Below, piece by piece: positions 1 to 64,000 of a DNA stretch of 64,000 nucleotides. The position numbers were made by a program, and so were the translations under genes. Numbering within the stretch: position 1 is the first letter of the stretch; every line of letters begins with the position of its first letter. This stretch comes from Pratylenchus scribneri (taxonomy: Eukaryota > Nematoda > Chromadorea > Rhabditida > Pratylenchidae): the NCBI GenBank assembly GCA_030063045.1, contig JAQSEB010000164.1:372001-436000 (forward strand), in the 5' to 3' direction. The notes below the pieces were generated by a model, which was not told where the DNA came from, ran no database searches, and saw only the letters and a list, made by a program, of their open reading frames with translations.

Positions 1-185
1 ATCCATTTTCATAGGATCAAATTTTAGTAGTATTATAGTTTTATTTTTACAAATGAAAACAAATAAAATTTAATTCTTCAAATTATGCTGTAATATTGAA
101 ATCTAGATTTTTAAATATATTTATAGTTTTTAGTCACCCAAAAAAATTTTGGCAATTTGTTTTAAAATTATTTTAATCAACAATA

Positions 186-1109
186 CAGGGTGCGAGAAAA
201 GTTCTGTCACACAAATTTTTCCTTATAAAATTTCGGATAATGAATGGAATTATTTCATATTTTGTTTAATTATATAACATTATAATTCTAATAAGAATTT
301 TTTAAAAAATTGTGAATTTAAAGTTTTTCTTTCGAGAGGCAGGCGAAAATATATGCCCACATCAAGGGGCAAATGTCCGCATGTAATTTTGTTGTATTTT
401 AGTTTTTATTTCGCTTTAAAAAGCAAATTAGAAAATTTTAAATATTTTTTCTGACATCTACGATGGAATGCTAATTATTCCGAAAAGTGGAAATCAAAAT
501 ATTAAAATATGATAAAGTTAGCATGGACGAACATTTTTCTGCCAAAAATGCAAAAATCAACTTCTGAAAAGACCAATTTTTACTTTTTTGTAATTGCATT
601 AGCCATTTGGGTTCTTTTGGACTAAATATTATTTTTCTATCTGTTTTTATGAGAAAAGCTAATTTTGAGATCAGCCATCCTATTTCTATATCATTTTTGA
701 GGGACACTTTTAGGTGGGATTTCGTGTTTTCCCCTGTCCGTACGATTTTTTAAACGTTTTTTAGTGCCACCTTTTTGTATTAAGAGTGGGGATCCTATTT
801 TAAAGTAAATTATAAAGCTATGATTTGGCTCAATTAATCCTAAAAATTTTAAAAATTTTTATTTTCCTTTTCTCGAGTTACAATCAAATGAATTTTACGT
901 AAAATTCGAAATTTTCAGGATAAAAATGAACTGTCCTTTTTTGAAAAAAAAATTCATTATGAAAAAAAATTAATTAAAGTTCTTTCTAGAGTAAAATAAA
1001 TGTAAAAAAGGCTGTAGAATATAATTCTAAAAAGAAAATTAATAAAATCTAAATAAGAAAGTATAAAAATTAAATTTAAAATGTGTGACAGAACTTTTCT
1101 CGTACCCTG
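186..1109. mobile_element. Non-autonomous mariner-like element with TA duplication
   Basis: The ends form terminal inverted repeats of about 28 bp (CAGGGTGCGAGAAAAGTTCT on the left; its near-complement ending CTCGTACCCTG on the right). A TA dinucleotide flanks each side (184-185 and 1110-1111), the Tc1/mariner signature. The interior is AT-rich and I find no transposase reading frame, so it is probably a deletion derivative mobilised in trans. Confidence 0.75.
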
Positions 1110-1732
1110 TAGATTAAAAATAAATTGGGGGACAATATTCTAGATAAAATTTTTATATTGAATATAATCTTTTCAAAAGAAATAAATTTCATCTCTGTAA
1201 TTGTCGTGTATCGCAAAAAGATGGATTTGGATACGACAAATTTTTAGAATATTGATATCGAATTTCTGATAATTAAAAATTTTTTCCATTTTTAAACTCA
1301 AAAAAAATTTTAATTGCGGAAAATAATAATGTAATATGTAAAATTTTATGAAATTAAATAAAAAAGTTAATATACAAAATTTTTTAATCGAATATTGAAA
1401 TGAATGAATGAATAGCTACTTTTCAAAATTATCAGCAATAATAAAAATTTTTCATTTTTTTACGCTTTTGCTGGTTCTGTATGGAAAATTTCAGCCAAAA
1501 ATTAGTCAAAAAATTGCCTCACAAGGGGAAGATTCAGCCAAAAATGACCTCGAAGTGAAAAATTTCTGCGATTCAATGAGACAGCAAAATAGTTAAGTTG
1601 CAATTTGGAACCGCAAAATGCGCATTTGAAACAATTTTTATGAAATTATTAGGAAAAGAGAAGTCAAAAACAACCTGCATGTAGCTTATTTCAAGTTATG
1701 AAATTCGCAATAAACGCATACACCCGGAGCCC

Positions 1733-1985
1733 TCAATGGACGAAATTCCCAATGGACGAAATTCTCAAAAGAAGAAATCCCCAAAAGACGAAATCCCCAA
1801 AAGACGAAATCCCCAAAAGACGAAATCCTCAAAAGACCAAATCCCCAAAAAGGGAAAATGGAACGAAATCCCCAAAAGACGAAATTCCCAAAAAGGGAAA
1901 ATGGTAAGAAATCCCCAAAGGAGAAGTTACGCCGAAGTCCCCAATGGACGAAATCTCTAAACTCCCAAAATGGGACGAAATCTCT
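1733..1985. repeat. 16-bp minisatellite
   Basis: A run of degenerate copies of CCCCAAAAGACGAAAT, 16 bp each. Because 16 is not a multiple of three, overlapping frames all look open with the same Pro-Lys-Asp-Glu-like pattern; none is a believable gene. The flanks from 1110 to 2240 hold no other recognisable gene. Confidence 0.8.
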
Positions 1986-2744
1986 AAATTTTAATTTTTT
2001 TTATATTAATAAAAAGCTGATTGAGCGGGATATAGACGGATATAGGGGGGTTAAGGAGGATTAAGGAAGGAATTAAGCCGGAATAAACCCGGAAATCGAT
2101 GGGAAATGGTCTGGATAGCCAGTGGAAGGACGGGTAAAATTATATTTTTCTGTAGTAACAGATTCCTTTTTTATTTGCAATTTTATTTAAAATATTATTA
2201 CTGAAAACTATTTATTTTTAATTATATGATATTTTTTGTTATTTATTTAAATTTTTGGAGTATTATAGTTTTATTTTTAATGAAAATGTAAATACAAGCC
2301 AATTTAGTTATATCTAATTTTTCTAAAATACTATTTTTATTTTTGTTTAAAATTTTTATTTTGATGTTTGAAAATGTATAAGTAAAATAGAATAAATAAT
2401 TTTTTTATATGTTGAATTTTTTATTTTTATAGAATTATATTTTCAAATCTATATTGGAGATGGTAAAAATCATTAAATAAACTCATTTAATTTCCGATAC
2501 CATCATCATTTATCAAGAAAATTTATATCGTTTCAATATTTATTCTTTCTCTATTCTCTGTTCCTGATCTGAAAATTAATAAATTTATTTTTTTAAATTT
2601 TTAAAGAATTTATTTTTGCTGATGAAAAAGAATTATAAGGAGAAATTTATGGAGATGGTGATAATGGAAGTGGATGAAAAGAAGCGCTGCTTTCTTTTTG
2701 ACCCAATGACTTATCTCAAAAATGAAACGAAAAAATGAAGCATT

Positions 2745-2995
2745 CTAATATCCAATATAAAACTATAAAAATATAAAATTGTTTTTAAAAATTCGCACAC
2801 ATTTTGTCAGAATTATAATTTTTATATTTAAAATTGTCTTGAATGGACGTTAATGTTTAAGTTATAATTATAAAACTATAAATATATAAATCCATAGAAA
2901 AAGGTTATAAATAAAATGTAGAAAAAAATAAATTTAATTCGTTAGTCTTTCTCATTTTAAAATAAATCCACTTTCAAATTTTTTAATATTCAGAA
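2745..2995 (+). promoter_or_regulatory. Promoter-like block of the astacin gene, displaced from its start codon
   Basis: This block aligns by eye with 11180-11390, directly upstream of the gene A start codon. Shared landmarks are two AAAACTATAAA TATA-like stretches, a 'gacgtaa/gacgttaa' segment and 'AAATAAATCCACTTTCAAAT'. In gene A this last piece sits about 45 bp before the ATG. Here it is followed by about 1.75 kb of GC-richer DNA before the astacin ATG at 4766. The promoter role is inferred from position and duplication. Confidence 0.5.
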
Positions 2996-3248
2996 AAAGA
3001 ACCAGCGGGGCAAGCCCGCTGGTTCTTAAGGGGTGACGGAAGGAATACGTGGGATGGTATAAAGAAAGCGCTATCGCGCTTTAAAAGATTCCTAGGACGG
3101 TTATATTTAATATTAGAATCCATTCCCCACATTTCTGATAAAAAATCAACTCGCGCAGAACCGGTTTAAAAATTTGAACCGGTTTAATTTTCAAATTAAA
3201 CCTCAAATTCGTGATCCCCATCATCGAAAACCCCTAAAAAAATTATTA

Positions 3249-3317
3249 GCCTTTGGTGGGATTCGAACCCGCGACCTCCGTCCCCATCCCTCCATCTTCA
3301 CCAATCGGCCATGAAGG
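3249..3317 (-). other. tRNA-like sequence with A and B boxes (tRNA relic or SINE head)
   Basis: On the minus strand there is an A-box match (TGGCCGATTGG) and a B-box match (GGTTCGAATCC), spaced about as in a tRNA gene and followed by a CCCACC-type T-stem. Only about four of seven acceptor pairs form and the anticodon arm does not fold cleanly. I therefore call a degenerate tRNA or a tRNA-derived SINE head rather than a functional tRNA. Confidence 0.45.
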
Positions 3318-3825
3318 AAAAAGTGCCGACATGGCCCCATTTGCCGGCTTCTAGAGCCCAGGGTTTTGAGTTTAGACCCCATAAACCATATATCATTCGA
3401 AAGCTGACATTCATGCGCAGTGCCATTTCTCCGGGCCCAAAACCCAAAAATCAAAAGGAAAAAAGTTTTACCTGAGCAAACTGAAAAAGTTCAATTTTTT
3501 AAACCGGTTTTGGGCTAATATCTCGAAACCGGTTGGGACTTTTGGAAAAAAAGTATTTATTTGATATGGGCCATGGAAATACGAAACTTTTAAAAAAAAG
3601 ACCTCGGAAAACGGCCGGCTAGAAAGCCGTATTTTTGAAAAAATTAACGAATTTCAAATTTTTTATATATATATATATAACTAGCCCCTGCGGGGCTCTC
3701 TTGCCTTGAGATATGTGGATCTATACTTGGGACACTTCGTTTTTGGAATCCCTGCGGGATTTCACTGAGTCTAGCCTTCTTTAGACTATTTGAGTGACTC
3801 GGAGGGAATTGATCTATTTTCGCAG

Positions 3826-4085
3826 GGGTTATCTCCATCTTCGCCCCTACGGGGCTCAGAGGGGTTATCTCCATCTTCGCCCCTTCGGGGCTCAGGGGGG
3901 TTATCTCCACCTTCGCCCCTTCGGGGCTCAGGGGGGTTATCTCCACCTTCGCCCCTTCGGGGCTCAGGGGGGGGGGGGGTAATCTCCACCTTCGCCCCTT
4001 CGGGGCTCAGAGGGGTTATCTCCATCTTCGCCCCTTCGGGGCTCAGGGGGGTTTGTTTCCATTTTCGCCCCTTCGGGGCTCAGGG
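3826..4085. repeat. 36-bp minisatellite with embedded palindrome
   Basis: About seven copies of a 36-bp unit (ttATCTCC positions at 3829, 3865, 3901, 3937 and on). Each carries the palindrome CGCCCCTTCGGGGC, so a transcript would form a row of hairpins. One unit has an expanded G run. The same palindrome recurs singly near 53450. Apparent open frames on both strands are repeat translations. Confidence 0.85.
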
Positions 4086-4765
4086 GGTGGCCTCCGGCGC
4101 CCTTTTCCCAACTTAATCCCATCATTTTTACCCTTAATCCCCCTTAATCCTGCTTAATCCCCCTATATCCGGCTATATCCCGCGCACCTACCGGGCCTCC
4201 GGCCCGGCCCACGTGCCTTCGACACGCTTCCCCTTCACTTCCGACCCATTTCCCGCCTTAATCCCACCATTTTGACCCTTAATCCCTCTTAATCCCCCTT
4301 TATCCGGCTTAATCTCGCGCACCTTTAGGTTTCGTGAAAAACCATTATCATATTCGTGATCCCCGACCTCGATTACCCCATAAACGACTATTTTTGTGAA
4401 AATTTTGAAAAATCCGCTCCGCGGTTTATACCGCGGTAACTCGCGCACCGCTACGCGGATTTCGAAAAAATTTTCATATTCGGGATCCCCGACCTCGATT
4501 ACCCGTTCCCCAGTGTTTATCTCGAAAAAAATTTTTTGAAAAGAGAAGGGTCCCCCCTATGGGTCGTAAAAATACCGTTTTTTGGCCATAACTCCGCGCG
4601 GAGTGAAAATTTTAAAAAAATAACATTTTTGCGCCATATCTACACAAGGTCAAGATATGGTTTGCACCAAACCGCTTGTCGATACGACCACTTTGAAGTC
4701 AGATATTTGAAATAATTCCCGCGTTTACCCACCTTATTTTCTAGTAATAATTTACAAAAAAAATA

Positions 4766-7700
4766 ATGACAAAAATTAAAACGGTCTTCATTTTTCTCGC
4801 TTTAATTTGTATTTATTTGGCAATAAGAACAATTGCTTCTGATATCACCAATAATGAATTCCATGAACGGATTCACAAAATATTGGTAAAAGGACAGAAT
4901 CAAATTAAAGGCGAAATTCAAACGTCAATAAGAAAACAACTCCATATCCCTAATGAAATTCAACAAGAAAAAGACTTGAATAAATGGCTAGGTGAAAAAG
5001 AAGAAATTACGGCGAATATGGAAAGAAGAAATTTAATTGGTAAGGGAGGAAGGAATATAAATGGATTATTGAAATTGGTAAATTTTTGGCAAAAAACTAA
5101 ATTTATTATAATATATTTATACAATGTATAATTACACAATAATGAAAAAAATCAGAGCTTTATTTTGAATTTTTTTATTTTTATTATTTGACCGAATCAA
5201 CCCAAGGTTTATTTTTCTATCAAATTTTTAAAAATTTTTGTGAAAATTAATTTAAATAATAATTCTTCATTTTTAAGAATAAAAGTAATTATATAATACA
5301 AATGAAATTTATAAATAATTAAATATTCTTATGTTCTTTATTCATCATTTCCAAATTAATCGAGGTATAAAATTAAAAAATTTCATATTTTTCAATTTTT
5401 AAAGATTTACAATTGCATCCTATTCGTCAAAAAAGACAAGCGTTTCATGCAAAGGCTAAACTTTGGCCACGCACCATTAATTATGAGATCAATTTTCGTG
5501 AGTTTTAAATATGGGATTAATTTTTAGACGTTTATATTAACAAAAAAAAAACAATAATTTATATCTTTTCCCATTCTTCATATTGTTTTTGCCCTTCCAT
5601 TTTTTTCAAGAAAAAAAAAAGAAAGTTTAAAAACCAATTTTAATTGGATTTTATAAAAAAGTCACATTAAAATTTAAAAAAAAATATCATAAATATTAAT
5701 TCAATTAAAATTTATGTTGGTTTTTTTTTCATGTTCAAATTTTATATATAAATTAATTTTTGTTTCATCCAAAATTATAAAAATTTAATTATTTCTATTA
5801 TTAAAATTACCTAGCTGAACTAGAAAGTGACATTCTGACCGCAATAAAATATTGGGAAGATAATAGTTGCTTGACTTTTCGTGAAGATGCAAGCGCCAAA
5901 GAACGAATACGCATTTCAGAAGGTCATAAAAACTTATCAATGGTAGGCCGGTTGAAAGGAAATATTTGCGAAGTGACCCTCATGAGCATTAATTCGGTAA
6001 TGATAAATATTTCATAGATCCAAGATATCGTAAATGTTCTTTTAACTCTCCATGGTGAATTATTTTACAACCTTTTCAAAATGTGCGGAATTATTAGAAA
6101 TGGGGAATTATTGGAGAGTAGGGAATTAAGAGAGCATTTACGGTAAAAATTACAGAATTTAATTTATCCACCATATTGATTCAGGAATTTCGTAGAATTT
6201 TACCCAGTTATTTATTAAATAAATTTATTAAAAAAGAATTCAATAGAAATACCATAGTTCCACTTTAAAAAGGGAAATATTTTTATTCATCGATTTTTGG
6301 GAAATACATTAAGTGGCAAAAAAACGAAAATGACGAAAATTATGACAATTTATCTTTATTAGAGACTCGCAAAACGTAAACCATTTGCCCAATTCATAAA
6401 TCTCGTCGATATGCCTCATTTGATAATAATTTGATAATTTTTTAATTTTATATGTACAAATAATGGAAAGTTCGTTTAAACGGTTTAATACCTTTAATTT
6501 TTGGTCAAATCGTGACAAATTAAAGATCGTTCAATCTATCTTGAAGAGATTTATCGATTGGGTAAAAATGTTTGAGATTCTAGGTTTACCCACTAAATCA
6601 CTTCAAACAATTATAATTTTTTAATCACATTAAAAAATTTATTGCCTTTTTCAATATTAATTTTTATTTTATAAGTGCAAATTTTTTAAAGGTTGGTGTA
6701 ATGATGCATGAAATTGGGCATGCTCTCGGCTTCACGCATAGTCACCAAAGGACGGACCGGGATGAATATTTGGAAGTGTATGAAAGTAAAATTAGTGAGG
6801 ATTGGAAAAAAGAATATATAATAAACCCTGATATTCGATTACACTCTGATGTACCATATGATCCGGCTTCAATTATGAGCTATGCTGGATAGTAAATCAT
6901 AATAATTTATATATTATGGACAATTTTTTGAAATTGGTCATTTCTGGAATTGTTCAGGCTTTTACTGAGCAATTTTTGAATCTCTTTTTCAAAATAATCA
7001 GTACTAGATTATCTTATTTTTTCAAATATTTTGGATTTTAGTTTCTTCAATATAAAATTAATTTTAAAAATATTTGTATTGTCTTTGTTTATTATAGAAT
7101 ATTTATTTTTAAAAAAGTTAAACAAATATAATTTCTATTATTTATTTTGTTAAAAATCCGGATTAAGAAATTAAAATGGTTATTTTATACTTGAAAGCTC
7201 TCTCAATCAATTTTGGAAAAAAATTCTTCATATATTTGGGAATTGAACACATTTGGGAAAATGGGCCATCAATCGATTTTCCCTTATTAGATGCTGACTA
7301 TTTTTTTAATAAAAGAAACTTGAATATTATTTTTATTTAAAGTTCAAATTTTTGTAGGTAAAAATTCCAGAGCTTTTTAAATATTAAATACAACGAAAAT
7401 AGAATAAGGATAAAAAGGGTAAATGGTTGTTTTATCGAATTTATAAACAAATCAGTGTGGCAAATGCTGAAAACTATCATGATAAATAATAAAAAATGGA
7501 GTCTGGATTCTTTTCACAATTCATTAAATAATTAAAAATTACTATTTCTATAGCATGGGTCGGCGTAAGGATCGCATTCAAGTGATGGTTACCAAGGATG
7601 CCAGATATAAACGAGCACTGGGCCAACGCATACATCCATCATTTTGTGACCTTCTATTGCTGAACATTTATTATGATTGTGAAGGTACTTTTAAAAAAAT

Positions 7701-10010
7701 TTTTAGTTTGTATTTTTTAAAATATATCCAATTTATTTTAAATTTTTTTATTCTGCAAAAATGCAATAAAATATTTTCAGATGTGTGTGAAAAATTCGAA
7801 ACAAAATGCCATTTGGGTGGTGGATTCCCAAATCCAAAGGATTGCACAAAATGTATTTGTCCCTCCGGATTTGGCGGAAATTCATGCAATAAGCCAGCCG
7901 GCACTTGTGGAAGTATACTTGAGGTAAATTATGTTGCGGCAAATATCGAAAAAATAATATTTAGATTGATTTAAATTCAAATTCTAAGCTTTATAGAAAT
8001 TTAATTAAGGTTCAATTCGATTCAGCAACGGTTTTATTAAAGTACCCTTCACACGTGAGGGCAAAGTACCCTAAAATTTAGACAAAACCGATCGATTTTG
8101 GTACCAATCGATCCCTCAGACCCTTGCGGTAGGCCCTTTCTTCCGGAATAATTTCGGTTTAGAACCTTACAGAAAAGTTACTGGCCAAAAACTGAATGAT
8201 TATTTAAAAGTTTTAATTTAACAAATTTAAACCTAAATTATGGAAAATTAAAATTACATATTTTAAAAATGCTTTAATTATGCTATTTTTTTATCACAAA
8301 TTAATTTTTTGGTCAGAAGAAATCAAAACAGGGAAATCAAAATCAATTGTAAAAATATGTATTTTTAGGCTACCACAGATATTAGATTATTTGCTGAATC
8401 AGTTGGAAACCATTATGAATATCATCCTCCGCCGAATTATCATCAAAGTACAATTGGAAGCCATGATCAATATTATCCTTCGCAATTTTATCATAATTAT
8501 CATCGACCTGCAAAAAGAATCAAAGGAATTTGGATGGGTGGAAATGCTCAATGTCATTGGCATATTCGTGCTAGATCCGGTCATAGCATAAAATTGACAG
8601 TGCATTCATTAACGGCAAGTTGTGATGAAACCTGTGATTATGGTTTTGCCGAGTTGAAAATCAAAAGAGATATGCGTCCAGCTGGCATTCGGTAAGCAAT
8701 CCTTTATCTCAAATCAATCAAAATTATCTCCTTTTTTATTCGTTACCATATTTGCAGACGAAACGATCTGGTACCGATAATGGCAAGATGCTGTGACATT
8801 GTTTATGGCATATTATTAAAACAGAAAATTAGTTATAAAATGGTATCAAATACATTGACCAATTGAATATTCACCGAGTTATGGCTAAAAAACCGTTGGT
8901 TTAATTAAAATTTTATTTTTATGTTTTTTTTGGCCATAATTCGGTGAATATTAACATTGGAAAATGTATTTGATATCATTTTGTAGCAAATTTTAAGCTT
9001 AATAATACGCCATAAATAATGCCACTACATCCTTGCAATTATCAGTACCAGTCCGTTTCTGCAAATGACGGATCTGAAAATGTCGGTTCGCCGAATTTTT
9101 ACCATTTTTATTTATAAGACGATTCCTAAATTGATAAATGATAAAAAATGTGGACTATTCTCAAATATCGCAAATGCCAAATAATTCTTTTTTTAAATTA
9201 AAATAATTAATTTTAATAGAAATAAAGAATAAAGTTTTAAATAAATTTTTGGAGATAAATTTTAAAGCAAAATTAAAATATTAACAAAAAAAAAATAAAA
9301 AAAATTACAAAGTGATTTGAAAAATAAAATATATTTTCAAAAATACAAAATGTTTTGGAAAATATAAATGCAAAATATTTGGAAAAAAAATATTTAGTGA
9401 AAAAAAAAACAAAATGTTTGGAAAAAAAACATAAAATATTTCGAAAGACAAAAACACAAAATATTTGGATAGACAAAAAATTAAAAAAAAACAATTATTA
9501 AACTAATTAATATTTAATTATAATAATAATTTATAATTAAATGAAAATTAAAATTAGCAATTGTTTTATTTATGAATCACCCATATTATCATCAATTAGA
9601 AATTTTTCGCCCCATTTTAATTTTTTTAAAAGAATTTGCTGTCAAGAAGATTTGGATTCAAATGGTCAAATGATTTTGGAAAGTGAAACCAACCTGATGG
9701 TAATTAGCATTTATGGCAATGTTCGTTTGGAATTCGATTATCATTCATTTGGTTGCAAAAATTAGATTTAAAAAATAAAATAATAATTTAAGGAAACGGA
9801 GATTCTTCGTCCTCCAGTATAAGATGGCCCGAAGATGAATCAAAATCAATTCGTTCATTAATGACAAAGTCAATTCGGACATCGCAGAAAGAACCAAAGT
9901 CAATTCGAGTGCAACATGTAGAATCAATTCGACCACAGAAAAAATCAGAATCAATTCGAACACAAGGAAAATTAAAGTCAATACGATCAAGACAGGGAGA
10001 AATAAAATGA
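4766..10010 (+). CDS. Secreted astacin metalloprotease with EGF, CUB and C-terminal SIR tail
   Basis: Modelled exons: 4766-5039, 5405-5497, 5815-5996, 6692-6891, 7554-7684, 7781-7923, 8369-8691, 9558-9751, 9793-10010; total 1758 nt (585 aa), all phases consistent. Order: signal peptide (1-25), propeptide ending in a furin-like RQKR near residue 98, astacin (M12A) domain, EGF-like region (294-341), CUB domain (342-513), then a tail with seven Ser-Ile-Arg motifs. Zinc motif HEIGHALGFTH near residue 188 has all three His ligands and the general-base Glu; the Met-turn reads SIMSYAG and keeps Met and Tyr. The Glu normally following the third His is Ser. This is the usual nematode NAS architecture except for the SIR tail. 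Likely a secreted endoprotease; substrate unknown. Exon 1 is duplicated as exon 1 of the next gene. Confidence 0.85.
8751..9066. mobile_element. Inverted-repeat element (MITE) in an astacin intron
   Basis: The two halves are near reverse complements: TTTGCAGACGAAACG and CTGGTACCGATAAT on the left are mirrored by ATTATCAGTACCAG and CGTTTCTGCAAAT on the right. It lies inside the 8692-9557 intron. Its left end contains TTTGCAG, which imitates a splice acceptor and could mislead gene prediction. Confidence 0.65.
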
Positions 10011-10319
10011 TTCCGACCACAGTAGTAAAAAACAAAATATATTGCAATGGTGAACAATTAAAATCAAATTGACCATTCATTCCTTTTTTAAGATATTACA
10101 TATTACTCCGTTTTATGAATTATTTTTTCATTAATCGTCGTTTCTTTCTCGTCGTTTTTCCTTTTTTATTTTTCATTCAAATTTAATTCCGTTTTAATTA
10201 TTCTGCTTTAATTATTTCATTTAAATATTATTGTTTTAATTATAATTTATTTCCACTTTCCATTAATTTGTTAAAAATAAAATTTTCTATTTATTGATAA
10301 AATATTTCAATTGTCATTA

Positions 10320-10620
10320 CAGTGCGAGTCCTTGTTTGCGCTGTTTTAATTCTTGCTTCGCGAGATTCCTATGCTTCAAACCCCTAATCCTAAACCCTAA
10401 CCCCTAACTAAGTAGTCTAAGCATTAAACTCTACGAGATTTGAACCGAAACCGTTTAAACCCCATTCGCGAACTAGCGGTTTGAGCATCTAAACCGAACT
10501 GATTAACCTCGAATTCGTGTTCCACGACATTGGATATCATTTATTTTATTAATTACATACTTTTAAACCACTTAAACGGTTTGGTCAAACAGGTCCACGC
10601 ACTCCCTTTTGGCGTATTTT
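10320..10620. repeat. Interspersed repeat shared with 27.5 kb and 50.5 kb
   Basis: Contains 'gcgagtcct..gttt', 'cttcgcgagattcctatgct' and an AACCC/CTAA-rich run that recur near 27530-27610 and 50540-50640. The remainder of the 10011-11150 spacer is AT-rich without a gene. Confidence 0.6.
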
Positions 10621-11149
10621 GGCCATAACTAAACTTATTTCATCCAAAATATTTATTATTCAAACAATTTTTATCATAAAAAATTTTTTAAAACATTTTT
10701 GCTAATATTTGAAACCGGTTTGCAATGGATATAATAATAATTTTTTGCTATTTGGAAAAATTAAATATTCTGCTTGATAATTTAAATAATTTACCTGGCA
10801 AATTAAATATTACTCAAAATTTATTATTAATATATTTTTAGAATTTAGTAATTTCAAAATAATGAATCAGAAAAATCAGAGCTTTATTTTGAATTATTAT
10901 ATTTTAATTTTGAAAAAAAAATTAATTTATAATTAAGCAAAATTTTTTCCGTTTTAAAAAAAATGAATTAATTTTTAATGAAAATAAGAGCGTATTTAAT
11001 ATTAATTTTTCTTAATAAATAGCATGATTATATTTTTACGAGATCAGAATAGAGACAGGAATTTTTAAAAAATTCTATATATAAAACTATAAAAAAAGAA
11101 TTTATTTTATGCGGATGAAACATACTGATTATTAAAATACAATAATATA

Positions 11150-11405
11150 TAAATGATATCAAAAATGAAATATTCTTATTATCATATAAAACTATGAAAA
11201 AATAAAATGGAAAAACATTTTGGCTGAATTATATTTTTGAATAGACGTAAATATTTAAGGCGTAATTATAAAACTATAAATATAGAAAATAATCCATTGA
11301 AAAGGCCGAAAATAAAATGGAGAATGAATGAATTTGGTATCATATTAGTTTTTTCATTTTTAAATAAATCCACTTTCAAATTTTTGTATAAATTTAACAA
11401 AAAAA
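11150..11405 (+). promoter_or_regulatory. Upstream region of gene A, copy of the astacin promoter block
   Basis: Contains three TATA-like AAAACTAT(A/G)AA elements and the 'AAATAAATCCACTTTCAAAT' block about 45 bp before the ATG. It matches 2745-2995 by eye and continues into a homologous first exon, so promoter and leader exon were duplicated together. Transcription start not determinable. Confidence 0.5.
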
Positions 11406-14400
11406 ATGACAAAAAATAAAATGGTTTTCATTTTATTCGCTTTAATTTGCATTTATGTGGCAAAGAGCGCACTTGCTATGGATAATACAAATGATGAATT
11501 TCAAAAACGGATTCATAAAATGTCGATAAGAGAACAAAATCAAATTAGAGCTGAAAATCAAGCGTCAATAAGAAGACAAAACAATATTACTCCTAAAATT
11601 GAATCCGACAAAGACTTATGGCTGGATGAACAAGAACAACTTACAGCGAAAATGGCACAAAGAAATCTAATTGGTATAGAAGGGGGGAAATAATTGAATG
11701 GCTAAAATTTATAAATTTTTGGAAAAGTCGTAATTTATTATTATATATTTTTCAAATTTAATTATTTCACAATAATTAATTGTAAAATTCAAGGCAATAT
11801 TTTTAATAATTATATTTTGTTATTACTAAAAAATAATAAGCAAAATTTTGCATTTTTTTGAATAAAAATGAATTAATTTTTAAAGAAAATAAGAGCTATT
11901 TGAATTTTTTTTCTTAATAAAAATAGCGTGATTATATTTTGTAAATTATTGTTCATAATTTTTCAACAAAAATGATTTTTTCATAAAATTGAAAATTATA
12001 AATTTTATTAGTATCAAGCATCAGGCCTATTGGAGAAAATGTGCCCATACATCCGGAAAATCCTACTTTTTTGAAATTATCAGAAGATTCTTCTATCAGA
12101 ACCAGTTTTAAAAAGGGATCCATCAAAGTGGATGCTGAAAATATTCCAATTGATTCAATTAGGAAAATTGGAGAAAATATACCTTCGGGAGGCACAATTA
12201 GTTTCTCAATTAGAAGTAACAAAGATAAACCAAATGCTGAAAAAAATAAATCTGCTGAAGAATTTCATGATGAGCAAATTTGTACAATTGATATAGCGAA
12301 AAGAGGGCGTAAGTTAAAAATTTGAATGAAAGTAAAAATTTTAAAAATGATTTATTTAAATGAATTTTCAAATAATTTAATTCTTTTTTTAGATTTATTG
12401 AAAAAATTTATTTCAAATTAATATTTTAACTGGTTTTAAAATTTATAGTTTTTTACAGCAATTTATCAAAATGGTTATCGCTTCCATTTTGAATCGCTTT
12501 ATCAATTAATTGGGTAATAGTTGACTTTAGTCCACACCTTTTTTGAAAAAAAAATTTTATTTTATTTTTCGCTAAAAACATGTATTTTTGGGTTTTCGAT
12601 GATGAGGAATCCGAATTTGAAATTTATTTTTCATTAACTTTATTGGTTGAACCAGTATAGATTTACAAATCGGTTTCAAAAACTTTGTTATTTTGGGACA
12701 TATTATATATCATTCGACGTGTTTTGATGAGCTGATCACGAATCTGTAATCCGTTTTGCATAAAACCTAAAAATAAAAAAAATTGGCCATTTAAAATTTC
12801 GTAAGATGTTTAGGTGCACGCATGACTAAAATGGTAATACCTTTTTTGCTTTTATTATGCTAAACAAATAGAAGATTCAAGCTTAGCTCATCGAGGCGCA
12901 TCGAATGAGCTATATTTGATGTAAAAATTTTTCACAAAAATTAACATTTTTTAATTACAGGGCCCCCTAAAACTTCACATGTTGTTAGTAAAAGCATTCG
13001 AAAAAAAATTCCTAAAGAAAATTTGCCAGAAATAAATATGGAAGAAAGCAGTGACAACGAATCTGTGCAAGAAATTCCTGCCATGCCTTCCCATGTACAG
13101 CCAAGGATAAGGGATAATCAAGGATTAAATTATGATGATGAATATTACTTCAAGGCATTGCCGCTCAGAGAAATGGATAAAGAATTAGCCAATCCACATG
13201 GATGGTTAGGAAATTTTGTGATCAATGCATATTTGCATTTGATAACCCGAGACAGGGACGATGTGAGATTTGTACCGGGCGAAATTATCACAACTTTTTG
13301 GCAAAAAGAGGTGATTAGGCCTGATTGGGTGCAACATCAAATTGAACAAGAAAGCAGCATCCAAGAAGTCCAATTTTGGTTAATTCCAGCAAATTTGTAC
13401 GGGAAACATTGGGCATTGACAGTTTTTGAAGTGGACAAATATGTGGTCTTTTGCGATTCGTTAAATAAGGGCCAAGATACAGCTGAAAATATGGCATTCA
13501 AAACAGCCCTCTTTAAATTTTTTATAAATTTTTATGCTAAATTTAAGATGCATTTGAATATGCATCGAGTTTTATGGATAAATAGAGCAGATATTCCAAT
13601 TCAAACCAATTCATGGGATTGTGGGGTATTTCTTTTGATGTACGCAGAACAAATTATAATGAATGGTGATATTTCGACACCTTTTCACTTCACTCAAGAT
13701 GCAATACCAGAATGCCGAGCCAAAATTTATCGAGAATTATTGGAACAGCGTTTGTAAGATTATAAAAGATAATTGAATGAAAATGATTAATCAAATTGAA
13801 TTTTTTTTAAATTAATATGTTGGGTCTTCGGTATAATAACCAATAAGAAAGAGGCAAATATTTATATTAATTATTTATTTATTTTATTAAATGTATGAAT
13901 GGAAATAAGATCGAAATAAATTAGTGTATAAATTGGACAATCTTAGTTGGGATTAACTAAAAATGACAAAGCAAACCATGGGAATTTGGGAAAGGATAAA
14001 ATGTCATTTGTGAAAGGTGGGAAAATCAATATGTCAATGTTCTTTCGAAATGCATCCTATTTCCCATTTGATCATATCCCGAATCCAGGGCTGCCAGAAT
14101 GTACCGCTACAGGGGGGGGGGGGGCACCCCCTTTTGTGCCCCCCGAGCCGAGTTGCCCCCCAAATGCCCCCTTTTGATTTTTTGTTTTCCCCAAATGGAT
14201 CATTTTTAGTTAAAATTTTTCGCTTCGCGACCATCTTTTGGTCTAATTTTTCGCTGCGCGACCATTATTGGCAAAAATTTGCGCATTTTTGGCACTTTTA
14301 AAAATGCCCCCCAAAATGCCCCCTTTTTTACCGAAAATGCCCCTAAATGCCCCTTTTTTTCCCGAAATGCCCACCCCCTAACTGAAAAACCATCTGGCAG

Positions 14401-17400
14401 CCTTGTCCCGAATATAATGCTATATTTTTATTAAAATTATTTAGTCCTGAAGAGATAACAACAACTGCTGTTTCAATTCGTCCTACGCAAATAGCCCAAA
14501 GAATGGAAAAAGAACAATTTATCAGAGAAATGGGAGAAACTCAATCAATCAGAGCAATGAAAGAAATTCAATCAATTAAACCTCTTAAACAAAAATATGA
14601 ATCGAAAAGAGCAATGGAAATAGATGAAAACCAATCTCATGAATCAATGGGATCTGGAATTAGCGGTTCAATTCGGCCTTTGGATAAATTGCAAAATGAA
14701 TCGATAAGAAAAAAGACAAAAATGGAAAGTGGAATAATTCAAGCATCAATCAGACCAACTGTGGAAATTCAAAGTGGCCCAATCAGTCAAACTTGGGTAT
14801 TGCCTGAATCAATCAGACCAACTGGGGAAATTCAAAGTGGCCCAATCAGTCAAACTTGGGTATTGCCTGAATCAATCAGACCAACTGATGAAATTCAAAG
14901 TGGCCCAATCAGTCAAACTTGGGTATTGCCTGAATCAATCAGACCAACTGATGAAATTCAAAGTAGCCCAATCAGTCAAACTTGGGTATTGCCTGAATCA
15001 ATCAGACCAACTGATGAAATTCAAAGTGGCCCAATCAGTCAAACTTGGGTATTGCCTGAATCAATCAGACCAACTGATGAAATTCAAAGTAGCCCAATCA
15101 GTCAAACTTGGGTATTGCCTGAATCAATCAGAAAAACTGGGGAAATTCAAAGTAGCCTAGTCAATCGTACTGGGGAAATGTCTGGATCAATCAGATCAAC
15201 CGGAAAAAAGCATGGATCAATTGGTCAGTAACATAAATTATGTCATTTTTCATATTATATTTCTCTCATTATCGCAGTATATATTACAGATAATCAAGCA
15301 GATTACTGAGCATTGAGCAATAATTTAATATTTAAAATTTTTCAGCAGCAAAATATGTAAAAAATGAATATGGAGGATACTTTCTTGTTCATTATGGATA
15401 CATTTATTTGAATGCCAAAAATTTTGTTTCTAGAAGTAAAAGTCGCGGATTATGGATGTGTGAAGAAAGAGAAACAGCAAATTGTATGGGAGAAGTGAAA
15501 GTGGAAAATAATAATATAATCGTCAGAAAACAGCATAATAATCATCCACTTTCCAAAAAACTAAAAGGATTGCTGACATATGCACATTTTAAAGGTACAA
15601 TTAAAATTAGTATATTATAAGATTTGGTATTGAAAATAAGAAATTTGACTATATAAACATATTGATTGCGAATGAATATTTCGATATTAACATTATCTTA
15701 GTAACACCAACACCTTATTTTACTAAATTGTTTAAAAATTTTGAATCGATTTGCAAAAATTGAGAAATAACACCCAAATCATTATTAAATCTAATTTATT
15801 AGTCGTCAAGAGAAATAATAATGGCTAAAATTAAATTGAAAATTTGATATATTATATATATTATTTTATTTAATAGATTCAATTACGGAGGAGAATTATC
15901 AAATTTTGCCGGATGGTAAAAGAATGTATGTGGATGGATTCGTCTATTTTAGAGAATTGAACACCAATTACTCAAGTCGTAATAGAATTTATCTTGTTTG
16001 TGCAGAAAGTTCCACAGGATGCCGAGGCAGAGCGATTATCGAAAATGAACAAATTGAAGTTACTATTCCACATACTCATAAGGGCATTGAACACGGTAAT
16101 ACAAAAATTTAATAGGATAAAATTTTTATTTATTAGTTATAAAAAAACCTTTAAAAATTCTTTAATTATTAATTGTGTATCAAATTATTAAGGAAAAACT
16201 TGAAAAATTGTCAATTTGTATAAAAAAATTTGGAAAGTATCCAATTTTTTTTTATCTAAAATTTCAATGCAATGCAAACTATTTTTCAAAAATGAAAGAT
16301 TTTCAGACAGTTACGATTTAATTTCGGACATTTCCAATCCAATCCATTATATATGTTACAAGCAAAAGTGAAAATATATGTATTAGCGGCATAACTGAAA
16401 TTCACAATCAAGCAAAACTGAATTTACCTAGGTAAAACTGAAATTTCTATCACGACAATCAAGTGTCAAGCGCAAAATTTTCTATGATGCTGCAGAAAGC
16501 AGCGATATCAATTAGGACCGAAGGTTCAAGCCCCGGTCCTAATTCCTCAGTGGCGGAAGCTGCTAAATCGCTAGGGAAGTGAAAAAAACTTTCTAGAGAA
16601 TTTTTTGCGCAGCGGCAAAATTTTCTTTCCATCGACTGAGGGAAATTCAACGCTAACCCACAACGCAAATTCTTTATTGCAATTTGCGATTTATTCGGAC
16701 CATTCTTGCTTTGTGCATTAAATAATCTGCAATGCAGCAGAAAGCAATGATATCAATTGGGACCGAAATTTCATATATTATTCCTCAAATAGTTAGAGAA
16801 ATAATTTAATTAAAATGCTCATAATTTTCAATTAATAAATTAGGTGAATTAAAAAAAATATTAATTGCTTAGGTGCTGGGAATTTGGTACAATATGCAAA
16901 ACATGAATTCGGTGGTTATTATATGCTTAATGATGGCTTTGTTTATGAAAAGCAAGCAAATGAAGAATGGATTTGCGAGGAGCATAAAAAAGATCCACCT
17001 TGCTTGGCAAAGGCAATTGTCGACAGAAATAATCGTATCATTTACACAAGCGGGGAGCATAACCATGAAAGGTACTCAAATAGTACTTGTATATAGTTTT
17101 CATGATATCAGAATTTTGTTAATGATATTATAGTAAAAAAGGTATCATTAAAATGATAGGATTTTGATAGAGGCAAATATCACTATTATATTATATCATT
17201 ATCACTATAATTATCAGAATAATTATCATATTTTATTTAACATTTTCAATAATAAAAAATTGTCTAGCAAATAGTAAATTTCATTTCAATTTGAAATAGA
17301 TAAGATAAAATAATTATTCATTAGTATAAATAATTTATGGGAATTTTTTTACGTAGCATTCGGTGTGATTGGGAGAAATTTATTTTTATGGATTTTAAAT

Positions 17401-18816
17401 TAAAATCCCGCATATAATAAATAACATAATGTACAAAATAGAAAAAATTAAGTAGCAAAATTATAAAATATATTTCATATCAAATAAACCGTACGGGGTC
17501 AAGTCCTGAATAGACAAAGGGCAGTGCAAATGTGGTCATATTCTGAATAGTGCAAATGTGGGCGTTTTCGACTTATAATAAATCAGAAACCGGTTTTAGA
17601 CCCTACAAACCTTATACCATTTTGTAGATCTCATCGATACGCATCGAATGGTATATATTTTGTCATGGTTTGGTCAAAATAAAATAGTATTAAATAATTT
17701 TTCCAGTCTTTTGTTTTAAACTTTTCAATTTTAGCCTAAATAATGACGAATTATATACCATTTGATGCGTCTCGATGAGATCTACAAAATGGTATAAGGT
17801 TTGTAGGGTCTAAAACCGGTTTCTGATTTATTTTAAGTCGAAAAAGCCCACATTTGCACTATTCAGAATATGACCACATTTGCACTATTCAGGAGTTGAC
17901 ATAGCACCCAAATAAACAAATAAAAATCAATGGCCTATTCATAAAAATTGAAAATATTAAAAAATTAAATGACAAACTCCAGAAAACTTAACCAATTAAA
18001 ATTAAACATAAAGCCAATAGAAGAGTTAATAGAAGGGAAAAGAAATAAATAAAATAAAATTCTTAAAAATGTTTATCATTTTGATACTAAAATTATCATT
18101 ATTTGCTCCATAAAAGTATATAATTATTTTATTTTAAAAAATGACTTTTTTCGAGAGACAATCTGAATTTTAAGGGTGAGAGTAATGAATAACTGTCATT
18201 AAGAATATTTATTAAACTATTCCTTCCCCCTTTTTGATATCAAATGCGCGACCTTATCCCGTTGGAGGGATATGCTGGTCAAAATGGATGGGACGAACTT
18301 TCAGCAGAAAATAAATCAAATACAGAACCGCACAAATCAATTACACATGATGGCTACACATATTATCGTGATGGAAAAAGTTTAGATAACAAGCAGTATT
18401 ACCATTGCAAGTACAATTATATTACAAAGTGAGATCTCGATTTCTTTTTAAAATATTGGAATAATAATTGGGGTTAATCGTTAATTCGATAATTGTAATA
18501 TAAAATTAGAAAAAATAATATAATTTTTAGGGCCTAGACAAACTAATTTTTCAAAAATGATTAATTATTAAACAATAATCATATTATTATTTTTAATTTC
18601 TTTATATTATTTACCCTTACTCTGAGAATTTAACAACATCTCATAGTCATGAGAGAATAAGAAAAAATTGTATATTTTTAATTAGGAAATCATAAATTTT
18701 AAATAAATTATTTTCAAATTTTAATCAGATTAATTGTGGAGAAATGTATGGGCCGAGCAATTGTCAGAGATGGTCTGATCAATGTTACAGGAAGGCATAA
18801 TCATGAAAGAAATTAA
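11406..18816 (+). CDS. Gene A: secreted Ulp1 (C48) protease with SIR repeats and four FLYWCH fingers
   Basis: Modelled exons: 11406-11673, 12012-12308, 12961-13753, 14445-15223, 15346-15594, 15877-16095, 16873-17071, 18237-18428, 18729-18816; 3084 nt (1027 aa), frames consistent. Order: signal peptide and leader copied from the astacin gene (1-89), SIR-containing linker, Ulp1/SENP cysteine protease (about 265-450), SIR region with 21-residue repeats (452-712), four FLYWCH zinc fingers (715-1027). The protease keeps catalytic His (KHWAL), Asp (FCDSL), oxyanion Gln and Cys (QTNSWDCGVF). The apparent stop at 13755 lies in the donor GTAAGA. The exon starting at 18237 has no AG acceptor. Ulp1 enzymes cleave SUMO or related modifiers; FLYWCH fingers bind DNA or protein. 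A nuclear-type enzyme with a secretion signal suggests export to act in host cells; that is inference. Confidence 0.75.
14085..14405. mobile_element. hAT-like MITE in gene A intron 3
   Basis: Ends CCAGGGCTGCCAGA and TCTGGCAGCCTTG form imperfect inverted repeats. TCCCGAAT flanks both sides exactly (14077-14084 and 14406-14413), an 8-bp duplication typical of hAT. The interior is rich in CCCCC and TGCCCC runs and has no transposase. Confidence 0.8.
14746..15186 (+). repeat. 63-bp coding repeat (21-residue SIRPT unit)
   Basis: Seven units of 63 bp starting at 14746, 14809, 14872, 14935, 14998, 15061 and 15124, the last one diverged. Each encodes Ser-Ile-Arg-Pro-Thr, an acidic pair and Gln-Thr-Trp-Val-Leu-Pro. 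The units are nearly identical in DNA, so they amplified recently or are kept uniform by gene conversion. Gene B has no such block at the same place. Confidence 0.95.
17498..17897. mobile_element. Long inverted-repeat element in gene A intron 7
   Basis: An almost complete palindrome of about 400 bp. AGTGCAAATGTGG, AAATCAGAAACCGGTTTTAG and ACCTTATACCATTTTGTAG on the left reappear reverse-complemented on the right. It would fold into a long hairpin when transcribed. No coding capacity; the target duplication is unclear. Confidence 0.8.
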
Positions 18817-18892
18817 TTTTATGATAAATTAAATTTGTTATAAAATTTTTCTATTTATATGTTATTTTTAATCTATGAAGATGATAAAAAAA

Positions 18893-19335
18893 CAGAGGTC
18901 CCAGATGTACTTTTTTAAAAGATTTGTACTTTTTTCGAAGGTCAAATCTTTGAAAATAAAAATGTACTTTTTAAAAAGATTTGTACTTTTTTTTGACTTT
19001 GGTGTACTTTTTGTACTTTTTTTCACAAAATCATAAAAAAATCGTAAAATTTTTGGCTGCGCGGCTATTTTTGGCTTAAATTTTTCGCTGCGCGGCCATT
19101 CTTGGCTCAAATTTCTTATTTGCGACAAGAAAAATTTTAAAAATTTCTTTTCAAAAACAAATGATCTTGGTTCTGGATGATCCCTGGTTGATCATTTATG
19201 ATAAAAAAAATATAATTAAAAAATTTTAATCAATTTATATTAGCTTAAAACGAAAATCTTTTTTTGAAACCAAAAATTTTTTTTTCTTTTTCATGACCAA
19301 TGTACTTTTTTTGAAAAAAAAAATCTTGGCCTCTG
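18893..19335. mobile_element. hAT-like MITE downstream of gene A
   Basis: Ends CAGAGGTCCCAGATGTACTT and AAAATCTTGGCCTCTG pair as terminal inverted repeats. TAAAAAAA flanks both sides (18885-18892, 19336-19343), an 8-bp duplication, though low in complexity. It is a relative of the 21622-21957 element: both carry a TGTACTTT run and 'ctgcgcggctatttttgg'. The rest of 18817-20221 is AT-rich without a gene. Confidence 0.75.
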
Positions 19336-20221
19336 TAAAAAAAGAAAATAATATGAAAAATTTTGAAAATAGGATTAACTTCCCATTGTCTGAGTATTCA
19401 TTCTTTTACGTAAATTCCTTTTACGGATCAACATTTTTGAGATCTGAATTATATAGACTTTCATGTGCTAATGTGCTAAATTTAATTATTAATTTAAGCA
19501 TAAACAAGAATTGACTTTCTAAAAAAGATATTTTTCTATAGTTTGTATAGAATATTGGTAATTCATTAATGAATATAATGTCGCTAAATGGGCGAAAATT
19601 GATTGAAGAAAATGGAATTTTGATGAAATTGATAAATAAATATATTATTTCCATTATAGCTCATTCCATCAATTTTCATTTTTTTGGGGCTCCACACCTT
19701 ATTTTAAATCAACTTTCCCTATTCCCTTAATTTCCTTTCATTTTATTCTGATAAAATCCATTTTCAATGCAAATTACACCTGATTTTGATATATTTTATT
19801 TGGCGATTGAAAAACTTGAATAAAAGAAAAGGAAAACTTTTAAAAATTACAAGTTAAATGCAAAATGGGAAAGCATTAAATCGCACAGTTTTGGGCTAAA
19901 ATCATTCCAAAAAACACCAAAAAAGGGTGAAAAATTGTTTATATAGAGAATATTTTTTAAATCCATTAATTACATTTTAGAACAAATCATTTAAATTTGA
20001 GTAATTTTTTGTTAACTGGTAAATGGATTTAAAATTATATAAAATTATAAGAAAATTTAACTCATAATTTCTTTTACTTTCAACAATAAAATTAATTTCA
20101 AAAATTTTCCCACAAATAATAGAAATATTTTTATGTGAATTTGATTTAACATTTTTCTTTCACATTTCCTTTTTTAAAAAATTCGACTTTTTTCTCATCA
20201 ATTTTTCCACTATTTCTCCCA

Positions 20222-23200
20222 TCAATCCAAATGTCGAATACTCTCTTTTTTTTCTAATCCGCTATTCCCGGATTTGTCAGCATTTTTGAAATTTTCCAAA
20301 ATGTCCTCATTCATTCGTGTCTTTTTGTCATCGGTGTCCACTTTGAATCGGAATGAATAATCATCATCACGCTTGCTATTTTCATCCTAAATTAGAAAAC
20401 GACAATTTCGGGATTAATTGGGCATTCAAAATTCTTAAATAAAAAAAATCAATTTTTTTAAAAATTGTTTTACAGTTATTCGTGAATTCCTTTTAAATAA
20501 TCAATGAAATTAATTTCGTGAAAGCCCGATATTTATATTAAGTAATTTAATTATCGCAAATTATTATATAATTGAACTAATTTTTGTGTATTTTTTAAAA
20601 ATTTATCGTTTTTTTCCTATATTAAATTGTTTTTTAATTTATCGAAGGAATAAAGTTGCAACAGATTAATAAATTTTTAAAGATATATTTTTTTAACCAT
20701 ATGCGAAAACAAGAAATTCACAAAAAATGAAACACACTATTTTCTCCAGACAATCAAATGAAAGCTTTGAATTAAACAATTGAATATTCTAAGGCTGGGC
20801 TTTGGTTTAAGTTAGATTAGTGTTCTGGAAGGTATCTAACTTTTGTGCTCAATTTCTTCGGTGAAATAATTTGTTAATTTTAATTTTAGCGGATTTTCAT
20901 TTTTCGCCTAAACATATCTAAGATATTTATCTAAATTTCGTTCAACTCTCTAATTACAAATAATTAATTATCTTTATTCCTACCGTAAATGTATCTCTTG
21001 CAGATTCGTAGGCCACTTTTTCGCCATCAATGATTGTGTCATCGCCAGCAGAATGAGTTGAACTCTCTGTTGCCTTCTTACGAATGGATTTAGATTAGGG
21101 TTGCTCAAAGTCGGTTTTAAACCGAGGTTTCCGGTTTTCGGTTTTCCCGGTTTTCCAATGTCGGTTTTCGGTTTCGGTTTGAAAAAATTCTCGGTTTTCG
21201 GTTTCGGTTTTCCGGTTTTTCGGTTTTTGAAAAATGGTCAAAAAATTTTTGAAAAATTTAATTTTTCATAAAATTTCGCAAAAAATCAAAGAAAATTTAT
21301 TCACATATCACATAACCAATATTTTACTTCAATTTTTATTTATTCTTCTAGGTTTGCTTCAACAAAAAAGACCCAAAAGAGAAAATATTTCAAAAAAGCC
21401 CAACAGAGAAAAATTTTAGCCTAAATAATTCACAAAAAGAAGAATTTCTAATAAAAATGGCCCCGCAGGGAGAAAAATTAGAAAAGAAAGGTCATAAATG
21501 AAATAATTTATATTAAAAATGCCCGTTTAAGCAAAAAATTTCAGTTGAAAATGGTTTTGAATAAAAAATAGACCAAAAATTTTCTTGGAGAGTAAAATTA
21601 AAGGCAAAGATGGCCATAGAGCAGGGTTCTCAGATGTACTTTATTTAAAGATTTGTACTTTATTTGGGTCATTGTGTTACTTTATGTACTTTTTTTCATG
21701 AAATTATAAAAAAATGATAAAATTTTTCGCTGCGCGGCTATTTTTGGTCTAAATTTTTCGTCTTCGGCTCGAAAAATTGTAAAAATTTCTTCTCAAAAAG
21801 CATGTAATCTTAGTCCTGCTTGATAATCTCATGCTCATTTATAATAAAATTTTTTTTTTATCGATTTATATAGCTTAAAACGAAAATCTTTATTTTGACC
21901 CCTAAATCTTTATTTTCAAGGCCAGTGTACTTTTTTGAAAATAATCTGAGAACCCTGCCATAGAGTAAAAAATCAGACAAAAATAGACCCGAAAGGAAAA
22001 ATATTAAGCTAAAAATGATCCAAAAGATAATATTTTAAGCCTAAAAATGGCCCGTTAGGGAAAATTTTTAATTAAAAATAGTCGAATAAGGTAAAATTTT
22101 AACCAAAAATTGTCCCTCACGGTGAAAAATAAAAACCGAAAAACCGTCGGTTTGGACCCTCGGTTTTCGGTTTTCGCGGTTTTCGAACCTCGGTTTCGGT
22201 TTCGGTTTTTGGGCCAAAAAACCCGGTTTTCGGTTTCGGTTTCGGTTCGGTTAACCGACTTTGAGCAACCCTAATTTAGATGATGCCGACGGTCTTATTG
22301 AAACAGATGGCTCAATCACATTTTCATTTTTGGAGAATGCTGGTCGAATGCTTTTGCTTGGGTTGAATTCAAAATCTTCAGGAATAGTACTGAGTTTTGT
22401 TTCTTCACCCGAATCGTGTCGTATAATATTTTGTCGTTTTCTTATTGAATCGGCGTTCGAATTTGTTCGAATTGGTACGATTTTCTCTGACCCTGCAATC
22501 CGAATTGAAGCAGGAGGCGATGCAATGACATCTTTAGCCACTATTTTTATCGAATCATTGGTATTCGGCTTAGAGGTTGGTCGAATTGAAGCGGTCGGAT
22601 CTCCTTGGTTATTCGATGATTCCCTAAAGATTTATTTTATAGCTAATATTTTAAAGCTTAAAATTTTTTTTATTAATCTATAGATCTCCTTATTGATTTA
22701 TTATATAAATAATAAATCGCTTTAATATGGGATAATATTATACCGGATCTTATAAATTATTGCTACATCATTATCTTTATCGAAATTTTTAAATCTTTAT
22801 TTTTAAAATAGCCAAATATGGTCATCTTATATCGAGTTAAAATTTATAAGTATTATTTTTATTTCTAACATGTCTTTATAAAATTGATTTTTTATAAAAG
22901 GAACAATGTTCATCAAGAGAAATTAAAAATTTGCAATCAATATCTATGCTTGCTAAAATTTTCTTATTTTAAAATTCTTACAATTGATTGGCCATCAATT
23001 CCCGGTGTATCCTGGCTCGATATTCAGGTATGAAATTTTGAGTGAAAGTGAATATTGTGGAAATATTATTGCTCCTTATAATTTCATCAGCATACATCAA
23101 TAGGAACACACCACAATCCCATGAGTTCGTTTGGCGTGGAATATTAATTCTATTTATCCATTTAACTTGATTCATATTCAAATTCCCATAATTTAGATGG

Positions 23201-26200
23201 CCATATAAATTGTTGAAAAACTTGAATAGAGCTTCTCTGAATTCTTTAATTTCTTCTGTTTCTTTGACCGTTATTATTGAATTGTAAAAAACTATAGAAT
23301 TCTTTTGCACATCGAAAACGGCTAAAGCCCAATGATCCCCGTTCAAATGTGCTGGAATAAACCAAAGTTGGACCAACTCTGATGAGCCTTTCCCAATTTG
23401 ATATTGCAGCCAATCAGATCTAATCATTTTTTCTCTCAAAAAAATTATGATCACATCGCTCGGCACAAATCGAACATTGTCACGGTCTCGGGTCAACAAT
23501 TCCAAATATGCGTTGATTACAGTATTTTCCAACCATCCATCTGGTTGGGCTAAGGCATTCATATCAGAAGACGAAAATGCCCTAAAGATTGCATCATTTC
23601 GTATTGAAGAAGTCTCTTTTTCTTTGATATCATATTTTTGGATTGGTCTTTCGCTTCTATCTTTATCCTGGTTTTCTTTTATGGATTTCGAATCCCGAAT
23701 GCTTTTTTTTCTACCTTCCTCCACTCCTCTAAAAGTTTCCGTTCGATCATTTTTATTCTCCAAATTTGTTGCATGACTTGATGGTGGCGGCATATTATTT
23801 TTCGGCTCTCGAATGCTCTGTGTTCCATATTTCTCCGCACCGAAAATAGGCTCTCCCATCTTCATTTCCGGATTAATTTTACTCCCCATGTTTGATTTAC
23901 GAATTGATTGTGTCGACATTTTATTTTGCGGAATATCGCCTTTATTTTGTTGTGTATTTCTTATTGATTCGGTGGATTTATCAATTTCCTAATAAATTTA
24001 AATATTTTGACGGAATTTTAAATAAAATTATTAGAAATGCTGAACTGTAAATTTTCTCATAATTTGAAATTTTGTGATATATTTTTAAATCTATTTCATA
24101 TATTTTAAAGCTTAATAGCAATTTTTGATTATTTTTAAAATTGATAGAAATGAAATTTATGTGTAGAATCAATAAAATAAAATTCTAATATGACCTCCAA
24201 ATCCCTGCTGCTATCACTTATTTCTTCGTATAAATTGTCATTATTGCGATGTTTAAACGGATTACGAATTGATTGTGATGGCACAGTATAATCATTTCTA
24301 GGTGATGATTGGGCCGACGATTGGGACGACGGTGAAGCTGTATAGAAAGTATTGCTATCGCTACTCAATATCTGCTGTCAAATAAAGATTAATTAAAAAT
24401 TTAAATGTTCATTAATATAATGGTCATATATATATTTCTGCCTTATTCTTTTATCTTTTCTATTTTTTTTTTAAATTTTATGTATGAGCATTATAAGATA
24501 TTAAAACAGGAAAAAATCAAAAAGCACATAATCGTGCTTACATGTATTAATTAATCAGATTACTATGAAATAAGAATTTAAAAATTTATAATATGTGGAA
24601 CAGCTATTTGAAATTATCCAAACTCAGAGATTTGATATAAAATTGGCTCTGATAATTGGCGAGTAAATTATGGTATGATTTGTAATTTGATGCGGGTAAT
24701 CAGTATAAATATAAAAAATTAGAATGGTTTTGTAAATTGTACCGCTACGGTTCCAGTTGGATTTTTAAGGTTTAATCCCTGGCTAAGATTAATTCCGCAT
24801 GGTAAAATTGATTCCAGCTAGAAAAAGATTCTTTTCTGGAATATAATTCTATTGGAATTCTTCCTTTTCCAGTTTCCACCTATCTTTTTTTTTTCAATTT
24901 CCACCTATTCCTTTTCCTTCCAGTAATATCAATATCACCCCAATGTCCCTAATTTTAACTAGTCGGGCTGTTAAATTTTTTTCCTCAATTTTTTCCTTTT
25001 TAAGCATCTATTGTTCAAGATCGAAAATTATCAATATAAAATGAAGATTAATACAAAATTTTAACAATTAAAAATAAAATGGCTGACATTGTGATCTGAG
25101 AGATTCTGGCCGAATATTGGTGATGATAACAGCCGAACAGAATCTAATGTTTTTGCGTTCTCATATTTCTCAATTTTCTTTTCCGCCTTCGCTTTCCAAA
25201 TGTCAAACTTTTCTTTCCGCAATTTTTTGAATGCATCTTTATAATCGCACTTTGCATCACGCATGATAATTTCAAAACCCATTTCGGACAGAGTATAATG
25301 ACCGTCAATTGTTTTTTGTATGAAATGACGATCTCTGCGTGAATTAAGAAAATTATTAAAAATTTAAAGAGAATTAAATTCTAAAAAGGCCGACATTTCT
25401 TAGTTAAAAATAAATTTGTTTTTTAGAACTTTGGAAAACGAGAAAAGTTTTTATTTTAAATCATCCTAAACTGTAAAGTTTTTAATGTTTTATTTTAGCT
25501 AGTATAACGCATAATATTAAAAATCATGTTTTGGATAAATTTGCAGAATAAATTATAATTGTTTAATTGTTTATTATACACGCTTAATTTCTTTTATTTT
25601 GTTTAGATTTAGATCTCGTCAAGAATATTGAATGATTTATAATTTGTAATCGTATTTTTAAGAATTAAAGGAGTTTGAATTAGCTTGGTTCGAACTTAAG
25701 CTTGAAATGATTAAAACTAAACTGTTATTAAATGAGTGGTTTGGCGGTCTTGAAAAAAACTATAAAAAAATATTAAAATTTTCTTCATATTAAATATTTC
25801 CCTTTACATTATACTAAATTGAGAAAGCTATGTTTTTTTGAATATGTAAAAAAAGGGTAAAATTTTGTAAAAAGCATTTTTAAATTCATCTATAAAGAAT
25901 ATTTTTAATCTTTTAAATAATAATAAAATTATATTCTAAATCATTCATTATGCGCTGAACTATTAATTTTCGCATAAATCGATCAAGCTTATAGGAAGCA
26001 ATAAGCAAATTTAATTATAGGATTTTATTGAAATATTTGCTACATTTATTAATTGCTATTATAGAACTAATTTCATAAAAAAATTTGGGAGTGAGAATGA
26101 GAACATCAATTTAATGCTTTAGCATTCTACTATTTTTTTTTGCTTTTGCTTAACAAATCTAAATTATTCTGCCTTTCATATATTCAATAAAATTTTTGTA

Positions 26201-28532
26201 AAATTTATTCACGCCAACTTTTTGATGCGTTCCATCAGAGCTGCATGCCATTCCATATCCGCTTTAATTCGTTCATATTTTTTAATTATTTGATTATATT
26301 CATCGGTTCGATAATCATTCACCCGTTTCTTTGTATCTCGCGCCCTTCTTGCATTCGAATATTCCTCCACTGATTTGTCATAGTCTCGTCGAACATATGG
26401 ATATATTTTTTTGAGGATGTCCAAATATGCAAAAAGTACTTCGACAACCCGCTGACTAACAATCCATTCTTTGTCTTTACCCTTTATAAAAATGGATAAA
26501 TTAAATTGTCCTTAAAATTTAATTTACTAATTTTTTTTGCTTTAAAAATGCTGAAATTTATTTTTAGCATTGAAAAGCTCAGAGACTATTAAATATGAAT
26601 ATAAGCCTATAAAAAATGTTTATATAAATAATATCCAATCGTTGGCTAAATTTCACGGCCAACAAAATTATTTATATCGAATAGGACAATTTTTTAAATT
26701 TTAAAAGTATAAATTTTTTATAAAATAATTAGGCCTAAATTTTTGGTAAATATTCTGAATTTCATATTAAATGTTTATTTTTGGAACAATATTTGAATGG
26801 TAAAAGTAATTTTTTCCAATTAATAAAAATCATAATGTTTTTTCTTTTAATCCATTCACTTTTTTTTATCATAAGTTTGGTTTTTTTCTTAATAATAACT
26901 AGGGCTCGGATTTATATGCACCAAAAAGTGCCAAAATATGCAAATTTGGGCAAAATTTCTTGAAATATGCAAAATTTTGATCAAAAACCATTAAAATATG
27001 CAATTTTTCGATTTTTATTGCATTATTGAAGGATAATTTTTGCCAAAAAAGTGCCAAAATATGCATTTGCATATGTTACGGCCAATAGTGGAAATCGGGC
27101 ATAACTAGTAATGGCCGGCCAAAACTGGTAATGGCCGGCCAAAACTAGTAATGGCCGGCCAAAACTAGTAATGGCCGGCCAAAACTGGTAATGGCCAGGC
27201 AAAACTGTATTAAGGTGAAAACAAGGTGGATATTGGGGGATTAAGGTGGATATTGGGGGAATAAGCCCCGAAATGGATGGGAAATGCCACGGAAGGCCAC
27301 TGGAAGGTGGGGAAGTGCCTGAAAGTGCGTGGGATATAGCCGGATATAGGAGGAGTAAGATGGATAATGGGGGATTTAGTCGAATTAAGTCCCGAAATAA
27401 TTGGGAAATTTTCCGGAGGGACAGTGGAAAGTCGGGAAAGTGTAACAGAGGTTAGTAGATACGCGGGTTTAAGCCGGATATATGGGGATTAAGGAGGATT
27501 AAGGGGGATTAAACCCCTAAATGGAAGGTCGCGAGTCCTGGTTTAGGCTGTTTTGCTTCCGGCTTCGCGAGATTCCTATGCTCCGAACCCATAACCTTAA
27601 TCCCTAGCCCCTAGCTAGGCTTAACCCGGCTTATTCTACCTAAATCCTCCTTAATCTCACTCTGTCTCCGGTCTTACACTTCACCGATCTTCCAATGGCC
27701 TTCTGGGGCATTTAGCATCCATTTCTGGGCTTATTCCCCCAATATCCACCTTAATCCCCCAATATTCACCATAAATCCCCCAATATCCACCTTAATCCCC
27801 CTATATCCACCTTAATCCCCTAATATCCACCTTAATCCCCCAATATTCACCATAAATCCCCCAATATCCACCTTAATCCCCTAATATCCACCTTAATCCC
27901 CCAATATTCACCATAAATCCCCCAATATCCACCTTAATCCCCCAATATCCACCTTAATCCCCCAATATCCACCTTAATCCCCTAATATCCACCTTAATCC
28001 CCAAATATCCACCTTAAACCCCCAATATCCACCTTAATCCCCCAATATCCACCTTAATCCCCCAATATCCACCTTAATCCCCTAATATCCACCTTGTTTT
28101 CACCTTAATCCAGTTTTGGCCGGCCATTACCAGTTTTGGCCGGCCATTACTAGTTATGCCCGGGCATAACTAGTATTGGCCGATTTTCGGCCATTACTAG
28201 TTTTGGCCGGCCATTACTAGTTATGCCCGATTTCCACTATTGGCCGTAACACATATAAATATATGCATTTGCATAAAAATCCGGGCCCTAATAATAACTA
28301 ACATAAAACTTACATCGATTCTGGCATCAGCCGCTTTGGAAGCATAGAAATTGATCATTTTTTCGGTGCTCATCTTAATTTGACTATATTTTTGGGATTT
28401 GAAGAACTCTTTGGCCGCTTCAAACAGCCCGGTCGGATTGCATCTGCTGTAGTGAATTGGATTAGGCGCTAAAACGTAAGGCGACATCCAAAAGAAAAGC
28501 AGAAGGAAGCAGACCAGCAGGAATTGCGACAT
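20222..28532 (-). CDS. Gene C: secreted SIR/Ulp1 protease, coding exon split by a hAT insertion
   Basis: Minus-strand exons: 28532-28314, 26481-26213, 25334-25088, 24374-24195, 23988-22982, 22623-22274 plus 21087-20984 (one exon without the insertion and one TSD copy), 20386-20222; 2541 nt (846 aa) when the element is removed. Order: strong signal peptide (1-22), charged helical region (23-245), SIR-bearing linker, Ulp1 domain (448-640), SIR-rich tail ending SIRHLD. The Ulp1 core keeps His (GDHWAL), Gln and Cys (QTNSWDCGVF), but the catalytic Asp is Asn (FYNSI). His-Asn-Cys triads exist in other cysteine proteases, so activity is uncertain. No FLYWCH fingers. The donor after the protease exon (CAATT^GTAAGA) is in the same place and phase as in genes A and B. 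As sequenced, translation would enter the element and stop near 22251, losing the tail but not the protease. Confidence 0.7.
21096..22273. mobile_element. hAT-like element inside a gene C coding exon
   Basis: Terminal repeats TAGGGTTGCTCAAAGTCGGTT and AACCGACTTTGAGCAACCCTA are perfect over 21 bp. ATTTAGAT is duplicated on both sides (21088-21095, 22274-22281), the 8-bp hAT hallmark. Removing the element and one copy restores an uninterrupted SIR-encoding exon. The interior is CGGTTTTCGGTTT-rich near both ends, holds no transposase, and contains a second, nested element. Confidence 0.93.
21622..21957. mobile_element. Nested hAT-like MITE
   Basis: 336 bp with ends CAGGGTTCTCAGATG and AATCTGAGAACCCTG. 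CCATAGAG is duplicated exactly at 21614-21621 and 21958-21965. It sits entirely inside the 21096-22273 element and is therefore the younger insertion. Related in sequence to 18893-19335. Confidence 0.92.
26900..28290. mobile_element. hAT-like element in gene C intron 1
   Basis: Ends TAGGGCTCGGATTTATATGC and GCATAAAAATCCGGGCCCTA pair as inverted repeats. ATAATAAC is duplicated on both sides (26892-26899, 28291-28298). The interior carries GGCCGGCCATTACTAGTTTT repeats in both orientations, the minisatellite described separately, and the 'cttcgcgagattcctatgct' repeat. No transposase. Confidence 0.88.
27725..28095. repeat. About 20-bp minisatellite inside the hAT element
   Basis: Tandem copies of AATATCCACCTTAATCCCCC and close variants (some reading AATATTCACCATAAATCCCC, which form a higher-order pattern). 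Related units occur in inverse orientation at 27225-27260 and near 50440-50500, and shorter versions near 4130-4300. Confidence 0.85.
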
Positions 28533-30330
28533 TTTGAAATTTAACATTATAAATGTTATTTTTCTATATTTTATCTGCAAATTTATTTTAAAAAAATATT
28601 AGAAGATAATTAAAAATTTATTGATCTATTTATAAAAATGGCTTATACTAAAAGCGCATATTTGGAAGCCAAATTCTTGCAATTAATTTTCTAAACATAA
28701 CATTTTTCAAAATAAACCAATTTTCTGAATATTAAGAGAAAAATAGCTTATCTATATTTGATTTTCAAAAAATGATAAAATGGAAAATGCGCATTATTAA
28801 TAAAGAAAAACTGACTGAAAACCGGAAAAATAGAAATTGAATTTTAGCCAAAAATCCGATTTCCCAAATTTTCTGGTTTAATATCGGCTTTAAGATTGCG
28901 ATATTCTAAATTAACAATTTGCGATATATCATTTTATTGCCCTGTTTATATGGAGTAATAGATCCTATGAATCCATGATGGAATTATTAAATTTTAATAC
29001 AGTTCGACTAAAAATCTGCAAATAAGCCTAAATATACCTAAATTTTTTGAATAAATATATTTGTTAATTTTTTATCTTTTTCCTTCCACATTAAATAATT
29101 TTTTGAACAATGCTTGGAGAAAATGTTCAAAATTCTTAAAATGATATACGGAGAATAGAAAATCCTCCAGAATCAGAATGATAACTTTTTGTAGATCAAT
29201 GAATAATTTTCATTAAAAAATAAATTATGTTTATTTTTTAAAGTTGAAATTGGTTTAAAATCAAAAAATAGATCTATGTTTATAGAAATTATTATTGTAA
29301 AAGTTAATAAATAGTGAATGCAAATTTATTTGGATATTTTTTAAAAATATTTTAGAAAATTATTGGATTTTCTTATAAATGAAATATATTAGGAATTAAA
29401 TGAATTTAAATGATTTTTTTTATCACCCCCAACAATTTAAATAGAATTATTAAATTAGAAACTATAATCCTATAAAAATTAAAAGAGCAATTTTATTTTT
29501 TAAATGAAATATATCAGGACTTATATTAATTTATTTTAAATGTACGATCCTTAACAGATTCGATAAAATTATTAAAATAGAAAAAAAATTCTATAAAGGT
29601 TAAAATTAGCATTTAAGAAAAATTAAATAATATTATTTTTGTTTTGTTTACAGTTTCATTAAAAAATAAAACTATAATACTCCGAAAAAGATGCTAAATA
29701 TATTGAAAAAATACGATAAAATTATTATAAAATAAATAGTTTTATAGTTTTCATAAATTTTTAAATAAATATATTAAGGCACATAAAAAAATCAGATAGC
29801 ATAGAAAATATTTATTTTTCTCAATGATTAAGAAATAACAGCATATTTATTATATTATTTGTACAAAAATAAAACTATAATGCTACTAAAATTTGATCCA
29901 ATGTAAATAATTAGAAAAGGAAAAAATGTTCTCTCTCTCATTCAAAAAAGTAGATTTATATTTCATTTTTAAAAAGTAGAAATTATAATCCTATAAAAAT
30001 AAAATAAGGAATCATTTAAGCAGAATTATACATAAAATATTTAGGTTTTATTTGCAATTTTTAAATAAAACTATAATACTCTAAAAAAGAAACTAAACGT
30101 ATTGAATAAATAACAAAAAAAATGCCATTTAATTATTAAAAAAATAGTTTTATAGTTTTCACAAATTTTATTAATAAATATTTTAAATTTGCCCATAAAA
30201 AGGAACCTGATACCATTGAAAATATTGCTCTTTCCCATTCATTGAAATATAAAATTCATAGCATTTTTTATTTAAATAATATTAATGATTGATTTAGAAA
30301 TGTTGAACATTATTTTATCTTGTATTTAAG
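28533..30330. promoter_or_regulatory. Divergent intergenic region between genes C and B
   Basis: About 1.8 kb between the divergent start codons of gene C (-) and gene B (+). It contains no gene. On the plus strand it carries three copies of AAAATAAAACTATAATRCT (near 29661, 29867 and 30060), each TATA-like. Inverted copies lie near 29-50 and 2259-2280. Their repetition suggests regulatory elements or fragments of a repeat; I cannot tell which. Confidence 0.4.
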
Positions 30331-33300
30331 ATGACACCAGTTATAATTGTCAATCTTTCTCTCATTTTATTATTGATATATTTTACAAAGGCAGTCAATG
30401 CTTCGGGTAATCATCCGACAACTAGTACCAGCATCAGGCCTATTGGAGAAATTGTGCCCACACCAAGCATCATGCCTATTGGAGAAGTTGTGCCCACACC
30501 AAGCATCAGGCCTATTGGAGAAGTTGTGCCCACACAAAGTATCAGGCCTATTGGAGAAGATGTGCCCACACCAAGCATCAGGTCTATTGGAGAAAATGTG
30601 CCCACACCAAGTATCAGGCCTATTGGAGAAGTTGTGCCCATACCACCGAAAAAAGATCCGAGATTTTTGAAACTTTCCGAAGGCGCACAAGATTCAATCA
30701 GAATGAGTTTTAAAAATGGATCCACCAGAGTGGATGATGTTTCAGCCAGCATGAAGCCAATGGAGCGTATGTTTTTTAAATTTCAATTAAAATAATTGAA
30801 ATTATCTAAGTTAATCAATCTCTGATTCCCTCTTTCTCAATGATTAACATTTATTTCCTCTAAAAATATTAATGATGAGAAATTCTAATCTTTCGCTGAT
30901 TCCCTAAATCTTCTAAATTAATGGGCAATTTGAGTGACCGACCTTTGCCTTTCGTCCCACTCATTCTGCCCCAAATTATATTCACCAGTTACTAAAATTA
31001 AATCCGCCTGTTTGTTCCAATTTAATTCCGCCTATAAGCTCAAAACTAATTTCATCTGTTTGCCCCAAATTAAATCCGCTTGTTTACACGAATTATACGC
31101 TTTTTCTTTTCCTTCTTCTAAAATATATAAATGCAACAAATTTTAAATCTACCAGGCTTATAAAATGTTGAAACAAATTTTAAATCTACTAGGCTTCTAA
31201 AATGTTTTTATATATTAAAATAGTCCATCAATTGGCTCTAAAGTACCTTTCATAATATATCAAAACTGGAGTCGAGTTAAGAAGATTTATAAGGACAAAA
31301 TTTTAGTTTTATAACGATATAACGGGCATTTTAAAATATGGTTTGTTTATTCCTTTCAATTTTTCATGCAAAAATTGTTTTTAACTCATTTAAAATGCTT
31401 GTATTTTCCTCATAAATGAATTTTTTTTATTATTGACTGTTTTGATTTTAGTTTAATAAAAAGATATCAGGATTTTGAATAATTAAAATTGCTTTCCATG
31501 GAAAAATGGTCTCTGGAAGGGAAAATCAAAAATATCCAATATAGGAAAAATTTTGCTAATGGCTCGATAAGGAAATTTTTACAAAATGGTCCAGCAGTAA
31601 TGGAAAATTTTAATCAATTTGAGAATTAAGGGTTTGTAAGTATATTCTTATGGAATAATGACTTACTTTTCTTCGGACAGACGACGGATAACAAATTATA
31701 AGAAATTGACAAATACATTTCCTGTATTATATCAGTTTTCATTTCAAAAATGAGAATAATAATGAAGAAAAAAATTTTTTTGAACAAATTTGTAAAATAA
31801 ATAAATGTTTTATTATTTTTTATTTTCACTAGTATCTAATTGAAATAATTTATTACAATTTTGCCCTGATTAATATTTATATATTTAAGGTTATATTTCA
31901 TTCCAAAATCCTGGTGAAAATATTGGCTCAATCAGAAGAAAAATAAACACATTTCCTCCGCCACCGAAGAATGAGAGTATGTTTAAATGAATATAAAATT
32001 ACATATAAGCATTTTTAAATTTTAATATGGAAAATTTTATTTTTTTTTTCTAAAATTAACCCTATATTAATGAATAACACTTTAAAATTAATTTTAAATA
32101 ATTAAGAAGATATGCTTTAATTTGAAGGTAGTTATAATTTTAATTAAAAATTTCAATAGTTCCTTCAAATAAGCGCATTTTATTTTGATATTTAATTTAA
32201 AAAAATAAAAAAATTTATGATTTCGATGCTTTTTTTTTAATAGAACGGCATAGGCAATTTTTGTTAAAATTTCCTCCCAATTAGGGAAAAAATTCAAATT
32301 AATTTATTTCTACAATTAACAAAAATAAATTGGATACATGTAAAAAAAATTTATAAAATTAAAAAAAATCTTTCAGAAACATTTCACAATGATTATCAAT
32401 TCAATTTTGTACAAATAAGAGAAGTAAAAAAAGGAGGATGGGTTGCATATTATAGATGCGCAGGACGATGCAGAGGACCGGATGGTACAATGACGCGTTT
32501 GAAAAATAAAAATGGTAAAATAACCCTGAATCACGAACATGCCATTGACTGCGAAGCAAATAAACCACCAGTTCATCGTTTTCGTAAGAATACAAAAAAA
32601 AGATAAAAATCAATAACTAGTATAAAACATCAACAATGTAGAATTCTTTTGAAAAAAGTAAATAGATAATTTAAAATGGATTTATTTTAAATGACCTAAG
32701 TAAGAATTGTATTGAGAACAAAATATTTTAAATTTTAAAATATCTTTATTGTTCACATTAATTGAATTTTCTAAATTTTATATAAAATCGACATTTTAAA
32801 GGGCCTTTGAAATATTCCCATGTTTTTAATGAAAAACCTGTTGCATCAGCAAATGTTCAAGTTGATGCTATTTCTCTCGCGCTATTTAAGCAATGGTTGC
32901 ATGAAATGGAGGGGAAAGAAAGGAAAAAAAATCTTGTCGAAAATCAGTCTCAAACTATCGGCCATGTAAATCCTCCGATTCTTAGTGCTAACACTGTAGA
33001 GGAATTCAACCGATGGATGCAGGAATTATCAGATGAAAAGCGAAATCAAATTCTTGCCGAAAATCAGCTGGTATAGCCTTGGTCACAATGGTCGTGTTCT
33101 GTTCTTGTTCATGTTCGTGTTATACTAAAAGTTAATGCTTTTGTTGTGAACACCACTAAAATCGTCTCACAAGTTAATCCTTTCGCAAGAATTCTAGCAC
33201 GAACAAAATGTCTATGGGTGTTCACAATGGAAGAATTAAAAAAGCATTAACTCAGCCGAGTTCATGCTATTGTATTAACTCGAAAGCAAGTAAGAGCCAA

Positions 33301-36300
33301 AATTTCAAATTTATTCGAAATTTGTTCGTGCACTTCATGTACATATTCTGTTTTCACTGTGAAATGGCATCGGTATTTTTGGCATTTTTTGACCTCACTC
33401 GCACACGAACATTCACATGAACACGAACACTCTCATTGTGAACAAAGCTTATGCTTCAATTGAAATTTTAAAAATTAAAAAAATAGGTCGACTCAGATCT
33501 GAAAAGTTTTCAATCTGAAGAAGGTTCCAGGAAATTGGTGGAAGATCAAGAATTAATTCGTAAATATGAAAATTTTGTCAATCGAGAATCGGAACGGCAG
33601 TCGCATTTTGGTCCTGATGATATGGAGTTGGGCATGCAAAGCATTCGACAAATTGGTAAAAAAATATTTTTAACGGAATATAAAAATAAATTTTTAAAAC
33701 TTTTTAATCAAATCTATAAATGGATTAATGTATAAGAAAAATAAAACCATTAGATTTATATTTTTAATTTTCATAATATAAGCTTTAGAATTTTTTAAAT
33801 TAATTTTTTAAATTTATATATTGCGGGGAAAATTTGCTCTCAGTCAGTCAGTCAGTCAGTCGTTTTCATAAGGTTCATCCCAAAAACTTCTAAAGAAGAG
33901 TTTTTATTTTATTATTTTAGAAAATATTGTTAAAGAATACTCAAAAAAGAGAAAAGGGACCATTAATTGAAAATGATAGAAAAAAAGAATGCCGATATAA
34001 AAATAATTGACAGGAATTTTTCCCCAAATATCGAAGAAAGCAAATTAATAATATATCAAAGTAAATTTTTACTAAGGATATCAGTATAAAGAATTAATAG
34101 GAATTTTTTAATATTAATATATTGTATAAAATATAGAAAAAAACAGTGACAGCGGATCTGTACAAGTAATTTCTGCCATGCCGTCTCATGTACAGCCACG
34201 GATAAGGGATAATCAAGGATTAAATTATGATGACCAATTTTATTTCATGGCATTAAACCCCAGAGACATGAATGAATTAGCCCAACCACATGGATGGTTG
34301 GGAAATTTTGTGATCAACGCCTATTTGCAATTGTTAACCCGAGATCGGGACGATGCGAGATTTGTGCCGAGCGATGTGATAACAACTTATTGGGGATCGA
34401 AAGTGATTAATCTTGATTGGCTGCAACAGCAAATTGTGCATGGAGGCATTCATTCGGTCCGATTTTGGTTTATTCTAGCACATTTGCATGGAAATCATTG
34501 GGCATTGGCAGTATTTGATTTGGAATTTAAATGTGTGGTCTTTTGCGATTCATTAAATAGAGGCCAAAATACAAATGAAAATATGGGATTTAGAGATGCC
34601 CTGTTTGATTTTTTCACCAATTTATATGCTCCCTTTGATATGCATTTGAATATGAATCAAGTTCAATGGATAAATCGAGACAATATTCCACGTCAAATGA
34701 ATGGTTGGGATTGTGGGGTGTTCCTGTTGATGTACGCCGAGGAAATTATAAGGAGCAATGATATTTTCACAAATTTTACCTTCAGCCAAGAAATAATACC
34801 AGATTGTCGCGCGAGGATACACCGGGAATTGATGATGCATTATTTGTGAGATTATAAAAAAAATTTTTCGAATAGTTATTTAAATTGAAATTTTTTAAAT
34901 TAATGCTATATTTTTTAATTAAAATTATTTATTAGTCCTGCTGGTGGGGTAACATCAACTGATTCAATTCGACCTATGGAAGAAACTCAATCTATCCGAG
35001 CAATGGGAAAATCACAGACAAAATCAATCAGAGGAATGGAAAAAAATCAATCAATCGGAGGAATGGGAACACAATCAATTAGACCATTCGATTTAAACGA
35101 ACCAAGTACAGCAATGGAAATAGAAGGAGCACAATCACATGAATCGATGGGTTCTGGAATTAGCGGTTCCATTAGGAATTTGGATGATTTGCAAATTGAA
35201 TCAATTAGAAAAAAGAAAAAAATGGAAAGTGGAATAATTCGAAAATCAATCAGGAAAACAGCTGAATCAATCAAATTAGAAGGAGAAAGTCATGAATCAA
35301 TCCCACCAGCTGGGAGAATTCATGGTTCAATCAGACAAGCAGGCGAAATTTATGGATCAATGAGTTAGAATTCAAAATGGATTTTAATTTATTAATATAA
35401 TTAAATAGATTATTATAAAATATTGTAATTTAGATAGAAAATATAGAATGAAAAATAAGTGCAATTTTTTTTTATTTCTATTATTTTTCAGCAGCAAAAT
35501 ATGTTAAAAATGAATATGGAGGATATTTTCTTGTTCATGATGGATATTTTTATTTAAATGCAAAAAATTTTGTAACTATTAGTAAAGGAACCGGATTATG
35601 GATGTGTGAGGAAAGAGAGACATCAAATTGCATGGGATATGTCAGAATAAGCGGTGATAATAAAATAATCGACAGCAATGGACATAAACATTATCCACGT
35701 CCAGCAGCAGAAAGATTAAAAGGAAAAGAGATATATGACCATTTTAAAAGTAAAATTTTAATCTTATTAAAATTTAAAAAAATTAGAGCGGAATTTTCAT
35801 TTTTTGAGCCTATAGATAGAGGCAAAAAATTTACATAAATTGAATAATTTGATATCAATCGAAAAATTTGATATAAATTTCATTTTATTTTTTTTTCATT
35901 GAAAATTGATGTCAATTAAATTGATAAAAATTTAAATAATTAGATCATGTTTGTTCGCAGTATTATATTTACTGCTGAAAACTAAATGAAAAATTTTTTC
36001 ATTTATATTTTTATATTACAGATCCTCTTACTCAAGAGGATTTGAAAAATTTGACCGAGGATAAGAAAGTTTATGTGGATGGATTCACCTATTTATTTAA
36101 TAAAGGGAATAAAAATTTTGAACGTATTTATGTTATTTGCGAAGACACTTATACAGCAGCTAAGTGCAGAGGAAGAGCCATTATCGTAAATGGACACATT
36201 GATGTTACCATTCAACACAATCATAAAGGCAAACAAGGTGATTCTAATGTGTGAACAATTGTTCATTTCTTTTATATTAATAATATTATGCTTTAAAATT

Positions 36301-38114
36301 TATTTAATCGTAGTGTATCTATTTATTAATTTAAAAAGATTTACAAATTAAATCGAAATATTTAGTAAATAAAAAATTTTCAAAAATTTTTTCCATTAAA
36401 TTAAATTTTTATAAATTGAAAACTCCAGAACTACAATGTGAAATTCCAAAATTTGAAAGTTATATTACCTTAGAACCATTGAAATTAAATGCATGTTTTT
36501 TTTCATGATTTATTAATATTGAATTAAAAATTTTTTTGATCCAAATAACATAAAAATTTCATCGCTCAAACTATAATTATTTTTGTGTTTTATAAAATTT
36601 TTACATAATTCTTGCCATTTCCAATTTACTTATTATAAGTCGAAATTATTGGAATGCTAGTAAACAACTTTTATTGTATTATCACAAACGTACAAATTTT
36701 TATAATAATACTAAATAGATTAATCTTTAGTTAAATAAATTAATTAAGTTAAAATTGGCTTCGTTTAAATTCAAAATATTTTCAATTATCAATTACATAT
36801 ATAAGGTCGATATAAAATTAATGATTGATTAAGTAAGAGAAAGCGGAACAATTTAATAAAATAAAGCATGGAATTATTAAAGTGAAAAATTTTTTAACAA
36901 AAAGATAATAATTATCCATATTTATAATTTTATAATAAAGAAATTTAATTAAAAGTAATAAAAATATTAAGTCAAAATTTGAAAAAGGGCAAAATTAAAA
37001 ATTTTGAATTAGACAAAAAAAATCTATAATAGATATGGATTAAAGTATAGGGTTTGCAATCGGAATCATTGTTAGCCAAAAAATTGACTATCCTATTTTC
37101 GATTTTTTCCCAACAATCAGTCATTGGGCGTGATATTATAGAGATAAAATTGAAATTCTTTAAATTACGAGTTAAATTTTTCAAATTTTTTAAACATAAA
37201 TTAATATTTTCCAATATTTTTTTAGAATTTTCTATCTATGTTTAGTATTGACTATTTTAATTTTAAATTTTTATTTGCAAAGATACTGGAGAATTAGCGG
37301 AATATGCAAAACATGATTTTGGTGGTTATTACATGCTTAATGATGGGTTTGTTTATGAAAGAAAAGAAGGAAATGAATGGGCATGCGAGGAGAGAGAAAA
37401 GGATCCACCATGTCTTGCAAAAGCGGAAGTGGATAGTAATAATCATATAATATTTAGAAGCGAACATAACCACGAAAGGTATTCAAATATTCACATTTTT
37501 ATAGACAAAAAACATTTTAACATAAAATTTTTATTAAATCATTCTCGCTCTTTTTATTTTTGACGTCAAATGCGCGGTCTTATCCCAATGAAAGATGTGC
37601 TGCCAAATGGATGGGATGAACTTTCAGCCGGAAATATTTTAAATGCACAACAAGACAAACCAAAACCAATTACACATGATGGCTACACATATTATCTGTC
37701 GACGAAAAATAGAAATAGCGAAATTCTAACATACAGATGCAAATACAATCAGTATAGGTGAGTTAGAAAATTTCAGCATTTATTTCTGAAATTTCAGTAT
37801 ATTAATCGAAGGTTCACTAAATTTTAAATAATAAAAGTAATTTTAATATATATTAAAATTTTACAATGATGAGTTACTAAGGAAAATATTTTTATATCTT
37901 TTTAAATTTTTCTGTATTTAATGGTTTTTAATCGTTTAAATAAATATTCTAATCAAAATCAAAAGCGAATATTAATAGAATATTAAATAATTTTAAACTC
38001 CTTTTTCACATTTGAATCAGATCAAATGATGAAATTTGTTATAGTCGAGCCTATATCAAGGATGGTTTAATAGATGTTTGGACTCAGCATAATCACAAAA
38101 GAAACAAATATTAA
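30331..38114 (+). CDS. Gene B: secreted SIR/FLYWCH/Ulp1 protease with five FLYWCH fingers
   Basis: Modelled exons: 30331-30766, 31890-31976, 32377-32583, 32802-33070, 33487-33655, 34137-34845, 34936-35363, 35492-35749, 36022-36237, 37283-37478, 37563-37757, 38021-38114; 3264 nt (1087 aa), all phases consistent. Order: signal peptide (1-25), six SIRPIGE repeats, FLYWCH-1 (175-243), a region with two related about 30-residue helical repeats ending ENQ, Ulp1 protease (about 430-625), SIR region, FLYWCH-2 to -5 (769-1087). Catalytic residues are intact: His (GNHWAL), Asp (FCDSL), Gln and Cys (RQMNGWDCGVF). It is a paralogue of gene A from the 'FLKLSE' segment onward but has a different leader and the extra FLYWCH. 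The apparent stop after the Ulp1 exon lies in the donor GTGAGA. The junction at 37563 lacks AG, as in gene A. Likely a secreted deSUMOylase-like enzyme; the substrate is not inferable. Confidence 0.78.
30430..30645 (+). repeat. 36-bp coding repeat (SIRPIGEVVPTP unit)
   Basis: Six tandem 36-bp units, each encoding a 12-residue SIRPIGE(V/I/D/N)VPTP motif. One unit has Met in place of Arg and one has Ser in place of Pro. The unit is also present once at the start of gene A exon 2, which shows that gene A derives from a gene B-like ancestor that lost the array. Confidence 0.95.
33085..33450. mobile_element. Inverted-repeat MITE in gene B intron 4
   Basis: Left end 'TTGGTCACAATGGTCGTGTTC' and a GTTCATGTTCGTGTT stretch are mirrored at the right end by AACACGAACACTCTCATTGTG. 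It fills most of the 33071-33486 intron. The 70-residue open frame within it has no similarity to the gene and is not real. Confidence 0.65.
33842..33861. repeat. (CAGT) microsatellite
   Basis: Five perfect CAGT units in gene B intron 5. Confidence 0.9.
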
Positions 38115-38278
38115 GAAGAATGAAAAATATGGTGAAATTTTCATATTTATATGTTTCTTTTAATGTATTTGCATATTCGAAAGATAAAGCAATTTGAATT
38201 CATAATTTAACAGTTGGAATAAAAGTTCACTATCGCACTTATGGTACCTTTTTGAAACATTGATTTGTTTTTATTATT

Positions 38279-38682
38279 TATATGTTTCTTGGCTCATCTA
38301 AGTTTCTAGGCCGTTTTGTGGAGATTGATGAAACAATAGTCGTAAAGCGCAAATATGGGGTTGGCCGAATTCTGCAAAAAGAAGAAGTTTGGCTGTTCGG
38401 GGGTGTGAAGCGCGACACGATTGGGAGAATTGCTTTCTTGTGCCAGTGTTGTCCCGCACCCGGAACTGCCTCATTCCACTCATTCAAGATCACATTCTTC
38501 CCGGGACCACTATTTTGTCAGACGAGTGGCGGGCTTACCGATCGATTCCAAATTTGCCGCAGAATTATGCCCACTTGACAGTTAACCACAGCCAGAATTT
38601 AATCAATCCAAACAATCCCCAAGCGCATACGCAAAATGTGGAGTCGATGTGGAAGAAAATGAAGAGAAATTTCAAGCAATAA
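38279..38682 (+). pseudogene. Merlin-type (IS1595-related) DDE transposase remnant
   Basis: The conceptual product contains VEIDET, KRKYGVGR, WLFGGVKRD, then after a frameshift near 38440-38455 LIPLIQDHILPGTTILSDEW, VNHS and HTQNVESMWK. These are the D, D and E motifs and conserved blocks of the ISXO2/IS1595-like DDE domain of eukaryotic Merlin elements. The N-terminal region is missing, so this is a dead fragment. It lies about 165 bp downstream of gene B; terminal repeats were not found. Confidence 0.85.
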
Positions 38683-39059
38683 TTTGGAAATACCACTAAT
38701 ACTTATGACACCTATTTCACAGAATTCATGTGGCGTCAACGTTTTGGACGCTATCTTTCCCAAATATTCTTTCATTTTTGGAGCCATGTGGCTGAATTTT
38801 ATCCTTGCGAGTAATTTATTGTATTCCATTTTACTAGTTTACACATTATTTTGAATATTTTTTGCATAAATAAATTAAATCTAAAAATTTGAAATTTTGA
38901 ACCGGTTCAAAAACCGATTTAGAATGGAAATTGGAGAAAAATAAATATCAAAATCGAGTTCTCCGCACCCGAAAACCTAAAAAAACGACATTTAATCCCA
39001 ATTTAGAAAATGGAAAATTTTTTTCAAAAATGTGGGACACAAACAAAACTATTACCTAA

Positions 39060-39242
39060 AAAAATGTTTACAATAATCAAATTATCCTATTATCTATTGT
39101 TTGTTTCTGTTCTGAAAATCAATAAATTAATTTTTTAATTTTAACAGATTTATTTTTTTGCTCTTCAAAATGAATTATAAGGAGAAACAACTGAAGATGA
39201 TGGTAATCGAGTGGATAAAAAGAAGGGCTGCTTTTTGACTCA
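39060..39242. repeat. Copy of the 2520-2720 segment
   Basis: 'gaattataaggagaaa', 'gatggtaatcgagtgga' and 'aaaaagaagggctgctttttgac' match 2620-2705 with few changes, in the same orientation. At 2.6 kb it precedes the astacin promoter; here it abuts the 3' end of gene D. The meaning is unknown. The stretch 38690-39060 shows nothing else. Confidence 0.6.
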
Positions 39243-42200
39243 TCAATGTCTTATAATTTCAGCCGAATATTGCAGTGAAGAATTAGCTGGATCGCCATTA
39301 GGAGAGTGTGTATTTTCATTATATTTTTCCTGCATTTTTTTATATTTTTCTTTCTGTCCAGGTCGATATTTCATTGGAGGGGGAATTGGAACCACATTTT
39401 GTATTTGTTGATTTTTTTGTTCTGTTCTTTTAATTAATTCTTCCATTTTTCTTCGTTGATCTCTTATACTTTGTGTCTTGTAATCAGACATTTTAGGAAA
39501 TTGCGGAATTGGAACGCCTGCATTTTCATTTATCCGCAGTGATTTTGAACTTTGATCAGGAGGAGGAAGTGGAAGAATGTAACCTGAAAAAAATTATTTT
39601 ATTTTATTTTTTTTTCAATTAGTTTTTTCCCACTTGGACCCTTAAATCGATTTTTTGCCATTGGTGCCATAGAAATTTGATTAAATTGCCTCTCCAAATA
39701 TTTGGTCATCTCTCCAAAGAAATTGACATTTTTTTGATTGGAAGAAATTTTATTGAAATATCTTTCTATTAATTCTTTGGCCGAAGGCCTCTCTTCAGGT
39801 TTCCATTTTAAGCAGTTCTTAAAAATATGTAATCAAAAAAATTAATTAAAATAAAATTAAATTTACTTTCAATATGCCCGTTATCTGTGGTGAATAAACA
39901 TTTTCCATTTCTAATTCAATCAAAAATTTTTCCAAGTCAATTTCAAATGCCTCATTTAATTTTTTATTATTATTTAGATGATTGGTTGCATACGTTGTGA
40001 AAAAATCCATAGGATTTTTTATTTCTGTTTTTGAAGAAAATGAAAACAAATCCAATATGATCATCCCAAAAGACCAAATATCCGCTTTTTCAGAAATCTA
40101 AAAAATAAATTTTTAATAATAAATTAATTAAAATTTGATAATTTAATTTAATTCTTACCATAATTTCATTGCTAACTTTCGTAATTTTTTTCTGACCAGG
40201 TGCCATTATAGTATAAAACTTTGAATAAATTTTTGGTTCATTAATTTCGGGTGCCGTAAATTGTGGAGTTGTTATCAAATCTCGCACATCCACTTTCTTT
40301 TTTTGCCCATTTTCTAATTTTATGGCACTACCAAAATCAATTAATTTCAAATAAATTTCATTATTTTTGCTGGGCATTCTCAAAAAATTGTTGGTTTTAA
40401 GATCCAGATGGACAATATCTTGGAGAATGAATTAAAAGAATAAATTTAAAAAAATATTTAATATTTTTTTCAACTTACTTTTCTGATGCATTTCATCAAT
40501 TCCAATTAAAATTTGCTTCAAAACTTTTAGCATTATTTCTTTTCTATTATCTTCAGTTTGTTCTTCCCAATAATCTCGAAAATCTTGACCAATTTCCATT
40601 ACAATTATTGTCCCTTTCTCTTCAGCTACTGTATGGAATTCATCATTAGATGAAATTTTATAATAATGATGACTGTACGAAATTAATTAAAATTAACTTT
40701 TTTATTCAATATTATTATAAAATTAATAAAATTTTGAAAAATGGCAAAATATTGATGAAATTAGTAAAAATCGTAAAATTATATCAAAAATCTTAATAAA
40801 TATAATTAATTTTTTTTTTTTTGAAATTTAAATAACTTTAGAATCATTTCAACAATGATATATATTATATTGTCAAATTCTTTCAAAAAATTTCAAAATC
40901 TATTAAAAAAGATCAAAAAAAAATTTTTTCTAAATTATAAAAATATTCCATATTTTTTTAAAAATTTAATAAAGTTCTTCAAAAATATTGAAAATAATTT
41001 ACATTTGAACATTAATTTATTTGTAAGTTAATGCCTATGTAAAATATACAAATATATTTTTTAAAATATTTTTAATAAATAAATAGACTGAAATTATATT
41101 TCAAAAATAATAAAAATACTGATAAAAAAATAAATTATTTTTGTTTTTATTTTACAACTTACAGAGGGCCATAACCAATAATGTGATGTGCCCCTCTGAA
41201 TGATGCAACCATTTTAAATTCTTCATTAAGTGAAATTTCGTGTTCATTTTCTTTGGCCAATTTGATAGCCACACATTCATGTGGCCCATTTTCTGGATAA
41301 GAAATTGCAGTTGCATGGAAAACCTTATAATCATAAAAATTGATAACATGGAATAATTTCTTTAAAATTTTAAATATTTTAATATTCAAAATTTTTTTTG
41401 ATTTTTATTTATACAATTACTATTTAATAATGTCACCTCGGCTATTGTACCCTCATTTAAAAATGTTTTACTGATCAAATATCTGGCCGGTTTTTCTTCG
41501 CATGTTTTTGGATGTGTCCACTGAAAATAGGCCAAAACCATATCTTGCAACTTATCATTTCCACATGGACAATTTTGTTCTGGATCATAATTTAAATGAT
41601 TGGCAAATGATTCAATTTTGTTGTATTCCGCATTTTTAGCATAGAGTTCAATTCGGGGATGTATATGGACTTTATAGCAATGAGTAGAAAAGGCAAATGA
41701 ATTATTGATTTTTTTTTGTTTGTATTTCTTTATTTTTTTTCAATTTTGATGGATATTAATTTTTTTTATAAAATTATGTTTTTTAACAGCAGTTTAAAAA
41801 TATTGCCGGTTTAGAGATATAACCCTAAAATCAGTTTCAAAAAGTGATCTTTTTCAATTTATATAGTGGGTAAAATTTTTTCCTTTAAATTTTCGAATTT
41901 TGGGACCGGAGACAGGAATCATCATCAGGATCTTTGCTATTGAATTATATAATACATTGCAAAATACTCAAAATGAAGGGTATTTTTGCTCGATATTTTG
42001 TGTCCATGTAGGCCCGTTTGAATCTTTGGCCGACTCGGGAAGAGGGGGGGGGGGTGGGGTATTTATAAAAAGGACGCGGGTTTGAATCTTAAAAAAAAAA
42101 CAGCAATTAATTTTTCTAGATTTTTAAAAGTCGCATTCAATTTTGAGAAAAAATAAATTTAATTTATATCAAATTGCAATTATAGGCAATGAAGTTATTA

Positions 42201-43399
42201 AATAAAATTGGCATAGTTTTATTAATTTTTAAAGCATATCGATATTTAAATTTACCACTATTTGAATCACAGCTTTGCCTTATAGAAAAAGATGAAGTTT
42301 GAGTATGAATGGAATTGCTCGATGAAATGCCAGGCCGAATTGATCCAATTTGCTGCGCTATTGTGCCACCACCAGCATGTGCCGATGACGATGTGCCTGG
42401 CATTGAAACCGAATAACTGCCTTTTTCATTTTGGCCATGTTCAAGCCGAATCGATTTACTGGAAGAAACATCATAGGAAGGTGACATTGTTTGTTGTGTA
42501 CGAATTGAACCACTGAGAGTTAGAGGATTCTCCCCTTTATGATGTTGGGCAGAAATGTGATGAATTGAATTACAAGTTCCTGTTCCGATTTTATGAGGAA
42601 TTGAAGCGTTGCCAGCTGAATGTTGCACTAATTGATGAAATGAACTAGTGCCATTTTCTGGGCGATTTGACGTAATGCCACGATGGTATTCTGGGCAAAT
42701 AGACATAGTGCCATATACTGGCAGAATGGACTTAATGACAGCTGGTTGATCTTGGCGATTTGAAATAGTGCCTGCAGATTGATCTTGACGAATTGACCTA
42801 GTGCCAGCTGGTTTATCTGGGCGAATAGACATAGTGCCATGCTCTGGACTATTTGACATACTGCCAGCTGTTTGATCAGGGCGAATAGATCTAGTGCCAT
42901 ATTCTAGGCGATTTGACATTGTGCCAGAAGTGTCAACTGGTTGATCTGGACGAATAGACCGAGTGCCATATTCTTGGTGATTTGACATTGTGCCAGAATT
43001 GTCAACTGGTTGATCTGGACGAATAGACCCAGTGCCATATTCTGACTGAATTGATTTATTGACAGCTGGTTGATCTGAGCGAATTGAAATAGTGCCATAT
43101 TCTAGGCGATTTGAGTTAGTGCCAGCTGGTCGTTGTTCTACATGGCGAATTGATATAGTGCCATGCCTTGGAAAATTGCCAGTATATTCTGGAAGAATTG
43201 AAGCGGTGCCCTGTCCTGGAAAAGTGCCAGCTGATTGTTCTATTTGACGAATTGAACCACCGTCGGATTCCTTTATTAATATATTTTGATATTGACATTA
43301 TTAAATAGAAAAAATTACCTTTGTTCCATGGCATTGATTAGGCAGAATAATGCAAAATAAGAAGAATTTCGTGAAAAATAATTTAATATAGCAATTCAT
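39243..43399 (-). CDS. Gene D: secreted SIR-repeat protein kinase
   Basis: Minus-strand exons: 43399-43319, 43270-42256, 41669-41437, 41323-41163, 40672-40479, 40418-40159, 40097-39867, 39817-39634, 39583-39243; 2700 nt (899 aa), all phases consistent. Order: signal peptide with a strongly hydrophobic core (1-24), SIR-rich low-complexity region (28-365), a short domain with a CPC pair, a eukaryotic protein kinase domain (about 440-745), and a Pro/Gln/Lys-rich tail with one more SIR. Kinase motifs are complete: VAIK lysine, HLDLKTNN catalytic loop (Leu in place of the usual Arg), IDFGSA metal-binding loop, TAPEI. It therefore looks catalytically competent. The specificity class is not clear. 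Exons 1-2 are paralogous to those of gene E, while exons 3-9 are unrelated. A kinase behind a secretion signal suggests action outside the cell or in a host. Confidence 0.8.
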
Positions 43400-44685
43400 T
43401 TTATTAATTAATAAATAGAAATTTTACCTAAAATTTAAATTTTTTAATGATATTTAATTTATTAATTATAATTTCTAGCTAAAAATTAATCTATATCCAA
43501 TTGGAATTAATGGATAAAATATTCAGAATTAATATTATTTAATCCTCTTAATAAATAAAAATAAAATTGGAAAGACAATTTTAAGGAAGCCGAAGATTCG
43601 AATACTTATAAGAAAGGCCTATAAAAATACAAAAATATATCCAAAATGTAAATTCTGTTTTATTCTGCTTTAAATTATAATAAAACTATTATTGCAGAGT
43701 GCAGATCAGAATTATTCATCTATTTTAATAATCAAAATTCGTTGCTAAAATTTTTTGCAAATATTATATTCCAATTTTCATTTTTAGTTTGCAATATATC
43801 CAGTCAGCAGTTTTAATTTACAATTTTGAGAATACTTTTATATTTTTGTATTTTTATAGTTGATCTTTTCTTTCACTTTTAAAAATTTAAAAAAAAATAT
43901 TTATCTCTTTTCAGTAAAAAAAATATTTAATACGATTTTTGGAAATAAAGGGAAAAAAAGTAAAATTTTCTAGATATACGAATTTTGTAGAGATCGGCGG
44001 ACGGTAGGGATCCAGACCGTTGTTTTTCGGGATCCCAAATCGGGATTGATTCGGTAATCCCGAACGGAATCCCGACCAAAGATTTTAGATTTTTCGGTAT
44101 TGATAAAAATGATTTTTTAGGTTTTTTTTTCGTGCCTTCAAATAAAATAAAGAATTTTTTTATGTCATTTCATCCATCTTTTTACTTTTTCTTATCATTT
44201 TTTTTTCGTTTTCAGAAAATAAATTATATAATTTAAAATTCCTGAATTGTTGATTTCATTTTTATTTCATATTTATTTTTTTTTCAAATAAATTTAAAGC
44301 GAATTAATTTACAGAGACATCGTAAATATTAAAATTAAATAATAATACCCAGCAATAGCAATATGTATATGGAAGATTGGCTTTTTCAAAAAAACTTTCA
44401 AAAACCGAAGCCGAGTGTCTGGAATGCAAAAAAACACTGAAAATTTCTGAAGGAAGTTATCAGATTTAAGAACTCATTAGAACAAGATTCATTCGGGTAC
44501 AGAATGTGTTAAAAAAATTTGCTGAATTTAGATGAAGAAGGTGGGATAGGGGAAAGGAGGGATATTTCCCAAATTTTGCAAACTCTTGCTGACGATGAAA
44601 ATGTAGGAGAAAATGGCGCATAAACAATTCTGAAAATACATTTTTGTTATTGAATTTTTATAGTCAATCTTCCAATTCAAATAAA
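43400..44685. other. AT-rich spacer upstream of gene D
   Basis: No gene recognised. It contains TATA-like 'cctataaaaatacaaaaatata' near 43617 that resembles the block near 49541 upstream of gene E, as expected if promoter, leader and SIR exon were duplicated together. A GC-richer patch near 43990-44090 repeats 'cgggatcccaaatcggga'-like motifs. Confidence 0.5.
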
Positions 44686-45190
44686 GGTGGCCCAAAAGTT
44701 TGGAGACTTTTTATTTTTTTTATCTTTTTTGTAGTTGATCATATTTTATGTTCTTATACACATTTTATAACTTAAATAATTTCCTAAAATGAACGACAAA
44801 AGAATTTCCGTTATCGCAATATTTAATTCCGGAATGGCGCCTTCGAAAATTGCAACTGAAGTTGGCCTCTTTAAGGTTCAAAATAATCAAAAAATTCCGG
44901 TAAAAAAATTCAATGAAAAAGTTCAAATAAAATGCATATGAAGTTTGGCACAAAAGAGGAACTCAAAAGAAGCGATAGATCCAAAACAGCGCCGGAAAAT
45001 GATCAAGAATCGAGTGAAGCGTAATCCAGGGATTTCCATGAGAAAAGTGGACCTGGAAACGGCATAAGCAAAACATCGGTTCAAAGAATGGCCAAATGTG
45101 AACTAGAGATCAAGGTCTATCAGCTCCAAAAAGCCCAGTTTCTGACCGACCAAAATAAAGAAATTAGGTTGGTCAAAATTTTGAGTTTCG
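44685..45190 (+). pseudogene. Degenerate Tc1/mariner transposase fragment
   Basis: It begins 'ggtggcccaaaagtttggag', a mariner-like end. Then come MNDKRISVIAIFNSGMAPSK (helix-turn-helix start), RNPGISMRKV, GISKTSVQRM and YQLQKAQFLT, spread over different frames with stops between. These match the N-terminal DNA-binding half of mariner transposases. The DDE catalytic half is absent. Dead copy. Confidence 0.8.
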
Positions 45191-45546
45191 AGTGGCAAAT
45201 TAAATTTTTGAGAATATTTTTATTAATAAATATCAGTATGTTTATGTGAAAGGTAATTATAAATCATAAAACATTAAATAATTTAAATGAATTTCATTAT
45301 ATTGAATTAATTTTTCAAACACTAAAAGGCAACAAATTTTTTGCTCTTTTAGGGGGCACCTAGACTTATAAACGGATCTAAAATTAATTATCACACACTC
45401 ACTTATTATGAATCAGATAAAGTTTTCCTCAATATATTAATCATATTATCCCATAAATTAATTGATTTTGATGAATGAATGAATTCAATTAACAAGGAAT
45501 GATATTTATATAAATAATACTCATTGTAACAATAATTCAATGTTTG

Positions 45547-48500
45547 TTATCCAATTTTAATTCGTTTCAATTCAATATGTCCTAACAATTTTGGGTTTTC
45601 CAAATTTCCATTTTCCATCATTTCCTCCTCCAAACTTTTCCGCTTACTCTCGAATATTTCCTTCACCTTCTTTTTCCAATCTTCTCGTTCTTTTGCCGCA
45701 TTTTCAATTGGATATTTTTTCCCAGTAGCATAAAATTCAAACATTGCACTTTTTTCGGTAATTTTCACTGCAATAAATGTGCCTCCCTCAAAAACGGTGC
45801 CGCCATCCTCTTCCTCTTCCTTCTCTTCTTTTTTATTTTTCTTCTTTTCATCCTTCATTTCTTTTTTTTCCTTCTCATCATGTTGTTGTCTTCCCTTCCT
45901 CTTTTGCACTCCATTTGGATAGCTAAAGGCAAAATATTTACATAATTTCATTCAAACAAATAAAAAGACTGTATGACAATTGGGAACCCGTAAATTGGGG
46001 ATGGAACGGTCTATCGTCGAAGGTCGTAAACTGTGTGGCTAATTTATATGCTATTTTATTAGTCATAAAATTAACTACAAATTGATATGAAAAGAATTGG
46101 TCAATGTTAATTATTCATCGGGTTAAGGCCAAAAAACAGCCAGAAACACAATTTTTATTAAAACAATAGTTTTATGGCCTAACTCAATGAATAATCAATA
46201 ATCACGAGTTCTTTCAAAATCATTTTGCTAATTTAATGCCGAATAAAATGGCACATAAATTAGCCTGGCAGCATTACGAACTTTGACGTTAGACCATTCC
46301 GTCAACAATTGCCGCATCCCCAATAGTCGTAACACCTAAATAAAAAATCCTCTCACCAAAATTTATCATCAATTTGTTGTCTCATATAGCTAACATGCTT
46401 CTCATCCCAGCAATCCTCCAATCTGGATCCACCTCCAGACACAATTTGATGAACCATCGGTCCTACTACCTCAACCACTTCATCCACTTCCATTTTTATT
46501 TTCTCATTTAATCGCTTAATATACTTCAAATTGTGTTCATGTCCAGCAATATATGCGGTTACCTGAATTTGCATAAAAATTCGCACATCCCCCAAAAGGA
46601 GTGGGACGGTTCGTGGCGAGGCCGATTCGTGGCGTAAGCTTATGGCTAGGTGCCTAAATGGTCTGGAATGTTTTTTATATCATTGGATAGAGCAAAAAAT
46701 TCTCTATTAGCTCATATAAAAATCATTATGAAACATATTTTCACATTTTTTAAAAATCAAAAACCTTCAAAATTGACACAATTTTGCCCACTTTTTTTTC
46801 AATAGCTCATAATTTTCTCAATTTTGAATAATTTAAAAAGATTTCTATATCATTCGATAGATAATGCTTTGCTCTATCAAATAAATATAAAAAAAATTCA
46901 ATATGGTTTGGATTAAGATGAGTTATAAAGCAAAAACTGGTCCGTCACGAACCGGCCGGCCACGAAACGTTGCGTACTCTTCCCCTAAATACTAAACAAA
47001 CATTGAATTTAAAGAACAATTCTTGAAGTTTTTCCGCACATAAAAACGATCGTTTCCCTTTGGTCACATAAAGTGGATAATGGCCCAGCACAAAAAGGAA
47101 ATCTGGTTTCCTTTATTTGCGAATTTATTTAAAAATTCATTCAAATTCACACCCGCCAGAACTAACCAATTTTCGTTCACAAATGTCAATTCTCTTTCCA
47201 ACCAGTCCATATTCACTTTTTGTGCCAATGTTTTCTCATTGCAAATTATCTTATGTCTAAAATCCTTTCTCGATGATCCACACAACAAAAAAGTGTCAAT
47301 CATCACAAAAATCGCATTCACCAATTTGCCATTTTTCCCTTCAAATTGATAATGGACAATATATTGTTCGGCGGGAAAATTCCTAAAAAATAATTCTCAA
47401 AATAATCAAATTTGATAATTTACCAAATATTTTTATGACCATTTGGTTCGTAGCCAATTTGGGCTTTGGCCCTTTTCCTCGCTTCCTCAAATAATTCGGT
47501 TTTGTTCTGTTCATCATTTTTACCCTTTTGATTCAAAATTTCTTTCTCTTTCGGCACTTTATAATCATTGTTGCCATTAATTGAATAAAATGGAATTGCC
47601 AAATGATTTGATTTTATGTAAACTTTCATGAAAATCTGACCAATTTTAAGGGAATTTTTAAAATGGAATTCAATTAACCTCATTGAATCGTTGTTCCCTA
47701 TCATCTTCACATATTCCTGAATCGTAGAAATTATCGCCCAAATTCAAGACAAAATCTAATTCAAAAGCCGAATGCTCATCCTTTTTTTGTTGTGCATATT
47801 TTTGAATGCCCATTGCCACCTTCCATTGGCCCGGTGTTGCAATATGTCCAATTAAATGGTCTTTTTCATTTTTGTATTCATAGCCTAAAGAAAAACTAAT
47901 ATATGGAATTAATAAAATAAAAACACCTCCAATGTCCCCCAAAAGAATAAAATTGATTTCATCCTTCTTTTCAATTCCACATTCCATCGTCCAATATTTC
48001 TGCATTATTTTAATATTTTTATGCACTTTTTTGCCATTTTCATTAATTTCTACTCTCAATTCTACCTCCTCTTCTAATAATTTTCTTTTACATCCTTTTT
48101 CAAATTTGCGAGGATAATCATTTGTTTTAACTTAAAAATAATTATAATTTTTTACTCAAATTGCACCTATCGGTAATGGAATCAAATTTTAAATAAAATT
48201 CCATTAAATTTCATGGATATAATATAGATGACGTCCCGTGAAATTTTTATGTAAAACACGTTTTAACTTTTAATCAATCTCTTATGACTTCTAATATACG
48301 AATTAGGCATTGGCAAGGTGCAGAAATGTCATAAAAATGCAAGATTGATTTAAAAACCGGTCTTACATAAAAAATTTCACGGGGAGTCATCTATACTACA
48401 GCCAATTTTATCAATTTTGAAAGCTAAAAATTTTTCTTTGAAAATTTAATTTACCTCTATTTGAATCATTGCTTTGCCTTATAGAAGACAAAGAAAGTGG

Positions 48501-49231
48501 AGTAGGAATGGCACGGCTTATTGAAATGCTAGGCCGAATTGATCCAATTTGCTGCGCTATTATGCCATCACCAGCATGTGCCGATGATGATGTCCTTGAC
48601 TTTTCATGATGGCCATGTTCAAGCCGAATCGATTTGCTCGGAGAAGCATCATAAGAAGGTGAAATTTTTTGTTGTGTACGAATTGAACCACCAGCAGTTA
48701 GAGGATCCTCTCTATGGTGTCTGACATAATTGGGACGAATCATTTCAGTGCCTGTTTGTTGATGAATAATTGAGCTAGTTCCAGCTACTTGTTCTCTTTT
48801 ACGAATTGAAGCGTTCTCAACTGGTTGTTGTTCTGCTTGTCGAATTGACATTGTGCCAGCTGGTTGTTGTTCTGCTGGACGAATTTTCCTTGTTCCATCT
48901 GGTTGTTGTTCTGCTTGTCGAATTGACATTGTGCCAGCTGGTTGTTGTTCTGCTGGACGAATTGACCTTGTTCCAGCTGGTTGTTGTTCTGCTGGACGAA
49001 TTGACCTTGTGCCAGCTGGTTGTTGTTCTGCTGGACGAATTGAACCGGTGGCAGTCATTCGTTGTTCTCTTTGAGTAATTGATCCGTCACCGGATTCCTA
49101 TTATTAATATTTGATATTGAGTATTGAAATGACAATATTGAATAAAAAACCTTTGCTCCATGGCATTGAGTAGAGAGAGAAAAGTAAAATAAGATGAAGA
49201 CCGTAAAAAATAGCTTTATTTTGCTATTCAT
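45547..49231 (-). CDS. Gene E: secreted SIR-repeat purple acid phosphatase-like protein
   Basis: Minus-strand exons: 49231-49151, 49097-48455, 48130-47927, 47884-47679, 47635-47424, 47382-47153, 47102-47002, 46562-46357, 45922-45547; 2259 nt (752 aa), phases consistent. Order: signal peptide (1-25), SIR repeats (28-241), metallophosphoesterase of the tartrate-resistant acid phosphatase type (about 300-700) interrupted by a Lys/Glu-rich insert. Metal motifs: GDIGG, LGDNFYDSG, VLGHYP and AGHEHN are present. The GNHD motif reads GNND, so the catalytic His is replaced while the metal-binding Asn stays. Activity may be reduced or changed. Exons 1-2 are paralogous to gene D. The 50-bp intron at 47103-47152 must be spliced to obtain GHYP. 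Purple acid phosphatases act on phosphomonoesters and phosphoproteins at acid pH. Confidence 0.78.
45965..46340. mobile_element. MITE in gene E intron 8
   Basis: Inverted halves: AATTGGGGATGGAACGGTCT and GGCTAATTTATATGC on the left, CACATAAATTAGCC and AGACCATTCCGTC with GCATCCCCAATAGT on the right. No coding capacity. Confidence 0.7.
46591..46987. mobile_element. MITE in gene E intron 7
   Basis: Left CCCCAAAAGGAGTGGGACGG and TTCGTGGC repeats; right GTCACGAACCGGCCGGCCAC and GCGTACTCTTCCCCT. The ends are inverted and imperfect. It fills nearly all of the 46563-47001 intron. Confidence 0.65.
48225..48394. mobile_element. Short MITE with TA-type ends in gene E intron 2
   Basis: TAGATGACGTCCCGTGAAAT on the left and ATTTCACGGGGAGTCATCTA on the right, with TA on both flanks. 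A Tc1/mariner-type non-autonomous element of about 170 bp is likely. Confidence 0.75.
48828..49060 (-). repeat. 39-bp coding repeat (SIRPAEQQPAGT unit)
   Basis: Six units of 39 bp in gene E exon 2 encoding SIR(P/Q)AEQQP(A/D/V) and variants. Gene D has longer, more diverged units at the same position, so the two arrays expanded independently after the duplication. Confidence 0.92.
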
Positions 49232-50295
49232 TTTTTCTATTTTATATATAGAAATTTTTATTTAAAATTATTAATAGTGAAAAATATTCATAAAAATTTA
49301 ATAAGTTCAATTTAATAATATTAAATTTCTTAAAATTTATTAATTTTATAATGGTAAGCAATTAGAATATTATTTTTGCTGCTTATAATTTTTGGCTAAG
49401 AATTATTTTATGTCCGATTGGACTTAAAGGAAAGAAAAATCAAAATTGATATTTATTAAATCCTTTTAAAAAATAAAATGATAAAAATGGAAGAATAATT
49501 TTAAGAAGGTGAAAATTCGAATGGCTTATAAGATAAACCTATAAAAATATAAAAATGTATCCAATATGAATTCGACTTATAAATTAAAATAATAAATAAA
49601 ACTATAAAAATACAAAGAATATGTTGTAGGCCAGAATTTTTCATTGATTTTAATAACATATTTTTTTCAAAAATTACATTCCAAAATTCTTTTTTTATAA
49701 TTTGCAAAATATACAGTCAGTTTTAATTTACAATTTTTAGAATACGTTTATATTATTACATTTTTATAGTCAATATTTTCATTCACATTTAAAAAGATTT
49801 ATATATTCTGAAAAATTGTTTATTATTTTTGGAAAAATTGTAAAATAGTAAAAATTTTCTCGATTTTAGTCTTATAGTCTGTCTGGTACTGGTACCGATG
49901 GTGGTAAAGGTGAAATTGTTTAGAACCTTTTATTGAAAAATGGTCAGTAAAAAAATAAGACTAAAATGCTCTAACTTTTATATTTTCGAGCCATTATAGG
50001 AAACCATTATTTGATTTAGGCATAGCTCAACGAATTGCATTGATTTAAGCATAATATACTTACGGTCTGTCTACCTAAAAAGAAATTACCCACTGAATAC
50101 TTTCCCACTGACCAGTTTACCGTACAGACCAGATTTCCCCACTGACCAGTTTTCTGGGAACCTTCGATGTGTCTTATCGAGTTCTAATTGCAATTTAAAT
50201 TGAATTTTATACCAAGCCACTAAGCCTAGGGGAAGTTGGCGAAGATGATAAAATGACTGATGAGAATGAATGGGAATAGAATGAAGATTCATATA

Positions 50296-51079
50296 TATGT
50301 TGCAGCCGATCTCGTTTTTTAGCCGATTTCGAATTCGAGCCGATCTCGTTTCGCGGCTAGCCGATTTCGAATTCGGCTAGCCGATCTCGAATTCGGCTAG
50401 CCGATCTAGAATTCGGCTGAAATATTGTTTCTATATGGGGATTAAGGTGGATATAGGGGGATTAAGGTGGATATAGGGGATTAAGATAGATGTTGGGGGA
50501 TTGAGGTGGATATAGGGTGATTAAGCCTCGAATGGATGGGCGCTAGTCCTGGTTTAGGTTGTTTTGCTTCCGGCTTCGCGAGATTCCTATGCTCTGAACC
50601 CCTAACCCTAATCCCTAACTCCTAGCTAGGCTTAACCCGGCTTATTATACCTAAATCCTCCTTAATCTCGCACTATCTCCGGTCCTTTGTTACACTTCCC
50701 CGATCTTCCAAAAGCCTTCTGGGGCATTTACCATCCATTTCTGGGCTTAATCCCTCTATATCCACCATAATCTCCTTATATCCGGCTTAATCTCGCGAAT
50801 TCTTCCGGCCTTTCTTTCATTTTCCCTACCTTTCAGTGGCCTTCCGAGCCATTTCCCATCTATTCCAGGGCTTAATCCGCCTTAAACCTCCTTAATCCCC
50901 CTATATCCGGTTATATCCCAGGGCCAATATTGATTAGAAATAAGAAGAAACAATATTTCAGCCGAATTCGAAATCGGCTAGCCGATATTGATTTTGAGGA
51001 ATTCGAGATCGGCTAGCCGAATTCGAAATGGGCTAGCCGAATTCGAAATCGGCTAAAAAACGAGATCGGCTGCAACATA
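50296..51079. mobile_element. Inverted-repeat element with TA duplication
   Basis: TATGTTGCAGCCGATCTCGT at the left is mirrored by ACGAGATCGGCTGCAACATA at the right, with TA at 50294-50295 and 51080-51081. Subterminal GCTAGCCGATTTCGAATTCG motifs repeat in both arms. The centre holds the 'cttcgcgagattcctatgct' repeat and GGATTAAGGTGGATATAGGG units seen also at 27 kb. No transposase. The spacer 49260-50290 holds no gene. Confidence 0.82.
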
Positions 51080-51484
51080 TAGACTAATTGGAAAATGAAT
51101 GAACTTGCAATGCCTTAAAAGATCTAAAAATATTTACTATTTCAAAAAAAAATAATTCAAAATGTTATCAATAAAACATCGCACAATCCAATTCAATGCA
51201 TTTTATGAAATTGACATAAAATCGCTTCCTTTTTTATCATTTCATTTAAAAAAAGAAATTTTAATAATTCATAAATTGAATATAAAGAAAAGAATTAAAA
51301 TATGTTTTGAACGGGTAATTTTCCTTTTTTCTTCTTTTTATCCAGTTATCCATAATTTTAGATTCTTATTCAAAGAGAGATTTGAATTCTTTGAATTGCC
51401 ATTTTTCTTTGTCGAAATTCACGCGAACTGATTGGCCAGAAAGATCAAACATTAGGGAAGGAAAAATTTGGATAATAGCAAATT

Positions 51485-51830
51485 TTATTGGCATTTCAGC
51501 TTTCCCTTAATTTTGACTTTTGTAATTGAAAATTTTTTATAAATTATAGCAGCTTCCTTATTAAATTTTATTGAAATAATTTTACCAAGCAATTTGCCAT
51601 TGAAGGTAGCAAAAGATTCCATTTTTGAATTTGCATGATGGATTATGCCAAGCCCGATAAAATCTCCCTTGTCAGAACCCTCAACATCATTTCCAAATGG
51701 AGTCAAAATTCCATCAATCTGCATTCCATGTTTACTCCAAAATCCAATAGAATTCAAATTTCCAAGTTTATTATTAGGTTGTAATGAAAATTGTTGGTCA
51801 CAAAATCCGATTTTAATATCGCCACTTCCA
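51485..51830 (-). pseudogene. SPRY-domain fragment
   Basis: Read on the minus strand from about 51830, the frame contains IGFCDQQFSLQ, NSIGFWSKHGMQIDG, GDFIGLGI and ATFNGKLLGKI and ends in a stop at 51485. This order (IGF, S-I-G-F/Y, G-D-x-I-G-x-G-I, F-N-G-x-x-L-G) fits the core and C-terminus of a SPRY/B30.2 domain. The 5' part is cut off exactly where an oppositely oriented Ulp1 fragment starts. Secreted SPRY proteins (SPRYSECs) are known effectors of cyst nematodes; whether this fragment came from a secreted gene cannot be seen. Confidence 0.7.
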
Positions 51831-52052
51831 CACGGATGGTTGGAAAATTTTGTGATCAATGCATATTTGCATTTGTTGACCCGAGACCGGGACGATGTGA
51901 GATTTGTGCAGTGAGAAATTATCACAACTTTTTGGCAAAAGAATGTGATTAGGCCTAGCTGGAACATCAAATTGAACAAGAAAGCAGCATTCAAGCAATC
52001 CGATTTTGGTTTATTCCAGCAAATTTGAACGAGGATCATTAGGCATTGGCAG

Positions 52053-52960
52053 CAGGGCTGGGCAAAATCGAAAAATAAAAAACAATACACGATAACGATA
52101 AACGATAGGTTTCCAAAACACGATCACGATTACGATACGATAAAAAAATGGGCCAAAAACACGATATTTCACGATAAACGATAACGATAACGATTTTTTT
52201 TTGAAATTTTTTTCTAAGTAATTAAAATCAAAATTTTTTAATAGTGCTGATGAAAAAAAATTTTTTAACGTTTACAATTTTCAAACCCTTTCTTAAATTA
52301 ATAAAATATTGTCTAGCTGTTTAAAAAAACAAAAAGCCTGTGATTATAAGCAGCTAATAGTCCAGCAGGGCTTTAGCATTTAGCCAAAATTATCTGATGA
52401 GGGAAGAAGGGCCAGATTTCTAATTTTTTGTACTTTTTTATTATTTTAAATGATCGATACAAAAAATTGCATAAAATTTTAATTATAAAGCCAAGTTTTG
52501 GGCTATGGCCGAATATAATTACCAAAAAATGGCCTCGTCGAGGGAAAATTTTAAGTCAAAAATGGCCCCGCCAGGGGAAAATTCAGAGCAAAAATGGCCC
52601 TGCCAGGGGAAAATTCAAGCCAAAAATGGCCCTGCCAAGGAAAAATTCAAGCCAAAAATGGCCCTGTCAAGGAAAAATTCAAGCCAAAAATGGCCCTGCC
52701 AAGGAAAAATTCAAGCCAAAAATGGCCCTGTCAAGGAAAAATTCAAGCCAAAAATGGCCCTGCCAAGGAAAAATTCAAGCCAAAAATGGCTTTGTCCTCA
52801 AAAAATCAAAAAAAATTTTCTTCCGAAAAGTCATTTTTAGGGGGTGTATTTCGCACGATAATCCCGGAAAAACGATAGACGATAACGATAAACGATATGT
52901 GCCAAAAACACGATATTTCACGATATACGATAACGATAAACGATACGATACCCAGCCCTG
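52053..52960. mobile_element. hAT-like element in the Ulp1 pseudogene
   Basis: Ends CAGGGCTGGGCAAAATCG and CGATACCCAGCCCTG are inverted repeats. ATTGGCAG is duplicated exactly at 52045-52052 and 52961-52968. ACGATAACGATAAACGAT repeats lie subterminally on both sides. The interior is the 32-bp minisatellite; no transposase. Confidence 0.93.
52550..52795. repeat. 32-bp minisatellite
   Basis: Units of CAAAAATGGCCCTGCCAAGG plus AAAAATTCAAGC, 32 bp, about seven copies alternating CTGCC and CTGTC. The unit rotates through the three frames, which makes all three look open; none is coding. Confidence 0.9.
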
Positions 52961-53084
52961 ATTGGCAGCATTTGATGTGAATATTAAATGGGTGGTCTTT
53001 TGTGATTCGTTAAATAAGGGCCGTGATATAGAGGACAATATGGCATTCAAAGCAGCCCTCTTTAAATTTTTTAAAATAAATTTA

Positions 53085-53260
53085 CAATCTTTTAGCAAGC
53101 GAAAACACATATACAAACGTAGCAAGCGAAAACACCAATCTTAGCAAGCGAAAACACATATACAAACGTAGCAAGCGAAAACACCAATCTTAGCTAGCGA
53201 AAACACATACAATCTTAGCAAAAGAAAACACATTTACAATCTTAGCAAAAGAAGAATGTA
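53085..53260. repeat. Tandem TTAGCAAGCGAAAACACA repeat
   Basis: Alternating 'cttagcaagcgaaaacacat' and 'acaaacgtagcaagcgaaaa' units, with later copies changed to AGCAAAAGAAAACAC. It directly follows the broken end of the Ulp1 pseudogene. Confidence 0.75.
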
Positions 53261-53324
53261 TTTTGGTTTTGGGGTCCACAAATTTCTTTAGTAGTCCGTT
53301 TTTTAAGAGAATTGATGAATTTTA

Positions 53325-53615
53325 TTAATAAATAACCAGCGGCTTCGCCGCTGCATAAATGGTTTTACTTACGGTTTGAGAAATCGCCTTCGGCGATTTC
53401 CATACCGGGCCTAGTATCTCGCCCCTTTGTGTCTCGATCTCTCTTTTCGCCCCTTCGGGGCTCAACCCTTTTAGCACACTATTTCTTAATTTTTCTCTTC
53501 TCTCTCTTTCACGCTGGTTAAATATTGGCTGCGAGGAAGCGAGGGGCAGAGTGGAAGGAAGGGATTCCTCATTGAGGCTTGATTCCATAGAGATATAATA
53601 CATGACAGACATAAG
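53325..53615. repeat. Palindrome-rich GC segment related to 3.0-4.1 kb
   Basis: Short perfect hairpins follow one another: CCAGCGGCTTCGCCGCTG, AAATCGCCTTCGGCGATTT, CGCCCCTTCGGGGCTCA. The last is the unit of the 3826-4085 minisatellite. Probably the same mobile sequence class as the insertion at 2996-4745. Confidence 0.6.
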
Positions 53616-54056
53616 GGGAAAGCACTAATTTGCATATAACTCGCGCACATGTGAGAAAAATTTTACAAATAGCATCTGCACACGCTCCAAGGTTGTAATT
53701 CCCTATGGCCAAAATTTCAGAAAAATCGGTTGGCTAAAAAAAGTTATATTGAAAAACTGAGTTACCCCCTACTTTTATTAATAAATAGTAATTTTATATT
53801 TACCAAATTTGAACTGAAATATAAATAAAATAACAACCAAAATAAAAATATTTAAAAGAAATAATTATCGCAGAATAAAAATTTGGATCAAAAATAGAGC
53901 AGGAAAATAGATGTTAAAAGGAAATTATTTAATGAAAAATGATTCAGAAGAAGGATTAAAATCATAAAATCGGATGAATACTCAATTTGATTTTAATTTT
54001 TCACCATTGCGAACATATTTTGATTTTTCTTAAATTGGTCTGATCGATTTTGTTTC

Positions 54057-54640
54057 TTACTCTAGTGATGGAATTGACTCTGATTTTGCTTTTGATCGAA
54101 TTGATTCTACTTTTACTGATTTTTCCTTTGGTCGAATAAATTCTTCATCTTTTGATTGAATTGATTCTGATTTTTCCTTTGGTCGAATAGATTCTTCATC
54201 TTTTGATTGAATTGATTCTGATTTTTCCTTTGGTCGAATTGACTCTTTATTTTTTGATTGATTTGATTCTGATTTTTCTTTTGATCGAATTGACTCTTTA
54301 TTTTTTGAGTGAATTGATTCTGATTTTTCCTTTGGTCGAATTGATTTTTCATGTTTTGATTGAATTAATTTTCCCTTTGATCGAATTGATTCTTTTATTG
54401 AAGGTTTTGACTCTGATTTTCCCTCTTTTCGAATTGATCCACTATGTGATGGTCGAATTGACTTTGGTGCATCTTCGGACCATCTTATACTGGAGGACAA
54501 AGAATCTCGGTCTTCTTAAAATGTTACCTTATTTTTAAATATTATTTTTGCCAACCAAATGATTGATAATCAAATTCCAAACGAACATTGCCATAAAAGC
54601 TAATTACCATCAGGTTGGTTTCACTTTCCGAAATCTGATT
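54057..54640 (-). pseudogene. 3' end of a second astacin-CUB-SIR gene
   Basis: Minus-strand exon fragment 54640-54556 encodes SESETNLMVISFYGNVRLEF and DYQSFG, nearly the CUB end of the astacin gene at 4.8-10 kb (SESETNLMVISIYGNVRLEF). It splices in the same phase (TTTG^GTTGGC) to 54511-54057, which encodes SSSIRW, 51-bp repeats of a SIRPKEKSES(I)xxK unit and a stop. Everything upstream of the CUB end is replaced by a 28-bp minisatellite, so protease, EGF and most of CUB are gone. It could be a truncated relic or the end of a gene whose 5' part was rearranged. Confidence 0.75.
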
Positions 54641-54647
54641 GGCTAGC

Positions 54648-54790
54648 CGAAATTTCCGGATCGAATTTTCCGGACCGAGATTTCCGGATCGAATTTTCCG
54701 GACCGAGGTTTCCGGACCCGAAATTTCCGGATCGAATTTTCCGGACCGAGGTTTCCGGACCGAAATTTCCGGATCGAATTTTCCGGATTT
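54648..54790. repeat. 28-bp minisatellite at the broken end of the astacin relic
   Basis: About five units of ATTTCCGGATCGAATTTTCC plus GGACCGAG. It starts where homology to the CUB exon stops. Confidence 0.85.
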
Positions 54791-54964
54791 CGATAAAAAT
54801 TTCAATAAAAAATGGTATTAAAAAATTTAGGAAAATCAATTTGGAAGACAAGAATTAAAAATGTTAAATAGAAGTTTTTTGCAAAAAAAAAACTAACTGG
54901 ATAAATATTCTTTTAAAAATTGTATATTCATGTTAATTTTAGATATGATTATTATTAATTATGA

Positions 54965-55030
54965 TCAATCTTCCCAACAAAAATTTAATTGTTGTTTTGA
55001 ACCAAAGAAGAGTGGGAGGCTAATTCTGAG
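54965..55030 (-). pseudogene. Terminal exon piece resembling the gene at 63.5 kb
   Basis: On the minus strand this encodes QQLNFCWED followed by a stop. The exon at 63539-63904 encodes QLNFCWED at the point of the retroelement insertion. The DNA match covers about 40 bp (AATCTTCCCAACAAAAAT and following). It shows where the stop codon of the interrupted gene should be. Confidence 0.5.
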
Positions 55031-55429
55031 CACACTGCTCGTGAGTCGGGAATATATGAATGGCTAAAATATTCCAATGTGACCAATAAACAGAAAAGAG
55101 AAAGAAATTACTCAAATGTTTCCATTCAACATTATAAAGAGAGAGCATACTACCCAATGTTTTTGCCATTCATTCATTATCGATTTTTAAGGCTATAAGA
55201 CGATTGGGGAAGACATTTGGGGATGCAATAATTGGGGATTATTTTTTTAAAGTTAAATATGGTTAGCATACGGAACAAGTTTTCCCTAACGAATTATAAA
55301 TAAGATTATCGGAATTTTAATAAAATGATAAAAAAAATTAAATTCATATTTTTGTAACAATTATTTATTAACGGCAATTTTTAATATGATAAGATAATCA
55401 TTAATATGAATTGCCAAATAATCAATCCT

Positions 55430-55789
55430 TGTCGATACAGCTCAGTCAAATTCCCTAGACTCGAAATTCCCCAAAGGCAAATCAAAGTCCAGCAATTAAC
55501 AGTTTTATTTCGGCAAGAAAATGAGTGGAAGGAAAATGTGAATGCAATTAAAATCAAAATTAAATCAATTCAATTTGGTAAAAAGGTGGAAAAAGTGGTG
55601 AAGAAAGCGGGGCTCACAGGCCCTTAAATAATGAATCATTGCATCATGCTTATTCAAAATTGCATCACATTTGGCCTTTCCATCCTTTTCCCTCATTTCC
55701 AATTTTTTTGCCCAATCATCGGCGATTGCCGGCTGGTCGACTTTTTGCCCTTTGACCAAAATTCACGTCGGCATTGGCCGATGCCGACA
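55430..55789 (-). repeat. 3' LTR of the BEL/Pao element
   Basis: 360 bp, TGTCGATACAG to GATGCCGACA on the plus strand. By eye it differs from the other LTR by three substitutions and one single-base indel. Confidence 0.92.
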
Positions 55790-58700
55790 CTCCCGGCGAA
55801 CGAGAACGGTCCCCGCGCAATTTCGATCCAACTGGGGTGCGGGCACGGACACGGCGTTCCAAACGGCCACTCGCCTCCTGACTTCGTTCCCGACGGCGAA
55901 TTTGGGCAGAATTGGTGGTCCGATCCTCCGCAAACGTCCGCTCGAGTGAAACCAAGGCCGGGGTAAGTCCATCCATCCATCCGGTAATTAATCGGGCAAA
56001 GGGTCGGTTCACGGGACGGGCCAAATCCGCCAATTTGTCCAATGCTTTGGCCACATCCTTTTTTCCCATTTCCCATTCTGCCTTGGGCGGAGCTGGAGGT
56101 GCGGTGGCCTGTGGGGTGGCCGCCAATTGAGTTAAGGCCAAGGTGAGTCCTTTGTTTTGGGCCTCCAGTTCCGCCTTTTGGGCCTCCAGTTCCGCCATCA
56201 GAGCAAGGCGTTCCTTCAGCATTTGGTTTTCCGCCATTAATTCGCCGGATTTGGCCATTGACTTGTCCACCGAAGATCCATCCACCTTGATCACAACGCT
56301 CCGAATCTGTTTGGCATTGGGATTGGCATGGTCATTGGCAATGGGCAAATCCACCTTTGATGAAGAGCATCCCTCCTGCGGTTTTGTCGATGATTGAACG
56401 GTGGGATTGGCCAAAGTTGGGGCATTTTGCTGCTGTCCTCCCTCTCCTTCCTCCGTTTCGCTTTCCTCTCCTTCCTCCTCGTCCCCACTGCTCTCAATAT
56501 AAAAATGTCCTTGCTTCTTCGCCTCCTCATGTCGCATTTTCCGGGCCTCTCTTTCCTGCGCTTCTTCCTCCTTTTGCCTTCTTTTCGCCTCCTTGTAGAT
56601 TGCATATTTGGGGCATTGAGCCCAACTGGCGTTGTGCCCCATGTTTTGGCAAGTCCCGCAGATTATGCCCGGCATCCTGAGCTCGTAGCCCTCTGGGTCT
56701 CTTTGCCACTCGGCTTGTGAAACTGATCCCATCTTTCGGTTCAAATCGCTTGCCATTTTGGGCAATCTGCAAAAGGCAAAAATGAATTGTGTGGAATCCG
56801 AGAAGGCAATTGAAATGAAGAAATGTGGAGTGGCAAATTGGCTTATAAAGCCTTGGCCAACGAGGAAGTTGGGTGTCAATGCTGCCGTCAATCCATTTTT
56901 TGACTGTGATGAATGTACAAAATTGGGCAATTTGTTAGGAGATTGGAGCATAGAAGCGTGATTCACCCAAATTCTCGAATTGAGAAGGAAAGGTCGGCGG
57001 TCCAAAATTCCAAAAACGGCCCACATGAATGATGAATTGGCCAAAATGGAAGGTCGATCATTGGCCAAAATTTGCAAAAAAGATTGAATGGCCAAAATTG
57101 GGCAAAATGGCAAATTTTGCAGCCGGAATTGATCCGGATGCGAGTAGTTAACGGGCCACCCTTGATCCGGGGCCATTTGTGAGTGGTTAATTGGCCATCC
57201 TTGATCCAAATCCGATTGTGAGTAGTTAATGGGCCATCCGTGATCCAAAGTATTTTGTGTGCCATTTTGGAGGGAGAATTGCATAGTCGATTCCGCATTG
57301 GTGAAGAGATTGAATAAGGCCAAAAGCAGTAGGGCAAATTTGACCACCTTTGTGCCCGAATTCCGGTAGGTGACAGCAATCTCGGCCTCAGCCGTAACTC
57401 CACGGCCCAATTGACTGATTATGGGGCCAAGCTCGCGACAAGCGATCCGGCGAATGCGACCGGTCATTCCACCGCCCCAAATGCGGTCAATTACCGCTGG
57501 CCAAACTCCAGCTGCTCTCTTTCTTCTTTGAATGCCAAAGTCGCCTTCCACATTCAGTCCCTGCATTTGCCTTCCCAACTCTTCCACTCTTTGTTCCGGT
57601 TGAGGTGGAGGATTTTGGCGAGCTCCGGTTGGAGGGGGATGGATGCGAGGGGCCTTCCTCCGGCGACGAAGCACTTCCTTGGCCGCATTTGAACGCCTTT
57701 TGGCGTCGCCTCCATCGTATCCATAGACCACTCGCCCTCCTAAAGTCCGCATATTGCGTTTCACCAGTCGCCCTTCACTTCCACTTGGCGCATCACCCAA
57801 TTCCGATTGCTGTTCCGCCTCCTCTCTTCCCCTTTGATTAAGGATTCGATCCTTAATGGCTCGAGTTGGGAAACATGCATCGATCAGCTCCAAAGGGAAG
57901 AATGCGTTGGCTTGAGTCTCCTCCAAACACGGGGCAAAAGGGTGGCGGAGCTCGATTTGATGCCGACTCCGGTAATGCTCCACCACTGTCACAGCCACCC
58001 TTCCATTGTGGTATGCCGTCAAAGTATGCGCCGATCCAGGCGAAACGCGAATTGGGCCAAGCGGTTTCTCCTTTGGTAAGTGGCTCGTCACCAGCTGAAC
58101 TCCATCGCTTTGTATGAGTTGCTCCATTCGCTGGGACAGCCATCTTCGTCCTTCCACGGTGCTCATCCAGTCCGAGGCCTCCGATTCCGTTTTGTCCAGG
58201 AGGATGCTCAACACTTTGAGAAGATTGGTCCGTGTTTGCATGTCGATGATTGCAGAGGGTTGAATGTTGAGAATTGTTCGATTGGAAGGAAATGGTGAAT
58301 GGAGTGAGATTGGGTGGGCTTTTATATGGCCCAAAGGCCCTTCAGCCCCTTCCCCTTGACATTCCCTCGAATTCCATTTGCCCTTTCCAAATTCCCTCGC
58401 CCCCATAGTGCCATTTCGATTTATGCTTGGCCAATTTGTGCCATTTGACTTTTTCTCATTCCAAATCATTCCTTTTGACATTCCAATTGGCCAATCCAAT
58501 TCGAATGACATTCCTTGAGGCCAATTGGTGCCATTTTGATTCCTCAATGGCCCTCCCCCGGCAAATTCAACTCCGCCATTTTCCTGAATCATCAAGCAGA
58601 TGATGAATGCCATTCGGACTGCTATTCGCCAAACACGAAGCCAAGGGTTACAGCGAATGCAGGCTAATGTCAAAATGACTGCTCCAATGATGACTAGGCC

Positions 58701-60497
58701 AGAGATCAGAATGTTTGGAAATCCAAAGAAGAATTTGGCCACATCAGAAAGGTCAATCCCAGTCATGAAGCAAGTCCAGCATCCAGATGAGTCAGCCTCC
58801 AATCGTTCTGAATGGCGAAGTCCAAGAGCTTGTTCGAAGCGAGGTTCGACATAATGGAGATGGCCTTTCATCCGGAATGAGGTCCGACCGCCACTGCAGG
58901 TGACGGTACAGTTTGTGTCGATTTCAGCCTCGTCAAAGGACAGTGTGATGGATGAATTGATCGACTGTGGCTGGCATTGAGCAGTGAATAGTGAGCCATC
59001 CTCACAGCTGATTTCAGCCAGCGCTGTTCCAAAGTCTGTTGAGCAATCCAGCGTCAAGCGAGCTCCAGTCTGGCAGCGGTAACATCCTCGCAGTTCCTTC
59101 GCTTCCGCCTTGCATATGCTTCGATCCTGTTCCAAGGCGAGTCTCAAACCATCGAATTGAATGGCTAATTGGATAGGCGAGTAGGATGTTTCCATGAATA
59201 TGTCCCTTCCATCGTTCTGAAGCGTCATTTTCGGCAATTCCAATGGAAGGCGAGTTTGTGGGTCCTCAAAGTACCGCTCCAAAGGCAAATCTCGGCAATG
59301 GCAATTCACGGTGCTCGCCTCGTTGTCCACTGAGCAATGTGGGCATGCTTCTTCGCTCAGCGTGCAGTCCAACTCTTCTGCCGCCTTCCGACTCGAGCAA
59401 AGCAAGTCCGAATGAATTCCTTCGACCAAAGCCATGTCCCTTTCTCTGCTGAGGAATTTTCCCCGTAAAACGGGAGAAGGTGGATGCGAAATTCCAATCG
59501 GCGTGATGCTTATGTTCTGCCAGTGGAAGGTGATGCCTGGAGTGAGCAAAGCGCTTTGCTCCTTTGTCTCATTGCCTCCAAGCTCCAATTTGAGTCCGAC
59601 TCGTATTCGATATTCCCATGTTGGGCAGCTAATCAACTCATAAATGGAGTTCGATTGAGGCACAGCGTGTGGACGATAGAAGAAGCAGCTATTTCCAGCT
59701 GACCAACATTTACATGGCCAAAAGCCGCAGCCTTCCAAGCAGCGCGTGTAGCCTGGCATAGAATAGGCATTGCCTTGGATTTCGTCAATCTTCTCGTCCA
59801 ATTCTCCTCGATTGAGCTTGCTGCATCGTTCCTCAAAGCAGTTTCCCATTCCTGGACAGCTTTTTCTGGCGGGAACATTCACTCGATAAGAACGAAGGAA
59901 TTGTTCCGATTTGGGGATGCAGCCAATGACAAGCGAGTCCGTATGGAGCTCCAGTGCGCCCATCAGCTTCTCTGCGGTCCCACGGAGCAGCATTCGATTC
60001 TGTTGACCAGCAGGAAGGAGGGTCACCACCGTTGAGCTGTGAATGCGACAATCGAGTCGGGCAGCTGATCTCCAACAATTTTCGGCTGAAGCCGAAATGG
60101 AGACGACGTCAGCAGTAGCCTCCGCTTTGAATGATACAAGCAGGATTCCGATCAATGCCATCAGCAATGGAATTCTCAAGCTGCTTGATCGACGATTCCG
60201 GCCTGAGTACCGGATTCGAGTCCTTGTCGCCTTCTCGTTTCCTTGTCCTTTGCTCCTTCGGCAAAATCTGTAGCATAGCCAACGGGGAATGTAGAGGAAT
60301 ATTCGTGTGATCCAAATGATGTTGGTCACAATCTGCCTTGACATCGCAATGAGCCAACAGATGCCCAGGACTGTTCCAGAGACGATGAATCCAATCATTC
60401 CAAATGACAGTGTGGGGCGACATTCAGGTTCGGCTATTCGCTCCCAACAAAGCCAACATTGAATGAGTTCACAAACGTCCTTTGGCTGACAATCCAC
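55716..60497 (-). CDS. Retroelement envelope region fused to a long uncharacterised 3' frame
   Basis: 1593 codons. Residues 1-130 carry two hydrophobic segments around an Arg-rich stretch; about 130-570 is Cys-rich and resembles the phlebovirus G2 (Gc)-like fusion glycoproteins of nematode BEL/Pao env genes, followed by a transmembrane segment near 590-620. The rest (about 640-1593) is unrelated to env: an Asn-Gly-Thr-rich stretch, a basic region, a hydrophobic segment, a Cys/His motif (CGTCQNMGH, last Cys spaced wider than in a classic knuckle), an acidic tract, a coiled coil and an Arg/Ser-rich end inside the LTR. The Met start is formal: the same frame stays open upstream, so the true N-terminus of env was probably lost in the deletion. 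Whether the protein is made is unknown. Confidence 0.7.
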   Translation of the reverse strand: MDCQPKDVCELIQCWLCWERIAEPECRPTLSFGMIGFIVSGTVLGICWLIAMSRQIVTNIIWITRIFLYIPRWLCYRFCRRSKGQGNEKATRTRIRYSGRNRRSSSLRIPLLMALIGILLVSFKAEATADVVSISASAENCWRSAARLDCRIHSSTVVTLLPAGQQNRMLLRGTAEKLMGALELHTDSLVIGCIPKSEQFLRSYRVNVPARKSCPGMGNCFEERCSKLNRGELDEKIDEIQGNAYSMPGYTRCLEGCGFWPCKCWSAGNSCFFYRPHAVPQSNSIYELISCPTWEYRIRVGLKLELGGNETKEQSALLTPGITFHWQNISITPIGISHPPSPVLRGKFLSRERDMALVEGIHSDLLCSSRKAAEELDCTLSEEACPHCSVDNEASTVNCHCRDLPLERYFEDPQTRLPLELPKMTLQNDGRDIFMETSYSPIQLAIQFDGLRLALEQDRSICKAEAKELRGCYRCQTGARLTLDCSTDFGTALAEISCEDGSLFTAQCQPQSINSSITLSFDEAEIDTNCTVTCSGGRTSFRMKGHLHYVEPRFEQALGLRHSERLEADSSGCWTCFMTGIDLSDVAKFFFGFPNILISGLVIIGAVILTLACIRCNPWLRVWRIAVRMAFIICLMIQENGGVEFAGGGPLRNQNGTNWPQGMSFELDWPIGMSKGMIWNEKKSNGTNWPSINRNGTMGAREFGKGKWNSRECQGEGAEGPLGHIKAHPISLHSPFPSNRTILNIQPSAIIDMQTRTNLLKVLSILLDKTESEASDWMSTVEGRRWLSQRMEQLIQSDGVQLVTSHLPKEKPLGPIRVSPGSAHTLTAYHNGRVAVTVVEHYRSRHQIELRHPFAPCLEETQANAFFPLELIDACFPTRAIKDRILNQRGREEAEQQSELGDAPSGSEGRLVKRNMRTLGGRVVYGYDGGDAKRRSNAAKEVLRRRRKAPRIHPPPTGARQNPPPQPEQRVEELGRQMQGLNVEGDFGIQRRKRAAGVWPAVIDRIWGGGMTGRIRRIACRELGPIISQLGRGVTAEAEIAVTYRNSGTKVVKFALLLLALFNLFTNAESTMQFSLQNGTQNTLDHGWPINYSQSDLDQGWPINHSQMAPDQGWPVNYSHPDQFRLQNLPFCPILAIQSFLQILANDRPSILANSSFMWAVFGILDRRPFLLNSRIWVNHASMLQSPNKLPNFVHSSQSKNGLTAALTPNFLVGQGFISQFATPHFFISIAFSDSTQFIFAFCRLPKMASDLNRKMGSVSQAEWQRDPEGYELRMPGIICGTCQNMGHNASWAQCPKYAIYKEAKRRQKEEEAQEREARKMRHEEAKKQGHFYIESSGDEEEGEESETEEGEGGQQQNAPTLANPTVQSSTKPQEGCSSSKVDLPIANDHANPNAKQIRSVVIKVDGSSVDKSMAKSGELMAENQMLKERLALMAELEAQKAELEAQNKGLTLALTQLAATPQATAPPAPPKAEWEMGKKDVAKALDKLADLARPVNRPFARLITGWMDGLTPALVSLERTFAEDRTTNSAQIRRRERSQEASGRLERRVRARTPVGSKLRGDRSRSPGVSASANADVNFGQRAKSRPAGNRR

Positions 60498-63139
60498 GCT
60501 TTTGGCGAGTTCCTTTCCGTCCCTTGTCCAGAATTGTAGTGCTCCGGCTCTCCTTTCCTTCTTTGAGCTGGTTCGATCATTCCGTTGCGCAATTGTTCCT
60601 TGAAGGTGGCGTCGTACCGTGCCATGCGTTCCGGATCTGCAGCCAACTTCCTAGCCAATGCACCCAGTCTGGAGTAGGCCATATCGAAATTAGAAGGCAA
60701 GTCCGGTGGGAATTCCTTCCATGGCCATCCAGCTGAGTAGCGTCCATCGGCTGATCTACTCACCGACATGTTGAAGAGCTCCATTGCTCGATCATCATCG
60801 TTTTCCTTTGGATCGTCCCGGATTCCCAGCAGTTCCAGATCCCAAAATCGCTGAACTCGCTCTGGTTCCGTTTCCATAATGCTCAAGGGCATAATAATCG
60901 GCCTTCCGTCACCCATCCATTGGTGTGATGCCTCTTGGCCGCAAATGATTCGTCCGACCGTTGTTTCAATGCTGAACATTCCGGAGTTCAGCTCTTCCTT
61001 CCTCAGGAAGAAGGTCCAGAAAACAGGCATTCCCAGCAGAACATCTGGCTCTTTCCTCTTTGCCATGAGTGTTCCGGACTCCATATCCGCGTATTGAATC
61101 GAATTGACGATGCGGTCGGTCACGAAGGCCACAATGATTTGTGTTCGCCCATCCTTGAGGCCAACTGAGAAGGCCACTGCCTTTGCATGCATTCTGATTG
61201 GCCTCCTTGCTCTGTATGTGTACAATTCCAACGATTGATAGCCAATTGGTTTGAGGCGAAGTTGGCGCGCAATGTCCTTCGTGATTAGATTCACTTGCGA
61301 GCCTCCATCGAAGAAGAGAGTAGCCTCACGCTGAATCTCTGGATTCTGTTCCGCAAATATTGGTGCTTGCGTAGCCATCAGCCAGACTGATGCTGGGCCA
61401 TCCATGGCTGCAACGGCGGTGACTGCAGTCACTGCCTTCCCTTTGTCGGCTCCCTTGGACCCATTTTGACGACGGCCTTTTCCTCGTTGGTTGGAGCCAT
61501 TTGACTGGTTTTGGCCTGAACTGCTTGATTTGCCATTCTGCGGACAAAGTGCTCTGTGATGACGTCCTCCACAGTCCGTGCATCCCTTCTTGTTGCTTCT
61601 GCATTCGGCAACTGTATGGCCTTTCCTTAAGCAGTTGAAACATCGTTGCTGTTCGGCCAGAATCTGCTTCCTTCGGCCAATGTCCGGGAATTTAGGGCAT
61701 TCTGATACCCAATGGTCACCCTCGCAGCATAAGCATGCAGGCTTCTTCCTATCCCGCTTGTTTCCTTGTTGAGCGGCGACAGCGAAGACACCCCGGGCTT
61801 GTCCCGATTTCCTGTTTCTCTGCCTGTCTTGTTGATTCCTGTCTTGCTGTTGTGGCAATCCGAACATCTGTGTGCTTCGAGCTCTTTGCAACGCTTCATG
61901 CAAAGACACGATTCCAGCCAATTCACGTCTCCAATCGGCTACGCACCACTCTGTGAAGGATTCACTCTCCTTTTCCAACAGCTTCATCAATACGGAATCA
62001 GGCAGCTTGTTTTTGATCACTTGTGCCACCAGCGGACTCTCCTCTGTTTGTCCGAGTGCTTCGAGCTGGCGGCAGACACGTTCCAGCGTTTCTACCATCC
62101 GCTGGAGGCTCTCAACTGACTCGTTGGCATTTGGTAGATTGATGAGTTCAGCTTGCAGAGCTTCGATTATTACCCGTCGATTTCCGAACAACCGTTCCAA
62201 CGTTTGGACCACGGCATCGTAGTTGACTCCTCCTCGATATCCTTGAACAGCTTTGGCCGCCTTCCCACTCAAACATCCCAGCAGGTAGTTGAGTTTATCC
62301 ACTTGCTCTAAGTGAGGTTGCCCGTCCACAGCGCTTTCGAACCGAGCCCAGAAGGCGGGCCATTCCAGCGGATTTCCATCGAAAGTCGGCATGCTCAAAG
62401 GAGGAAGTTGTGTGTTGTTCCGTCTTCCCGCATTATTAAATGGTGCGACGGGAATTGCCCCAGCTGCTGCGCCAGGGAGTATGCCGGCAGCTGCTCCGGC
62501 GTTTGGGTTTGCCCCGGCGGCTGCACCGGCGACAATTGGCACTGCCCCGGCGGCTGCACCGGCGACAGGAATTGCGGGAATATTGGGCTCATTAACCGCT
62601 CCATCGGCTAATCCCATTGCTCCTCCGGCGTTTGGATTGGCCGCTGCGGCCCCTCCCCCGGCAGGATTTAGCCCCTCCACGACGACGGCCGCCGGATTGG
62701 CCATTCCAGCTCCTTCGTTCGCATTGGGCTGAGCAGCGTTGGCAGCATGATTGGCCAAACCATTCACCTCGGCTGCTTGCTCGGCATCAGGATTCGATTG
62801 CAGTTCCTGATCCAAATCGTCAGCTAACTCCGCAGTTAGCTCATCGACCACTTCTTCTGCTTCAGCAATCCACTCGAAAAGTTGACGTTCCTGTGGGTTG
62901 AACCCAGCCATCACTTGTTCCTCGGCTTCCCGTGCTTGTCCCTCTAATCCGTTGATGAGAACCCGCCAGCGGTTGACTTCGGTTCGGATCCGGCGTAAAT
63001 GGCGGCGCAGATGGAAGCGCTCCTGCTCCAGAGTCCGGTTGTCCTCGTCCTCTCGTTCCAAAGCCTCCCTCGCAGTCGTAATCCGTGTTCGTAATCTTCC
63101 AACGGCCGGTCCTAGCACCATTCGTATTTGTTGAGACAT
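60434..63139 (-). CDS. Retroelement Gag-protease polyprotein, truncated in pol
   Basis: 901 codons. N-terminal coiled coil, a Gly/Ala/Pro/Asn-rich linker, a retrotransposon gag core of the DUF1759 type (about residues 240-420, LPPLSMPTFDGNPLEWPAFW onward), three Cys/His knuckles (about 465-535; the middle one is a classic CFNCLRKGHTVAEC), then a DUF1758-type aspartic protease with FFDGGSQVNLI. A conserved BEL/Pao pre-RT segment follows (FWDLELLGI, GRYSAGWPWKEFPPDLPSN, GMIEPA). It changes abruptly after GEPEHY into 33 residues read out of frame from env. RT, RNase H and integrase are absent. The start at 63139 lies about 40 nt after the 5' LTR. Confidence 0.85.
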   Translation of the reverse strand: MSQQIRMVLGPAVGRLRTRITTAREALEREDEDNRTLEQERFHLRRHLRRIRTEVNRWRVLINGLEGQAREAEEQVMAGFNPQERQLFEWIAEAEEVVDELTAELADDLDQELQSNPDAEQAAEVNGLANHAANAAQPNANEGAGMANPAAVVVEGLNPAGGGAAAANPNAGGAMGLADGAVNEPNIPAIPVAGAAAGAVPIVAGAAAGANPNAGAAAGILPGAAAGAIPVAPFNNAGRRNNTQLPPLSMPTFDGNPLEWPAFWARFESAVDGQPHLEQVDKLNYLLGCLSGKAAKAVQGYRGGVNYDAVVQTLERLFGNRRVIIEALQAELINLPNANESVESLQRMVETLERVCRQLEALGQTEESPLVAQVIKNKLPDSVLMKLLEKESESFTEWCVADWRRELAGIVSLHEALQRARSTQMFGLPQQQDRNQQDRQRNRKSGQARGVFAVAAQQGNKRDRKKPACLCCEGDHWVSECPKFPDIGRRKQILAEQQRCFNCLRKGHTVAECRSNKKGCTDCGGRHHRALCPQNGKSSSSGQNQSNGSNQRGKGRRQNGSKGADKGKAVTAVTAVAAMDGPASVWLMATQAPIFAEQNPEIQREATLFFDGGSQVNLITKDIARQLRLKPIGYQSLELYTYRARRPIRMHAKAVAFSVGLKDGRTQIIVAFVTDRIVNSIQYADMESGTLMAKRKEPDVLLGMPVFWTFFLRKEELNSGMFSIETTVGRIICGQEASHQWMGDGRPIIMPLSIMETEPERVQRFWDLELLGIRDDPKENDDDRAMELFNMSVSRSADGRYSAGWPWKEFPPDLPSNFDMAYSRLGALARKLAADPERMARYDATFKEQLRNGMIEPAQRRKGEPEHYNSGQGTERNSPKAWIVSQRTFVNSFNVGFVGSE

Positions 63140-63177
63140 CGCACAGCTCCTTTGTTCGTTTTTGTAGCGGCACCACT

Positions 63178-63538
63178 TGTCGATACAGCTCAGTCAAATT
63201 CCCTAGACTCGAAATTCCCCAAAGGCAAATCAAAGTCCAGCAATTAACAGTTTTATTTCGGCAAGAAAATGAGTGGATGGAAAATGTGAATGCAATTAAA
63301 ATCAAAATTAAATCAATTCAATTTGGTAAAAAGGTGGAAAAAGTGGTGAAGAAAGCGGGGCTCACAGGCTCTTAAATAATGAATCATTGCATCATGCTTA
63401 TTCAAAATTGCATCACATTTGGCCTTTCCATCCTTTTCCCTCATTTCCAATTTTCTTTGCCCAATCATCGGCGATTGCCGGCTGGTCGACTTTTTGCCCT
63501 GTGACCAAAATTCACGTCGGCATTGGCCGATGCCGACA
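63178..63538 (-). repeat. 5' LTR of the BEL/Pao element
   Basis: 361 bp, same termini as the LTR at 55430-55789. The upstream host exon reads through into it and gains 24 foreign codons before a stop at 63465. Confidence 0.92.
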
Positions 63539-63904
63539 AATCTTCCCAACAAAAATTCAATTGCAATTTGAATGGCTGCTCATCCCCTTTTAAGCTGCGG
63601 ATTACAATATTATCTAATTCCGTTTTTTGTCCGATATTGCGATAAATTCTTCTTTTGTCACCATTTTGATCGTAGTAGCAAATGTTTTGGACATAGAAAA
63701 GATTTTCTGCCACAGTTAGCTTTTGGAAAAGAATTTCTGTGTCGAATTCTTCGTAGGTTAGCATAAATTCGGCATGAGGAGTTATGACACGGATGGGAAA
63801 GAGATTTTTTGCTAATCTCGCTAAGTCCTCGTCATTTTTCTCCAAATATTCATTCAGATAGATGCCCGATGCGGCACCAATTCCGACTGCTGCACCTGTT
63901 TTAA
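63539..63904 (-). CDS. Last exon of an unrecognised host gene, interrupted by the retroelement
   Basis: Minus strand. The acceptor TTTTTTAG precedes 63904. The exon encodes a Gly/Ala-rich hydrophobic stretch (KTGAAVGIGAASGIYL) and then a soluble-looking region ending QLNFCWED at 63541. The LTR begins right there. Past the element, at 55429 and below, host sequence resumes with TGA, so the native protein would have ended at CWED or one residue later. In this copy the frame continues into the LTR for 24 codons. The 5' exons lie beyond the window. I do not recognise the family. Confidence 0.6.
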
Positions 63905-64000
63905 CTAAAAAACATATAAAATTCTATTATTTACTATTTTTTATTCTTTATTGAACCTATATATATATTAATTCAAATTTAGTTAAATTTTCATTTATTA

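Follow-up and report, generated by a model that had tools for sequence, protein, structure and literature searches.

A gene cluster of Pratylenchus scribneri in which unrelated enzymes with predicted secretory leaders are associated with arrays of the tripeptide Ser-Ile-Arg

Cellulosome dockerins are one small docking module present on many unrelated secreted enzymes, which are assembled on a common partner. In bacteria that live with plants, C48 effectors such as XopD are SUMO proteases that are delivered to the plant and joined to a DNA-binding part. A gene cluster of Pratylenchus scribneri, a nematode of crop roots, recalls both. As with dockerins, a single module, here arrays of the tripeptide Ser-Ile-Arg (SIR), is found on unrelated enzymes, and it would have a docking role; the dockerin, however, is a folded calcium-binding domain, whereas SIR forms a linear array. 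As in XopD, a SUMO-protease domain accompanies a DNA-binding part, in P. scribneri as predicted from sequence, but XopD is bacterial and relies on type III secretion, whereas the SIR-bearing Ulp1-type proteins are eukaryotic and have a predicted signal peptide, FLYWCH fingers and SIR arrays. Tandem repeats in secreted proteins are likewise a feature of repeat-containing effectors of plant-associated organisms. The cyst-nematode HYP effectors, as an extract of PMC11228951 describes them, also have short motifs in variable number and order, but they are single-gene loci with allelic variation, whereas the SIR genes are a cluster of many paralogues that have catalytic bodies and share a single conserved tripeptide. 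In the pea aphid KQY/KHI cassette effectors, according to excerpts of PMC7495047, a common secretory-signal cassette precedes divergent mature parts, followed by duplication. Here too, differing mature parts follow a common 5' cassette with a predicted secretory function. The aphid mature parts, however, derive from miniature exons (≤15 bp), whereas the SIR exons of the window are about 210-1020 bp long, and the SIR cassette includes promoter DNA and the motif array and precedes known enzyme domains.

The window, the whole stretch of 64,000 nucleotides that was analysed, is a section of a SIR cluster of about 470 kb on contig C164. A preliminary description had noticed unrelated enzymes clustered with a common SIR module; this observation is confirmed and extends further, with arrays in astacin, Ulp1-FLYWCH, kinase and metallophosphatase genes and, beyond the window, also in the gene of a FLYWCH protein. 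The six frames of the window contain 121 SIR, compared with a null mean of 43.5 and a null maximum of 62. Arrays with at least three SIR number 11, against none in 30 first-order Markov sequences, and chance or base composition was rejected as their origin. C164:1-200000 has 18 arrays against none in 10 null sequences, while 18 pooled control loci (66 kb) have 42 SIR and no array, and SIR is the commonest clustered tripeptide both in the window and in C164:1-200000. All four repeat lengths given earlier were located, with periods of 12 residues at 30430-30645, 13 at 48821-49043, 21 at 14745-15200 and 17 at 54116-54370; the last does exist, but in an astacin-type tail near 54 kb and not within 4766..49231, where it had been placed. 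Two SIR exons used as protein queries had no relatives among the best 7986 candidates scored, nor among 15 candidates in a second search. Because the charge-hydropathy scores of the SIR exons are mixed (5 of 10 below zero), we only lean towards disorder for them.

To compare the motif with its surroundings, changed codons were counted in eight non-overlapping array pairs, hand-picked from a longer list with each array used once. At SIR there are 20 nonsynonymous and 37 synonymous changed codons, compared with 117 nonsynonymous and 18 synonymous at S, I and R residues that are not part of the motif (P 2.5e-12, Fisher test). In all listed pairs, the corresponding numbers are 253 and 335 for SIR codons and 2556 and 529 for the spacers. 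None of the 234 SIR-SIR spacings is shorter than 8 residues, while under the null the number of such short spacings has a mean of 68 and a minimum of 50, and the 270 clustered SIR are encoded by 47 different 9-mers. As judged from the sequences, purifying selection acts on the SIR tripeptide and not on its spacers.

The astacin gene, on the forward strand, starts with a leader A exon (4766..5039), encoding a signal-peptide-like and SIR-bearing region and ending G|GTAAGG in phase 1. It is followed by catalytic exons (HExxHxxGxxH at ~6705-6740) with EGF-like and CUB exons (5405..8695), and by a C-terminal SIR tail exon with seven SIR (9793..10008). The CUB-exon donor towards this tail, GTTGCA, is weak, which counts against the predicted join. 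On the reverse strand, a second astacin-type gene has a SIR tail of 17-residue units (54060..54515) and its CUB end at ~54.6 kb; of four CUB-SIR junctions sought, two were found.

Ulp1 gene A, also on the forward strand, has the same type of leader (11406..11673, ending G|GTATAG, phase 1), preceded by a promoter-proximal stretch (11237..11405) common to astacin genes elsewhere in the cluster. An N-terminal SIR exon follows (12012..12308, phase 1 at both ends by sequence reading), and then the Ulp1/C48 exon with His-Asp-Gln-Cys (12961..13753, ending TT|GTAAGA, phase 2), a SIR exon with 12 SIR in 21-residue units (14445..15223) and three FLYWCH exons (15346..17075). Gene B, on the same strand, consists of a leader C and SIR exon with 12-residue units (30316..30770), a Ulp1/C48 exon (34130..34846), a SIR exon with 37 genome matches including itself (34937..35365) and FLYWCH exons (35452..37563), the third of which is under the Pfam cut-off. 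In both genes the FLYWCH exons come after Ulp1, which corrects the preliminary description. Gene C, on the reverse strand, has a Ulp1/C48 exon with N-terminal SIR (22981..23988) and a SIR exon 3' of it (22254..22616). All three Ulp1 exons of the window match C48/Ulp1 (PF02902) above the cut-off, and a profile from alignment A2, from which two loci with a stop inside their coordinates were left out, matches SENP1 (E 8e-15). The catalytic His-Asp-Gln-Cys residues are intact in genes A and B, and in gene C the Asp is replaced by Asn. The protein search with the Ulp1 exon matched only two proteins, P0001 and P0002.

Leader A has 25 matches, and the next exon downstream (within 6 kb) is astacin in 6, Ulp1 in 13, two of which are pieces of one site, and neither in 6; astacin partners may be undercounted, the astacin list being the best 150 of 383 candidates. 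Astacin and Ulp1 genes thus have the leader in common and mostly also the proximal promoter, as 6 of 7 promoter-proximal stretches from three astacin and three Ulp1 genes are 73-91% identical. The astacin gene of the window is a point against, since it does not have the common proximal promoter (52-57% identity). SIR had been seen as the common denominator of these genes; it is indeed shared, but not as the sole element, the promoter-leader cassettes being common too.

A different cassette, B, is found in the kinase and phosphatase genes, both on the reverse strand. The kinase gene has an upstream region (43466..43885) with 75% identity to the DNA upstream of the phosphatase gene, a leader B exon (43319..43399, phase 0 end), a SIR exon (42256..43270, ending G|GTAAAT, phase 1) and kinase exons (39650..41669) with VAIK, HLDLKTNN, DFG and APE motifs. 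The phosphatase gene has the corresponding upstream region (49383..49795), leader B exon (49151..49231) and SIR exon of 13-residue units (48455..49097, likewise ending G|GTAAAT, phase 1), followed by metallophosphatase exons (45900..48130) recognized by identity to paralogues, which we take to be purple-acid-phosphatase-like from the motifs GDNFYDSG and GHEH. DNA identity between the two genes is 75% over 435 bp upstream, 76% over 210 bp in the leader region and 81% over 291 bp at the SIR-exon end, where it also covers non-repeat residues, and the shared DNA stops 11-12 bp beyond the exon ends. Further copies of cassette B lie 5' of FLYWCH exons (C164:20 kb) and, with a SIR exon, 5' of an RNase H1 N-terminal domain (C164:472.9 kb; PF01693, E 1.6e-9). 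Across cassettes the splice phases of the exons fit, and the introns are mostly phase-1.

What had been claimed for the six enzyme genes stands in part. The domain calls hold for the astacin with CUB, the three C48/Ulp1 proteases and the kinase, whereas the phosphatase was assigned through a paralogue (PF00149, 22.1 bits for a cut-off of 21.5) and through 80% DNA identity to copies on C59 and C23; no phosphatase family was matched by those exons of the window that were scanned, an NCBIfam scan gave no match over a cut-off, and PDB searches with phosphatase pieces found none. Hydrophobic leaders were found in five of the six genes, with none assigned to Ulp1 gene C. The leaders are predicted signal peptides: six of them, from five window genes and one at C164:20 kb, have a maximum 12-residue Kyte-Doolittle value of 2.29-3.18, and among the 582 ATG starts that the window contains, 57 reach 2.0 and 36 reach 2.3. 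The SIR exons, finally, have splice phases compatible with the enzyme exons that they had been said to join, and the joins are predicted on this basis. The host manipulation for which such a set of enzymes had been thought suitable is a conjecture, as is their secretion into a host.

The explanation that we consider probable is that 5' cassettes spread among unrelated enzyme genes, most likely by exon shuffling, and that the SIR array is a multivalent docking tag to one partner. Shuffling through the mostly phase-1 introns would add a promoter, signal-peptide and SIR cassette to ready-made enzymes, which would be exported together, likely by secretion, and gathered by the array at one common partner. 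The Ulp1-FLYWCH proteins would link a predicted SUMO-protease domain with zinc fingers of DNA-binding type. The docking role is suggested by selection, spacing and multivalency, and we infer that shuffling was the route, that SIR was gained and not lost, and that the enzymes are delivered during parasitism. The position of SIR, which is N-terminal, internal or C-terminal depending on the gene, is a point against this explanation, as are the lack of an assigned leader and the catalytic Asn in Ulp1 gene C.

Other readings were weighed against the same data. Tandem DNA repeats of near-identical units make up many of the arrays, as would fit functionless slippage products spread through the tandem duplication of the cluster, but this is highly improbable and was rejected on the codon-change and spacing test: the synonymous share is 37 of 57 changed codons at SIR and 18 of 135 outside, and neither the minimum spacing nor the diversity of encoding 9-mers agrees with it. 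It is very doubtful, too, that MULE-type transposons left the Ulp1, FLYWCH and RYYR-CCHC genes behind as remnants, and that these are not effector-like genes. FLYWCH and MULE transposase matches do adjoin elsewhere (for example C7:139883 with 140576 and C121:497905 with 498598, among the best 150 of 232 candidates scored), and the FLYWCH exons may be of transposon origin; yet none of the 39 MULE matches falls on the contigs with Ulp1-type SIR exons (C164, C239, C247, C262, C125, C148, C218, C198, C211, C28 and C95), the one on C109 is 1.5 Mb from the SIR exon, and leaders, introns and fusions with kinase, phosphatase and astacin speak against it. With no transposase match on these 11 contigs, MULE membership of the SIR-Ulp1 genes was rejected. 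The SIR exons could also be separate genes, with nothing joined after a real stop, given that TAA or TGA closes the Ulp1 exon in 13 of the 15 copies in the cluster, and TAA closes it in all three copies without SIR arrays (C21, C16, C98). We think this unlikely, as a complementary-phase AG precedes the SIR exon in 15/15 Ulp1-SIR cases, although AGs of other phases also occur near the chosen acceptor in 13/15, and a phase-2 GT is present at the Ulp1 end in 11/15 by script and in the remaining four by eye. Moreover, the GT is kept and no stop is present in two of the 15 copies, as well as in the database protein P0001, and the kinase, phosphatase and RNase H1-type fusions have no such stop.

Two further possibilities concern what the proteins do. 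Basophilic kinases accept the motif [ST]-x-[RK], and Pro after Arg disfavours trypsin-like cutting. The regular Arg, and the presence of arrays on the kinase and phosphatase themselves, would suit SIR as a site at which a precursor is cut after Arg or Ser is modified by such a kinase. There is little probability in this: Pro follows Arg in 88 of the 270 clustered SIR, for which reason cutting was rejected, and a close kinase relative has SIF, without the Arg. It is also possible, if rather less than likely, that the function of the cluster lies in the nematode's own biology (reproduction, eggs, cuticle or antimicrobial defence) and not in parasitism. An excerpt of PMC7585316 gives CAANTGKC as a promoter motif associated with P. 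penetrans effectors, in 12 genes, 40% of the new candidates, a share that makes it not strictly effector-defining. The motif lies within 600 bp upstream of only 1 of 14 leaders examined here, so that the gland-type signal is absent at the other 13, which also counts against the explanation preferred above. Against a role in the nematode alone, the same gland study, as excerpted, reports astacin, other proteases and acid phosphatase, though these need not be SIR genes.

If SIR cassettes do dock secreted enzymes to one partner, a plant parasite would be able to assemble varied secreted enzymes quickly, by one cassette for expression, export and docking and by introns of compatible phase. The arrays together with leaders A, B and C give a sequence handle with which to collect proteins of this kind from further root-lesion nematodes, and a single array could be used as bait for the common partner. 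It would also open a predicted class of secreted SUMO-protease/zinc-finger proteins to direct tests in a plant-parasitic animal.

Relatives with hydrophobic leaders and no SIR arrays were found for the phosphatase (C59, C23, C166), the kinase (C147, C176, C153) and Ulp1 (C21, C16), and these may instead have lost SIR, rather than the cluster having gained it. In the published assembly, 41.4% of the BUSCOs are duplicated (PMC10138993, in excerpt), and gene copies on separate contigs may therefore be alleles. The kinase body on C152 is near-identical to that of the window (five blocks, of which four have a DNA identity of 84-86% and one of 76%), with identity beginning 5 bp before the exon-2 border, and it carries an unrelated exon with SIF arrays. 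The tripeptide might thus be an exchangeable address, each locus stamping its own motif on an incoming enzyme, so that the same kinase body has SIR on C164 and SIF on C152; the partner or compartment would then be set by the motif and not by the enzyme. We regard this as a speculative reading of low likelihood. The phosphatase on C166 has its own Ser-rich stretch, with one SIR, behind the leader, so inserts at this post-leader place are not unique to C164.

Six-frame counts gave 121 Ser-Ile-Arg (SIR) tripeptides in the window, which covers C164:372001-436000, against 34-68 for other orders of the same residues, and the clustered arrays noted in the preliminary description are borne out, with 11 arrays of at least three SIR compared with none in 30 null sequences. 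The first part of the same contig (C164:1-200000) holds 18 such arrays, with none in 10 null sequences, and in both stretches SIR is the most often clustered tripeptide. Across 66 kb from 18 loci elsewhere there are 42 scattered SIR and no array of at least three. These comparisons exclude base composition as the source of the repeats.

As many as 47 different 9-mers encode the 270 clustered SIR; serine is written with TCN as well as AGY codons, and arginine with codons of both its families. In eight non-overlapping array pairs, changed SIR codons comprise 20 nonsynonymous and 37 synonymous cases, against 117 and 18, respectively, for S, I and R residues outside the motif (Fisher P = 2.5e-12). 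The pairs were aligned on the very sequences scored, which is somewhat favourable to SIR, but this bias is unlikely to explain the synonymous excess, given how large the difference is and that the control used the same residues. None of the 234 SIR spacings is below 8, whereas random placement gives a mean of 68 and a minimum of 50 such spacings. Of the 270 SIR, 94 have T at position −2, 88 have P at +1 and 78 have G at +3, which makes these the commonest neighbours. The pattern fits a short linear motif requiring about 8 residues of room.

Placement by tblastn on C164:1-200000 and the window revealed gene grammars that recur. One starts with leader A or C (the 5′ exons of the astacin/Ulp1 genes and of Ulp1 gene B), sometimes has RYYR next, and continues with Ulp1, SIR and as many as three FLYWCH. 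In another, leader A precedes astacin, EGF, CUB and SIR, and in a third, leader B and SIR come before kinase, phosphatase or FLYWCH. Related SIR exons gave 37 matches, 15 of them on C164 and the others on C239, C247, C262, C125, C28, C148, C218, C198, C109, C211 and C95. Some of the copies on other contigs may be alleles, since 41.4% of BUSCOs are duplicated in the published P. scribneri assembly (PMC10138993).

Separated by 6 kb, the genes for the kinase and the phosphatase have a promoter, leader B and SIR exon in common (cassette B), with 75% identity over 435 bp of upstream DNA, 76% in the leader region and 81% at the SIR-exon end. The likeness of the SIR exons takes in non-repeat residues (e.g. 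SIRTQQ, SPSYD, AQQIGSIRP), and that of the DNA ends 11-12 bp beyond the predicted exon ends. The cassette B exon end has seven matches, all on C164, and in the copies read it is followed by kinase, phosphatase, FLYWCH or an RNase H1 N-terminal domain (PF01693). The evidence for this last, putative fusion is the matching exon end and its flank, with the RNase H1 N-terminal (Cauli_VI) domain downstream at L048:570-917 (C164:472900-473247). Further copies of the exon end are at C164:234572, 252103 and 447490, the last with no Pfam domain or recognised partner in its flank (L047). The L048 domain has five relatives, on C9, C16, C22 (two) and C181.

Leader A has 25 matches, for which the next exon within 6 kb downstream is Ulp1 in 13 (two being pieces at one site), astacin in six and neither in six. 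Of the seven genes read, six, both astacin and Ulp1, are 73-91% identical in the 150 bp 5′ of the ATG; the window astacin gene departs from this, at 52-57%. The hydrophobic character earlier ascribed to the leaders holds for those measured, with 12-residue maxima of 2.29-3.18; among 582 ATG starts, 57 reach 2.0 and 36 reach 2.3.

We propose that exon shuffling, mostly through phase-1 introns, moves a cassette for expression, export and docking. Shuffling is suggested by common stretches of DNA whose limits lie close to exon borders, and the leaders predict export. Docking is suggested by the selected motif with its freely varying spacers, by the least distance kept between copies and by multivalency. 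As P. scribneri is a root-lesion nematode of crops, a role in parasitism may be expected; a promoter-motif test of it, for the P. penetrans motif CAANTGKC upstream of the leaders, was negative. Among the literature matches listed on repeats, SUMO proteases, astacins, FLYWCH and effectors, from a collection that covers few subscription journals and preprints, none describes a SIR-array enzyme family, which is weak evidence of novelty.

The preliminary description had joined the SIR exons to the enzyme exons, and the predicted splice phases are compatible with this. For astacin, four junctions between CUB and SIR exons were looked for; the two found are in phase, but the donor is weak. The apparent stop after the Ulp1 exon overlaps a possible donor (TT/GTAAGA, GTGAGA, GTATGT). 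A phase-2 GT was found by script at the exon end in 11 of 15 Ulp1 copies and is readable by eye in the remaining four; all 15 have an AG of complementary phase 5′ of the SIR exon, usually T-rich TTTAG, with other AGs in other phases also near the chosen acceptor in 13. Two of the 15 have TAT in place of the stop and keep the GT, and P0001, a database protein matched by the Ulp1 exon, continues past HRL, where that exon shows the apparent stop. TTGTAA also ends three Ulp1 copies lacking SIR arrays, where it may be an old true stop. The SIR exon of the kinase gene closes with G/GTAAAT and the kinase exon begins with two bases, a phase fit seen also in the phosphatase gene, the C152 kinase (G/GTAAAA) and the RNase H1-type fusion.

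The Ulp1 profile matches SENP1; genes A and B (+) retain His-Asp-Gln-Cys, and in gene C (−) the Asp is replaced by Asn. The ORFs contain the astacin zinc motif and kinase VAIK, HLDLKTNN, DFG and APE, which we take as hallmarks of these enzymes. The phosphatase ORFs, like their relatives without SIR arrays, have GDNFYDSG, GHEH and GNND, the last in place of the customary GNHD.

On C59 and C23 there are phosphatase copies with 80% identity to the window gene along 1.18 kb, from 22 bp inside window exon 2; they start with their own leader, without a SIR array. The C166 copy has its own Ser-rich stretch behind the leader, with one SIR (Ser-Phe-rich, between leader and enzyme; L041:1724-2185, −), and inserts at this position seem to be tolerated in the phosphatase relatives. 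In kinase copies on C147, C176 and C153 the leader is followed by kinase with no SIR between. The Ulp1 copies on C21 and C16 likewise lack an array and carry leaders; no leader was seen for the C98 Ulp1 copy. Four blocks of the C152 kinase are 84-86% identical to the window kinase and another is 76% identical, the likeness starting 5 bp before the exon-2 border, and its upstream exon is unrelated, with 14 Ser-Ile-Phe (SIF) and six near variants. From the array-free relatives with their own leaders and the SIF kinase, it seems that the SIR cassette was acquired on C164 by enzymes of a kind predicted to be secreted; a single kinase body bears a different array elsewhere, on C152. Loss of SIR from the array-free relatives is a less simple alternative to such acquisition.

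The SIF arrays, in place of SIR in this paralogue, span L039:36-1226 and include SVF, TIF, SLF and SMF. Loci L035 and L037 (C21, C16) represent a second Ulp1 gene family, with hydrophobic leaders and without SIR arrays. Within the window, broken Ulp1 pieces with stops lie at 51828-53093 (+). An ORF with a strong hydrophobic leader at 28221-28598 (−) lies upstream of Ulp1 gene C by 4 kb and would be only a candidate for joining it. An IS1595/Merlin-type DDE transposase remnant is present at 38332-38682 (+), and long, GC-rich (about 50%) ORFs at 55716-63193 (−), with gag-like zinc knuckles and a protease-like part, resemble an LTR retroelement.
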